DNA from: a virus
Virus record (IMG/VR): IMGVR_UViG_3300019776_000960
Location: 1-42,260 of that record
DNA length: 42,260 bases
Reading direction: 5' to 3' (one strand)
The translations under genes were made by a program, and so were the position numbers. Each line of letters opens with the position of its first letter. Position 1 is the first letter of the stretch. Positions 1-42,260 of the stretch are shown piece by piece. The notes beneath the pieces were generated by a model. The model worked only from the letters and a program-made list of their open reading frames with translations, was not told where the DNA came from and did not search any database.

Positions 1-28
1 AAAAACCGACCTTTTGGGGGTCGGCTTT
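1..28 (-). terminator. Rho-independent terminator after terL
   Basis: A stem CCGACC (6-11) pairs with GGTCGG (19-24). Read on the minus strand the hairpin is followed by a run of T that reaches the window edge. It lies just past the terL stop and would end the leftward late transcript. Confidence 0.8.
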
Positions 29-58
29 CGGGTGGGTGGTGCTGGTTGGGGCCGGGGG

Positions 59-1708
59 CTATCCGAAAAACTGTAAGTTATTGCTGAATCTCTGTAAGAT
101 GCCAACAAAAAGCGTGTCGCCTGCCTCTGTGATGTGTGTTGCTTGTATGGGTTGTATGTTACCTTTCTTTTCCTCCGTCTTGTCTTTCTCAAACTTCTTT
201 TCAATCTGTCCATTTTTTAAAACATCTTTGAATAAAGTTTTTGTATGGGTACAAGCAAAAAGCCATTCACGGCAATTTTCAATATTGAATAGGAAACTAA
301 ATAAAGCTGAATCGTCCCTACTTAGAATGATTTCCCAATCTTCAAACCGCTCCTTGTGAGTTGTTGATTTTACATTATGACAATAAACATCAAATCGACC
401 TTTCTTGAGTTCCTTCTCTACAATAGCCTTATAGGTACTTTGTTCATCCCTATCGGCATCAGTTCCTACTGCTGTGTTATCGTAATAGTAGTGAATCCTG
501 CGGTTGCTCCTATACTTATAGTACTCAACTATCTCTTTCACTACAAGTCTAAGAAGTCTTTTTGTTTTTCCTTTTGCTATATCGAGGTGAAAGTTCTTGA
601 GAAACTTTAGCTCCTTACGATTCTCATCATAGTGACCTACCATCGCTGTACAAATATTCCCGTTGTAGTCAAAGGCAATGTGCAAATCTTGCTCCTCAAG
701 TAAATCGCTATCCCATCGACAATCGTCTTTTGTTTTGTCTCCAGAACTATTAATAAACTTTGCATTCAGAGACGTATATCCATGTTTATCTTTCGATAGC
801 ATGTGGTAAAAACAGTTCTCAATTTGCTTTGGGAGTTCGTTCATTACTGAACGTCTGAACTTATTATCATTCAAAATTTTTTGTAAGTTTCTTATTACAT
901 CTTGACCTAACGCATGAATATTTTCAAGTGTGGAAGCATAGCTTACAAATACTTCTTTCTTACGATATTTATTAATTTTCTCACCTAATTTTTGAAGCTC
1001 TTCTTCGATAAACTTTTGTTCTTGTTTGTCTTTTTCAATTTCAAGTTTATCTTCTAAAAGAGAAATGTGAGCTTGAATTTTGAGAATGAGCTTAATCATC
1101 TTCTCGTCCATCATGTCTTGATAGTCAAGAATCCACATACCGTCCACTTCATCAGGCATATCTGTAACTAACATTACAGAGTGATGGCATGATTTCCATG
1201 ACCATTCTGCATCTTCGTTCCCTCTCAAACAAGGAAATACTTCATTTAGGCGTTTTGGATTAACCAATTTGGTTTCTTCAACGCCTAAATAGTCGATAGA
1301 GTCCCCTTGTTGGAGTGATTGAAAATTGAAAGAAAATAATTTGGTAGCAGAACCATTTCGCCAGAAAACTACATTTTCAGGCTCTGAAATAGGTCGAATT
1401 GCTTCTGGAATACCAAGGTTTTTTGGTGGAAATTGGTCAATCCAATAATCCTTACCTTTTTTCATGCCCAACTTTCTCCAAGTTTTTTCTAATTCCGGGA
1501 GAATTTGTTTCCGAAGGTGTTTATAACTGTCCGTTCCAATTGCACCAACAGAACCAGGCATTGAAATTGCATTTTCATATACCCAAACGGCTGTACCACC
1601 TTCACTTTTCCCTGTACCACGAGCCCATAATAAAACCATGATTCTTGCCCAAATGGCAATCACCATCATTTGCGGAATATTTCGGTGTATAATTTTTTCT
1701 TCTTGCAT
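59..1708 (-). CDS. terL: Phage terminase large subunit (TerL)
   Basis: 549-aa packaging motor that cuts concatemeric DNA and drives it through the portal. Seen: a Walker A motif ARGTGKS near residues 29-35, a Walker B-like DYLGVEE near 139-145, and a C-terminal RNase H-like nuclease region with acidic positions in AFDYNG and YYYDNT. The usual TerL order (ATPase then nuclease) and length fit. I start it at the ATG at 1708 (MQEEK), four bases after the upstream stop; a longer reading from 1750 only adds residues overlapping that gene. Last gene of its operon, directly before a terminator. Confidence 0.88.
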   Translation of the reverse strand: MQEEKIIHRNIPQMMVIAIWARIMVLLWARGTGKSEGGTAVWVYENAISMPGSVGAIGTDSYKHLRKQILPELEKTWRKLGMKKGKDYWIDQFPPKNLGIPEAIRPISEPENVVFWRNGSATKLFSFNFQSLQQGDSIDYLGVEETKLVNPKRLNEVFPCLRGNEDAEWSWKSCHHSVMLVTDMPDEVDGMWILDYQDMMDEKMIKLILKIQAHISLLEDKLEIEKDKQEQKFIEEELQKLGEKINKYRKKEVFVSYASTLENIHALGQDVIRNLQKILNDNKFRRSVMNELPKQIENCFYHMLSKDKHGYTSLNAKFINSSGDKTKDDCRWDSDLLEEQDLHIAFDYNGNICTAMVGHYDENRKELKFLKNFHLDIAKGKTKRLLRLVVKEIVEYYKYRSNRRIHYYYDNTAVGTDADRDEQSTYKAIVEKELKKGRFDVYCHNVKSTTHKERFEDWEIILSRDDSALFSFLFNIENCREWLFACTHTKTLFKDVLKNGQIEKKFEKDKTEEKKGNIQPIQATHITEAGDTLFVGILQRFSNNLQFFG

Positions 1709-1712
1709 TATA

Positions 1713-2366
1713 TTAATCGTCTTCAGGTGTAGTAATATCTTCAAACTCAACGTCGCTGATGTCGAACATCTCTATCAATCGACTGTCTTTATAGTTTCGT
1801 GAGTCGATGTTTAGAGAGCTTTCGACCTCGTTAATTTCAGAGTATAATTCTTGTAGAGATTTTTTGTAAGAACCTCCCAGAATTTTGGGATTAAAAGCAA
1901 ATCGGATAATAGGAAATGGTATGCTGTGCCAATCAATTATCGGTTTATCTGACTGGAGCTTCAAAAGCATTACCTTATTCCGCTCAAATTGTGCTGCGGA
2001 TTTTAGGTCGCCACTGTCAACAGCTCTTTCAATCAAATCTGCATTCTCCTGGAGTGCTGCTTCTATGTTAAGCTCACGCTGATTGATAGATGTTCCTACC
2101 TCAAAATATTCTAAGGTTTTCACGTAATCAATTCCTGCTTGAAATAGTGAAATACCTGTTTGTCTTGCTAATTCTTTTTTGATTTCTGCTCTAAGTTCAT
2201 AAGCTTCTAAATCTGGACGCTCCTGTCTATACTTCTTCAGTAAATCAACAATCATCTGGTAGCGTGCAACTGTACGAGCTTGAGAATCGGACATGGATAT
2301 TTTTTTACCTGTCTGTATGGCTTGACATATTTCCTTAATGCCTTTTACTTCTTCAGCTTTTTTCAT
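1713..2366 (-). CDS. Terminase-associated protein, possible small terminase
   Basis: 217 aa, immediately upstream of TerL and overlapping the preceding gene by four bases (ATGA). Mostly helical and charged by eye, with an N-terminal segment rich in K and R that could bind DNA. The position is the usual place for TerS, but I see no diagnostic small-terminase motif, so the role rests on context. Alternatively an accessory packaging protein. Confidence 0.5.
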   Translation of the reverse strand: MKKAEEVKGIKEICQAIQTGKKISMSDSQARTVARYQMIVDLLKKYRQERPDLEAYELRAEIKKELARQTGISLFQAGIDYVKTLEYFEVGTSINQRELNIEAALQENADLIERAVDSGDLKSAAQFERNKVMLLKLQSDKPIIDWHSIPFPIIRFAFNPKILGGSYKKSLQELYSEINEVESSLNIDSRNYKDSRLIEMFDISDVEFEDITTPEDD

Positions 2367-2614
2367 AGGAGTAGTTTTTTGGTTTTCATTATTTTCAGGG
2401 CAAGCATTTGAGCTTGAGCAGAACCGTTTTCAGCCAACTGGAAAATTGATTTCCTAATTTTGGACTCCCGGATTAGATAGCCCTTTTGCACTGCTGTTTT
2501 GAAATCAGGTTCATTACTATCAATACCTGAAATCAGGCTAATTTGTCCTTCACTGAAGTGTAGCGATGCCAGCTCTTCAACTTCCTTTATTTGCTCGGTT
2601 GTCATATTTTTCAA
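2363..2614 (-). CDS. Small protein of the terminase operon
   Basis: 83 aa, unrecognised. It overlaps its neighbours at both ends (38 bases with the PLD-like gene upstream, 4 with the next gene), which suggests translational coupling. The region ASLHFSEGQISLISGID looks like a short helix-turn-helix, so it could be the DNA-recognition part of a split small terminase. A second Met three codons in (2605) is an equally good start. Confidence 0.5.
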   Translation of the reverse strand: MKNMTTEQIKEVEELASLHFSEGQISLISGIDSNEPDFKTAVQKGYLIRESKIRKSIFQLAENGSAQAQMLALKIMKTKKLLL

Positions 2615-3173
2615 TTTTAGAGTTGATGACTAATTTATAATGTTGTGCAGCTGCTTTTGAAAATAGAATTGTTCCCGCCTCCAGTCTTGGGTTATTGCTC
2701 CAGTTGGCAGAGCCTAATACCACAATACTCCAGCTTTCATTTTCCAATACTGTGATTTTTGCATGGGATTTTGATAAACCAATTTTTTCAAAAAATGTAC
2801 TCGCAAACTGCAAACCATTAGATGAATAGGTTTTAATTCGTTCATCAAAAAGGGCTATAACGGATGTTATCAAGCCTTTTTCGTATAATTTGTATAGAAC
2901 CCTTACAGGGTCTTCGGTTAGTGTCCATGTTGCAAAATGTAGGCTTGAAGGTCCTACTTTTTCGCAGATGCTTGCAACTAATTGATGTTGCGAAAATTTA
3001 CCATCACTATGGTAGCAAATCACATCTCCCATCTGGCTTTCTTCTAACATTTCAGCCAAATTGGTATCATCAGCTACTTTGAAGTTGAGTTCAGAGATTT
3101 TAAGTAAACCAAAATCTTTTTTTTCGTCTGGTGGAGCTTCTAACACTATATCACTTGCTTGAAATAATTTCAT
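2577..3173 (-). CDS. Phospholipase D-like (HKD) protein
   Basis: 198 aa. The C-terminal half carries one HKD-like motif: H137-x-K139, then GSANWSNN at about 154-161. The canonical Asp after HxK is not at the usual spacing (Glu/Asn there), so activity is uncertain. PLD-family proteins with one motif usually dimerise and can be nucleases (Nuc, BfiI type) or lipases; inside a packaging operon a nuclease role is more likely. It overlaps the genes on both sides. Family call moderate, function inferred. Confidence 0.6.
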   Translation of the reverse strand: MKLFQASDIVLEAPPDEKKDFGLLKISELNFKVADDTNLAEMLEESQMGDVICYHSDGKFSQHQLVASICEKVGPSSLHFATWTLTEDPVRVLYKLYEKGLITSVIALFDERIKTYSSNGLQFASTFFEKIGLSKSHAKITVLENESWSIVVLGSANWSNNPRLEAGTILFSKAAAQHYKLVINSKIEKYDNRANKGS

Positions 3174-3822
3174 CCTCTGATGATTCGATTAACAGTTCTA
3201 TTTCATGTATCTCAGCTTCTACTTCGGGTAATCTATCAGGATTCAATCTACCCGATTTACACTTACTCCTTATCGACCTCAAATTATTCAGGCGTTTCAT
3301 TAATGACTCGCCTCTATCAATTTCAATTACAACTTTTGGCAGCTCAACAGGCAATTGTTTGTGAACATCAAAATAGTTTGTCTTAATCCAAATAGATTCT
3401 ATTTCATCCCATGCAGTTATCAGTTTGACAGCTGCAATTGCACGTTTCAAATCATCGGTTTCTGAAAGAATGGCATGGAGTCGATTGACTTCACCGAATA
3501 CCTCCTTCCTACGTTTTACAAGTATTTTTACTTCTTCAGGTGCATCATCTTGGTCGGTTGGGCGTATAGATTTCACCTGATTTACTTTCTTTTTTTGAAC
3601 TGAAAGTATGGGTATTGGCTTTGTTTCAATCTGTTTCTGAATGATAACTGCCATGTTCTCCAGCTTTTTCAATTCGTCAATTAGCGAGCTGAGAGCTGCG
3701 GAATTTTTACCCATTTTGTACCAGGATAATAAGGCTTTTTCAGTACCGTATTTTTCGTACAATGCAATTCCTCTATTATAATCTTTGCCTGTATTTAGCC
3801 AATCGGTTATTTCATTATTCAT
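3151..3822 (-). CDS. Conserved Bacteroidota phage protein
   Basis: 223 aa from ATG 3822 (MNNEITDWL). A longer start at 3843 would lie inside a terminator hairpin and is rejected. The N-terminus matches a pattern I know from Bacteroidota phages: a WLxxGxDYxxGxxLYxxYG segment. The middle and C-terminus are charged and probably coiled coil. It opens the terminase sub-operon and overlaps the PLD-like gene by 23 bases. Function unknown; possibly packaging or head completion. Confidence 0.6.
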   Translation of the reverse strand: MNNEITDWLNTGKDYNRGIALYEKYGTEKALLSWYKMGKNSAALSSLIDELKKLENMAVIIQKQIETKPIPILSVQKKKVNQVKSIRPTDQDDAPEEVKILVKRRKEVFGEVNRLHAILSETDDLKRAIAAVKLITAWDEIESIWIKTNYFDVHKQLPVELPKVVIEIDRGESLMKRLNNLRSIRSKCKSGRLNPDRLPEVEAEIHEIELLIESSEDEIISSK

Positions 3823-3826
3823 ATAC

Positions 3827-3860
3827 AAAAAAAGGGAGGGCAATTTTGCCCGCCCTTTTG
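3827..3860 (-). terminator. Terminator between tail-tube and terminase genes
   Basis: AAAGGG(A)GGGC and GCCC(G)CCCTTT form a long stem around AATTTT; on the minus strand it is followed by seven T residues and then the next start codon (3822). It probably limits expression of terminase genes relative to structural genes. Confidence 0.75.
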
Positions 3861-3902
3861 TTTTAATAGGTAAAAAAACTATTTATGCTCGACTACAAAC
3901 TA

Positions 3903-4433
3903 TTATGCTGTTGGTGCAGTTGGGGCAAACGCTTCTGGAAGAATCGCAATCGGTTTGACTGCTGCGGTTAGCTTCACAACTAAAGAGCCATCTTCATTTT
4001 TAGCCTCAGACTCCGAAATTGTTACAGGAAAATCAATTGTGCCATATTTTTTGAACTTACCGTTTGCATCCTTAAAACAAATAATCATTTGTGCAGTACG
4101 ATAAGTATAACGGAAACCTTTTGCTTCGTCACTGTCCAAAAAGCTTAGGTCCATTGTGTTTTCAGCTGAACCATTTGCCATCGTCTTTTCAACGACAATT
4201 GGCTGTTTGGCACAACGAATAGAACCAAAACCGTTTCCTTCGGTAAATGTAAAAGTACCCGTAGCACTAATATTTTCAGTGAGTGTAGAAGTACCAGTTG
4301 CCTTGTTATGAACTGGCTCTGCTGTTAAATTGTCGATTAGAGCAAAAAACAGCGAAAAAGCAACCCCCGGCGTATGGTTTGTATTGGCATGCGTGAGGTT
4401 CTTGGTAGGTGGTTTAAATGTTGGCTCTGGCAT
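3903..4433 (-). CDS. Tail-tube-like structural protein (candidate)
   Basis: 176 aa, rich in Thr, Ala, Ser and Gly, beta-rich by eye, with no cysteine cluster or membrane segment. Such proteins downstream of the capsid gene and followed by a strong terminator are often the abundant tail tube subunit. No specific motif was recognised; a head decoration protein is the main alternative. Confidence 0.45.
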   Translation of the reverse strand: MPEPTFKPPTKNLTHANTNHTPGVAFSLFFALIDNLTAEPVHNKATGTSTLTENISATGTFTFTEGNGFGSIRCAKQPIVVEKTMANGSAENTMDLSFLDSDEAKGFRYTYRTAQMIICFKDANGKFKKYGTIDFPVTISESEAKNEDGSLVVKLTAAVKPIAILPEAFAPTAPTA

Positions 4434-4483
4434 TGTATTTAGAAAAATTAAAATCGTGAAAGAAAAAATTTAAAGAATAAAAA

Positions 4484-4906
4484 TTAGACTTTTTCAAGGA
4501 AGCCTTTTTCAACATATTCTTTAATCATATCATCGGTGAAATCTACAACCTTTACGGCAACATGATTATGATGAATTGATTTTGTGATACCATCTGCAAC
4601 TCTGTACGTCTCACCATCCCTCGAAATAGTTAAGCCATCTTTTGAAACTAAACCAGAAAGTTTTTCAAGCTGGAGAATTTTATCATTTTGCAGATTGATA
4701 ATTCTATCTTTCGTTTCATTTTCAGCCGTCAAACGTTGAATTTCTTTGTCTTTGAAATCCGCTTTGTCGTCTGAAAGCACTGTTTGAGTGTCAGTAGCAA
4801 CTGTTGTTGTAGAAGTTTCTACTCCTTCTCTTTTAGTAACAGTATCGCCAGTATTGCCCCCTAAAGCTTTATCTGCTTCTGGAGCTTCAATTTTTTTTTT
4901 AGACAT
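4484..4906 (-). CDS. Hypothetical protein downstream of capsid gene
   Basis: 140 aa. A low-complexity Thr/Val-rich N-terminus is followed by a likely coiled coil (about residues 50-85, heptad-like) and a small C-terminal domain with VxxxFTDDMIKEYVEKGFL near the end. That ending resembles the short domains often found in phage head-region proteins, but I cannot name the family. It sits between capsid and tail-tube genes. Confidence 0.5.
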   Translation of the reverse strand: MSKKKIEAPEADKALGGNTGDTVTKREGVETSTTTVATDTQTVLSDDKADFKDKEIQRLTAENETKDRIINLQNDKILQLEKLSGLVSKDGLTISRDGETYRVADGITKSIHHNHVAVKVVDFTDDMIKEYVEKGFLEKV

Positions 4907-4921
4907 TTTTTTGAAAAAAAT

Positions 4922-4951
4922 TTAAAAGAGCAACATCATTATGCTGCTCTT
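4922..4951 (-). terminator. Terminator after the major capsid gene
   Basis: AAAGAGCA and TGCTCTTT form a stem around 12 bases; the minus strand continues with a T-rich run. It lies between the capsid stop and the next start and may produce a capsid-rich short transcript. Confidence 0.6.
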
Positions 4952-4965
4952 TAGTGATGATTTTA

Positions 4966-5967
4966 TTAAGCTGGAATCGTTAGATCCTGGTTGTTACAGA
5001 AAGCATACTCAGGCAACCATACACCAACGCCTTTCCAGAAATCCGTAAAGGCTAAAACTTGTCTTTTCGCCGATTCGATTTTAAAAACGCCTTGATTTTT
5101 TGGGTTTTTAGTTCTTACAACCGAATTCCCTCTAACAGTTGTCCAGATTTTTGAAGAACCTTCTTGACTTCTTAAACCAACGTTCATTTTACCCGTAGTT
5201 GGGTCTGGTACAACTGCAATCGACATGTTAGTATTGTGAATACCAACCTTGTCGGTAACTTGAGCGTAGTTTTTGTTGTATTTCAAGTCAACGCCATCTA
5301 AATAGCGTTTTCCTAAAGTACGGCTCAATCTCCACGGCTCTAATTTGTCCTGAAGAATGGCCGGAACACGATTTGTCAAATCTTCCATGTACTCTACAAA
5401 GAGAACAGGATCAGTTGGAGGAGCTCCAACAACAAATGGCGAAAGTCTGCCTGATGCGATATGACGGTTCAAAATAATATTCATACCGTCCATACTACCT
5501 GCAGTAGCTCCAGCTGTGCCCGAAGTTGGTGCAACTGCAACACCTTTGAAGCATAAGCTCATTTCGTAGTCTTCCTCCATCGTTGGCATAATTTCTTTTT
5601 CCAGCCACCATCTTACAAACGGCCATTTCGCACGATCAACTTCGTCCACACCTGCCAAAAATCCCAACCAGCTTTCTTCCAAATCATCAGGGTATTCTTC
5701 CAAATCAGCTTTGATTTTGAACAATTGGATAGGTTCCATTTTGAAGGTTGTTGCTCCTTTTGGAGTCCAAACTTTTTGGAATGCTTGAAGTACAGAAGTG
5801 GTACTTGCACTTGCCTTTCTTACTACAGTATCTGTCGTAGGTGCAACATCTGTCATCAATAAGTCAGATTCAATTCTTTGACGGAAACGGCTAAGAATGT
5901 CTTTAGCTCCTTGACCGCCGTCGATATAAAAAGAACCGGCTTCTGCTTTAATTTCGTCAATATTCAT
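4966..5967 (-). CDS. Major capsid protein
   Basis: 333 aa. Length, the position after a head protease with a scaffold-like tail, and the composition fit a HK97-fold capsid protein of the type found in Bacteroidota phages (acidic N-terminal helix, Gly/Ala/Thr-rich middle loop, DxxxxxxNRVPAILQD region). It is followed by a terminator, consistent with the most abundant virion protein. The start is supported by the upstream motif TTAACACCTAAT. The precise family was not confirmed by alignment. Confidence 0.75.
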   Translation of the reverse strand: MNIDEIKAEAGSFYIDGGQGAKDILSRFRQRIESDLLMTDVAPTTDTVVRKASASTTSVLQAFQKVWTPKGATTFKMEPIQLFKIKADLEEYPDDLEESWLGFLAGVDEVDRAKWPFVRWWLEKEIMPTMEEDYEMSLCFKGVAVAPTSGTAGATAGSMDGMNIILNRHIASGRLSPFVVGAPPTDPVLFVEYMEDLTNRVPAILQDKLEPWRLSRTLGKRYLDGVDLKYNKNYAQVTDKVGIHNTNMSIAVVPDPTTGKMNVGLRSQEGSSKIWTTVRGNSVVRTKNPKNQGVFKIESAKRQVLAFTDFWKGVGVWLPEYAFCNNQDLTIPA

Positions 5968-5977
5968 TTGAATAAAA

Positions 5978-5989
5978 ATTAGGTGTTAA
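5978..5989 (-). promoter_or_regulatory. Recurrent pre-start motif TTAACACCTAAT (capsid)
   Basis: On the minus strand TTAACACCTAAT lies ten bases before the capsid ATG. The same 12 bases lie three bases before the fibre start (10565) and three bases before an internal ATG in the protease gene (6432). A related TAACACCTATG overlaps the spanin start at 35934. It resembles the anti-SD end of 16S rRNA rather than an SD sequence. Confidence 0.5.
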
Positions 5990-6033
5990 TGTTTGTAACA
6001 ATAAAAATGATGGTGTAGAACTATTATGTACTA

Positions 6034-6432
6034 CTAAAGTAAACCTGCTTGCTTAGCTCGCTGCACGTGTTCGTAATTTTGGTCGTGCCATGCTTTTTCT
6101 TTTTTGCCCGATGCTCCTTTGAGAGCCTCTTCCGCAGAACCTTCAGTTGGAACTTTTGTAGAATTACCTGCTGGTTTTTTCTCTAAAGCATCTAATCTTG
6201 CTTGAAGGCTTGCCAAAAGAGCTTTGTCTGAAGTTCCTTGAGGTTCTTCTTTCGGGTCTTCTTTCGGTTCTTCTTTAGGGTCTTCTTTTAGAGGTTCTGG
6301 GTCGCCTTCATCATCTTTTTTTTCTTTGGGCTTACCATCGTCTGGTGATTGGGTATCATCTACGATTTCAGCTCCAAACATAGATGCGAGTCCAGCCATA
6401 AATGCGGACATTGTTACTACTTTCTTAGCCAT
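6034..6432 (-). CDS. Nested in-frame scaffold protein (candidate)
   Basis: 132 aa from the internal ATG at 6432 (MAKKVVTMSAF), same frame as the protease. The ATG is preceded by TTAACACCTAAT, the motif found before the capsid and fibre starts. The product would be the acidic, coiled-coil part of the fusion without the protease, like lambda Nu3 inside C. The nested start is inferred from sequence only. Confidence 0.55.
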   Translation of the reverse strand: MAKKVVTMSAFMAGLASMFGAEIVDDTQSPDDGKPKEKKDDEGDPEPLKEDPKEEPKEDPKEEPQGTSDKALLASLQARLDALEKKPAGNSTKVPTEGSAEEALKGASGKKEKAWHDQNYEHVQRAKQAGLL

Positions 6433-7359
6433 TACATTAGGTGTTAAATTATTAGAATTTTTCGCTTCTTGCGAAAGGGAAATTACTTTGTCGTAAGCTT
6501 GTTGAAATGTGCCGATTTGATCTAAAAGCCCGTTTTTGATAGCATCTTCTGAAGTAAAATCTGCACCGTCTAAAGCTGCTCGAGAAATGTTGGGAATTTG
6601 CTTTTTCATAAAGCCCATAAAAGACTGATCCATCTTGAATAGTATTTCGTCAGTATAGCCTGTGAAATCACCTTGCTGAGCACGACGATGAGCATCATTT
6701 TTCAGTGGAGAACTCTTTGAATACAAATCAACGATGTCTATTCCCTCAGCTTCGTAGTACTTTTTAAAATTGATGTAAGTAGTCATTACACCGATAGAAC
6801 CAACAATGCAATTCTTTGAAGTTGCCATCCTGTAAGCCGATGCTCCAGCGATGTACATCATTGCCGAACAGCACAAACCCTCAGTGAGTGAGACGATTGG
6901 TTTTGGATAAGATAATTTGTAGTTTGCTAATTCATCCGTGCCAAAAACAGAACCGCCGGGCGAATTAGAAAGCTCAATAACGCCTACAATTTCAGGGTCA
7001 TTTTTTGCCTTTTCGTACCAAGATTGTATCGTTTGTGTACCTGCTGAGTAGCAATTATCCTTTTGAGTAATGGCATCCATGATAGGTATAACTACTACGT
7101 TTCCATTCACCTTGATAGGTAGAATTTCATAGTAATAATTTTCAACATATACTTCACTGGCTGCTGAAAACTGAGCCTTCCAACGCTCTACATTCTTAGT
7201 ATTACTGGCTTCGGTATCTTCATCATCTCCCCAAAACGCCGTTGGTGATTCCCCTTTCATCAGGGCAATAGCAATAGGCAAATAGGCAAATGCAGACTCT
7301 CGTCTGATATGCCAAAGGCCCTGTAAAGCGTGAACTAAATGGAAATTTGTACCTTTCAT
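6034..7359 (-). CDS. S49/SppA-like prohead protease with C-terminal scaffold
   Basis: 441 aa. The first ~300 residues are a SppA/ClpP-fold serine protease: SNSPGGS near 131-137, the nucleophile region CCSAMMYIAGAS with Ser about 165, and GSIGV near 187. It matures the procapsid by cutting scaffold and capsid. Residues 310-441 are acidic, with Lys/Pro/Glu/Asp repeats and a short coiled coil (ALLASLQARLDALEKK): the protease-scaffold fusion of lambda C/Nu3. The gene heads its unit, with the late box 31 bases before the ATG. Confidence 0.82.
   Translation of the reverse strand: MKGTNFHLVHALQGLWHIRRESAFAYLPIAIALMKGESPTAFWGDDEDTEASNTKNVERWKAQFSAASEVYVENYYYEILPIKVNGNVVVIPIMDAITQKDNCYSAGTQTIQSWYEKAKNDPEIVGVIELSNSPGGSVFGTDELANYKLSYPKPIVSLTEGLCCSAMMYIAGASAYRMATSKNCIVGSIGVMTTYINFKKYYEAEGIDIVDLYSKSSPLKNDAHRRAQQGDFTGYTDEILFKMDQSFMGFMKKQIPNISRAALDGADFTSEDAIKNGLLDQIGTFQQAYDKVISLSQEAKNSNNLTPNVMAKKVVTMSAFMAGLASMFGAEIVDDTQSPDDGKPKEKKDDEGDPEPLKEDPKEEPKEDPKEEPQGTSDKALLASLQARLDALEKKPAGNSTKVPTEGSAEEALKGASGKKEKAWHDQNYEHVQRAKQAGLL
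6436..6447 (-). promoter_or_regulatory. Pre-start motif at internal scaffold start
   Basis: Exact copy of TTAACACCTAAT (minus strand), inside the protease coding region and three bases before the in-frame ATG at 6432. The same spacing is seen at the fibre gene. Confidence 0.5.
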
Positions 7360-7389
7360 GTTCCGAATTTCTAAGGATATTTTTTGGAA

Positions 7390-7400
7390 GAAAAGGACAC
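7390..7400 (-). promoter_or_regulatory. Late-unit box (protease/capsid/terminase unit)
   Basis: GTGTCCTTTTC on the minus strand, ending 31 bases before the protease ATG. One of five copies at the heads of late units; a TAATTTTTT stretch just upstream resembles a Bacteroidota -7 element. Confidence 0.55.
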
Positions 7401-7418
7401 AAAAAATTACATTTGTAT

Positions 7419-7694
7419 ATGAAACAGATAATAGAGCTTACTATACGTAAAATTCGATATTCAGAAAAGTATGTTGAATTTTGGTTCTTTGAACAAAAGA
7501 ATAAACCTGATACTTATTTGCTTGCAAGCAAATATGATATTTTGTACAAAAGTTTTGGCTGTATGAAACCTGAATTAGCAGAAATAATCGGCTGTGTATC
7601 GGTTTGGGAAAAAATCGGTTACAATTTTTTTTTGAAAAAAATATATACAAAACGTAAAGCAAAAAACAGCACCGCTTTGCCAAAAATAAATTAG
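7419..7694 (+). CDS. Antisense-oriented small gene (moron-like)
   Basis: 91 aa from ATG 7419 (MKQIIELTIRKI), strongly basic and aromatic; family not recognised. It is transcribed against the late genes that flank it and is followed directly by a strong terminator. A free-standing, oppositely oriented gene with its own terminator between late genes is the usual arrangement of a prophage moron. A longer start at 7347 would overlap the protease gene and is less likely. Confidence 0.6.
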   Translation: MKQIIELTIRKIRYSEKYVEFWFFEQKNKPDTYLLASKYDILYKSFGCMKPELAEIIGCVSVWEKIGYNFFLKKIYTKRKAKNSTALPKIN

Positions 7695-7720
7695 AAAAGC
7701 CCGCCAATCAGCGGGCTTTT
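7695..7720. terminator. Strong bidirectional terminator
   Basis: Perfect 10-bp stem AAAAGCCCGC / GCGGGCTTTT with a CAATCA loop. It ends the plus-strand small gene and, read the other way, the fibre unit finishing at 7723. Confidence 0.9.
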
Positions 7721-7722
7721 GA

Positions 7723-8577
7723 TTAAGCAAAAGTTGCAGGATCTGTAAATGTATCCTGATAAAAACGCCCTCCAATGGCAAAAGCGGCAGTCCAGCTTGC
7801 TAAATCTAAAGCGTCCGCTTGTGCATAAGTTAACCCCGCACTTGTCAAATCAACAATATGAATTTGATAGAGGATTTCCGAACAAGCTTTGTTCAATTCA
7901 AAACTTGAGTATGGGCCACCAGAGCCAAACTTAAATCCCGTAAAATTAGTACTACTTGCAGTACCAGTTTGCTGACTCGTTGCTCCATTTATTTGTTTAT
8001 TTGCAAGTGAATTGAGGTCTGTTGATGAGCCTCTTGAGCCTAAATTAGCCCCTGTAATAATTCCGCCACCAGTTCCAAACGCCATTACATTATTATTGTT
8101 TGTATTAGCCGTAAAAAGCATAAAATTTGCGGAACTACCTGTAAGGGCAAGTCGGGTCTTTCTACTCCAAACAGAAACAAAAAATCCTCGTGATAGATTG
8201 TTAAAAATATAATTCCTCATTGATACTGGAAGTACAATTTGAAAATCATTACCCGTTGCTATATCATTTGTCTGCGATACAATACCATGAAGCCCCTTTT
8301 TTGTAGTAATTTCAAGTTTCAGCCCGTTAGTAGTTGCGGTATTAACTACCGTAGGGCTTACATTTGCTTCTACTGTTTCACTAAGTATCTGCATCGACTC
8401 CCAATAGGCTAAATTTTTAATAGCAGTACCATTAGAAGGTACTACTGCCGAACTTTGTGGGTGCGAAAAGTCTAATAATAAAAGACTTCCTGCTGTAAGT
8501 CGTTTATCAATTCTTCTTGTAGGAAGATTGCTATTTGGAACAGTAACGTCCAAAATTAATTGAGCTGATTTTGCCAT
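7723..8577 (-). CDS. Virion surface or tail-tip protein (candidate)
   Basis: 284 aa, rich in Thr, Ser, Asn and Gly, without membrane segments; ends in a region GRFYQDTFTDPATF. It follows the fibre gene by two bases and ends its unit at a terminator. Composition and place suggest a second receptor-binding or fibre-associated protein, perhaps with a lectin-like jelly-roll (GFFVSVWSRKT region). No family recognised. Confidence 0.5.
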   Translation of the reverse strand: MAKSAQLILDVTVPNSNLPTRRIDKRLTAGSLLLLDFSHPQSSAVVPSNGTAIKNLAYWESMQILSETVEANVSPTVVNTATTNGLKLEITTKKGLHGIVSQTNDIATGNDFQIVLPVSMRNYIFNNLSRGFFVSVWSRKTRLALTGSSANFMLFTANTNNNNVMAFGTGGGIITGANLGSRGSSTDLNSLANKQINGATSQQTGTASSTNFTGFKFGSGGPYSSFELNKACSEILYQIHIVDLTSAGLTYAQADALDLASWTAAFAIGGRFYQDTFTDPATFA

Positions 8578-8579
8578 TG

Positions 8580-10565
8580 TTATAATTGATTAATTTGCGT
8601 TGAAATATATTTGCCAATTTGGATATACCCTGCTGTATTTGGGTGTACATTATCAGCATTACTTGGGTATGTACCATTTCCGCTAATAGTATTCGCTGTA
8701 AGAATATCCCAGTTATTTTTGTTAATTCCACTGTTGTGATATAAGTCAATCACAGGTATTCCCCACTGTCCACCAATATCTGTAATAGCATTAACTAATG
8801 TTTCTAAGGTTCTACCAGAACCAATAGGGTATTCGGAATAACCATCTGCATCTATATAATTATACTTCCCTACGCAGTGCGGTGTAATTAATACGATTCG
8901 TACATCTTTTCTATTCACACTTGCTGCAAGCGTATAGATTTTTTGAATAGTATAATTGTATCTTCCATATAGTGTATTTTGTGTAGGATACATATCGCCC
9001 CTTGTACCTATTGTTGTACTTCGTTCATTAAGCCCACCGAAAATTGAAACTATATCCTTATCCTGTATTTGTGCAGCTGAAAGAGGAAGGATTGGACTTG
9101 TAGATGCTCCATCACCATCCACCATTGCGAGGATGCCGATGCCTCCTTTTGCATGAGTACTGATAGCCATTCCTGTTTTTTCTGCAATTGTAGTCTGATA
9201 CAATCCTGCTGCTGTTACGCTATCGCCAATACAAAGCATTTTCCCACCAAAATAAGGAAGTAGTTTTTTGTATTCAGATGATAATTTCTGATAGGTAACA
9301 CTACTATCTGGAATTGTGATAGTAATACCCTCTGCAACTAATTTTCCATCACTATATCTAATTCCCGCCAATAACTTTCTTACTTTATCCTCAATCGTAA
9401 AGATATAGTCGTCAAATTCAGGATCAAACGGGAGCAAATTGAAAACTGAATTTTGTAAATCTGTACCCAAGTCGTTTTTTTGAATAGGACTTAATGAATA
9501 ATCAAATAGTGCTTTCAAAAAACCGGTTGAGGTTATCTGCAGAATATACTGTCGTGCTGTTGTAAAAATCTCAAAAAGATTTCCGCTTTCATTATCATTC
9601 TCAGAAAAAGCTGATAAAAAAGCCAAAAGATTTTGGAGGTTAGTATCTAATTTTTGCAATGAAACTGCATTATTAGCAATATTACTTTGTTCTACGGCAT
9701 TAGCTTGTAAGCGAAATAGGGCATTCATGTAGCCTTGTGTATCCCAATACACAAGCATCTGTCTTAGAGTATTTTCGATAGAGGCAATAATATCTTCAGA
9801 GTCTTCATATTTGAATTTATTCGCATTATTTGCCGATTCTATCGCTTTGGCTTCTGCAACTGCTTGTGCAGTTTGTGCTGCAACTTTCGCAGTATTAGCT
9901 TCTCCAGCTTTTTGTGTAGCGATAACAGCTTCGTCGTAAGCGGTATTTTTGTATGCAAGAGCTTCTTCAGCCGAATTAGCTGCATCCGTTGCTTTTTGTG
10001 TAGCAATTCCTGCTTTTTCGGTTGCTATTGTAGCCTTATCTGTCGCAATTGTAGCTTTTTGCCCTGCTAAGGTTGCGGATTGTTCTGCTTCTTCGCTTGC
10101 TTCAACCGTAAGGTTGTACAAAGAATCAACCCCCAAAATATAGAATGCACCATCCACAACATTAATTACATAATGTGTGTCGAAGCTCGCACGCTCAGTA
10201 CTTTCAGTAGGTTTTTCTACAATATGTATATTAAAATAAGCAGGAATATAATCCCTACCGGCTGCATCCGTCACAAGGATTTGCATTTGCAAAGTACCCG
10301 AAATCAAATCGTCGATAACTGTACCATCGCCATTCACCCACTCTTTTTTCACAAAAAACGATTTGCCGTTTTCTGCGATTACAATGTTCGTAGGAGCGTT
10401 AAGCGTTTCAATAATGCTGTTATTCAGCCAGATGTAAGCCTTTATCGTGAAGTCGTTCAGGTTGATATTTGTAACCTCAACAGGCAAGCGAAAGTCAAAT
10501 TGCCACGAAGGGCCCCGTAAGATGGTAATATCCTGCGGGATGGGAGTGAAATCTAAGTTATTCAT
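8580..10565 (-). CDS. Tail fibre with SGNH/GDSL esterase domain
   Basis: 661 aa in three parts. Residues 1-120 form a small beta domain (PQDITILRGPSWQFDF) of the kind that starts BppU-like baseplate fibres. Residues 155-250 are an Ala/Thr/Lys coiled coil of near-repeated segments (KATIATDKATIATEKAG). The C-terminus is an SGNH hydrolase: CIGDS near 445, GGLNE, and a D638NVH641P block for the catalytic Asp/His. Probably binds and de-esterifies host surface glycans. The start is supported by the upstream TTAACACCTAAT motif. Confidence 0.82.
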   Translation of the reverse strand: MNNLDFTPIPQDITILRGPSWQFDFRLPVEVTNINLNDFTIKAYIWLNNSIIETLNAPTNIVIAENGKSFFVKKEWVNGDGTVIDDLISGTLQMQILVTDAAGRDYIPAYFNIHIVEKPTESTERASFDTHYVINVVDGAFYILGVDSLYNLTVEASEEAEQSATLAGQKATIATDKATIATEKAGIATQKATDAANSAEEALAYKNTAYDEAVIATQKAGEANTAKVAAQTAQAVAEAKAIESANNANKFKYEDSEDIIASIENTLRQMLVYWDTQGYMNALFRLQANAVEQSNIANNAVSLQKLDTNLQNLLAFLSAFSENDNESGNLFEIFTTARQYILQITSTGFLKALFDYSLSPIQKNDLGTDLQNSVFNLLPFDPEFDDYIFTIEDKVRKLLAGIRYSDGKLVAEGITITIPDSSVTYQKLSSEYKKLLPYFGGKMLCIGDSVTAAGLYQTTIAEKTGMAISTHAKGGIGILAMVDGDGASTSPILPLSAAQIQDKDIVSIFGGLNERSTTIGTRGDMYPTQNTLYGRYNYTIQKIYTLAASVNRKDVRIVLITPHCVGKYNYIDADGYSEYPIGSGRTLETLVNAITDIGGQWGIPVIDLYHNSGINKNNWDILTANTISGNGTYPSNADNVHPNTAGYIQIGKYISTQINQL

Positions 10566-10568
10566 TTT

Positions 10569-10580
10569 ATTAGGTGTTAA
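10569..10580 (-). promoter_or_regulatory. Pre-start motif TTAACACCTAAT (fibre)
   Basis: Exact 12-base copy of the motif before the capsid and internal scaffold starts, three bases before the fibre ATG. Confidence 0.5.
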
Positions 10581-11335
10581 TTAGTTACCGTACCCGGATT
10601 AACTATTAATGTTTGCGAAAAAATGATAGATGGATTTGTCTTATTGGCAGCAAAAATATAATAAGTGCCTTCTTGTAGAAATACCTCTGGATTACTCACA
10701 AAAGCTTTTGCTTCGGCAAAACTGTTTGTTGTAGCATAGTATAGCTTATACAAATCAATATCATAGCTATCTTTTGCCCGAACCTCTACCTTATATATAT
10801 AAGTGTTTATCCCATCTTTTGGCCAGAGCTTTCTTTCAATCTTAGCATCCCCTAAAATATTAATATACTCATACTCCCGAAACTTAGCTTTTACGAAACT
10901 AAGTTCAAACCTGTTCCGCTGGCTATGCTCTGCTACACCAACGTAGGTATAATTAAGATGATAAGGATTGAAGCAACGAGTAAAACCATTTACATTTTCC
11001 ACCACTACACAAAGATTTTTGCCTTTTATCTTTATAAACCAATCTTCAAAATCTTCTGGCTTAACATCACTTTCAACCGTCGCTACAAAATCAAAACTTT
11101 GCTTCCTACCTTTTTCAGACTTTACTTCTGCAAATTTCAGTTCACCGCTCACACGGTCTTTTGCTCTCCAGCTCGCAAGTGGAGCATAACGATAGAGTAA
11201 TGTGAGTTGATCAATTTTGCATTCAGTTTGTAGGGCCTGTTGTACAACATCTGAAGAAAAGAATAATCGTAAACTCAAAATGCCCCCGACATTGGGTTGG
11301 GAGCTGGCATTCACGAAAGGATTATCAATACTCAT
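10577..11335 (-). CDS. Tail-region structural protein
   Basis: 252 aa from ATG 11335 (MSIDNPFVNASS). This ATG overlaps the stop of the upstream gene as TAATG, which favours it over the longer start at 11386. The protein looks beta-rich, with a small domain near the C-terminus containing GTYYIFAANKTNPS, resembling short fibre-adaptor domains. Between an unknown protein and the fibre, it could attach the fibre to the tail tip. Family not recognised. Confidence 0.55.
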   Translation of the reverse strand: MSIDNPFVNASSQPNVGGILSLRLFFSSDVVQQALQTECKIDQLTLLYRYAPLASWRAKDRVSGELKFAEVKSEKGRKQSFDFVATVESDVKPEDFEDWFIKIKGKNLCVVVENVNGFTRCFNPYHLNYTYVGVAEHSQRNRFELSFVKAKFREYEYINILGDAKIERKLWPKDGINTYIYKVEVRAKDSYDIDLYKLYYATTNSFAEAKAFVSNPEVFLQEGTYYIFAANKTNPSIIFSQTLIVNPGTVTN

Positions 11336-11934
11336 TACATCATCAGGGGATAAGGTGCAAAGGCATCGTTTTTGTGCCGCTGCCAAAATCTTTTACAAGT
11401 TTCGGCACTAAAGTCGAAGTCTGAAAGGTCATACAATGCCTGAAAGTCACGTATTGCATCAACAATCTTCTTATTTTGTAGAATAACCTCATTGTGCATA
11501 TACGCAAGAAATACCCTATTGATCAGTTTATCTAAGTAGCAGTTGAATTTTACCGACGCCTCCCGGCAAGCATAGAACCTAATTTCTGTATATTTTTTGG
11601 GTGGAGAATAACGCCTGAATACAAGCTGGCAATTGTTTAGTTTCTCTGGAGCTTGTGTTTTGGTTTTATGCAATTTTTCAACTGTAAGTACATTTCTCAA
11701 AGCTAAAAATTTGTTTCTATCCATTCTCAGCTCTATAAGTTCGCTAAACTTATACTTCATCTCAAATACAAACTCATCAGGTTCTTTATATTTAAGCACA
11801 TCAAATGTTGTCACTAATATTCCATAACACATCGTGCCAATCTCGTCATAGTTTTCAACCTGTATTTCGTCAGGGTGGTATTTTGCTAAGAATTTTTTAT
11901 TCTTTGCACTTACCTTAATTTTAATACTTTTCAT
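11335..11934 (-). CDS. Hypothetical first gene of fibre unit
   Basis: 199 aa from ATG 11934 (MKSIKIKVSAKNKKF), basic, no recognised domain. A longer reading from 12045 runs through a terminator hairpin and the late box and is rejected. It is coupled to the next gene by a TAATG overlap and begins 40 bases after a late-unit box. A distal tail or baseplate role is likely from position. Confidence 0.5.
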   Translation of the reverse strand: MKSIKIKVSAKNKKFLAKYHPDEIQVENYDEIGTMCYGILVTTFDVLKYKEPDEFVFEMKYKFSELIELRMDRNKFLALRNVLTVEKLHKTKTQAPEKLNNCQLVFRRYSPPKKYTEIRFYACREASVKFNCYLDKLINRVFLAYMHNEVILQNKKIVDAIRDFQALYDLSDFDFSAETCKRFWQRHKNDAFAPYPLMM

Positions 11935-11973
11935 TATTTTTTTTGAACAAAAAAGGATTGAAAACACATCAAA

Positions 11974-11984
11974 AAAAAGGACAT
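11974..11984 (-). promoter_or_regulatory. Late-unit box (fibre unit)
   Basis: ATGTCCTTTTT on the minus strand, 40 bases before the 11934 ATG, after a minus-strand terminator and with a TATTTG element just upstream. Confidence 0.5.
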
Positions 11985-12003
11985 CAGACTGCAAATATTT
12001 TTT

Positions 12004-12055
12004 CACAAAAAAAGTCGTAAATTGTCCCTTGAAATACAAGGTCAATTTACGACTT
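12004..12055 (-). terminator. Large hairpin with minus-strand T run
   Basis: A perfect 13-bp inverted repeat AAGTCGTAAATTG (12012-12024) / CAATTTACGACTT (12043-12055) encloses CCTTG / CAAGG. On the minus strand it runs into a T tract. It would stop leftward transcription from the early block before the fibre unit; the long dyad could also be an operator. Confidence 0.65.
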
Positions 12056-12059
12056 CCCT

Positions 12060-12097
12060 AAAATCCCGATACTTTTGCAGAGGCTTCGGGATTTTTT
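12060..12097 (+). promoter_or_regulatory. Dyad AAAATCCCGA/TCGGGATTTT around a promoter-like -7 box
   Basis: A 10-bp dyad (12060-12069 / 12086-12095) ends in six T residues, a plus-strand terminator shape. Its 16-base centre contains TACTTTTG (12070-12077), which matches the Bacteroidota TAnnTTTG -7 element. It may act as an operator over the promoter of the 12112 gene or as an insulator terminator. Confidence 0.5.
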
Positions 12098-12111
12098 ACA
12101 ATATACTAACA

Positions 12112-12357
12112 ATGATTGAATTTGTAGCAAACGAGTTCATAAAGGAATCCCAAACATGGCATGACTGTGGTACTTTCCGCAAAGTAGTATTCAAAAAAGG
12201 GCTTTATCGGGCTGTTACTATCTATACCCGGGAGCAATGCTCCAGAAGGGAAGATTCAGATTGGAAAGTTAAAATTCTGGAGTACTCATTCGATAGAGAA
12301 TACTGGACTGACGATTGGATTTACATTCGTCGTGAAATTAAAAAAAGAGGCTTGTGA
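12112..12357 (+). CDS. Hypothetical protein
   Basis: 81 aa from ATG 12112 (MIEFVANEF); an upstream start at 12022 would run through the dyad. Charged and aromatic, no domain recognised. First gene of a short plus-strand pair that ends at the 12810 terminator. Confidence 0.5.
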   Translation: MIEFVANEFIKESQTWHDCGTFRKVVFKKGLYRAVTIYTREQCSRREDSDWKVKILEYSFDREYWTDDWIYIRREIKKRGL

Positions 12358-12372
12358 AGCCTTAGTGAAAAT

Positions 12373-12762
12373 ATGAAAAAGTTAGCTTTATCTTATGCGA
12401 AAATTGAACAGTTTTTGATTCTCAATCAAAAAGAAGCAAACGAACTATATCACAATAAAGGCTTTACAGCTCGTCAATTAGCACAACATTTCAGTCTATT
12501 TTTTACGCCTGCATTTCAAAAGCAGTGTTATAGGATTTTAGGTTCAAAAAAAATGGGTTTGGGTGGTGCAAGAATAGGTTCAGGCAATACAACTAAAAAT
12601 AAAAACCGAAAAAGTAAAACTAAAAATATTTTCGTCTTTAACTTTTCAGATGAGGTAACAAAATTAATAAAGGCAAGTACAAGAGAAGATTATAACAATG
12701 CCCGAAATTTTGTAGAAGATGCAATTTTATGGTTTTCCGAAAATCGTAAACCTAAAAGCTAA
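12373..12762 (+). CDS. Possible DNA-binding protein
   Basis: 129 aa. The N-terminal half resembles a helix-turn-helix (GFTARQLAQHFSLFFTPAF). A basic linker with GGARIGSG follows, then a C-terminal helical part starting FVFNFSDEVTKLIKAS that resembles a ribbon-helix-helix or replicon-protein segment. Function unknown; the place beside the recombinases suggests a regulator. Confidence 0.5.
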   Translation: MKKLALSYAKIEQFLILNQKEANELYHNKGFTARQLAQHFSLFFTPAFQKQCYRILGSKKMGLGGARIGSGNTTKNKNRKSKTKNIFVFNFSDEVTKLIKASTREDYNNARNFVEDAILWFSENRKPKS

Positions 12763-12809
12763 AGCTTTGCAAGGCACTGAATTTATATTTTATAGAATGG
12801 TTTTAAAAG

Positions 12810-12838
12810 AAGTCCCTCATTAAAAAGGGACTTTTTTA
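12810..12838. terminator. Terminator between converging genes
   Basis: 8-bp stem AAGTCCCT (12810-12817) / AGGGACTT (12826-12833) followed by T residues. It ends the plus-strand pair; in the other direction it can end the serine recombinase transcript. Confidence 0.85.
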
Positions 12839-13531
12839 TTATTTTAAATAAAACTCCCTCACTCGCCGTATCAGCCTCAGCACCGATAAACTATTAAACT
12901 CCCTTCCCCGACGTGTCCGAAAAAGGTTCTTGTTCAAGTATGCAGCTGCTTCTTTCAAAGAAAGCTTTTGCCTTACACATTTCTCTACAAAAGCCACAAG
13001 AATATCATTTGTGTAATATTCCCTTACATTTTCTTCAATAACCTTTTTTGCTTTTTCTCGATACAAATCAAAATGAATCGGTGGCTTTCTAATTATTATT
13101 TCCCCTCTATCTCGCTTTGCTTTAAGAGCTTGCTTTGTTCTAAGGCTTATTAACTCCCTTTCTCGCATTGCCATACCCGAAAAGATAGCAAGCGTAAAAG
13201 AGTCGATTGGATAATTTGGAATATCACAAGCTACCAAACGGCTCTCTAATATTTCGACGATTGAAAACGTATCCCGAACGTTCCTACTTAATCTGTCAAT
13301 TTTAGCAACAATCATCGTATAATTATTTTTTTTGCAAAGTTCAATGGCTTCATTCAATAGTGGGCGATTGATAGACTCTTTTCCAGACTCAGCTTCTACA
13401 AATTTTTGTATAATTTCACCTTTGCTAATTTTAACAAAGTGTTCAATGATACTTTGTTGAGCTTCTAAGCCTAACCCAGACCTCTTTTGTCGTTGAGTCG
13501 ATACTCTCATATAAGCAATGTATTTTGTCAT
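12839..13531 (-). CDS. Serine recombinase (resolvase/invertase family)
   Basis: 230 aa. The N-terminal resolvase domain shows YMRVS with catalytic Ser11, the conserved GLGLEAQ segment, and KIDRLSRN with its Arg. A MRERELISLRTKQAL helix leads to a C-terminal helix-turn-helix region. The size matches small resolvase/invertase proteins, not large serine integrases. It could control inversion, multimer resolution or host-gene entry. A 13-bp-armed dyad lies 17 bases upstream of its start. Confidence 0.88.
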   Translation of the reverse strand: MTKYIAYMRVSTQRQKRSGLGLEAQQSIIEHFVKISKGEIIQKFVEAESGKESINRPLLNEAIELCKKNNYTMIVAKIDRLSRNVRDTFSIVEILESRLVACDIPNYPIDSFTLAIFSGMAMRERELISLRTKQALKAKRDRGEIIIRKPPIHFDLYREKAKKVIEENVREYYTNDILVAFVEKCVRQKLSLKEAAAYLNKNLFRTRRGREFNSLSVLRLIRRVREFYLK

Positions 13532-13548
13532 ATCTAAAATTTTAAAAC

Positions 13549-13584
13549 ACGTATAAATACCCTATAAAACAGGTATTTATACGT
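13549..13584. promoter_or_regulatory. 13-bp inverted repeat between the two recombinase genes
   Basis: ACGTATAAATACC (13549-13561) and GGTATTTATACGT (13572-13584) are perfect inverted repeats with a 10-base spacer. The dyad lies between the 3' end of the integrase and the 5' end of the serine recombinase. It may be the integrase core (attP), a resolvase crossover site or an operator; it also resembles a weak terminator. Confidence 0.55.
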
Positions 13585-13638
13585 AATGTCTTATTCTATG
13601 CCACTATGTCTATTATTTTTTGTACGTTACTATTTTTG

Positions 13639-14835
13639 TCATACAAAAAACTCTTTTGCAATTCGCTTTTTGTTTATTCTTGCATATCGCTTCAAAGGAT
13701 TTGTAGAACTCCATCCCATTACGCTTGCTATCGTTAATTCTCCCATCTCTTTATCATTCAGCATCACATTTGCACAAGATCTTCGAGACGTATGCCAAGT
13801 AATTGTTCGTTCCCAATTATTGTCTGGGAAATTCTTCTTTAATATTTTAGTTATTTTAATCAGATGTATCCTCGCTGTATGGTACTTGTATTTTGGTAGG
13901 TTTTCAAGTTTGTTTCCATACTTGAAAAGTAACTTAACAGCTCGCTCAGAAAGGGGTATTTGTTGTAATTCATCCGTTTTATTTCGAGCCTTCGCTATCC
14001 AATATATTCCATCATCATACCTTAACATTTCGTTTCTAAGGTTGATATAGTCTACAAAACTTAGGGATGTTTCTGCACAGAATAACCAGGCATCGCAGAC
14101 TTCTTGTTGTTTTTTTGGAAAGATAAAATCAGACATTATTTGCAAATCATTCGATTCAACTACAACAGGTATTGCTTTCTTTGCATTTTGTATTTTATAG
14201 TATTCAAGGGGCAATTTTTTAATCAAATTTTTCTTTTTCGCAAATTTTTGAACAAACTTGATAAACCCCATTATTCCGCTTATATAACTTCTTTTCAATT
14301 GCTTTTCCAACATCCAACTTTCTAACTCATCAATAATTTCCTGATTAAATTTTTTGCAAGGCAAGTCAATAATTCTCAATTCAGATAGAAAGCGTTGAAC
14401 TAAACTTTTTCTCATTTTATATTGTAAATATGAATTTTTGGATAAATTTTTGCTGTCAACAGAGGCTTTTCTTTCTTTCATGTACTCCTCCATTGCTTCA
14501 ACCATCGTCACGGCTTTCTTGACAATTGTTACAGCTTTTTTAGACTTCAAAAACTCATTTTTAATTTCGTCAGGATGAAGCTGCCTGTGATTATTTTTAA
14601 GAAGAAGCTGCTTGTAATTCAACATCAAATTAGCCTTGATGTTCTCTTTAATCTGTTCCTTGATTGCAGAATCTTTCCCAATAAAACACTGTTCTTTTGC
14701 AGACCAATATTCTTTTTCTGTTTTGATTTTGGTAGAAAATGGTTGTGATTCTACTCCATCAATTTTTACGACACAGCTAATTGTTCCTTGAGTTTCAGAA
14801 ACTGATGACTTCCTAAACCAGAAATAGATTTCCAT
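13639..14835 (-). CDS. int: Tyrosine recombinase integrase, CTnDOT-like
   Basis: 398 aa: arm-binding N-terminus, SAM-like core-binding domain (about 105-205) and catalytic domain. Catalytic residues seen: Lys286 in the beta hairpin, H348-x-x-R351 (WHTSRRS), Trp375 and Tyr384. The first Arg of the usual box is Ser259 (TSLSFVDY), the change known from Bacteroides CTnDOT-type integrases, so the enzyme is probably active. Direct repeats upstream of its start may be arm sites. Confidence 0.88.
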   Translation of the reverse strand: MEIYFWFRKSSVSETQGTISCVVKIDGVESQPFSTKIKTEKEYWSAKEQCFIGKDSAIKEQIKENIKANLMLNYKQLLLKNNHRQLHPDEIKNEFLKSKKAVTIVKKAVTMVEAMEEYMKERKASVDSKNLSKNSYLQYKMRKSLVQRFLSELRIIDLPCKKFNQEIIDELESWMLEKQLKRSYISGIMGFIKFVQKFAKKKNLIKKLPLEYYKIQNAKKAIPVVVESNDLQIMSDFIFPKKQQEVCDAWLFCAETSLSFVDYINLRNEMLRYDDGIYWIAKARNKTDELQQIPLSERAVKLLFKYGNKLENLPKYKYHTARIHLIKITKILKKNFPDNNWERTITWHTSRRSCANVMLNDKEMGELTIASVMGWSSTNPLKRYARINKKRIAKEFFV

Positions 14836-14916
14836 TAAATTGAGGGGTATCTTTTTTTTGACATTTTTTGAATATGTTTAATGTGAGCATTAAACCGTTC
14901 AAACCGTATGCAAAAA

Positions 14917-15127
14917 GTAAGTGGAATTCGTAAGTAAGTAAATTCGTAAGTAACCCGTTTTGTAAGGAATAGAGAGGGTTTTAACGAATAAATTATTTGA
15001 TATGTGCCTATTTTATGTCTATAATATCTTCAATTTTCAGTATTAAATAAATTACTACTTTATTATGCTACTTGAAAATCAAAGAGTTATAAGCACATAG
15101 CTTATTTTGTAAGTGAAAACGTAAGTG
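14917..15127. repeat. GTAAGTR repeat cluster upstream of int
   Basis: GTAAGTG at 14917, two copies of AATTCGTAAGTA at 14925 and 14941 (period 16), then GTAAGTG at 15109 and 15121. The last two lie in the 3' end of the repressor gene and encode its SLT-SLT tail. Between them is A/T-rich DNA with no gene. Possible integrase arm sites or repressor operators. Confidence 0.5.
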
Positions 15128-15497
15128 AATTTTGACCCAAAAAAATTGGTCTAACACTTCCGCCTCTTCTTCCACTTACATGATTAAAATTTCCAATACC
15201 CATTTGTTCTTCAAGCTCGTAGGCCCTTATCTTCCATTTCTGTGCTTCTGCTGTGGCTTCATCGACTAACCTTTTCCAAAAACCAACTGGTGTTGGTTTT
15301 ACTGGAATGTCTAAAAAATAATCAATATCTACTTCAAGTATTTCGCAAATCTGTTCTAATGTTTTTACTTTAACATTATCATTATCAATCATCCTTTTGA
15401 AGCCATCCATAGACATTTCTATCTTTTCACATAGTTGACCTTGCGTCATACCTTTGCTTTTTAATGCTTTTTTTAATTTTTCTTGAAAATTCTTCAT
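15102..15497 (-). CDS. XRE-family helix-turn-helix repressor
   Basis: 131 aa from ATG 15497 (MKNFQEKLKKALKSKG); the open frame extends upstream to 15761 but crosses the operator region. Residues 1-60 are a Cro/CI-type HTH (GMTQGQLCEKIEMSMDGFKRMI). The C-terminal part is a short helical tail (LVDEATAEAQKWKIRAYELEEQ) that probably dimerises. It is transcribed away from the small gene at 15642 across an array of 11-bp repeats, a classic lysogeny switch layout. Confidence 0.8.
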   Translation of the reverse strand: MKNFQEKLKKALKSKGMTQGQLCEKIEMSMDGFKRMIDNDNVKVKTLEQICEILEVDIDYFLDIPVKPTPVGFWKRLVDEATAEAQKWKIRAYELEEQMGIGNFNHVSGRRGGSVRPIFLGQNSLTFSLTK

Positions 15498-15552
15498 ATT
15501 TTTATCTGATTTATTTTTTAATTCGATTTTTTCTCTGATATTTGTAGGGAAA

Positions 15553-15614
15553 TAACGAAAGAGATACGAAATATATACGAAAGTAATACGAAAAAACGAA
15601 TTATAGTTCGATTT
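15553..15614. promoter_or_regulatory. 11-bp phased operator array
   Basis: TAACGAAA at 15553 and ATACGAAA at 15564, 15575 and 15586: four copies one helical turn apart, followed by a CGAA-TTATAG-TTCG dyad near 15597-15610. It lies between the divergent repressor and the small plus-strand gene. Confidence 0.65.
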
Positions 15615-15641
15615 ATACTCTCTTTTTATTGAGCGGTCGAT

Positions 15642-15836
15642 ATGTCGGATGAGTTGAAAAAAATACGTGAGGCTTATTTTGCAAAAGCCATAAAGGATAG
15701 AAAGACTATCAAAAAAAATATGCAAGACATATTTGGGTATGGGGAAAGAAATGCTCAACATAAAATAAGTGGTACATCTCCTTTAACCGACCGTGAAACT
15801 GAGTACTTGTTTAGAGCTTTAAAATTGAAGAAGTAA
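15642..15836 (+). CDS. Small Cro-like/early regulator (candidate)
   Basis: 64 aa, very basic and helical (MSDELKKIREAYFAKAIKDR), divergent from the XRE repressor. A helix-turn-helix-like stretch, KKNMQDIFGYGERNAQHKIS, could bind the phased repeats. Size and place fit a Cro-type or other early regulator; homology is not recognised. Its 3' end overlaps the convergent gene by 26 bases. Confidence 0.55.
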   Translation: MSDELKKIREAYFAKAIKDRKTIKKNMQDIFGYGERNAQHKISGTSPLTDRETEYLFRALKLKK

Positions 15837-16020
15837 AAGACTGTTTTTGTCCTTCTTGTTTTTCAAGTAGGCTAACATCTACGATAATAGTTTGGTATCC
15901 GTGTTCAGCGGAATAGGTTGTACAATAAGCCAAGCCATTTTCAGTGAATCCAGTAATAAGGAAGTTTTTTGAAGAATGAATAAAGGTGACAAATTCACCT
16001 ATTTTAAATTGATTTTGCAT
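15811..16020 (-). CDS. Small SH3-like protein, paralogue 1
   Basis: 69 aa. It shares with the gene at 16246-16452 the pattern F-x-I/L-G-(x)-V, LLxxG/W-S-x-x-G-x-A-x-C, HGYQ/CGYQ and VDxxLLEK, so the two are paralogues. The shape recalls YodC-like (DUF2158) SH3-fold proteins. It overlaps the 3' end of the regulator gene in the convergent sense. Function unknown. Confidence 0.55.
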   Translation of the reverse strand: MQNQFKIGEFVTFIHSSKNFLITGFTENGLAYCTTYSAEHGYQTIIVDVSLLEKQEGQKQSFTSSILKL

Positions 16021-16037
16021 AGTAGAAATATTGAATT

Positions 16038-16310
16038 ATGGAAAAATTAGTATTGATATTGGCTTTATTACAGTTTGTGATAATTATAGTGTTAAGCTAC
16101 AAACTTTTAAAAGCCTCTAAAGAATCAGAGGCTTTTAAAAGAGAGCTTGAAGTAATAAAATTATCTGTTCAATATTCAATTGAAAATAAGACACCTATCA
16201 GTCAGGTTTATAACTTCATTAAAAGAAGACTGAATGGACAAGAGTTTAACCCAGAAAAAGCAAGTCAGGAGATTGCTCTGCTTCAAGCTGAATTTTTTCC
16301 AGAAGTGTAG
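16038..16310 (+). CDS. Small membrane protein with cytoplasmic tail
   Basis: 90 aa: one N-terminal transmembrane helix (about residues 3-24, LVLILALLQFVIIIVLSYKLL) and a charged helical tail. Possibly a superinfection-exclusion or lysogenic-conversion protein, but nothing specific is recognised. It overlaps the second paralogue by 65 bases in the convergent sense. Confidence 0.55.
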   Translation: MEKLVLILALLQFVIIIVLSYKLLKASKESEAFKRELEVIKLSVQYSIENKTPISQVYNFIKRRLNGQEFNPEKASQEIALLQAEFFPEV

Positions 16311-16452
16311 TATCAACTTCAATAGATTGGTATCCACATTCTTTAGTATGCCATAAGCAAATTGCATTGCCAGTGCTTGACCATGCTGTTAATAAAAGTG
16401 GCTCTTTTTTACCGATGATATTTACAGTATCGCCGAGGTTGAAATTTTCCAT
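16246..16452 (-). CDS. Small SH3-like protein, paralogue 2
   Basis: 68 aa (MENFNLGDTVNIIGKKEP), the paralogue of the 15811-16020 protein. The LGDTV start and CLW core look like YodC/DUF2158. It overlaps the membrane-protein gene tail to tail, repeating the arrangement of the first pair. Confidence 0.55.
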   Translation of the reverse strand: MENFNLGDTVNIIGKKEPLLLTAWSSTGNAICLWHTKECGYQSIEVDTTLLEKIQLEAEQSPDLLFLG

Positions 16453-16537
16453 AAAAATATTGGGGGGTTATGTGTGAAACTTTTTTTTTGACATCTTAAA
16501 GATAGCAAAAACTCCCCAAAAATTAACCAATAATCTA

Positions 16538-16693
16538 ATGGAGTTCTTCTTTTATCTTTTACTTCTTTATGGCATTTGGCTGATGTATAGTCCATCTGAA
16601 AAAGAAGCTCTTGAGGCTAAAAAATGAGAAATAGATCAAGAGATTGAATTAGAGAAATACAGAAAAAGCCAGCGATTTAACGCAGGCTTATGA
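16538..16693 (+). pseudogene. Small membrane ORF with in-frame TGA
   Basis: From ATG 16538 the frame encodes a 29-aa hydrophobic peptide (MEFFFYLLLLYGIWLMYSPS) ending in a charged tail and TGA (16625-16627). The same frame continues for 21 charged, helical codons to a second TGA at 16693, so it looks like a ~51-codon gene broken by a nonsense codon or read through. The short form alone could also be real. Confidence 0.4.
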
Positions 16694-16830
16694 AAATACA
16701 AAAGTACAATTTATTTAGTTTATTGATAGGTTGGGCAAGTACCTGTTACTGCCATCTTGCTAAGATTAAATCGTTATCAAAAGAATTGTCATAATCGTGT
16801 TTATTTCGGGCTTTTAGCTTGAAATAATAT

Positions 16831-16909
16831 GAGGGATGTAGCTCAGTCAGGTAGAGCGTTGGATAGTGTGATAAGCCAAAGGTCGTAGGTTCGAATCCTA
16901 CCATTCTTC
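16831..16909 (+). tRNA. tRNA-His-like gene with enlarged anticodon arm
   Basis: Acceptor AGGGATG pairs with CATTCTT (two G-U). The D arm is GCTC/GAGC and the T arm GTAGG-TTCGAAT-CCTAC. G at 16831 faces C73 at 16909, the G-1:C73 hallmark of bacterial tRNA-His, and the sequence around the loop (TGTGAT) matches anticodon GTG. The anticodon arm has four extra bases: an 11-base loop, or a 7-step stem with two mismatches. No CCA is encoded. Possibly a decaying tRNA or a tRNA-like RNA. Confidence 0.6.
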
Positions 16910-16920
16910 CGAACCACAAA

Positions 16921-17066
16921 GGGGCTCTACAATAGGGAAAAAAAGGTGATGTCGGGTAAGGGTCTGGATAGTTGATTTAGTGCAGTAGTAAGCTATCAGG
17001 AGAAAAAACCGTCTAAAGAGGCAGAAATGACTGCACCGATGACTTCATACTTCCTATTGTAACCCC
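16921..17066 (+). ncRNA. Structured RNA A (pseudoknot candidate)
   Basis: Closed by GGGG/CCCC and ACAATAGG / CCTATTGT (16929-16936 / 17053-17060). Inside, GATAGTT (16967-16973) pairs with AGCTATC (16991-16997), while GTGCAGT (16980-16986), within that loop, pairs with ACTGCAC (17030-17036), giving a pseudoknot. It fills exactly the space between the His-like and Tyr tRNAs. No known RNA family recognised. Confidence 0.45.
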
Positions 17067-17072
17067 AAATAA

Positions 17073-17156
17073 GGGAATGTAGTGAGTAATGGTATCTCGG
17101 CAGACTGTAAATCTGTTTTCTACGGAACGCTACAAGTTCGAGTCTTGTCATTCCCA
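17073..17156 (+). tRNA. tRNA-Tyr (GTA)
   Basis: 84 nt. Acceptor GGGAATG/CATTCCC; D arm GTGA/TCTC with one T-T mismatch; anticodon arm GCAGA-CTGTAAA-TCTGT (anticodon GTA); long class II variable arm with TTC/GAA stem, as expected for bacterial tRNA-Tyr; T arm ACAAG-TTCGAGT-CTTGT; discriminator A. CCA is not encoded. Confidence 0.87.
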
Positions 17157-17187
17157 CAATCTGAAATAACCCCAAATGCGATAGAGA

Positions 17188-17263
17188 CCCCGTAATCTGC
17201 AATGCGGTAAGGGCTTAGTTCAATAGTATGGGGCAACACCATTGCGAACTAAGCCTATGCAGA
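17188..17263 (+). ncRNA. Structured RNA B (pseudoknot candidate)
   Basis: A long hairpin: TCTGCA (17196-17201) / TGCAGA (17258-17263), then AGG(G)CTTAGTTC (17210-17221) / GAACTAAGCCT (17246-17256) with one bulged G. The upstream CCCCGTA (17188-17194) is complementary (one G-U) to TATGGGG (17227-17233) in the apical region, giving a pseudoknot. Not a cloverleaf tRNA. Family unknown. Confidence 0.5.
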
Positions 17264-17271
17264 AATATCAA

Positions 17272-17435
17272 AGCTCAAAGCTCATAGCTGAAAGCTACAA
17301 TCTTTACACGGGGGATTCTTGCCGAAAGAGGTGAGATAACGGCTGATTTTCAAATTTTTTGTAACCTCTTAGAAATTTGATTCCCAAAAATCAGCACGTC
17401 CCCCGTCTTTAAAAATCTTATAGCTCAAGGCTCAT
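17272..17435. repeat. Direct repeats flanking RNA C
   Basis: AGCTCAAAGCTCAT at 17272-17285 and AGCTCAAGGCTCAT at 17422-17435 (one mismatch) flank the structured RNA, about 22 and 15 bases from its closing stem. Extra AGCT motifs lie close by on both sides. Confidence 0.5.
17308..17406 (+). ncRNA. Structured RNA C with four perfect helices and a pseudoknot
   Basis: P1 ACGGGGGA (17308-17315) / TCCCCCGT (17399-17406), P2 GCTGATTTT (17342-17350) / AAAATCAGC (17387-17395), P3 CAAATTT (17351-17357) / AAATTTG (17373-17379). AAGAGGT (17326-17332) pairs with ACCTCTT (17364-17370) in the P3 loop, a pseudoknot. All 31 pairs are Watson-Crick. It is not a cloverleaf. No known ribozyme or riboswitch core was recognised. 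Confidence 0.6.
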
Positions 17436-17540
17436 CACCCATAGCTATTAATCGTACCAACAGCGGAATTGAAACATTATTTTAATCATTGTGAAAAGGG
17501 CGTTGGCAATGCCAGAGGCGGAAGGACAATCAAACAATCA

Positions 17541-17559
17541 GGGGAGCTTGCCACTCCCC
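17541..17559 (+). promoter_or_regulatory. GGGGAG/CTCCCC hairpin upstream of tiny membrane ORFs
   Basis: Perfect 6-bp GC stem with a 7-base loop, 11 bases before the ATG at 17570. There is no T run, so a leader or processing hairpin is more likely than a terminator. The segment from 17436 to here holds no recognisable gene. Confidence 0.4.
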
Positions 17560-17569
17560 AAATTATAAA

Positions 17570-17632
17570 ATGATATTTTGGTTATCAGTCTCTTTCATCC
17601 TGCTGCTTTCAGTAGGCAAAAAGCAAAAATAA
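17570..17632 (+). CDS. 20-aa hydrophobic leader peptide
   Basis: MIFWLSVSFILLLSVGKKQK: a hydrophobic helix with a basic tail. Its TAA overlaps the next ATG as TAATG, so translation is probably coupled. Too short for a family call. Confidence 0.4.
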   Translation: MIFWLSVSFILLLSVGKKQK

Positions 17633-17766
17633 TGAATATTTCAACTGAAGATTATTTCTTGTATTTAGGAGCTTTATTAACAGCACATCTTGTACTAATA
17701 TTAGGCTTTGCCATAGTGGTCATTAGGTGGTTTAATCAACCGCAAAAAGACGAGCTTCAACCATGA
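17632..17766 (+). CDS. 44-aa single-span membrane protein
   Basis: From ATG 17632 (MNISTEDYFLYLGALL): one membrane helix (about residues 9-33) ending RWF and a short polar tail. Coupled to the upstream 20-aa ORF by TAATG. Function unknown; part of a group of tiny membrane peptides in this RNA-rich segment. Confidence 0.5.
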   Translation: MNISTEDYFLYLGALLTAHLVLILGFAIVVIRWFNQPQKDELQP

Positions 17767-17790
17767 AATTTTACCAATAACACCAAAAAT

Positions 17791-17967
17791 ATGAATGTAA
17801 TTATTGAAATATCAGATGCTTTTGCGGGCTTTTTAGAAAACCTATTAGTCCTAACAGTTGGCTTATCAGCCTTTTTTGTAGGAGCTGCTTTAGCCAAAAA
17901 ACACTTTAAGGAATTTATTGTAGGGGACTTTGAGGATGATAGAAAAAATACTAATAGTAGCATATAG
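17791..17967 (+). CDS. 58-aa membrane protein
   Basis: Starts at ATG 17791 (MNVIIEISDAFAGFLENLL). Residues 16-36 form a membrane segment (NLLVLTVGLSAFFVGAALAKK), followed by an acidic-then-basic tail. Starts 24 bases after the previous gene. No homologue recognised. Confidence 0.5.
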   Translation: MNVIIEISDAFAGFLENLLVLTVGLSAFFVGAALAKKHFKEFIVGDFEDDRKNTNSSI

Positions 17968-18025
17968 TTGCTTTTGCTTTGGCTATGCAATAGCAGGCTC
18001 TTATTATATGCGAAAAAAAAGATGA
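17936..18025 (+). CDS. 29-aa overlapping membrane peptide
   Basis: Starts inside the 3' end of the 58-aa gene in another frame (overlap 32 bases). MIEKILIVAYSCFCFGYAIA is one hydrophobic helix followed by a basic end (MRKKR). Two terminators follow immediately. Confidence 0.4.
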   Translation: MIEKILIVAYSCFCFGYAIAGSYYMRKKR

Positions 18026-18028
18026 TTT

Positions 18029-18050
18029 TGAGTTAATTACTCATTTTTTT
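18029..18050 (+). terminator. Terminator 1 after tiny membrane ORFs
   Basis: TGAGT-TAATT-ACTCA stem of 5 bp followed by seven T residues. Confidence 0.6.
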
Positions 18051-18065
18051 GGTGTGTTGAGGCAA

Positions 18066-18095
18066 ACGTAGTTCGTTCTACGGACTACGTTTTTT
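18066..18095 (+). terminator. Terminator 2 before tRNA-Met
   Basis: ACGTAGT (18066-18072) / ACTACGT (18084-18090), 7 bp, followed by five T residues. It separates the membrane-peptide transcript from the tRNA. Confidence 0.75.
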
Positions 18096-18115
18096 GTTCA
18101 CGCACATAGGATTTA

Positions 18116-18188
18116 TGCAGTGTGGAGAAGATGGTATCTCGTGGGGCTCATAACCCCAAGTCCATGGGTTCGAGTCCCATCACTGCTA
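18116..18188 (+). tRNA. tRNA-Met (CAT) with initiator-like features
   Basis: 73 nt: acceptor TGCAGTG / CACTGCT with only the 1:72 position unpaired (T-T); D arm GAGA/TCTC; anticodon arm TGGGG-CTCATAA-CCCCA; T arm ATGGG-TTCGAGT-CCCAT; discriminator A. Three initiator hallmarks are present: mismatch at 1:72, A11:U24, and three G:C pairs at 29-31:39-41. CCA is not encoded. It lies between two terminators. Confidence 0.85.
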
Positions 18189-18217
18189 CTAATTTTTTAA
18201 GGTTATAATGGAAAAAT

Positions 18218-18246
18218 AGCGATTGGTACTATCAATCGCTTATTTT
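18218..18246 (+). terminator. Terminator after tRNA-Met
   Basis: AGCGATTG (18218-18225) / CAATCGCT (18233-18240), 8 bp, followed by TATTTT. Confidence 0.75.
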
Positions 18247-18301
18247 AAAAAGCCTAAAAGTTTTTTTTGATAGTAAATTAGAGAAAGTGGTGTAATTGAA
18301 T

Positions 18302-18338
18302 CTCCCTTAGAATTATCTAAGGGAGTATTTAACTCCCT
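18302..18338 (+). promoter_or_regulatory. Alternative hairpins (attenuator-like)
   Basis: CTCCCTTAGA (18302-18311) pairs perfectly with TCTAAGGGAG (18316-18325). The second arm's AGGGAG can instead pair with CTCCCT (18333-18338). The exclusive pairings and the position upstream of the 18452 ORF look like a switch, but no ligand or leader peptide is evident. The rest of 18246-18451 shows only a CCACGA/TCGTGG hairpin at 18415-18430. Confidence 0.4.
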
Positions 18339-18451
18339 AAAAATGAATTGATTAGTGCTATTACATATTTGTTATTTTCAGTAACACTTTGTGCTATTAA
18401 TATAATAGCATTCTCCACGAAAAATCGTGGGCTAAACAACCATACCAAAAA

Positions 18452-18592
18452 ATGAACGGATTATTCTTAAATATCAGCCAAATGATTGCTTTTGCTTACG
18501 AGCAAATCACTGTATTATTTGCGTACCTTTTTGCTTACTTATATATATACGCTTGGCAGGCAGTCTACGGACTGTCTGCCTTTATTTTTTAA
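18452..18592 (+). CDS. 46-aa hydrophobic protein ending in a terminator
   Basis: MNGLFLNISQMIAFAYEQIT: very hydrophobic and Tyr/Phe-rich, one or two membrane segments. Its last ten codons form the terminator stem, so the mRNA ends in its own stop region. Function unknown. Confidence 0.45.
   Translation: MNGLFLNISQMIAFAYEQITVLFAYLFAYLYIYAWQAVYGLSAFIF
18555..18590 (+). terminator. Strong terminator
   Basis: 11-bp stem GGCAGGCAGTC / GACTGTCTGCC (one G-U) with a TACG tetraloop, followed by TTTATTTTTT. It lies four bases before the next ATG. Confidence 0.88.
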
Positions 18593-18594
18593 AA

Positions 18595-18936
18595 ATGGAA
18601 CAGAATAAAGATGGACTGGTGAAAATAGGGAGTTTAGGAAGAATTCAACCGATTTTAGATGGTGGCCCAGTAGAATTGATTGCACCCATTGCCATTGTAA
18701 AAAGAGGAATTGAGTGCTTGAAAGAAGCCATTGCAGATTTGGAACAAATGCCATCAGAAAATGTAAGGCTTAGAATTGTTGACTATATCATCAAGCCCGA
18801 TCCTATTCAAGGTTTGCCATTTTCTAAGGAGCTTGTAAAAATGATGCTCCAGACGCAAGTTGAGCTTTATCAAAAACAACTGGAGGAATTGAATAGTGAG
18901 CTTGAAAGAGTTAAGATTCTAATTCAAAGAACATAA
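18595..18936 (+). CDS. Hypothetical helical protein
   Basis: 113 aa from ATG 18595 (MEQNKDGLVKIGS). Residues 35-60 and the C-terminal 45 residues look helical and coiled-coil forming (QVELYQKQLEELNSELERVK). It starts immediately after a strong terminator, so it needs either readthrough or a promoter inside it. Not recognised. Confidence 0.5.
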   Translation: MEQNKDGLVKIGSLGRIQPILDGGPVELIAPIAIVKRGIECLKEAIADLEQMPSENVRLRIVDYIIKPDPIQGLPFSKELVKMMLQTQVELYQKQLEELNSELERVKILIQRT

Positions 18937-18963
18937 TTCATAATTCAACACTCATAATTTAAA

Positions 18964-19032
18964 AGGCATCTCTTCTAAAGCTAAGAGACTTTCGATAGAA
19001 AGTAAATGCGGGTTCGAGTCCCGTGATGCCTA
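18964..19032 (+). tRNA. tRNA-like gene with 6-base anticodon loop
   Basis: Acceptor AGGCATC/GATGCCT (7 bp), D arm TTCT/AGAG, T arm GCGGG-TTCGAGT-CCCGT. The anticodon arm ACTTT-CGATAG-AAAGT starts with no base 26 and has a 6-base loop without T33. It is 69 nt, too short for a normal tRNA. Probably degenerate or a tRNA mimic; isotype cannot be assigned. Confidence 0.5.
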
Positions 19033-19062
19033 CCACGGCTTAGAATATTAGATAAGCCATTG

Positions 19063-19120
19063 TGCTATGGTGAACCCATAGCGATTCAATTACGGATACT
19101 TACGTATATATGTATCCGTA
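19063..19120. promoter_or_regulatory. Hairpin and 9-bp dyad in intergenic region
   Basis: GCTATGG-TGAAC-CCATAGC (19063-19081) and TACGGATAC (19091-19099) / GTATCCGTA (19112-19120) with an A/T-rich 12-base spacer. Possible operator or part of an untranslated RNA ending at the 19356 terminator. The 19121-19355 segment shows no gene. Confidence 0.4.
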
Positions 19121-19355
19121 TGTAAAAAAAGGCTTATATCTTGGCATATAGGCACTTATTCGCTCAGTTTGCTAAAAATTGAGGCTGTTATTATTTTGTC
19201 CATTTAAACGCATATAAAGCCATGTTTACCTTCAATTCAAGTTAGTTACCCGTACTTATATCGCCAGCGATTTCTGCATTGTAGCTACTGTAGTTTTTGC
19301 TTCATACATTTTCTCAGGATTTTCGCCCGAAAAACCCGAGCAGGAAAACTTTTGT

Positions 19356-19377
19356 CCAGAAAATCTGGCTTTTTTTT
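19356..19377 (+). terminator. Terminator without an obvious gene
   Basis: CCAGA-AAA-TCTGG stem followed by C and eight T residues. No coding gene ends here, so it may end a non-coding transcript from the 18.96-19.35 kb segment. Confidence 0.55.
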
Positions 19378-19441
19378 AGCACCCGAAATACAGTTATTCG
19401 GTTAGGGTCTCAATTGTCAAATCTGTAAAGAAGTTATTCAG

Positions 19442-19546
19442 AAGTACAAGTCAAAAGTACTTGTACTTGTACTTTAAGTTAGGAAGCGAAAAAATTTCAA
19501 AAAATTACCCGTTTTTTTTATCCACATTTTTATTGAGTTATCCACA
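19442..19546. other. Candidate replication origin with DnaA boxes
   Basis: Two perfect DnaA boxes TTATCCACA in the same orientation at 19518-19526 and 19538-19546 (20 bp apart, about two helical turns). Just upstream lie AAGTACAAGT (19442-19451) and overlapping ACTTGTACTT (19459-19468, 19465-19474). A/T-rich DNA lies between. The site is beside the start of the main early operon. Confidence 0.6.
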
Positions 19547-19549
19547 ATT

Positions 19550-19578
19550 TAGGCAACAAATAAATATCGTGTTGCCTA
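19550..19578. promoter_or_regulatory. 9-bp operator-like dyad before the early operon
   Basis: TAGGCAACA (19550-19558) and TGTTGCCTA (19570-19578), perfect, 11-base spacer, 15 bases before the ATG at 19594. It could bind a regulator or form an mRNA leader hairpin. Confidence 0.5.
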
Positions 19579-19593
19579 ATAAACACCAAAACG

Positions 19594-20205
19594 ATGCACA
19601 AAGTAAAATTCAAATCCGACCCTGCAAACTCTAAATTTAGATGGGTATTTCACTTTACCCCCGGAATGCCGGGGAACTCTGTTACAACGATGGATGGGTA
19701 CAGTAAAGGTCAAGGTGCTGAAAACTCAAATGATAGAGTTCTATTAATTAAGAAGTTACAAAACCCACTTCTACCCAAATTTAAAAATTGTGACATGATA
19801 GAGGTTTTCATTAATGATTTCTCAATGCCTAAAGAAAAGCACGACCGTGTGCTGGTGCTATATCCACACACATTCGAGCTTTACGGCGAATATCAGGATG
19901 ACCAATACATTACAAATTATCTCGAGAAATTCTATCAAGAATTTCTCGAAACGGGTAAAATGGAAGCTCCAGAACCTGCCCAAATGCCAATCACTCGTGC
20001 AGCTCTTCAAGGTGAGCTGAACCATTCGATTAGGTTTAAAACGCATCAAGAATTAAGTAATTACTTGAGAAAGTATAACCAGAAGTACGGTGAGAGCTTT
20101 ATGAAAGCTTGGTACTGGAAACATCTTGAGATTCAGCCAGAGCTGCGAACACAAGGAAAAAGAGTAGATTTTTCAACAGGTAAACCACAAGAACGGACCT
20201 TTTAA
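19594..20205 (+). CDS. First early-operon protein, unknown
   Basis: 203 aa. The first half looks like a mixed alpha/beta domain (FRWVFHFTPGMPGNSVTTMD), the second is helical and basic (QELSNYLRKYNQKYGESFMK). It begins immediately downstream of the DnaA-box region, so an origin-binding or initiator role is worth considering, but no Rep motif is seen. Followed by a two-base gap to the next gene. Confidence 0.55.
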   Translation: MHKVKFKSDPANSKFRWVFHFTPGMPGNSVTTMDGYSKGQGAENSNDRVLLIKKLQNPLLPKFKNCDMIEVFINDFSMPKEKHDRVLVLYPHTFELYGEYQDDQYITNYLEKFYQEFLETGKMEAPEPAQMPITRAALQGELNHSIRFKTHQELSNYLRKYNQKYGESFMKAWYWKHLEIQPELRTQGKRVDFSTGKPQERTF

Positions 20206-20207
20206 TT

Positions 20208-20678
20208 ATGCTTAACTCCATAACTATACGAATCGATGAGTATGAGTATAAAAATCTTAGGAATATTACTCATTACTATCTCAAATGGTGCTATGCTCAT
20301 TTCAATACCCAAAAGAGCATGAGCATAGAGCCTGAGCCAATAGCCGCCTTGATGCACCAATATTACTTCTCCAAAGAAGTAAACCTTGTAAAATTTGGCA
20401 GAAATGGCAAAGCTCTTACGATTACTTATCCAGAAGCAAAAGCACTGTATAACCTTCTGGCGACACAGGATAGCTTAGGAATCATTAATCTAAGAGCAAA
20501 AATTGATAAAGAACTGACAGATTGGCAGCCAAGTTTTTCAAAAATTAGTTTTAAGGACTGGTATCAAAATGATCAGTCAACAACAGCATTTAGGAAAGCT
20601 TTTGGTGAGATTGAGGATTTGGATGAAGCAACTTTTGAGGCAATACAAGGAATTTACAACTTACATAATCCGATATGA
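20208..20678 (+). CDS. Early protein, unknown
   Basis: 156 aa, starting MLNSITIRIDEYEYKNLRN, rich in Tyr and charged residues; mixed helical. The reading frame overlaps the next ATG by four bases (ATGA), typical of this coupled operon. Not recognised. Confidence 0.55.
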   Translation: MLNSITIRIDEYEYKNLRNITHYYLKWCYAHFNTQKSMSIEPEPIAALMHQYYFSKEVNLVKFGRNGKALTITYPEAKALYNLLATQDSLGIINLRAKIDKELTDWQPSFSKISFKDWYQNDQSTTAFRKAFGEIEDLDEATFEAIQGIYNLHNPI

Positions 20679-21058
20679 AAAATCAGCTTGTTGTACCAAA
20701 ATACAAATTTCAAGAGATGCTAATGGCACTCTCATGTCAGAGCCTTGCAGAACATGAAAAAGCCATAGGTACTGTACTCTATTTGAACAAAGAGTACGTC
20801 ATTACTGGAACGATGGGTAATGGCAGAGCCACTGGCTACGAAGAAATTTATGGCAATCGTGTAGAAGATTTACTGGTGTATAAAGGAGAACTAAAGCCTT
20901 TGAAACTTTCAGAGCATCACCAAGAAATCGACTTAAAACGCCGTGAAAGAGGCTATCAGGGACAATTAATCAAGTTTGGTAGTCGAAAGTTGGTCATGTG
21001 TGAAGCATACATTTTCAAAGAAGGAAGCGAAACAGGTCAAACAAAACTATTTCAATGA
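20675..21058 (+). CDS. Early protein, unknown
   Basis: 127 aa with a beta-rich middle (LYLNKEYVITGTMGNGRATG) and a basic region DLKRRERGYQG. Coupled on both sides by ATGA overlaps. No domain recognised. Confidence 0.55.
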   Translation: MKNQLVVPKYKFQEMLMALSCQSLAEHEKAIGTVLYLNKEYVITGTMGNGRATGYEEIYGNRVEDLLVYKGELKPLKLSEHHQEIDLKRRERGYQGQLIKFGSRKLVMCEAYIFKEGSETGQTKLFQ

Positions 21059-21231
21059 ACAGTACAGAAAAAGCAAACCGCATTCGATTTTTTCAGAAAA
21101 TCGAAAAACAGGCTCAAGTTTTTGAATCAGAACTTAGCCTAAATTACCTGAATAACCAGGAGAAAGATTTAATCAAATCAGTAATCACAAGCTTGAGTTC
21201 CCTCAGGCAATTAGGAAAGGAAAATCAATAA
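21055..21231 (+). CDS. 58-aa helical protein
   Basis: Starts at ATG 21055 (overlapping the previous stop as ATGA) and ends in TAATG with the DUF4494 gene. MNSTEKANRIRFFQKIEKQ onward is highly charged and helical. The tight coupling at both ends supports it despite its size. Confidence 0.6.
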   Translation: MNSTEKANRIRFFQKIEKQAQVFESELSLNYLNNQEKDLIKSVITSLSSLRQLGKENQ

Positions 21232-21710
21232 TGGCAACATGGTATTTAGCACACATTCGGTATCAGCGAGAAAATGAAGCTGGAACACTCACTACCGTAA
21301 ACGAGCATCATCTTATCGATGCGATTTCTTACACAGAAAGTGAAGCCCGAACATTAGAAGTAGTAGCAAGCAATACGCCAGACTTTCAGTTGGTCAAGCT
21401 TACAAAAATGAGGCTTACAGATGTTTTCAATGATCCAAACGGCTCTGAAAAATGGTTCAAAGCCAAAGTAGTTTATAGCAGCTTCAACGAAAAGACACAG
21501 AAGGAAAAAAAGACACCGCACTTTATGTTACTCAATACCGAGAATCCAAAAGAGGCTTATGATTTTCTGAAAAACGAGTTAGGCAATTTGAAAGACTACG
21601 AGATTACAGATATTATCCTGACGCCAATTTTAGAAGTGCATCCTTACGAGCCTGTAAATGAACTGTTGAAAGCAGGAAAATTTAAAGCAGTATCTGAAAT
21701 AAAAAATTAG
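21231..21710 (+). CDS. DUF4494 family protein
   Basis: 159 aa. The pattern TWYLAHIRYQRENEAG, then HLIDAISYTESEAR, WFKAKVVYSS, KTPHFMLL and a C-terminal TPILEV matches DUF4494, a family found mainly in Bacteroidota and their phages; its biochemical role is not known. The start overlaps the upstream stop as TAATG. Confidence 0.8.
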   Translation: MATWYLAHIRYQRENEAGTLTTVNEHHLIDAISYTESEARTLEVVASNTPDFQLVKLTKMRLTDVFNDPNGSEKWFKAKVVYSSFNEKTQKEKKTPHFMLLNTENPKEAYDFLKNELGNLKDYEITDIILTPILEVHPYEPVNELLKAGKFKAVSEIKN

Positions 21711-21717
21711 GTAATGT

Positions 21718-21981
21718 ATGTATGTTAGACACCATTTGTCTATAAGTATTCAAGGAATATTAAACAGACATAAAAGAAAAAAAATCAACTTTTTTTCTGA
21801 TGAAAATGGGGATGAGATAAGTGATAAAAAAGCTCGTGAATACCTAAAAGAATGTCAACAAAAAGGGTATAAGATTTTGCCTTGTTGTGGTGAAGAAGAG
21901 TGTCCTGATTTCGATTATTTTGAAAACGGATGTCCGGGACATAACTTACCTTCCCCCTCACCATTAGGACCACCATTTTAG
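21718..21981 (+). CDS. Small cysteine-cluster protein
   Basis: 87 aa. A basic N-terminus precedes CCGEEECPDFDYFENGCPGH, with four Cys and a His that could bind metal, and a Pro-rich end. Similar short CxG..CPGH proteins occur in Bacteroidota phages; function unknown. Confidence 0.6.
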   Translation: MYVRHHLSISIQGILNRHKRKKINFFSDENGDEISDKKAREYLKECQQKGYKILPCCGEEECPDFDYFENGCPGHNLPSPSPLGPPF

Positions 21982-21990
21982 AAAAAAAAA

Positions 21991-22016
21991 CCGCCCGTTG
22001 TTCGAGCAACGGACGG
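21991..22016. terminator. GC hairpin, possible minus-strand terminator or leader
   Basis: CCG(C)CCGTTG / CAACGG(A)CGG with a TTCGAG loop. Nine A residues precede it on the plus strand, so the T run would exist only for minus-strand RNA; no minus gene is seen. On the plus strand it may be a leader hairpin before the 22065 gene, followed by AATCAATT repeats. Confidence 0.45.
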
Positions 22017-22064
22017 CAAATCAATTAAATCAATTAATCAATTATTTTAATCAAGGGCAAAACT

Positions 22065-22481
22065 ATGAAAGTTTTATCACTCCTGCAACCATGGGCCACA
22101 TTAGTGACTCTTGGAATCAAGCACACAGAAACCCGCAGCTGGGCAACTTCCTACCGTGGGGAATTCCTAATCCACGCCTCAGCTAAATGGACAGTACAGG
22201 GCGTAAAGCTGTATTGGCAAATCAAAAGGCAATATAATCTGCCTGATATTGAAGATATGCCTTTGGGCTGTATTATCGGCAAAGCCACTATCGACGATGT
22301 GGTTTTGGCAGAAAATTGGAAGAAATCAGAGCTTTATTCCGCAGAGCAAGAACTACTTGGCAACTTCACAAACGGTCGAAAAATCTATTTGCTATCTAAC
22401 ATCAGCCCATTGGCAGTAACAATCCCCGCTAAAGGCAAGCTCAGATTATGGGATTTTGATATTGAGGATGGAAAATGTTAA
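22065..22481 (+). CDS. ASCH-domain protein
   Basis: 138 aa, single ASCH (EVE-like RNA-binding) domain: MKVLSLLQPWATLVTLG, then KHTETRSW, YRGEFLIHAS and CIIGKATI. ASCH proteins bind RNA or modified nucleotides, and some are nucleases or N4-acetylcytidine hydrolases; the substrate here is not known. An A/T-rich leader of AATCAATT repeats precedes it. Confidence 0.82.
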   Translation: MKVLSLLQPWATLVTLGIKHTETRSWATSYRGEFLIHASAKWTVQGVKLYWQIKRQYNLPDIEDMPLGCIIGKATIDDVVLAENWKKSELYSAEQELLGNFTNGRKIYLLSNISPLAVTIPAKGKLRLWDFDIEDGKC

Positions 22482-22662
22482 ACGTACAGTATCACCAACT
22501 TTCGCAAAGATTGTAGAGAGTTGGACGGTTGAAGAATGTACAAAGTACATCGAAACTATCAACAATAAATTATCTGATAGAAACTGTATCGAACACATGA
22601 AACCAATCTATCAGACAGGTAAAGAATTCGTTGAAAATCATCTTGAAAAAATCAAATCATAA
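22468..22662 (+). CDS. Hypothetical 64-aa protein
   Basis: From ATG 22468 (MENVKRTVSPTF), overlapping the end of the ASCH gene by 14 bases. Helical, with two Cys. An earlier ATG at 22456 is possible. No family recognised. Confidence 0.5.
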   Translation: MENVKRTVSPTFAKIVESWTVEECTKYIETINNKLSDRNCIEHMKPIYQTGKEFVENHLEKIKS

Positions 22663-22667
22663 TCCCA

Positions 22668-23006
22668 ATGAAAAAAGCATTAATCACATTCGCCATAGTA
22701 TTATTTTCCATTTCGGCTTATAGCCAAACTATCATGCCCGTAAGTGCTGATTCTTTACCTAAGTTTACAGGAAAAGTTACAGATTTAGCTTATGTACAGA
22801 ACGTAACAAATTACTACAAAGGAATTAACTTTTTGAAAAATCCAACATTTGGATTTACAATAGAGCAAATCAGTTATTTAGGCGATTTGTACTATATCTG
22901 CTACGATAAAAAATATGGTTGGATAGTCTTCGCTGTGTTTATGCCAAAATATTCAATGTGGCATATTAATTCCAAGTTTGTACATCTCTTAACATTCAAT
23001 AAGTAG
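22668..23006 (+). CDS. Small exported protein
   Basis: 112 aa with a clear Sec signal peptide (MKKALITFAIVLFSISAYSQ, cleavage after YS or SQ). The mature part is aromatic-rich, about 90 residues. It may act in the periplasm, for example in exclusion or lysogenic conversion. The next gene starts at the base after its stop. Confidence 0.6.
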   Translation: MKKALITFAIVLFSISAYSQTIMPVSADSLPKFTGKVTDLAYVQNVTNYYKGINFLKNPTFGFTIEQISYLGDLYYICYDKKYGWIVFAVFMPKYSMWHINSKFVHLLTFNK

Positions 23007-23342
23007 ATGGACGATCAAACAAAACTCCGCATCAATTTGCGGAGTTACCAAACCCTCTTTCAAGCAGGAAAACAGGCTTTAGCCTATACGTATTTGCCTG
23101 CTATTCGTGAATGTTGTACGGCTTTGAAATTAGAATGGGAAGTAGTAGTAGGAATTAAGAACGGATATATCTTTCAAGATTTATCCGTACCCATAAACGA
23201 CCAAAACCTCGAAATAGCCGTTCTAAGTGGTATTTCTGTTTACAATTGTGAAATATGCGGTAAGCCTCTGATAGGCAAAAGAGCCGATGCAAAGGTTTGC
23301 GGCTCCAAATGCAAGAAGATAAAAAATGAGAAGAACAACTAA
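23007..23342 (+). CDS. Zinc-ribbon C-terminal protein
   Basis: 111 aa: a helical N-terminus, then CEICGKPLIGKRADAKVCGS, a CxxC...CxxxC zinc ribbon of the type CxxCGxP..GRADAKxC seen in many small proteins. Probably nucleic-acid binding, role unknown. Confidence 0.65.
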   Translation: MDDQTKLRINLRSYQTLFQAGKQALAYTYLPAIRECCTALKLEWEVVVGIKNGYIFQDLSVPINDQNLEIAVLSGISVYNCEICGKPLIGKRADAKVCGSKCKKIKNEKNN

Positions 23343-23421
23343 CGTACCCAAAATGATAACATCAACTTTAATCGCCATCATCACTGTTTTAATCTGGTGG
23401 TGGGTAATCAATCATATATAA
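23326..23421 (+). CDS. 31-aa hydrophobic peptide
   Basis: Starts inside the 3' end of the zinc-ribbon gene (17-base overlap): MRRTTNVPKMITSTLIAIIT then WWWVINHI. One membrane helix, ends one base before the next ATG. Weakly supported by itself. Confidence 0.35.
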   Translation: MRRTTNVPKMITSTLIAIITVLIWWWVINHI

Positions 23422-23422
23422 G

Positions 23423-23638
23423 ATGGATTCACACAAAACAAAGAATGTTGGAATTGTAGTAGATAACTATAAGATTCCAAAATATATGGATACACTCAAG
23501 GAAAAGGGATTTACTCCTGGTCCAGTGAAGCCATTAACGCCAACAACGACTTCTATTACATTAACCGTAACAGAAGAACAAGTAAAAGAGATTGGCAACC
23601 TATGTACAGTATTAGAGCATCAATTCAAATCTAATTAA
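23423..23638 (+). CDS. Hypothetical 71-aa protein
   Basis: Thr/Pro-rich centre (KPLTPTTTSITLTV) between two charged ends, starting MDSHKTKNVGIVV. No domain recognised. The ORF stops one codon before the next start. Confidence 0.5.
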   Translation: MDSHKTKNVGIVVDNYKIPKYMDTLKEKGFTPGPVKPLTPTTTSITLTVTEEQVKEIGNLCTVLEHQFKSN

Positions 23639-23800
23639 ATGGAACTAAAACTAAATGAGGTCTATGACCTTAAAATCGAAGTAGGAACAGGCAAATTAAA
23701 GCGAACAATCAAAGAACCGAAATGCCTTTATATTGGCGTGGTGGCTTCCGAAAAATCAAACTTTGTACAGTTTATCAGAGTAGAGCTAAAAGCCGAATAA
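23639..23800 (+). CDS. Hypothetical 53-aa protein
   Basis: Begins in the A/T-rich junction directly after the previous stop (TAAATGG). Beta-rich short protein (MELKLNEVYDLKIEVGTGKL). The contiguous packing supports it. Confidence 0.5.
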   Translation: MELKLNEVYDLKIEVGTGKLKRTIKEPKCLYIGVVASEKSNFVQFIRVELKAE

Positions 23801-23862
23801 AAACGAAGCTTTGCCGTTCCAAGAAACTTTATCACCAGTGCAGTTTAATCAATCAATCAATC

Positions 23863-24657
23863 ATGGAAATCAAAAAAATAATTACCCACGCAGGCGTATT
23901 TCATGCAGATGAAGTATTGTCTATTGCAACTATCATGATATTCGAGAATATCAATTACGATGCAATACAAATTGAGCGAAAAAATGAAGTTTCCTTTGAG
24001 GAGCTTGCTGACCCATCCGTTATTATTATCGACGTTGCTCAACATTATGAGCCAGTACTTGTCAATTTTGACCATCATCAAAACGGCGAATTGCCAGCTT
24101 CAAATTTGCTGGTACTGGAGCATTTTTGTCATGATATTGATTTGAAAAATATCCTCAAGAAACAGTTATACAACTATGTTTCAGATGTGGACAAAGGAAA
24201 AGTTATTATCAAAGAAGGTGGCGAAACAGCAACCTTTAATTCAATTATTCGTAACCTGAATAATATTGAGGAAGAAGGTTTTAATATCGCAATGATTATA
24301 GCTTGTGCAACTCTGGAAGGTTATCTTGCTACTGCCATGCTTTCCATCGAAACGAAAGAGTATTATTATTCGCTTGAAAGAGTATTGGATGGCAAAGTTG
24401 TAATTGAAAGAGCCGGGCAATTTATACCAGACTGGAAGGAGCTTGCTAAACAAGAAGGTGTAATGTTTATGATTTCGCCGAACGCCCGTGGTGGCTGGCA
24501 ATTAGTAACACGTGATAGTGATGAGTTTACTATTCCCCAACACCCTGACCCGAAGGTACAAACCTTTTTGCATGCTAATGGTTTTGTGGCGGTGTATTCG
24601 GAGCTTAGTTATGCTTTGGAGGATGCAGAGCAAATAGTCATAATGTTGACGAAATAA
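23863..24657 (+). CDS. MYG1 family metal-dependent hydrolase
   Basis: 264 aa from ATG 23863 (MEIKKIITHAGVFHADEV); the open frame upstream is not translated. Seen: THAGxFHADEV with H9, H14, D16; IIDVAQ; D70HHQ metal ligands; a C-terminal GGWQLVTRDSDEF and HANGFVAVY block. MYG1/UPF0160 proteins are DHH-like exonucleases; eukaryotic MYG1 degrades RNA 3' to 5'. In the early operon, nucleotide or RNA turnover is likely. Preceded by tandem AATC repeats. Confidence 0.85.
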   Translation: MEIKKIITHAGVFHADEVLSIATIMIFENINYDAIQIERKNEVSFEELADPSVIIIDVAQHYEPVLVNFDHHQNGELPASNLLVLEHFCHDIDLKNILKKQLYNYVSDVDKGKVIIKEGGETATFNSIIRNLNNIEEEGFNIAMIIACATLEGYLATAMLSIETKEYYYSLERVLDGKVVIERAGQFIPDWKELAKQEGVMFMISPNARGGWQLVTRDSDEFTIPQHPDPKVQTFLHANGFVAVYSELSYALEDAEQIVIMLTK

Positions 24658-24687
24658 AACCTCAACGCAGCGGCGTACCATCCCCTG

Positions 24688-24710
24688 CCCCCTCTCATTT
24701 TGGGAGGGGG
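24688..24710 (+). promoter_or_regulatory. CCCCCTC/GAGGGGG hairpin
   Basis: 7-bp GC hairpin 30 bases after the MYG1 stop, without a T run. Possibly an mRNA processing or stabilising hairpin before the next gene. Confidence 0.45.
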
Positions 24711-24741
24711 ATTTAAACAAAGAAAAATCAATTTATTAATC

Positions 24742-25101
24742 ATGGAAAGAATGGAAAAGTTTGTCATTATTTTTTTAGCCATTATTGCATTTGCGGGTAT
24801 AAGGGCTGAATATAAAGAATATCAGTCTCAAAAAAATATTGAAGTTATTCACTGTAAAGTAGAGAAACTTGAGCAACAAAATAAAGTTTCAGGCTCTGGA
24901 AGCACTATCAATACAGAAATTCGGTATTTGGTAATTACAGATAAAGAAACATTTGTTATCGAAGATTCATTTTGGAATAACAAATACAATAATTCAGATA
25001 TTTTTTTTCGACTCGAAGTTGGTAAAAGTTATTATTTTAAAGTTTGTGGAAATAAGAAATCTCGGGCTTATGATTATCGAAACATTTTAAAATTCAAATA
25101 A
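24742..25101 (+). CDS. DUF1523-like single-span membrane protein
   Basis: 119 aa from ATG 24742 (MERMEKFVIIFLAIIAFAGI): one N-terminal membrane helix and a periplasmic-side domain with RYLVITDKETFVIEDSFWNN, KYNNSDIFFRLEVGKSYYF and YRNILKFK. This order of motifs matches the phage DUF1523 family as I know it; function unknown. Confidence 0.6.
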   Translation: MERMEKFVIIFLAIIAFAGIRAEYKEYQSQKNIEVIHCKVEKLEQQNKVSGSGSTINTEIRYLVITDKETFVIEDSFWNNKYNNSDIFFRLEVGKSYYFKVCGNKKSRAYDYRNILKFK

Positions 25102-25102
25102 C

Positions 25103-25267
25103 ATGGCTAAGAAAAGAATCAGAATCAAATATCCTGCTACGGTTTTCATTTCAAAGTTTGTATTCATAGAAGAAAAGCAGCTAACTGAAATGTTAGAAAA
25201 TCAAAACCTTGCATCTGACTTTATTTACGAAAAAGTAATGTCAGAATCAGAACGAAACTATACATAA
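25103..25267 (+). CDS. 54-aa basic protein
   Basis: Begins one base after the previous stop: MAKKRIRIKYPATVFISKFV, then charged. Not recognised. 25268-25328 holds only A/T-rich spacer. Confidence 0.45.
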   Translation: MAKKRIRIKYPATVFISKFVFIEEKQLTEMLENQNLASDFIYEKVMSESERNYT

Positions 25268-25328
25268 AAATCATCCTTGAAATCTGCTTATGAGCTCGGA
25301 TATGCTAAAATTGATATTTTAAATATAA

Positions 25329-25718
25329 ATGAATAGACAGCAACGAAGAATGCAAGAGTCTGCAAGAAGTAAACTCTTATCACATAATCCAACCTTTAAT
25401 AGTTTTTGCGAAATTAATTTGAATGAATCACCAGCTGTACCCCCGGGTTGTATTAAGGCATTTCAAAATTCAGTTTACATTGTAACAGTGTATGAAGAAC
25501 AAACAACTAAGGGACCTGCAACTAAATTGATGATTCAAAGGAAAGATGGGAAAGTACCTTCTAATCAATTTGCAGATTTCCAACGTATCAAAAATGATAT
25601 ACTTGGAAAAGATGCCATGGTTATACAGTATTATCCACCAGAGCGTGATTTAGTCGATAAGTATAATATCTATTGGCTTTTTGCTTTCAATACCGAACAA
25701 GTACCAGTTTTGATTTAA
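25329..25718 (+). CDS. DUF7694-like protein
   Basis: 129 aa. N-terminal MNRQQRRMQESARSK is typical of small phage proteins carrying a DUF7694-like domain, and MIQRKDGKVPSNQFADFQRI with KYNIYWLFAFN matches that domain as I remember it. Function unknown. Confidence 0.6.
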   Translation: MNRQQRRMQESARSKLLSHNPTFNSFCEINLNESPAVPPGCIKAFQNSVYIVTVYEEQTTKGPATKLMIQRKDGKVPSNQFADFQRIKNDILGKDAMVIQYYPPERDLVDKYNIYWLFAFNTEQVPVLI

Positions 25719-25724
25719 AATTTA

Positions 25725-25796
25725 CCTTTGTCATGTAGTTCAGAAAGAGCTACTCGGTGTAGCAGACCGATAATCTAAAACTCAAAAAAACAAAGG
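25725..25796 (+). ncRNA. tRNA-like leader lacking a T arm
   Basis: CCTTTGT (25725-25731) pairs with ACAAAGG (25790-25796) as a 7-bp acceptor. GTAGTTC-AGAAA-GAGCTAC (25735-25753) makes a long D-like arm stacked directly on TCGGT-GTAGCAG-ACCGA (25754-25770), a 5/7 anticodon-type arm with U33 and triplet AGC. No T arm. The closing strand ends two bases before the next ATG, so it could gate translation. No known family. Confidence 0.5.
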
Positions 25797-25798
25797 CT

Positions 25799-26515
25799 AT
25801 GTCAACTTCAATCGCTCCAGCATCAACTTTAAATCTTACTCGTTCTACTGTATTCAAGCAAGCTTGGGAATTAGTTAAGCAAGCAGGAAAAAGCTTGTCT
25901 GAAGCTTTGAAAATGGCTTGGTCGAAATTCAAAAAAATGGACAATAAAATCAATTTCAATCAATTGTCACAAGAACAATTGAAAGAGGCGGCTTTTGAAG
26001 CTCTCAAAGAATGTTTTACTCGTGGTGGTGAAGCTGCTCTTCATGCAGTATCACTCATCGAAAAAGTAAAAGAGGAATTTGATCAAGAAGAAATTAGAAA
26101 AGCTCGCTTGAAAGTAGAAAAAGAAATTGCTGACAAAAAGTTAGCAGAACAAGCAAAAGAGGAAGAAGAAAGACAATACGCTATTTGGGCCAGAGAAAAA
26201 CAATTAGCTACTGAGCTTTCTGAATTGTTAGGATGTGAAGATTTATATTTGACAGTTTGGAGTTCAGACGGCAAAGGAGCAATTGACAAAAGAATCTATT
26301 TAAAAACTGGAGCTTTCTTCAACGGTGCAGAGGTTGCAACGCTTTACGTAACTGGAAACAGTAAAAAAACGCCAATGCAATTTGATACATTCAGAAACAA
26401 AAAAGTAACGTTTGCTGATGATGCTAAACTTAAAGAAATACTTGCTAAGTATTCTAAAAATTGGAAAGCAGGAAAATTTGACATTTCAACAGCTCTTAAA
26501 TATCAAGGAAAATGA
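25799..26515 (+). CDS. Hypothetical early protein with SEALKxAW motif
   Basis: 238 aa. The N-terminal segment RSTVFKQAWELVKQAG..SLSEALKMAWSKFK is a helical pair seen in several phage proteins. The middle (about 100-145) is a long charged coiled coil; the C-terminus is beta-rich. Preceded by the tRNA-like leader, it is the largest unknown protein of this end of the early block. Coupled to the next gene by ATGA. Confidence 0.6.
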   Translation: MSTSIAPASTLNLTRSTVFKQAWELVKQAGKSLSEALKMAWSKFKKMDNKINFNQLSQEQLKEAAFEALKECFTRGGEAALHAVSLIEKVKEEFDQEEIRKARLKVEKEIADKKLAEQAKEEEERQYAIWAREKQLATELSELLGCEDLYLTVWSSDGKGAIDKRIYLKTGAFFNGAEVATLYVTGNSKKTPMQFDTFRNKKVTFADDAKLKEILAKYSKNWKAGKFDISTALKYQGK

Positions 26516-26709
26516 AAGAAGTATTAATTAACAATCCTAAAATTCAAGATGTCAAAGAGACTGAGAATGGTTATTCTTTTTTAGCAAAGTTCAGGAAATA
26601 TGAAATTTGTATGCTTCAACAAAAACAGAATTTTATTTTAAAAAATGATTTTGATTTGGAATTTGAATTCGATACGATTGAAGATGCCATCGACTTCACA
26701 CTGATTTAA
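26512..26709 (+). CDS. Hypothetical 65-aa protein
   Basis: Starts at ATG 26512 inside the previous stop (ATGA) and ends just before a strong terminator. Acidic, beta-rich, with FEFDTIEDAIDFTLI at the end. No family recognised. Confidence 0.55.
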   Translation: MKEVLINNPKIQDVKETENGYSFLAKFRKYEICMLQQKQNFILKNDFDLEFEFDTIEDAIDFTLI

Positions 26710-26715
26710 AAAGCG

Positions 26716-26743
26716 AAAAGCCCACGTAGCAGGTGGGCTTTTC
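26716..26743 (+). terminator. Strong terminator of early unit
   Basis: AAAAGCCCAC / GTGGGCTTTT, 10-bp stem. The following leader contains AATCTAAAAACTCAAAAAAA, a near copy of the sequence before the 25799 gene. Confidence 0.88.
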
Positions 26744-26793
26744 AAAATCTAAAAACTCAAAAAAATTGATAGACTCACAAAAATACTTATATC

Positions 26794-27288
26794 ATGGCAG
26801 ATTATATTGATTTAGCAAAAAAAATACAAAGCCTTGTTGAAAAAGGTGTAGGAGGTGAAAAAAAAGCTGCTGAAAAGGCTCTTGAAAAGCTAATGAAAAA
26901 ATACGGTTTTACTCTTGATGATTTATCCTCTGAAACAAATGATTATCATTTTTTTAAAGTACAATCTAAAGACCGCCAATTTTTCAGCCAAATAGCTGCT
27001 ACCATATTAGGTAAGGATGTTTTTTTATTGGAAGATAGATTTAATAAAAAATGTTTGGTTATTAAAACCACTAAAGCATTTGCAATTGAAATTAAACATA
27101 AATTTGAATTTTATCTTCGGGCTTATAATGAGGACTTGAAAATATTTTACAGAGCTTTTCTTATCAAGAATAATCTAATTGTTCAATCAGACGAAGTTGC
27201 TTCTCCAGAACAAATAGCAAAACATTATGAAGCCTACAAATTATCAAAAGGTTTAGAGAAAAAAGAATATTTTAAAGCACTGAACTAA
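26794..27288 (+). CDS. DUF2786-domain protein
   Basis: 164 aa. The N-terminal 45 residues (YIDLAKKIQSLVEKG, AAEKALEKLMKKYGFTLDDL) match DUF2786, a short domain common in phage and plasmid proteins of unknown function, often fused to metal-site regions. The C-terminal part is mixed and unrecognised. Own transcript between two terminators. Confidence 0.7.
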   Translation: MADYIDLAKKIQSLVEKGVGGEKKAAEKALEKLMKKYGFTLDDLSSETNDYHFFKVQSKDRQFFSQIAATILGKDVFLLEDRFNKKCLVIKTTKAFAIEIKHKFEFYLRAYNEDLKIFYRAFLIKNNLIVQSDEVASPEQIAKHYEAYKLSKGLEKKEYFKALN

Positions 27289-27290
27289 TC

Positions 27291-27318
27291 AAGAGCCAAC
27301 CTAAACGTTGGCTCTTTT
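27291..27318 (+). terminator. Terminator after DUF2786 gene
   Basis: AAGAGCCAAC / GTTGGCTCTT, 10-bp stem with CTAAAC loop, followed by TT. Confidence 0.8.
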
Positions 27319-27325
27319 GTACAAA

Positions 27326-27673
27326 ATGGAAAAACTAAAACAAGAAGTAGAAGCTCTGTTTCAGGCGGAGAAAGAGAAATTTACTAACCAACGTTTCCGA
27401 TACAAAAACGGAAATTTTGGTGTAAATGCCATGATTGATTTAATTGAAAAACATACCCATAAAAAGGTGTTCCTGATATGCTTTCAGGATGGTTTAGCTA
27501 TCTACTACAAAAAAGTTTTGGATAAGATTTTTAGTCAATCGCCAATACCCAACAACCTAAAAAACCCCAAAGCTAAGTATCTGGATAGAAAACTTAGATT
27601 TGGGGCTATCTATAACATAATTACCAAGTATGCTCCAGAAGTTCAATTGGACTTTGAAGTATTAGAACAATAG
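27326..27673 (+). CDS. Hypothetical last early gene
   Basis: 115 aa from ATG 27326 (MEKLKQEVEALFQAEKEKF), basic and helical. It starts only eight bases after a terminator, so it relies on readthrough or a start signal inside it. Its end overlaps the convergent tail gene by 12 bases. Confidence 0.5.
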   Translation: MEKLKQEVEALFQAEKEKFTNQRFRYKNGNFGVNAMIDLIEKHTHKKVFLICFQDGLAIYYKKVLDKIFSQSPIPNNLKNPKAKYLDRKLRFGAIYNIITKYAPEVQLDFEVLEQ

Positions 27674-29545
27674 TCGCCTCAACAAAAACTCAACTTCGTA
27701 AATAGCCTGTTCTTTACGAAGTTTTACGGAAAAGTTATCAGCTAAATACCAAATACCATCAGCAAATATTTTGGTTTTGAATCTGAATGACATCAGCTCT
27801 GTAAGGCTCAATAATGCCTTTCGCTTGAATGGCTTATTGTTGTTGAGAGCAGCCAATTTTTTGCTTAATAGTTCATCGTACAAATTATGTTCACCATAGA
27901 AACTTAGGGCTAAAGTATCGGTCTGGCTGTCTGCCTTGCCATTTTCCCAAAACAAAAATCGAAGTGTATTTTTGTTTTTCGATTGTGAGTATAATACCGA
28001 AATCCCCGTTTGCTTTATCTGCGGATTTTTGCGGAGTAGAAAGCTCAACGGTTCACTTCCTACCAATTCAGTTTCTACCAATAAGGAAGGGAATTTTGCT
28101 TTGATGTCGTCATAAGCAAAATCGCTATCCGCTTCTACTATCTCATCGGTAGGCATAGACTTAAAAATATCAATCGTATTTTTCGCAATTTCATCTGCAG
28201 CATCAAACTCCCAAATCATTTGCTTTTTCTTGATGTCCTGTACTTCTGATTCGTAAACTACTGCGAGCCGCCCGCTTAGGTCGATGAAATCATTTGATTG
28301 CAGTACTTCATTGAAAAAGAAAAAATCTGCAGTTTGGGTAAGCGTATTAAACTCGATGCCAATACCGAACTGATCCACAAGAGCTTGAAAGAATTCGCCC
28401 AATTTGATTTCGGGTAAATGGTTAGAGTAATTGATGGTATTGCTGTGAACATTAAAAGGAATGGTTGTTTCAGCTGCTTGTTTGTCCGTGGCAAATAAAT
28501 TATGAAATATCAGCTTTTGAATATTGCTATTAGTGAAAAATGCTCCCGTAAAATCAAGATTTAAGAATTCAGCTAATCGCTGAAATACCCACAAAAATTT
28601 AAGGTGTGGCACTACACAATAGCGAGACTGGTACTCATCTGAATTAAGCATTACATGGCTACCATCTTTTTTATTGATCACTCCGTTGAAGCTGCCTCCA
28701 GTGTAAAACTTTTGATTAATAATCTCAGGCAAACAATAAACAGTATTATCTATTTTAGCATCAAAATAACTCTGGTTGATAGTAGTAAAATTGATTAAAG
28801 ACAATTGATGAAACCCAAACTCTGTATAAGGCCCAGTAATGAATAATGCACCTCTGAAAATGATTTTTACTTCCGTCGCCAGCTTATCAACTTTTATGTT
28901 GATTTTCGTATTGTCTGAATTAGTAGTAATACCATCTACACTCAGGCGTGAAAATTTCTCAGATACATCGTTTTTGAACTTTGCCATATTTTTATCGGTG
29001 TAGCTTATCGACTCATAGTTGATTAGCTCAATTCCCGTAAGGAATTGACCATCAATAAAAATCAAACAATCGTAATAACGATAGTCTTGAGAAGTAACGT
29101 AAGACTCCATCCCCAAGCTCGACCATGACACACTCCAGTAATGTTTTGCCTGAATAGTTTGTACAGGTATGGTTTCAGAGCCGAAATCAAAGCTGTTAAT
29201 ATTTTTCTGCCAGATCTTTTTGGGAATGTTGGCAGGTGCAAACTCTAAGTTTACGATCAGGAACGCACCGTTTCGTGAAACTTTGGTATTTCTTAGCCGA
29301 ATGATACCTTTTCCTAAAAGAAATGAACCAATCCAAAGCTCGCCTTGAAATTCCCTTTGAACATCTGCTCCCGATGATGCCAAGTGTGGATTACCAAACA
29401 ATTGTAGGTTTTTGGCTGTTCCGGGCAAATCAAAAGGATAAGAATAATCACCTTTTAGGGCGTTGAAAATTGAACTACTTTGGTTGTAGTCAATAGTGGT
29501 ATCGGGATTAAGGTCCAGCTCTGTATTATCAATTATCAGCCTCAT
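27662..29545 (-). CDS. Distal tail / baseplate protein
   Basis: 627 aa. The N-terminus MRLIIDNTELDLNPDTTIDY, with YPFDLPGTAKNLQLF following, resembles Bacteroidota phage tail proteins that sit beside the tape-measure gene. Beta-rich, possibly with a receptor or hub role. The last gene of the tail unit; start overlaps the preceding stop as ATGA. The family name is uncertain. Confidence 0.6.
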   Translation of the reverse strand: MRLIIDNTELDLNPDTTIDYNQSSSIFNALKGDYSYPFDLPGTAKNLQLFGNPHLASSGADVQREFQGELWIGSFLLGKGIIRLRNTKVSRNGAFLIVNLEFAPANIPKKIWQKNINSFDFGSETIPVQTIQAKHYWSVSWSSLGMESYVTSQDYRYYDCLIFIDGQFLTGIELINYESISYTDKNMAKFKNDVSEKFSRLSVDGITTNSDNTKINIKVDKLATEVKIIFRGALFITGPYTEFGFHQLSLINFTTINQSYFDAKIDNTVYCLPEIINQKFYTGGSFNGVINKKDGSHVMLNSDEYQSRYCVVPHLKFLWVFQRLAEFLNLDFTGAFFTNSNIQKLIFHNLFATDKQAAETTIPFNVHSNTINYSNHLPEIKLGEFFQALVDQFGIGIEFNTLTQTADFFFFNEVLQSNDFIDLSGRLAVVYESEVQDIKKKQMIWEFDAADEIAKNTIDIFKSMPTDEIVEADSDFAYDDIKAKFPSLLVETELVGSEPLSFLLRKNPQIKQTGISVLYSQSKNKNTLRFLFWENGKADSQTDTLALSFYGEHNLYDELLSKKLAALNNNKPFKRKALLSLTELMSFRFKTKIFADGIWYLADNFSVKLRKEQAIYEVEFLLRRLLF

Positions 29546-30627
29546 AATGTAGTGGAGATTTTGGCAAATTTGAATTCTAATTCAATATCATCCGAAACGT
29601 CGGTAGGGTCCAGATACGTTATAGACGTAGCTGTTTTAGAAAGCTTTACTTTTTGCTCCAGCTGATAATCCCAATAAATTTCTTGTGAACTTAGTAGTTC
29701 ATCAGCAAGGTATTCAAGCCAGCCTTGTATCAGCTCTCCAGTCCGGAATAATACTTTTGTTTGTGTAGTAGTTAAATAATCAATTTGCTCAGCAGGCGTT
29801 TCAAAACTGAGATGTTCATATTCATTACTTAACGTTTTTGAGCCTAAAAAGCGAATGCTATCAAACAAACCAAAACGAGTTTTGAAGTAAAGTACTTCTA
29901 CTTCTTCAGGCGGATAATGATCGATATAATAAGTTTTTGTTTCAGAAATAATTTCATTGTTTGCTGTTAGGAAACAGTCATAACGAATTACTTCATCCCC
30001 TAAATTATAGGTTGTTTTAATTCTTTGCCATGCAGTGTTGAAAGTTAAAATATCATATTTTTCTGAAACCAAAGTTTCGGTAAAAATCACTTGTTGATAG
30101 TCTTTTTTGAAAACACGAATATTTAGCGTGAAATCAGTTACATTTTCTGAAATGTTGTTCAGAAAATATAGCCACTCTTGGCAATTACTATCTGTTAGTT
30201 TCTTTTTAGGCGAATTGCTCAAAAACTTCTTTTTCGCTCCAAGATAATTTACGGACAAATTTTGTCCGTAAACATCTTCTAAAAGTGGAGTTATGGAAGC
30301 ACTCAAAAAATGAAAATCGGCTGAAAAGCTATAAGCATTTGAGCCAAAGGGATTGGTTCTAACTTTTATCGTTTTCACCAATTTCAAATTTGCGTGTCCG
30401 TTAGTTGGTAAGTTTGATAGTTCTATCTTTGGGAATATTGAAGCTGTACTTAATACTTCCTTTAGGTTGAATTTATAGTAATCACTTATTGAGCCTGCCA
30501 ACATAGGAGCTAAAGGATTTAAGGCAGTATCACTATTAAATAATACTGCTTGGAGATACGACGCATCGCCAAAAGGGAATGCGTAATAATAGTTATTTTT
30601 TGCGAAATATACTGGTAAGTAGGTCAT
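29542..30627 (-). CDS. Tail protein downstream of tape measure
   Basis: 361 aa, beta-rich (MTYLPVYFAKNNYYYAFPFG, DYYKFNLKEV, WFLNNISENVT type sheets). Its place directly after the tape measure suggests the distal tail (Dit-like) protein, but no motif is diagnostic. ATGA-coupled to genes on both sides. Confidence 0.55.
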   Translation of the reverse strand: MTYLPVYFAKNNYYYAFPFGDASYLQAVLFNSDTALNPLAPMLAGSISDYYKFNLKEVLSTASIFPKIELSNLPTNGHANLKLVKTIKVRTNPFGSNAYSFSADFHFLSASITPLLEDVYGQNLSVNYLGAKKKFLSNSPKKKLTDSNCQEWLYFLNNISENVTDFTLNIRVFKKDYQQVIFTETLVSEKYDILTFNTAWQRIKTTYNLGDEVIRYDCFLTANNEIISETKTYYIDHYPPEEVEVLYFKTRFGLFDSIRFLGSKTLSNEYEHLSFETPAEQIDYLTTTQTKVLFRTGELIQGWLEYLADELLSSQEIYWDYQLEQKVKLSKTATSITYLDPTDVSDDIELEFKFAKISTTL

Positions 30628-33600
30628 GCTGCGGATGCGTTTGAAATGATAGATTTTACTTCGTTGGCTGCGTCCAGAATTTCCTCGGCGGTTTTGTAAC
30701 CAACTGAAAGAATAGGCGAAACTGGATTTTCAAGGTTATAATTCAGCTTGTCGATAGAGCTTTTAAGCTCACGGAAAAACTGAATTGTTTCCTGGTTATT
30801 GATAACAGAGCCGTTTGTTTGTGTGCCTGAATATGATGATGCTGAATTGCCCAAATTTATGCTTTCTCCAGCATTCATTTTTTGAATCAAAGGCAAAATT
30901 TGCGGAAAAATAGGATGGCGAACACCTGTATTATTAATCATAAATTCAGTGCCTTTTTCAGCGGCAAAGATTAAGCGTGCTTGTGGCGTAGGTTTTTTGA
31001 TGCCCGAAACCCCGCTGTTATTGTCTGGCTCTATGAAACCACCTGTATAAAATTCTGGAATTGGCGTAGCTGCTACCAAAGCGGCTTCGGCTGCTCCAGT
31101 GGCGATGATGTAAGGAATCATCGGAGCCGTAACAATCCCTGAAGCTGCACGCACTACACCACTGGCGGTATTGATAGCAATATCCAAAATGGCTTTTGCC
31201 TTATCAAAAATTGCCTGTTTGCGTTTCAGCTCCCGAACCTTGGCATCATGATTATTTTCGATTTCAAGCTTACGTTTGGTATGCTCTTCTTCCGAAATTT
31301 CATTATTTGCCAGCCTGTCATCATTGAGCTGAATTAATTGCTGATACTTTTTATCTTCTTCCGAAAGCTCTTTATCAATCCCGGATTTGATGAAAGAAAA
31401 CACAAGGTCGGAACTTACTTCAGCAGCTTTTCTTTTGAAGTTTAGCTTTGCTTCTTTTAAGTTTTCTTCCTTTGTTTTTTCCTGTTTATCCTTATCATCA
31501 GCAAGCTTTTCCTCATATTTTTCACGAGCATCCTCAAACTCTTTGCGGGTTTTAGCTTTTTCTTTCTCAGCTTCTTTTGCCAAATCGACAGAAAGCTTTT
31601 GACGTTCGGCTTCAAATTTTTGATGAATCGCTGAATGAGCTTCTTCACCAGCCGTGAAAATAGCAATCTGTTCTTCTATAATAGAAAGAGCTACTTTTTT
31701 TGCTAAAATAGTCTGTTCGTCCCCTGTATTTTCTGCTTCTATTACCTGTGCTTCGGCTAAAGTTTTAGCCGTTTGTAAAGCCTTTTCAGTTGTCTTTTTC
31801 TCAGACTCTTTTTGAATCTGCTCTTTCTGATTGATAAGCCAGCTATCTTTTGCTTTGATAGCTTTGTCGTAATCTTCCTGTAAGATGGCTTTCTCAGCCA
31901 GCTCCTTTTGCTTTTCTTCTACATACAAACGATGCTCTTCAATAGCAGCTGCTTTCTTTTTCTCAAAATCATTCTGAATGCTATCAATTTGCATTTTAGC
32001 CTCATCTGCTAAAACCTTTGCATGATTTTCTTTGCGTTTTTCAGCCAATTGTTCGGCTTTACGCTTTTCTTCATCTGAAAGATTTGAAAAATTGGTAGTT
32101 TTTGGTGGTTTTGTGTCTTCTGGCTTCAGCTTTGTTTCGGTATTAAAATCCTTGACAAGCTGTTTATTTTTAAGTATTTCAGCATTTATTTCACGAAGTC
32201 TTGCCTGAATACGGTTATAGGATTTCTGAGCTTCATCTGCAGATTTATTTACCACATTCATTCCGATCAATTCTTTAGCATAATTTCCGCTTTTCAAATC
32301 TTTGATTAGGTTTGCTCTTTCGCCTCCTAACACATTGTTAGCCATACCAATTTCTTTGATAGATGCCCACTTCAAGGCATTGTTAGCAATTTTTTGTTTT
32401 TCTATGTACTGATTCAATAGCCCAAGATTTACCGCCAAAACATTGCCATAGGCATCAAATTTAGTAGCTGCTCCCGGTGCAATAGTAGCAATCTCGTTCA
32501 TTACTTTATTTAGCTCTTTTTGGGCTTCAGCATTGCCCGAAATTTGCGGTAATAATTCATTGTAGCGTTTTATTAAAACTACTGACGAAGATTCAAGATT
32601 CTTTTGTTTCTCGTTTTGCTCAATAAATTTGTCAGTCAGATTTTCAGTGCCAAAAGCCATACTTGCCAAAATTTTGATGAATGGTGCAATGATTCCAGCT
32701 CCTATTTTGCCCAAGTTAGCCATCCATCTATCAGTTACTTTTGCTGCTTTTTCCTGATCAGCCGCAAAAGTTTCATTTTTGATATTGAACTCATCCATGA
32801 TAGAAGAAGTATCTTTCAAGGCACTGGTCGCCATCTTCATTTTGTCTGTAACCAGTTGTGTATTTTGTCCAACTTTCGACAATACTTCTGAAATTGCTGC
32901 AGAACCAATTTCAGCATCGGCTAATTTATTGGCAAATTCTGTTGCACTTCCTTTTGAAGCTGCAAAACCTTTTGCTACGGCTAAAAAAGCGGCTGAAATA
33001 TCGGTATTGACGAGTTTAGTAAATTGCTTAACACCCATACCAGCAATCTTTGCAAACTCTTCGGGTGCTGCACTGATTTTTTGCAAGATTTTTACAGTCG
33101 CCGTAGAGCCTCTTTCAGTCTGTATCGCCATTTCCTGATAAGCAGCTGCCAAACCAAGGGTTTGCCCGGCTGTTAAGCCGTAAACTTGACCAGCAGAGCC
33201 TATTCGATTAGCGATGTCGGTCACAACTGGACCAGTCGCCAAACCTTCAGCTCCAAGTTTATTTACTGCATTGGCAATATGCAATATATCATCTCCAGCA
33301 TTTTGAGTTTTAATATCAGAGAATACATTACGTAATGCTCCAAACGTGTTTGTTATTTGTTCAGCTCCGCCTTTGAACTCATCGCTGAGGGCAACTGTCA
33401 CCTTATCAGTAGATTTCAGAAAGTTGAGCATTTGGTCGTTGTCAATACCCATCTGACCCGCAATCAATATAATATCTTGTAGCTCCTTTTTGGCTGTTCG
33501 GGTATTTATATTGCCTAATTTGCTATTTAAGCTTTCAACTCCCTGTTCTGTCAAACCTGTTGTTTTACGCATATTGGCAAGCGTATCTGTCAACTTGCCA

Positions 33601-34127
33601 TAGTTGTCAATAGCCGAGAAAACAACTGTTTTGATTGAAGCCGCCAAAGTAAATAACATAGCAGCTACACCACCTGCCAAACCACCAATCAAGGCTGAGG
33701 GTCCTTGTGATTTTAATTGTTTGAATATGCTATCTGTTTGCTTTAAACCTTTGTTTCGCTCCTCTAAAACCCTTGTAGTATCTTGTATTTCCCTACGAAG
33801 TTTCTTTTCAGTTTCAGTGTAGCCCGCAGCTGCCGGAACAAGCTGTTTGTACTGAGCATGAAGGTTTTTAAGTTTGGCATTTAGTTGATTGCTATTTAAA
33901 CCTACATTGCCTAAGCTTTTGTAATGCTCGTTGAGTGCTGCGGTATTTTCTTTGATAGCAGCTTTTGTTTCACGATACTGTATTTTACCTGCCTTGGTTT
34001 TACGGTCTATTTGCTCAAGCTGTGCATTAAGATTTTGATTGGCAAGCGTCAGTTTCTGAATCTCAGAAACTGCCTGTGAAGCCTGAAAATCAGTAATTAT
34101 CTTAATTCTCTCGGTTGGTGCTGACAT
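30624..34127 (-). CDS. Tail tape measure protein
   Basis: 1167 aa. Long coiled-coil N-terminus; a hydrophobic segment (GGLAGGVAAMLFTLAASIKTV); the conserved tape-measure block (DNYGKLTDTLANMRKTTGLT... with GQMGIDND and GLAAAYQE); Lys/Glu-rich coiled coils from about 680 to 960; and C-terminal hydrophobic helices (IATGAAEAALVAATPIP). These are typical of TIGR01760-like tape measures. Sets tail length and reaches the cell during injection. Starts 26 bases before the end of the previous gene. Confidence 0.9.
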   Translation of the reverse strand: MSAPTERIKIITDFQASQAVSEIQKLTLANQNLNAQLEQIDRKTKAGKIQYRETKAAIKENTAALNEHYKSLGNVGLNSNQLNAKLKNLHAQYKQLVPAAAGYTETEKKLRREIQDTTRVLEERNKGLKQTDSIFKQLKSQGPSALIGGLAGGVAAMLFTLAASIKTVVFSAIDNYGKLTDTLANMRKTTGLTEQGVESLNSKLGNINTRTAKKELQDIILIAGQMGIDNDQMLNFLKSTDKVTVALSDEFKGGAEQITNTFGALRNVFSDIKTQNAGDDILHIANAVNKLGAEGLATGPVVTDIANRIGSAGQVYGLTAGQTLGLAAAYQEMAIQTERGSTATVKILQKISAAPEEFAKIAGMGVKQFTKLVNTDISAAFLAVAKGFAASKGSATEFANKLADAEIGSAAISEVLSKVGQNTQLVTDKMKMATSALKDTSSIMDEFNIKNETFAADQEKAAKVTDRWMANLGKIGAGIIAPFIKILASMAFGTENLTDKFIEQNEKQKNLESSSVVLIKRYNELLPQISGNAEAQKELNKVMNEIATIAPGAATKFDAYGNVLAVNLGLLNQYIEKQKIANNALKWASIKEIGMANNVLGGERANLIKDLKSGNYAKELIGMNVVNKSADEAQKSYNRIQARLREINAEILKNKQLVKDFNTETKLKPEDTKPPKTTNFSNLSDEEKRKAEQLAEKRKENHAKVLADEAKMQIDSIQNDFEKKKAAAIEEHRLYVEEKQKELAEKAILQEDYDKAIKAKDSWLINQKEQIQKESEKKTTEKALQTAKTLAEAQVIEAENTGDEQTILAKKVALSIIEEQIAIFTAGEEAHSAIHQKFEAERQKLSVDLAKEAEKEKAKTRKEFEDAREKYEEKLADDKDKQEKTKEENLKEAKLNFKRKAAEVSSDLVFSFIKSGIDKELSEEDKKYQQLIQLNDDRLANNEISEEEHTKRKLEIENNHDAKVRELKRKQAIFDKAKAILDIAINTASGVVRAASGIVTAPMIPYIIATGAAEAALVAATPIPEFYTGGFIEPDNNSGVSGIKKPTPQARLIFAAEKGTEFMINNTGVRHPIFPQILPLIQKMNAGESINLGNSASSYSGTQTNGSVINNQETIQFFRELKSSIDKLNYNLENPVSPILSVGYKTAEEILDAANEVKSIISNASAA

Positions 34128-34527
34128 TTTGTGTAGTAAGATTTACGGTGAAAGAACTTATCGTTTGTTCAATAATGTTAGTAGTGCCTACTTCCTTTAG
34201 GCTGTTTATCATCCAAAATATTTTTCGGTTGATAAGTCGCTTTTGGGGTCTGCGTGTTTTTTTGTCGGATAATGCTGCTGTGTAGCTATTTTGATTAATA
34301 CGAATACCCTGTTTCCAGCCGTTTCCTGCTCCCTGGTCCTGAAACTTTAGTGAGGAACGGTAGTCGAATGTTATTCTGAAGCTGCATTCATTCAAAATGT
34401 CAATATCAATCAATACAGTTTCGTCAGTACTGGTGTTGATTTTGTATCGTTTTATAGATTTTACAACCTTAAATTTTGTATTTTCGGCAAGCTTTTGGAT
34501 TTCAGAAGCTAAATCAAAATGTATCAT
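34102..34527 (-). CDS. Hypothetical protein before tape measure
   Basis: 141 aa, basic (KVVKSIKRYKINTSTDETV and KKTRRPQKRLINRK). The first gene of the tape-measure unit, 31 bases after the late box, and overlapping the tape-measure start by 26 bases. Possibly a tail assembly chaperone or tail completion protein by location. Confidence 0.5.
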   Translation of the reverse strand: MIHFDLASEIQKLAENTKFKVVKSIKRYKINTSTDETVLIDIDILNECSFRITFDYRSSLKFQDQGAGNGWKQGIRINQNSYTAALSDKKTRRPQKRLINRKIFWMINSLKEVGTTNIIEQTISSFTVNLTTQNVSTNREN

Positions 34528-34557
34528 ATTGCCAAATTATGCAACATGAAGTAGGTT

Positions 34558-34568
34558 CAAAAGGACAT
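34558..34568 (-). promoter_or_regulatory. Late-unit box (tape-measure unit)
   Basis: ATGTCCTTTTG on the minus strand, ending 31 bases before the 34527 ATG. The opposite strand of the box includes the ATG (34567) of the antisense small gene. Confidence 0.55.
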
Positions 34569-34866
34569 GAAAACAACCAGCGAGTTATTAGAAACAGCTA
34601 AATATTGCTTGCCAAACCCAAATCTTTATGATTTTGATAAATATTCCGTAGTTGTTTTTGATACTGAAAAGGTCAATTATAGAATACCTTGTTATAATCA
34701 AAATTTATCACATAGAACTTATGAACATATTCTTTTCAATGGTATATATTTTAAAAATATCTCTTATGAGAGGTCTATTTTTAAGGTTTTAGATTTTGAG
34801 AAAATTTCAATTACTGAAGGTGAAAAGACAATTTTTCAATGGGATTTAATAGGAATAAGAAGATAA
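34567..34866 (+). CDS. Antisense-oriented small gene (moron-like)
   Basis: 99 aa, MKTTSELLETAKYCLPNPNL, acidic and Tyr/Phe-rich; family not recognised and unrelated to the gene at 7419. It faces against all neighbouring late genes and ends at a strong terminator, exactly at a boundary between two late units. Confidence 0.6.
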   Translation: MKTTSELLETAKYCLPNPNLYDFDKYSVVVFDTEKVNYRIPCYNQNLSHRTYEHILFNGIYFKNISYERSIFKVLDFEKISITEGEKTIFQWDLIGIRR

Positions 34867-34904
34867 AAAGCCAAAGCCCGCAATTTGCGGGCTTTGGCTT
34901 TTGG
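34866..34904. terminator. Very strong bidirectional terminator
   Basis: A 16-bp stem AAAAGCCAAAGCCCGC / GCGGGCTTTGGCTTTT around AATTT. It ends the plus-strand small gene and, in the other direction, the lysis unit. Confidence 0.92.
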
Positions 34905-34925
34905 GTAAATGTCTTTTTTGTTGAA

Positions 34926-35282
34926 TTACCGTATCGATACGGCTGGTGGGTCGTTGCCTGTCCTAATTTCACGATTATAACCCGAATAGGAAGTAATGTG
35001 TATCGCAAAATTGCACAATATCAAAACTAATAGCGTATTAATAGTTGGCTTTGATATTTGCCCCCCGGAACTGGAGCTGAATACTTTTGCTACACCTAAC
35101 AAAAAGGCAACTGAGCCTAAAATACTGTTGAAGGTGCTTACACACTGCTGACAGTCGATGTCGCCGAAGAATTTCAATAATTCAGGTCCAGAGGTATTGA
35201 CTAATACCAATAGAGCAAAAATCAATGAAAGAACATTTGACAGCCATGCTGGGGCCGCCTTGAAAATGTTGGATAGTTTCAT
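34926..35282 (-). CDS. Holin-like membrane protein (three spans)
   Basis: 118 aa with three hydrophobic segments: about 13-30 (WLSNVLSLIFALLVLV), 50-67 (ILGSVAFLLGVAKVF), 82-98 (INTLLVLILCNFAIHI). The number of spans and place next to the lysis genes fit a holin or a holin antagonist. Overlaps the upstream gene by ATGA. Exact family unknown. Confidence 0.6.
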   Translation of the reverse strand: MKLSNIFKAAPAWLSNVLSLIFALLVLVNTSGPELLKFFGDIDCQQCVSTFNSILGSVAFLLGVAKVFSSSSGGQISKPTINTLLVLILCNFAIHITSYSGYNREIRTGNDPPAVSIR

Positions 35283-35476
35283 TTTGATTTGGGGGTTTGG
35301 TTTTCGGGGAAATAATGTTTCAAAAGCCTAATCACCAGATAGCCAGCAATGGCACAAATGATAGATTGTAGAATTGCCCAAAAGTCAATGTGCGTAATAA
35401 AGCACTTGATAATTGAAACAATAAAAGCAATGATACCTCCGTACATTGAATCGCTGTCATGGTGTTGATTTTTCAT
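35279..35476 (-). CDS. Second holin-like protein (two spans)
   Basis: 65 aa with two membrane spans: about 13-29 (GIIAFIVSIIKCFIT) and 32-52 (FWAILQSIICAIAGYLVIRLL). A short, two-span protein with a charged end is the class II holin shape. Coupled to both neighbours by ATGA overlaps. Confidence 0.6.
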   Translation of the reverse strand: MKNQHHDSDSMYGGIIAFIVSIIKCFITHIDFWAILQSIICAIAGYLVIRLLKHYFPENQTPKSK

Positions 35477-35934
35477 TTCCCGTGTAGATTTTTAATTAGG
35501 GTATAAAGTAACAAAACGATAAAAAAAGCAAAAAGGACATGGAAAGCATACTTCCAATTTGGTGATACTCCGAAAGTCGTTTTGTAAATTTTGTATTGTT
35601 TTGTTAAAATAGTTTGTGAAACACTATCACAATCAGCCCGAACAAAAGTGTTGTCTTTTGTTTTTTTGATGGACAATCTGGCTCTACCGATTTTGATAGT
35701 AGGAATCACATTAACCCAATTGGTATCGTTCACAAATGAAAGAACAATTGAATCGTGTGGAACGATTAATTTTTCATACTTCTGATAAACGACAGTATCG
35801 GGTTTTGATAACTTACTGGCATACTTATCTACACATTTCTGATAAGTAACACAGGAGTTGAGCATCAGAGCGATGCAAAGGGCAAAAAGGAGCAAAAGCA
35901 ACTTTGCGAAATTTGAAACAGTGAATAATTTCAT
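35473..35934 (-). CDS. Unimolecular spanin (u-spanin) candidate
   Basis: 153 aa. The N-terminus (MKLFTVSNFAKLLLLLF...) has a Sec signal ending in the lipobox LNSC, with lipid-carrying Cys at 28. The C-terminus has one membrane helix (about 127-146, FHVLFAFFIVLLLYTLI). A lipoprotein anchored in both membranes is the u-spanin arrangement known from phage T1 gp11, which disrupts the outer membrane at lysis. It lies between the M15 endolysin and two holins. The start overlaps a TAACACCTATG motif. Confidence 0.72.
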   Translation of the reverse strand: MKLFTVSNFAKLLLLLFALCIALMLNSCVTYQKCVDKYASKLSKPDTVVYQKYEKLIVPHDSIVLSFVNDTNWVNVIPTIKIGRARLSIKKTKDNTFVRADCDSVSQTILTKQYKIYKTTFGVSPNWKYAFHVLFAFFIVLLLYTLIKNLHGK

Positions 35935-35939
35935 AGGTG

Positions 35940-36353
35940 TTATTTTTTTAGATTTTTGTTCCAGCCTATTAATTCAAAGTGAGGGCGGTCTGGCATGGAA
36001 ATGAACGTTCCTCCCCATTTAATTTTTGTTGCATACTTTTCTAAGAGAATAGCTGCAAAATTTTTAAAATGCTTTTCGTTCCAGTCAAGCATATTACCAC
36101 TTTGAAAAGCGATGTCAAAAGCTTTAGATAGTAGCTGATTGTGTGGGCTTTGTCCAGCCCTGGCATTTGTAACTATTTTGCCCAGTGCTGTTCGTCCTTG
36201 AGCAAACAAAGCGTTTTGTTCGGCATTGCTACGGTAAGTACAAGTAATAATAGGTGTAGGCCCCGAAGGAAATTTTTTTGTAAATTCTTCTTTGGTAGCC
36301 TTAAAAGCTTCGACCAGTACTGGGTCTAAATCTTCTAATTTGCGTGATGGCAT
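35940..36353 (-). CDS. M15-family endolysin (L-Ala-D-Glu / VanY type peptidase)
   Basis: 137 aa. Metal-binding motifs: SPH71-N (normally SxHxxGxAxD) leading to AFD80IAF, and PH125FEL. The fold matches phage M15 endolysins such as Ply500 and T5 Lys. The first motif has two extra residues between His and Asp compared with the usual spacing. Cuts peptidoglycan stem peptides; release depends on the holins downstream. Confidence 0.82.
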   Translation of the reverse strand: MPSRKLEDLDPVLVEAFKATKEEFTKKFPSGPTPIITCTYRSNAEQNALFAQGRTALGKIVTNARAGQSPHNQLLSKAFDIAFQSGNMLDWNEKHFKNFAAILLEKYATKIKWGGTFISMPDRPHFELIGWNKNLKK

Positions 36354-36357
36354 AGTA

Positions 36358-36858
36358 TTATTCCCAATCGGAATTGTTTAGGTGTGAACTATAATTTATT
36401 TTTTCAGACAGTGTAAACATTACATCTACGCCTGCTGCATTATCTGGTAGTCCTTTTAGATTTTCGATTTTGAAAGCTTCTCTGGAAAGATTGACTTTTT
36501 CAAAAAGAAACAAATTTTCTTCCTGAATCTCTCGCAGTTTTGCCCAAAAGCTCAAGCCTTTGCTTTTGGCTTGTGCAATTGCCAAATCAATGTCTGCCTG
36601 AGTGCCATCCGTGGCACGAATTATCAAAAAGCTTGTTGGATGATTGATTTCATCAGCTCCAGCACCGTAAGGAATAGATAGGTCGGGACGACTGAGCAAC
36701 AAGCAAAAATTAGTAATATCAATATTAAAAACTGATAAATCAGTCAGATGATCAGGGTCATAAGGATGAAATCTTTTGAGCCTTGAGGTCGGATTATGTC
36801 CAATAATAGGCTTCTGAGACAATTGCTCAAAGAATTCTCTATACGCTGTTTCGGTCAT
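36358..36858 (-). CDS. Hypothetical head-tail connector protein
   Basis: 166 aa, MTETAYREFFEQLSQKPII..., no recognised domain. It sits between the connector genes and lysis genes, in the position where tail-completion proteins often lie. ATGA overlap with the upstream gene. Confidence 0.45.
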   Translation of the reverse strand: MTETAYREFFEQLSQKPIIGHNPTSRLKRFHPYDPDHLTDLSVFNIDITNFCLLLSRPDLSIPYGAGADEINHPTSFLIIRATDGTQADIDLAIAQAKSKGLSFWAKLREIQEENLFLFEKVNLSREAFKIENLKGLPDNAAGVDVMFTLSEKINYSSHLNNSDWE

Positions 36859-37670
36859 GGTGTAGGCGTTTGGGTTTTAAGTTCTTTTAGGGCCTTTAGC
36901 TTCATCTCGTGTGCAAATAGGCAATCCCAAAGGGCTGTATTGCCAACAGACTGGTATTTTGTAGGGTCGTTATTGGCTAAAATATGAATAGTATGCCTGT
37001 AAGCTTCAGCAATATCTGTACTACCGCCTGAGCCTTCTGATTTAGGAAAGGTTAGCGGAAAAGATGAGAACACAAAACCACGTACATTTTCGTAGTAGTG
37101 GAGTATAGCCATTCTGGTAAGCTCATCAAAAGTATTGTTACCTACGCCAGTGTACAGGAGCTGAATAATTTTAGTCAATGCCTCTGGTTGCTTATTCAAA
37201 TAATCGGAATAGGCTTCCTCAGCTTCGGAAAATTCTAACAAAGAAAAATCTGCAAGGGTGTCCGCTCGTGCAATTGCAGGTTTTAACATGCCAAATTGAT
37301 AGATTTTTTTGTGTGGATTAACGACCAGCGGACTTTCGTCATTGAAAAAGAAACCCGTACAATGATCAATGGCATCATACAGTGATTCAATATCCAGTTT
37401 TTCAATTTTGATGAATTTTGGAAAGAAAATTCCCAAAATGGGAAAAATGTATTCGTTTTTAAGCAAAAACCATCTGAACCACCAAATATTTTTCAGGTTT
37501 TTGGGATTATCCAAAAGAGCAAAAAACAGCAATAATTTAGCTTTTGAGCTATCGTTTTGATGTGCAACCTGAACCAAAAGGCGGTATTGTTTCGCCGTTA
37601 GCGAGTTTATGTTCGCAGGCAAAAAGAAAAGCTTGTCTTTGATATGTATTTTGTTGAATTGCATACCCAA
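36855..37670 (-). CDS. Hypothetical connector-region protein
   Basis: 271 aa, helical. The first ATG is 37670; the next, 37664 (MQFNKIHI), gives 30-base spacing to the late box, close to the 31 bases seen in other units. The block KQYRLLVQVA and the acidic middle do not match a family I know. First gene of the lysis unit. Confidence 0.5.
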   Translation of the reverse strand: MGMQFNKIHIKDKLFFLPANINSLTAKQYRLLVQVAHQNDSSKAKLLLFFALLDNPKNLKNIWWFRWFLLKNEYIFPILGIFFPKFIKIEKLDIESLYDAIDHCTGFFFNDESPLVVNPHKKIYQFGMLKPAIARADTLADFSLLEFSEAEEAYSDYLNKQPEALTKIIQLLYTGVGNNTFDELTRMAILHYYENVRGFVFSSFPLTFPKSEGSGGSTDIAEAYRHTIHILANNDPTKYQSVGNTALWDCLFAHEMKLKALKELKTQTPTP

Positions 37671-37693
37671 AATTCAGTGTTTGAGCTGATTTT

Positions 37694-37704
37694 GAAAAGG
37701 ACAT
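37694..37704 (-). promoter_or_regulatory. Late-unit box (connector/lysis unit)
   Basis: ATGTCCTTTTC on the minus strand, 24-30 bases before the possible starts of the next gene. The upstream stretch TAATTTTTT is also found before the 7390 box, with the same distance to the box. Confidence 0.55.
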
Positions 37705-37737
37705 AAAAAATTAGCCCTTGTATCATTACAAGAGCTA
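37705..37737 (-). terminator. Terminator before the connector/lysis unit
   Basis: TAGC(c)CTTGTA / TACAAG(a)GCTA stem with one mismatch, followed on the minus strand by GGCTAATTTTTTA. It separates the DUF6712 gene from the next unit. Confidence 0.55.
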
Positions 37738-37810
37738 TAAAGTTTTAAAATCTGCCTAATTTCTCGTCAATTGCACAAAATTTCGTCAAACCTTGTACGA
37801 TTAGAAGAGT

Positions 37811-38740
37811 TTAAAACCAAACTGCCGTAGTAGATTTTACGGTGTCCATCTGGTTAGGATTACCTGTAAAGGTTGGATATTCAGAAAAATCAGAAAGGTT
37901 GGCTCTAATAAAATCAAGAGCATCGTTCAAAATCCTCTCAGCTTTTGCTTGTTCTGCTTGTATTCTATCATCAATGCTTAATTTGGGGGCTGTTTTGTAG
38001 GATTTTTGTCCATTTGCTCCAGTATTATCAAACTGGAGTACAGTATCATATTTTCCTAAAATCACCATTAAGCCGGGCAAACCATCAGCCATTGCAAAAT
38101 GTGCAATTGCAGGGATTAGGTACTTATTCAAAAGCTCTGCTTTTTTGCCTGTTGGCGTAGCTGCTTTCAAAGCCGTAAATAGCGGTTCTGAAATGGCAGA
38201 TTTGATGATAAAATCTTCAACATAGCGAATAGAAGTTCGCAAAGTGATAAACAATCGACGGCTATTCCCGATTTCACAATTTTTCTGAAACTGCTCTACC
38301 GTTTTGATGAACAATTCATTGAAAACGCTGTATTTGGCTGAATTTGTCCAAGCTTCAGGCTTTGTTTCCTCTAAAATAGCAAATACGTTCTCCAGCTCTT
38401 CCATTGCGGTATTGTAGCAAGCAATACGCAAGTTTTCAACATCTTCAGGTCGTGCAGGGCCTTCGGTTGTAGTTTTTGTTTGCGTAGCTCCAGTATTAGA
38501 TACTCTTACGCCTGCATAAGGCAAGTGCAAGAAGAAAGCATAATTATAGATAGCATTTTTCAGCATATCTTTCATGTCATCATCTTCTCCAGTAATAAGA
38601 GTTTCATAGAAAGCTTTTCCAAGCCATTTTTCGGCTAAATCTCTTTCTGCCTTTCGTATTTTTGAAAGGAAGTTTGTCAGATTAAAGGCATTTGCAACGG
38701 GTACATACGATTGCAATTCTACTAAGGTTGCTGTTGTCAT
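37811..38740 (-). CDS. DUF6712-like head-tail adaptor
   Basis: 309 aa, MTTATLVELQSYVPVANAFN with a helical bundle from residue 25 (FLSKIRKAERDLAEKWLG). This pattern matches DUF6712, which follows the portal gene in many Bacteroidota phages and is believed to be a connector protein. ATGA-coupled to the portal gene. The 140-base gap after it holds a terminator and late box. Confidence 0.7.
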   Translation of the reverse strand: MTTATLVELQSYVPVANAFNLTNFLSKIRKAERDLAEKWLGKAFYETLITGEDDDMKDMLKNAIYNYAFFLHLPYAGVRVSNTGATQTKTTTEGPARPEDVENLRIACYNTAMEELENVFAILEETKPEAWTNSAKYSVFNELFIKTVEQFQKNCEIGNSRRLFITLRTSIRYVEDFIIKSAISEPLFTALKAATPTGKKAELLNKYLIPAIAHFAMADGLPGLMVILGKYDTVLQFDNTGANGQKSYKTAPKLSIDDRIQAEQAKAERILNDALDFIRANLSDFSEYPTFTGNPNQMDTVKSTTAVWF

Positions 38741-40119
38741 TGTTTTTGGATGGCTCTGTCTTTGGGTGGAATAGCGTCTTGAGTTTTAATGACCGTTCTT
38801 CTGATTTGAAATTCCATGTCTTCATCAAATTTGTTGTAATCACGTATTAGCCTAGGAATATCCAAAATCAATTCTTCGTTCAAAAATTGACTTACTTGAC
38901 CAACATTTTGTGCATTGCCCTTAGCATTCCCACTATTATTGGTTGCACCGGGCTTTGTTCCATAGCGGCTTGGGTCGATACCAAAACCCCAGTCGATGTT
39001 TGAATCAGCTTCTTGTTGATCAGGTAAGAAGTCGCCTGAAAAGTTTTTCTTGTCGATGACCTCAATTTTGATGGACTTTGCCAGTTCTGTGTCTTTTGCC
39101 GAAAGCTTTGTATTGATGTCTGCAAGAATAATTCTTCCAGCATTCTCAGCTCCGCTTATCACTTCAGTTACAAGGTCGATTACTTCCTGTCTGTAACCAA
39201 GTAGTTTCTGTTTTGCTGCTGGATCACCTTTTTGGAATTTGGCAACTAAATCATTCCAGTCGGTGTATTTTGATGACCAATACCAGTCTGGTACATATAC
39301 TACTACTGAAGCTCCGACGACATTACGAAGAATGTACTTTTTGAATTTTGTAGCATCTATTGAAATGTCTATTACTCCCTGTGTGATTAAAGGATAATAA
39401 TGCGGTATCGGATAAATCAATTCATCGGTTTCAACCCGCAGCAAATAAATGAAATTGGTTTGATTTTCATCAATTGCACGTTCATAAAGTGTTGTAGCAG
39501 AGTCGTAAACGTTGAATATTAAAGGTAATTTTCTTACTCTATTTGTATCATCAAGGCGTGGATTTTTTTCCCAGACAGCAGATAAGTAACAATGATCAAT
39601 TATGCCATCGTCATTAGGTTCAGCAAATCTAAAAGTCCAACCTTCTTTTGTTTCTACCATCGCAATGTAATCCTTATTTTTATTAAGGATGATTTCAACG
39701 GGTGAAAAATAATACTGCGAAAAATTATGAGCTGTAAGGGCTAAATATCTGTTATTGATATTCCACTTTCTGTTCCAGTCACGCCATTCTTTAAATTTTT
39801 TAAATTTAAATTTTTCCTCTCCTTCAGGTGTTTCTTCAATTACTCCAGCTTGAATACCAAGGGCGGCAATTTCAATCTGTGAAAGATGAACATTTTTCTT
39901 CGTTCGATAATTTGAGTTAATTACCTTTCTGAGATTTTCGGGAAAGAGATTATCTATTCCAGCCATCGACAAACCTTTTGTCTGCGAGGCAATATCATCT
40001 TTCACCTTAGTTTTTTTTGTCTTACCAGCCAAAATTTCTTGCGTCATCAGACTGGCAACATCACTTACCGCAAAAGCGATAGAGTGATTATTAATTTGTT
40101 TCGTTACAAAATCAAACAT
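38737..40119 (-). CDS. Portal protein
   Basis: 460 aa. Size, an N-terminal helical region, a central mixed domain (RYLALTAHNFSQYYFSPVEI; PIPHYYPLITQGVIDISIDA) and a Gly/Asn-rich loop (NIDWGFGIDPSRYGTKPG) match Bacteroidota phage portal proteins next to DUF6712 genes. It forms the dodecameric gate through which TerL packages DNA. Family call by pattern and context. Confidence 0.75.
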   Translation of the reverse strand: MFDFVTKQINNHSIAFAVSDVASLMTQEILAGKTKKTKVKDDIASQTKGLSMAGIDNLFPENLRKVINSNYRTKKNVHLSQIEIAALGIQAGVIEETPEGEEKFKFKKFKEWRDWNRKWNINNRYLALTAHNFSQYYFSPVEIILNKNKDYIAMVETKEGWTFRFAEPNDDGIIDHCYLSAVWEKNPRLDDTNRVRKLPLIFNVYDSATTLYERAIDENQTNFIYLLRVETDELIYPIPHYYPLITQGVIDISIDATKFKKYILRNVVGASVVVYVPDWYWSSKYTDWNDLVAKFQKGDPAAKQKLLGYRQEVIDLVTEVISGAENAGRIILADINTKLSAKDTELAKSIKIEVIDKKNFSGDFLPDQQEADSNIDWGFGIDPSRYGTKPGATNNSGNAKGNAQNVGQVSQFLNEELILDIPRLIRDYNKFDEDMEFQIRRTVIKTQDAIPPKDRAIQKQ

Positions 40120-40126
40120 GATTAAA

Positions 40127-40558
40127 TTAATATATTACAGGGTGTCCATTGAACTCAATTATTAGTCGCAAATAACAGTTTCTTATTTGCATAGTATCAG
40201 GCAAAAAAAGCCTTCTAATACTACTCCGCAGCATTTTGTTTGGAATTGTAGAACGAGCCGTTACGATAGGCTCACGAGCTGCTGAAGTATTGCTAATGTT
40301 CCTCATATTCCTTGCCAGTACTGCATTTTTGACAAAGACAATTTTACCAATTTTTTCTTTGTCAGTAGCATTATTTAGAATTTGCAAAACGATTTCATCA
40401 ATTGATTTTTGGGCTTCAATTGCTTTCAGGCGTTTTACTTTGTTAAGAAAAAAGCGATTGAAGCTGACATATTTTAGGGAAAAAACGACCGGGTTTTTGT
40501 CTCTATCGAACTGCTCCATCAGCTCCAGCATAGTATTGAATTTGATATTTGGTAACAT
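40127..40558 (-). CDS. Hypothetical head protein before portal
   Basis: 143 aa from ATG 40558 (MLPNIKFNTMLELMEQ). The start is chosen because it gives the same 31-base spacing to the late box as in two other units. Basic, with SSIRRLF and LRLIIEFNG near the end. It may be a head-completion or portal-associated factor; not recognised. Confidence 0.5.
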   Translation of the reverse strand: MLPNIKFNTMLELMEQFDRDKNPVVFSLKYVSFNRFFLNKVKRLKAIEAQKSIDEIVLQILNNATDKEKIGKIVFVKNAVLARNMRNISNTSAAREPIVTARSTIPNKMLRSSIRRLFLPDTMQIRNCYLRLIIEFNGHPVIY

Positions 40559-40588
40559 GGATACAATTTGCACCTGTTCAAAAAGAAA

Positions 40589-40599
40589 GAAAAGGACGA
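40589..40599 (-). promoter_or_regulatory. Late-unit box (portal unit)
   Basis: CTCGTCCTTTTC on the minus strand, ending 31 bases before 40558; C replaces the A/G at the second position. A TACTTTTA stretch upstream resembles a -7 element. Confidence 0.5.
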
Positions 40600-40636
40600 G
40601 AAAAAGATAAAAGTAGAGGTATGCGGGAGGGCAAAG

Positions 40637-40708
40637 GGTATCTTCGTTTCTTAGGGGATTGCCTCCGTAAAATTTAAAAGCAAAAATCCCCTAAGAAACG
40701 AAGATACC
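40637..40708. repeat. Perfect 24-bp inverted repeat
   Basis: The arm 40637-40660 (starting GGTATCTTCGTTTC) is exactly reverse-complementary to 40685-40708, with a 24-base A/T-rich spacer. No target duplication is seen at the flanks. The gap 40600-40763 contains no gene. It may be a terminator, a recombination site, a packaging-related site or a regulatory RNA. Confidence 0.85.
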
Positions 40709-40763
40709 AACACGGGGGGCGAGCCAAAGCAAAACTAATCCCTTAGTTCTACTTTGGTGGACG

Positions 40764-41138
40764 CTACTTGTAAACTTCTCTTGCGGTTGCGTATTGCAAT
40801 TGTTTTACAAGCTTGATTTGATTTTCAAGGTTTTTTAAAAGTTCATCAGCTTTTAGAATACGGTCTAATAATTCAAGCTTTAAATCTTTTTCAAACTCCT
40901 TTTTTAAAAACGGTTCAATTTCAAACTTCCTAATAAAAGGAATTACAGAGCCACAAATAAAATATTCAAAAGCTCGACCCTTGTACAAACAAAATACAAT
41001 TTCAAAAGCGTTTTGCCTTTTTGTCTTAACTGCAAAACAATTTGGAATAGGTTTTTTGAGTGGTCTCCCTGCGTGTAACCCGTGGCTCTGTATGTAGAAA
41101 TCTGCTTTTTGTCCTTTGTATTTAGACAGTTTCAGCAT
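40764..41138 (-). CDS. DUF6943-like protein
   Basis: 124 aa. The block PNCFAVKTKRQNAFEIVF, then CGSVIPFIRK, matches DUF6943, a family found in Bacteroidota beside RadC and mobile elements. Function unknown. Coupled to the upstream radC stop by TAATG. Confidence 0.7.
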   Translation of the reverse strand: MLKLSKYKGQKADFYIQSHGLHAGRPLKKPIPNCFAVKTKRQNAFEIVFCLYKGRAFEYFICGSVIPFIRKFEIEPFLKKEFEKDLKLELLDRILKADELLKNLENQIKLVKQLQYATAREVYK

Positions 41139-41593
41139 TATAATAAACCCTCATCGGCAAAAGATAAATAGTTTTGTTCTGCTAAAATCAAATGGTCTAA
41201 AAGTTGAATGTCCAATAATTTACCTGCTTCCTTAATTTTCTTTGTTACGTCCTTATCGGCTTGGCTTGGTTTTAGGTTTCCGCTCGGGTGGTTATGTGCA
41301 ATTATTATTGCACTCGCTGAACATTTCAAAGCGATGGTAAAAATTACTTTAGCATCTACATAAGTTCCCGCTGTTCCGCCACCGCTAACTTTGTAAAATC
41401 CTACAACTCTATTTGCACGGTTCAAACAAAGTAAAATCATTTCTTCTGTCCAGTAAAAGGTATCTGCATCAAAAACGGACCTGAACGCAATATGGCAATC
41501 TTTTGAACTCTGGATTTGAAATAATTCTGAAAGCTTAACTTTATTTTTATACTTTAGGCTAATTTCAATTTTGGGAATGATAAGATTATTCAT
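41138..41593 (-). CDS. RadC-family JAMM protein
   Basis: 151 aa. The JAMM/MPN+ metal motif H100-x-H102-PSG and S110xxD113 is clear. RadC proteins are widespread on mobile elements and phages; their cellular role is not known despite the name. Only the C-terminal catalytic domain is present, as is usual for phage forms. Confidence 0.88.
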   Translation of the reverse strand: MNNLIIPKIEISLKYKNKVKLSELFQIQSSKDCHIAFRSVFDADTFYWTEEMILLCLNRANRVVGFYKVSGGGTAGTYVDAKVIFTIALKCSASAIIIAHNHPSGNLKPSQADKDVTKKIKEAGKLLDIQLLDHLILAEQNYLSFADEGLL

Positions 41594-41635
41594 AAATTTG
41601 ATTGTTGTTAATTTCGGTTAATGATTATTTTTTTG

Positions 41636-41669
41636 GCGTGCCTTACTACTAATAAGGCACGCTTTTTTT
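41636..41669 (+). terminator. Plus-oriented terminator between minus genes
   Basis: A perfect 9-bp stem GCGTGCCTT / AAGGCACGC with loop ACTACTAAT, then seven T residues on the plus strand. No plus gene precedes it, so it may stop antisense RNA or act as a leader structure on the minus transcript. Confidence 0.6.
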
Positions 41670-41670
41670 G

Positions 41671-42060
41671 TTAGAAACTAAAGCTTAATATTTCCTTTTG
41701 CATATTAGCCCTATGTTCTAAACCCTTATTGATAGCATTATCAATAAATTCGGTAATAATCTTAACGTTTGTAAACTCAATCTCTCGGCCCTCGTGGTTT
41801 TCAATCCTCATCAAAATCCCTGAGCCGTCAAGCGTAGCCCTAAAATCTTTAAGGTTTTCCAATTTTTCATTAAAACCAAAGTATTGGTTTTTCATTGAAT
41901 TAAGGCTTTCCAACTTTTCAAAAACATCTGTGATGGTTTTTCCCTGGTCTGGGTTGTGGAGTGGTACAAAATCTTGTACGTTAGTGTTAGGTCCTACTTC
42001 TGTAAGGACAATAGCAGATTTTGAGCCGTTTTTTACGGCTTTTGTTGTTGTGTTTTCCAT
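41671..42060 (-). CDS. Hypothetical RadC-neighbour protein
   Basis: 129 aa, MENTTTKAVKNGSKSAIVL..., C-terminal half helical with FEKLESLNSMKNQYFGFNEK. Small proteins of this kind often lie upstream of RadC in Bacteroidota mobile DNA, but I cannot give a family name. The leader contains an ACCC/GGGT hairpin with the loop ACTACTAAT also found at 41645. 42119-42260 is A/T-rich with no visible gene. Confidence 0.5.
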   Translation of the reverse strand: MENTTTKAVKNGSKSAIVLTEVGPNTNVQDFVPLHNPDQGKTITDVFEKLESLNSMKNQYFGFNEKLENLKDFRATLDGSGILMRIENHEGREIEFTNVKIITEFIDNAINKGLEHRANMQKEILSFSF

Positions 42061-42260
42061 GATGTTAATTAATTATTTTTTTGGTAATTATCTGAAAAAT
42101 ACCCCACTACTAATGGGTTTTGCATATTTTCCATTACTCTAAATTACAAAAAAATAGCCTTTTTTCATAGCGTTTGCAACTTTTTTTTAAGTTAAATATC
42201 ACATTTTCAACATATTATAAGTTTTAACATTTTTTTCAAGTCACTTTTGTGACAACTTCC

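Follow-up and report, generated by a model that had tools for sequence, protein, structure and literature searches.

Organization of the phage genome

The window, by which the whole stretch of analysed DNA is meant, is an entire IMG/VR virus record of 42,260 bp that reads as a temperate siphophage. Its proteins show likeness to those of Flavobacterium, Cellulophaga and Polaribacter phages. Its regions are arranged as follows.

About 12.8-16 kb: lysogeny genes (integrase, serine recombinase and repressor)
16832-19032, plus strand: four tRNA genes (Rfam matches) between the lysogeny and early regions
Up to 27.7 kb, plus strand: early region
Minus strand: virion and lysis genes

A box, RTGTCCTTTTC, had been described in the initial annotation as heading every late transcription unit, with copies at 40589, 37694, 34558, 11974 and 7390. 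Box-like sequence was found at all five positions, but the exact word only at 37694 and 7390. The 11974 copy (ATGTCCTTTTT) and the 34558 copy (ATGTCCTTTTG) each deviate at the last base, and the 40589 copy (TCGTCCTTTTC) carries two changes. The exact word is present twice in the window for 0.05 expected. When one mismatch is allowed there are 5 matches for 2.2 expected, a number equalled in 6 of 100 shuffles. Taken without the relatives, the box count in the window makes a weak case and is only suggestive; the box is judged real because conservation in related phages, not the count in the window, decides.

A probable two-part promoter in related phages

A search for the box at late-unit starts in relatives had been proposed as a check; it was carried out and the box was found to be conserved there. 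Loci were collected from eighty terminase relatives, in which TGTCCTTTC has 67 late-strand occurrences and 13 on the opposite strand. In an alignment of the relatives anchored on the box, a TTTG emerges at fixed spacing with an ATG right behind it. This was quantified on 93 non-redundant late-strand TGTCCTTT sites of the relatives that were chosen on the box alone. A TTG has its last base at position 35 in 19 of them and at position 36 in 43, together 62, while other positions average about 1, and an ATG starts at positions 40-42 in 48 of the 93. A TTG at position 35 or 36 was observed in 8% of opposite-strand boxes and in 5-12% of the sites of five scrambled words. In the same way, the arrangement GTCC-N28/29-TYG-N3-5-ATG ahead of an open reading frame was found at 98 places (39 whole records or named-phage loci), against 1-17 places for eleven other spacings and 2-16 for six other four-letter cores. 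The highest of these control spacings was 26-27, with 17 places, some of which may be real sites with looser spacing.

The bipartite motif and its fixed spacing are thereby established by sequence statistics, and the reading of the box as the upstream half of a putative bipartite promoter is well supported. Its layout is (T)GTCCTTT(C), a gap of 20-21 nt, the TTTG or TTCG end of a Bacteroidota -7 element and an ATG about 5 nt further on. The statistics extend to the heads of orthologous late genes: orthologues of the cluster 4 gene have a box ahead of them in 10 of 19 relatives. In some relatives the two halves enclose a nested element, the T-run of the upstream unit's terminator also serving as the -7 element, for example in TGTCCTTTCCATGCCCCTCTTTTAGGGGCATTTTTG. 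Terminator-like hairpins lying between box and -7 element, with TTTTTG as their T-run, were observed at G006:13066-13101, G008:25523-25558 and G011:27340-27375.

Upstream of the box, only T-richness of at most 0.26 bit per position was found across 182 training sites, and this is expected there because of terminator T-runs. The TAATTTTTT-like or TACTTTT-like elements that the initial annotation had placed just upstream of the box are not conserved across these sites. Two of the box copies, at 37694 and 7390, do have TAATTTTTT ahead of them; such elements were rejected as the promoter for lack of conservation. Among the three readings that had been offered, only that of a phage promoter element is supported, and an initial transcribed region and an RNA signal are not, given the conserved partner downstream at fixed spacing.

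The five predicted late promoters of the window

The bipartite spacing fits all five late units of the window. The predicted promoters, P1 to P5, and two structures next to them are listed below.

40637-40660 and 40685-40708: two 24-bp arms of a perfect inverted repeat, 24 bp apart, immediately ahead of P1
40564-40598, minus strand: P1, box CGTCCTTTT at 40598-40590, -7 element CAAATTG ending at 40564, ATG at 40558, 6 nt past the -7 G
37712-37737, minus strand: hairpin resembling a terminator, with T-run, immediately ahead of P2
37668-37703, minus strand: P2, box TGTCCTTTT at 37703-37695, -7 element AATTTTG ending at 37668, ATG at 37664, 4 nt past the -7 G
34533-34567, minus strand: P3, box TGTCCTTTT at 34567-34559, -7 element ATAATTTG ending at 34533, ATG at 34527, 6 nt past the -7 G
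11948-11983, minus strand: P4, box TGTCCTTTT at 11983-11975, -7 element TTTTTTG ending at 11948, ATG at 11934, 14 nt past the -7 G
7364-7399, minus strand: P5, box TGTCCTTTT at 7399-7391, -7 element AAATTCG ending at 7364, ATG at 7359, 5 nt past the -7 G

The box-to-ATG distances are about those first given, taking the ATG at 37664 as the beginning of the 37694 unit. At P4 the ATG lies 14 nt past the -7 G, which implies a short leader. The -7 element of P5 ends in TTCG instead of TTTG, as do other sites in relatives. The statement that four copies follow a terminator is directly true of 37694 and 11974, while the terminator preceding 34558 and the one preceding 7390 lie about 300 bp upstream. 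The 40589 copy does follow the 24-bp inverted repeat, which would form a very strong hairpin and has as candidate roles those of a terminator or a binding site. On the plus strand, the ATG of a 99-aa open reading frame (34567-34866) overlaps the P3 box, so this divergent gene may share P3 or compete with it.

A bipartite matrix was trained on the relatives, with the window and its nearest relatives excluded from training. Its four top-scoring sites in the window, all on the minus strand, were those at 37703 (24.0), 11983 (20.3), 7399 (16.5) and 34567 (16.5). Shuffled windows held on average 0.32 sites scoring 14 or more, the top single shuffled score being 26. With a score of 11.1, P1 (40598) is by itself not above chance; 13 of 15 relatives have a box ahead of the orthologue of its gene (cluster 9). 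The head-protease gene behind P5 has orthologues with TGTCCTTTC in L001 and L002 and with AGTCCTTT in L008, likewise about 30 nt before the ATG.

That one box heads every late unit was confirmed for these five units, but a sixth copy that had been included (35530-35540) falls outside the system. It does not fit the spacing, with a score of 10.5 and no suitably spaced -7 element. This box-like copy (35531-35539, minus strand) lies inside a 153-aa gene (35473-35934), has a -7 score of -4.0 and is best taken as chance.

The -7 element and the predicted start of transcription

In Flavobacterium johnsoniae, the -7 element reads T-12 A-11 H H T-8 T-7 T-6 G-5 (TAHHTTTG) and is followed by 4-5 nt to the transcription start site (PMC6847099). 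Compared with the Bacteroidota sigma-ABfr promoter (-33 TTTG / -7 TAnnTTTG), the phage sites keep A(-11), H(-10), H(-9), TTTG and the normal distance to the start, which is here a predicted one (PMC6847099, PMC7366714). A-11 is present in 74% of the phage sites, G is almost absent at -10 and -9 (0.03 and 0.04) and TTTG is kept. On the contrary, T-12 is lost (T 0.29), so that the exact TAHHTTTG was found in 26 of 194 sites and BAHHTTTG in 108. The second difference lies upstream, where the -33 TTTG is absent and TGTCCTTTC stands in its place, with TTTC at about -35 to -32 and the whole TGTCC-TTTC at -40 to -32.

The start ATG lies exactly 5 nt past the -7 G in 68 of the 194 sites and 4-6 nt past it in 104. 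With G at -5, an ATG 5 nt beyond it makes its A position +1, which is the start distance of Flavobacterium RNA polymerase, and leaderless late mRNAs are therefore predicted. As the box lies at -40 to -32 of this predicted start, it would not be transcribed. About 45% of the sites have no ATG 3-7 nt past the -7 G, and hence not every late mRNA would be leaderless. A late start on the ATG, as predicted, would set the phage sites apart from the host sigma-ABfr promoters: leaders exceed 10 nt in 87% of F. johnsoniae transcripts, and 5' UTRs under 10 nt make up only about 3.7% in Bacteroides thetaiotaomicron.

Distribution among phages

The pattern TGTCCTTT-N24/25-TTG is present in 31 of 38 whole records, in up to 8 copies, while the reversed pattern used as a control gave 6 matches in total. 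Nearly all copies are on the late strand, all matches of a record lying on one strand in the 31 matching records with a single exception in G032. That exception, at G032:37140-37175 on the plus strand, is the sole box-plus-TTG match opposite in strand to the other five of its record. Among named phages, sites on one strand and the other number 5 and 0 in Cellulophaga phage Ingeline_1, and 4 and 0 in Polaribacter phage Leef_1, in Mea-Yong924-1 and in Bacteroides phage BT-TP2. Porphyromonas gingivalis phage028a also has 4 and 0, with its sites placed ahead of the genes for the prohead protease and the tape measure.

Flavobacterium phages laban6-1 and 6H each gave one match to the box pattern, which is unconvincing, and their late box has probably diverged. 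Both (L353 and L355) are Duneviridae members with the candidate protein described below and without clear canonical boxes. A phage named as infecting Microcystis (MZ447863.1) has Bacteroidota-type late promoters together with the candidate activator; its real host may therefore be a Bacteroidota companion of Microcystis. A collection-wide search with the correct spacing and a third of the gap combinations gave 70 matches, several contigs having two or more. With a wrong spacing of N17-20, the pattern matched 49 times against 65 for a scrambled control. No relatives were found in the genome collection scanned for them.

A candidate late activator

When the proteins of 20 box-positive records were clustered, structural and packaging families were obtained along with one small family of unknown function (cluster 12). 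Its members are 150-200 aa long, and no other family outside virion and packaging functions is near-universal among the records compared. Its window member is the following gene.

11335-11934, minus strand: candidate late activator, 199 aa, first gene behind P4 (box at 11974)

With an iterated profile the family was found in 33 of 35 records, 32 strongly and G032 weakly, and in 7 of 7 named phages with profile E values of 3e-25 to 4e-7. BLAST with single candidate proteins gave no matches in named phages. The window member was matched with a profile E of 9e-7, reaching 1e-37 once iterated, and shares 45% identity with the L008 protein. In BT-TP2 the member is gp8, annotated merely as 'transcriptional regulator'. 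Relatives first classed as box-negative could not serve as a contrast for the candidate, since they too have the protein and variant boxes (AGTCCTTTA, CGTCCTTTT, TGTCCTG and others). Co-occurrence of box and protein emerges from these counts; nearly all phages compared belong to one terminase clade, so it is not an independent association.

In relatives the gene usually lies just ahead of the first late promoter, at the early/late boundary. A host-type promoter, TAHHTTTG, was found at 8 of 39 candidate genes for 0.9 expected, which fits expression earlier than that of the late genes. In the window and in L206 the candidate gene itself stands behind a box. This suggests positive feedback, and the 11335-11934 protein is probably self-activating via P4. 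In L015, L018 and L024, GTCC recurs at 10-bp steps about 110-130 nt upstream of the candidate gene, ahead of its host-type promoter, and these repeats are possibly an operator array.

AlphaFold2 models of two members (pLDDT 84, and 82 for the window member) combine an alpha/beta part at the N-terminus with three helices at the C-terminus; the final helix is basic in the family and has a near-invariant Arg. Foldseek of both models against the PDB gave no match at E <= 0.001, and the sole clear fold relative of the candidate is a Leef_1 protein. Scans of 30 family members against Pfam, PHROGs and NCBIfam yielded no credible match, nor was a PDB family match obtained. Neither the family scans nor the fold search revealed a recognisable DNA-binding domain. 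A LuxR-type protein was also considered as the late activator and was rejected, as it is present in only 8 of 20 records.

Proposed mechanism and alternatives

It appears probable, on sequence grounds, that these sites form a phage late promoter in which the -7 element is read by sigma-ABfr and the box by a phage factor, and from which mostly leaderless mRNAs issue. Numbered from the A of the typical start codon (+1), TGTCC would span about -40 to -36, followed by TTTC at -35 to -32. The box would occupy the position of the host -33 element, with the -7 element (BAHHTTTG, sometimes with a TTCG end) at fixed spacing. A box in place of the -33 element suggests the layout of an upstream contact supplied by an activator. 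The holoenzyme of the host primary sigma-ABfr would read the -7 element, and a phage factor on the box would provide the upstream contact that is otherwise lacking, turning on the late units in concert. The strongest candidate for it is the 150-200 aa protein whose window gene is 11335-11934; elimination, position and co-occurrence lead us to infer that its family is the late activator, binding the box at -40 to -32. Transcription would start at, or within 1 nt of, the A of the ATG, leaving most late mRNAs leaderless. Promoter activity, the start site and the identity of the sigma factor are likewise inferred.

The same promoter could have another reader, either a host factor (an alternative sigma or a host regulator) or another phage protein, the 11335-11934 family then doing something else, such as a late replication or packaging role. 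This is a tentative possibility that is strengthened by G025, a box-positive record with five boxes in which no family member was detected, and by a family with no recognised DNA-binding domain. It has to account for the fact that this is the only near-universal non-structural family, that in several relatives its gene has an early-type promoter and lies where early and late genes meet, and that its members share the basic C-terminal helix with its near-invariant Arg. The other common regulator, the LuxR-type protein, is found in just 8 of 20 records.

It would be improbable for the box to be an initial transcribed region or an RNA signal (leader, antitermination or translation) behind TAATTTTTT-like promoters. 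Such a role would agree with the TAATTTTTT ahead of the copies at 37694 and 7390 and with a box about 30 nt ahead of the ATG, but nothing above 0.26 bit is conserved upstream of the box, while a strong TTTG is conserved downstream at one spacing. Moreover, the ATG distance is fixed to the TTTG and not to the box only, and the strong terminator hairpin between box and TTTG in some relatives would be odd for a leader. Finally, the near-expected one-mismatch count in the window (5 vs 2.2) could be seen as a T-rich word beside terminators in an AT-rich genome, a chance origin that the statistics across relatives refute and that we regard as negligible.

Comparison with known activator systems

A late promoter read with the help of a phage activator has several precedents. 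The Mor and C proteins of phage Mu are small phage activators with a site in the -35 region, a poor -35 element and several coordinated units. The system described here resembles them in these features, namely a small activator candidate, a -35-region site and multiple units; scans of Pfam, PHROG and NCBIfam detected no sequence relation between the candidate protein and Mor or C. Mu relies on E. coli sigma-70 and a dyad-type site in a host of another phylum, whereas the late box differs from that site and the host is of Bacteroidota type. Lambda CII and T4 MotA activate promoters with a good -10 by acting at the -35 region or over it, and MotA also requires AsiA, which remodels sigma; their proteins and sites are unrelated to those found here. 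A site common to several late units and overlapping their -35 region, a trait of the Mu C, CII and MotA kind, is present in these phages. In P2, one small protein, Ogr, switches on several late operons via a shared box. Ogr is a zinc-finger protein with sites near -55, unlike the box at -40 to -32.

Significance for Bacteroidota and their phages

Bacteroidota dominate the gut and are major members of marine blooms. The initial annotation knew of no equivalent of the box in Bacteroidota phages, and neither an earlier account of it nor a description of late-gene control in these phages was found in the open-licence literature. There is about an even chance that one Bacteroidota phage lineage, spanning marine flavobacterial, gut Bacteroides and oral Porphyromonas phages, has a dedicated late promoter class with an activator of a new family, leaderless mRNAs and sometimes a nested terminator.

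The motif makes late operons callable from sequence alone and points to a likely activator among 'hypothetical proteins', such as BT-TP2 gp8. Together, the box and the candidate offer an inducible promoter pair for Bacteroidota genetics. If the proposal is true, these phages would issue leaderless late mRNAs in hosts that seldom use them, and with such promoters the extent of leaderless mRNA translation in Bacteroidota hosts becomes testable.
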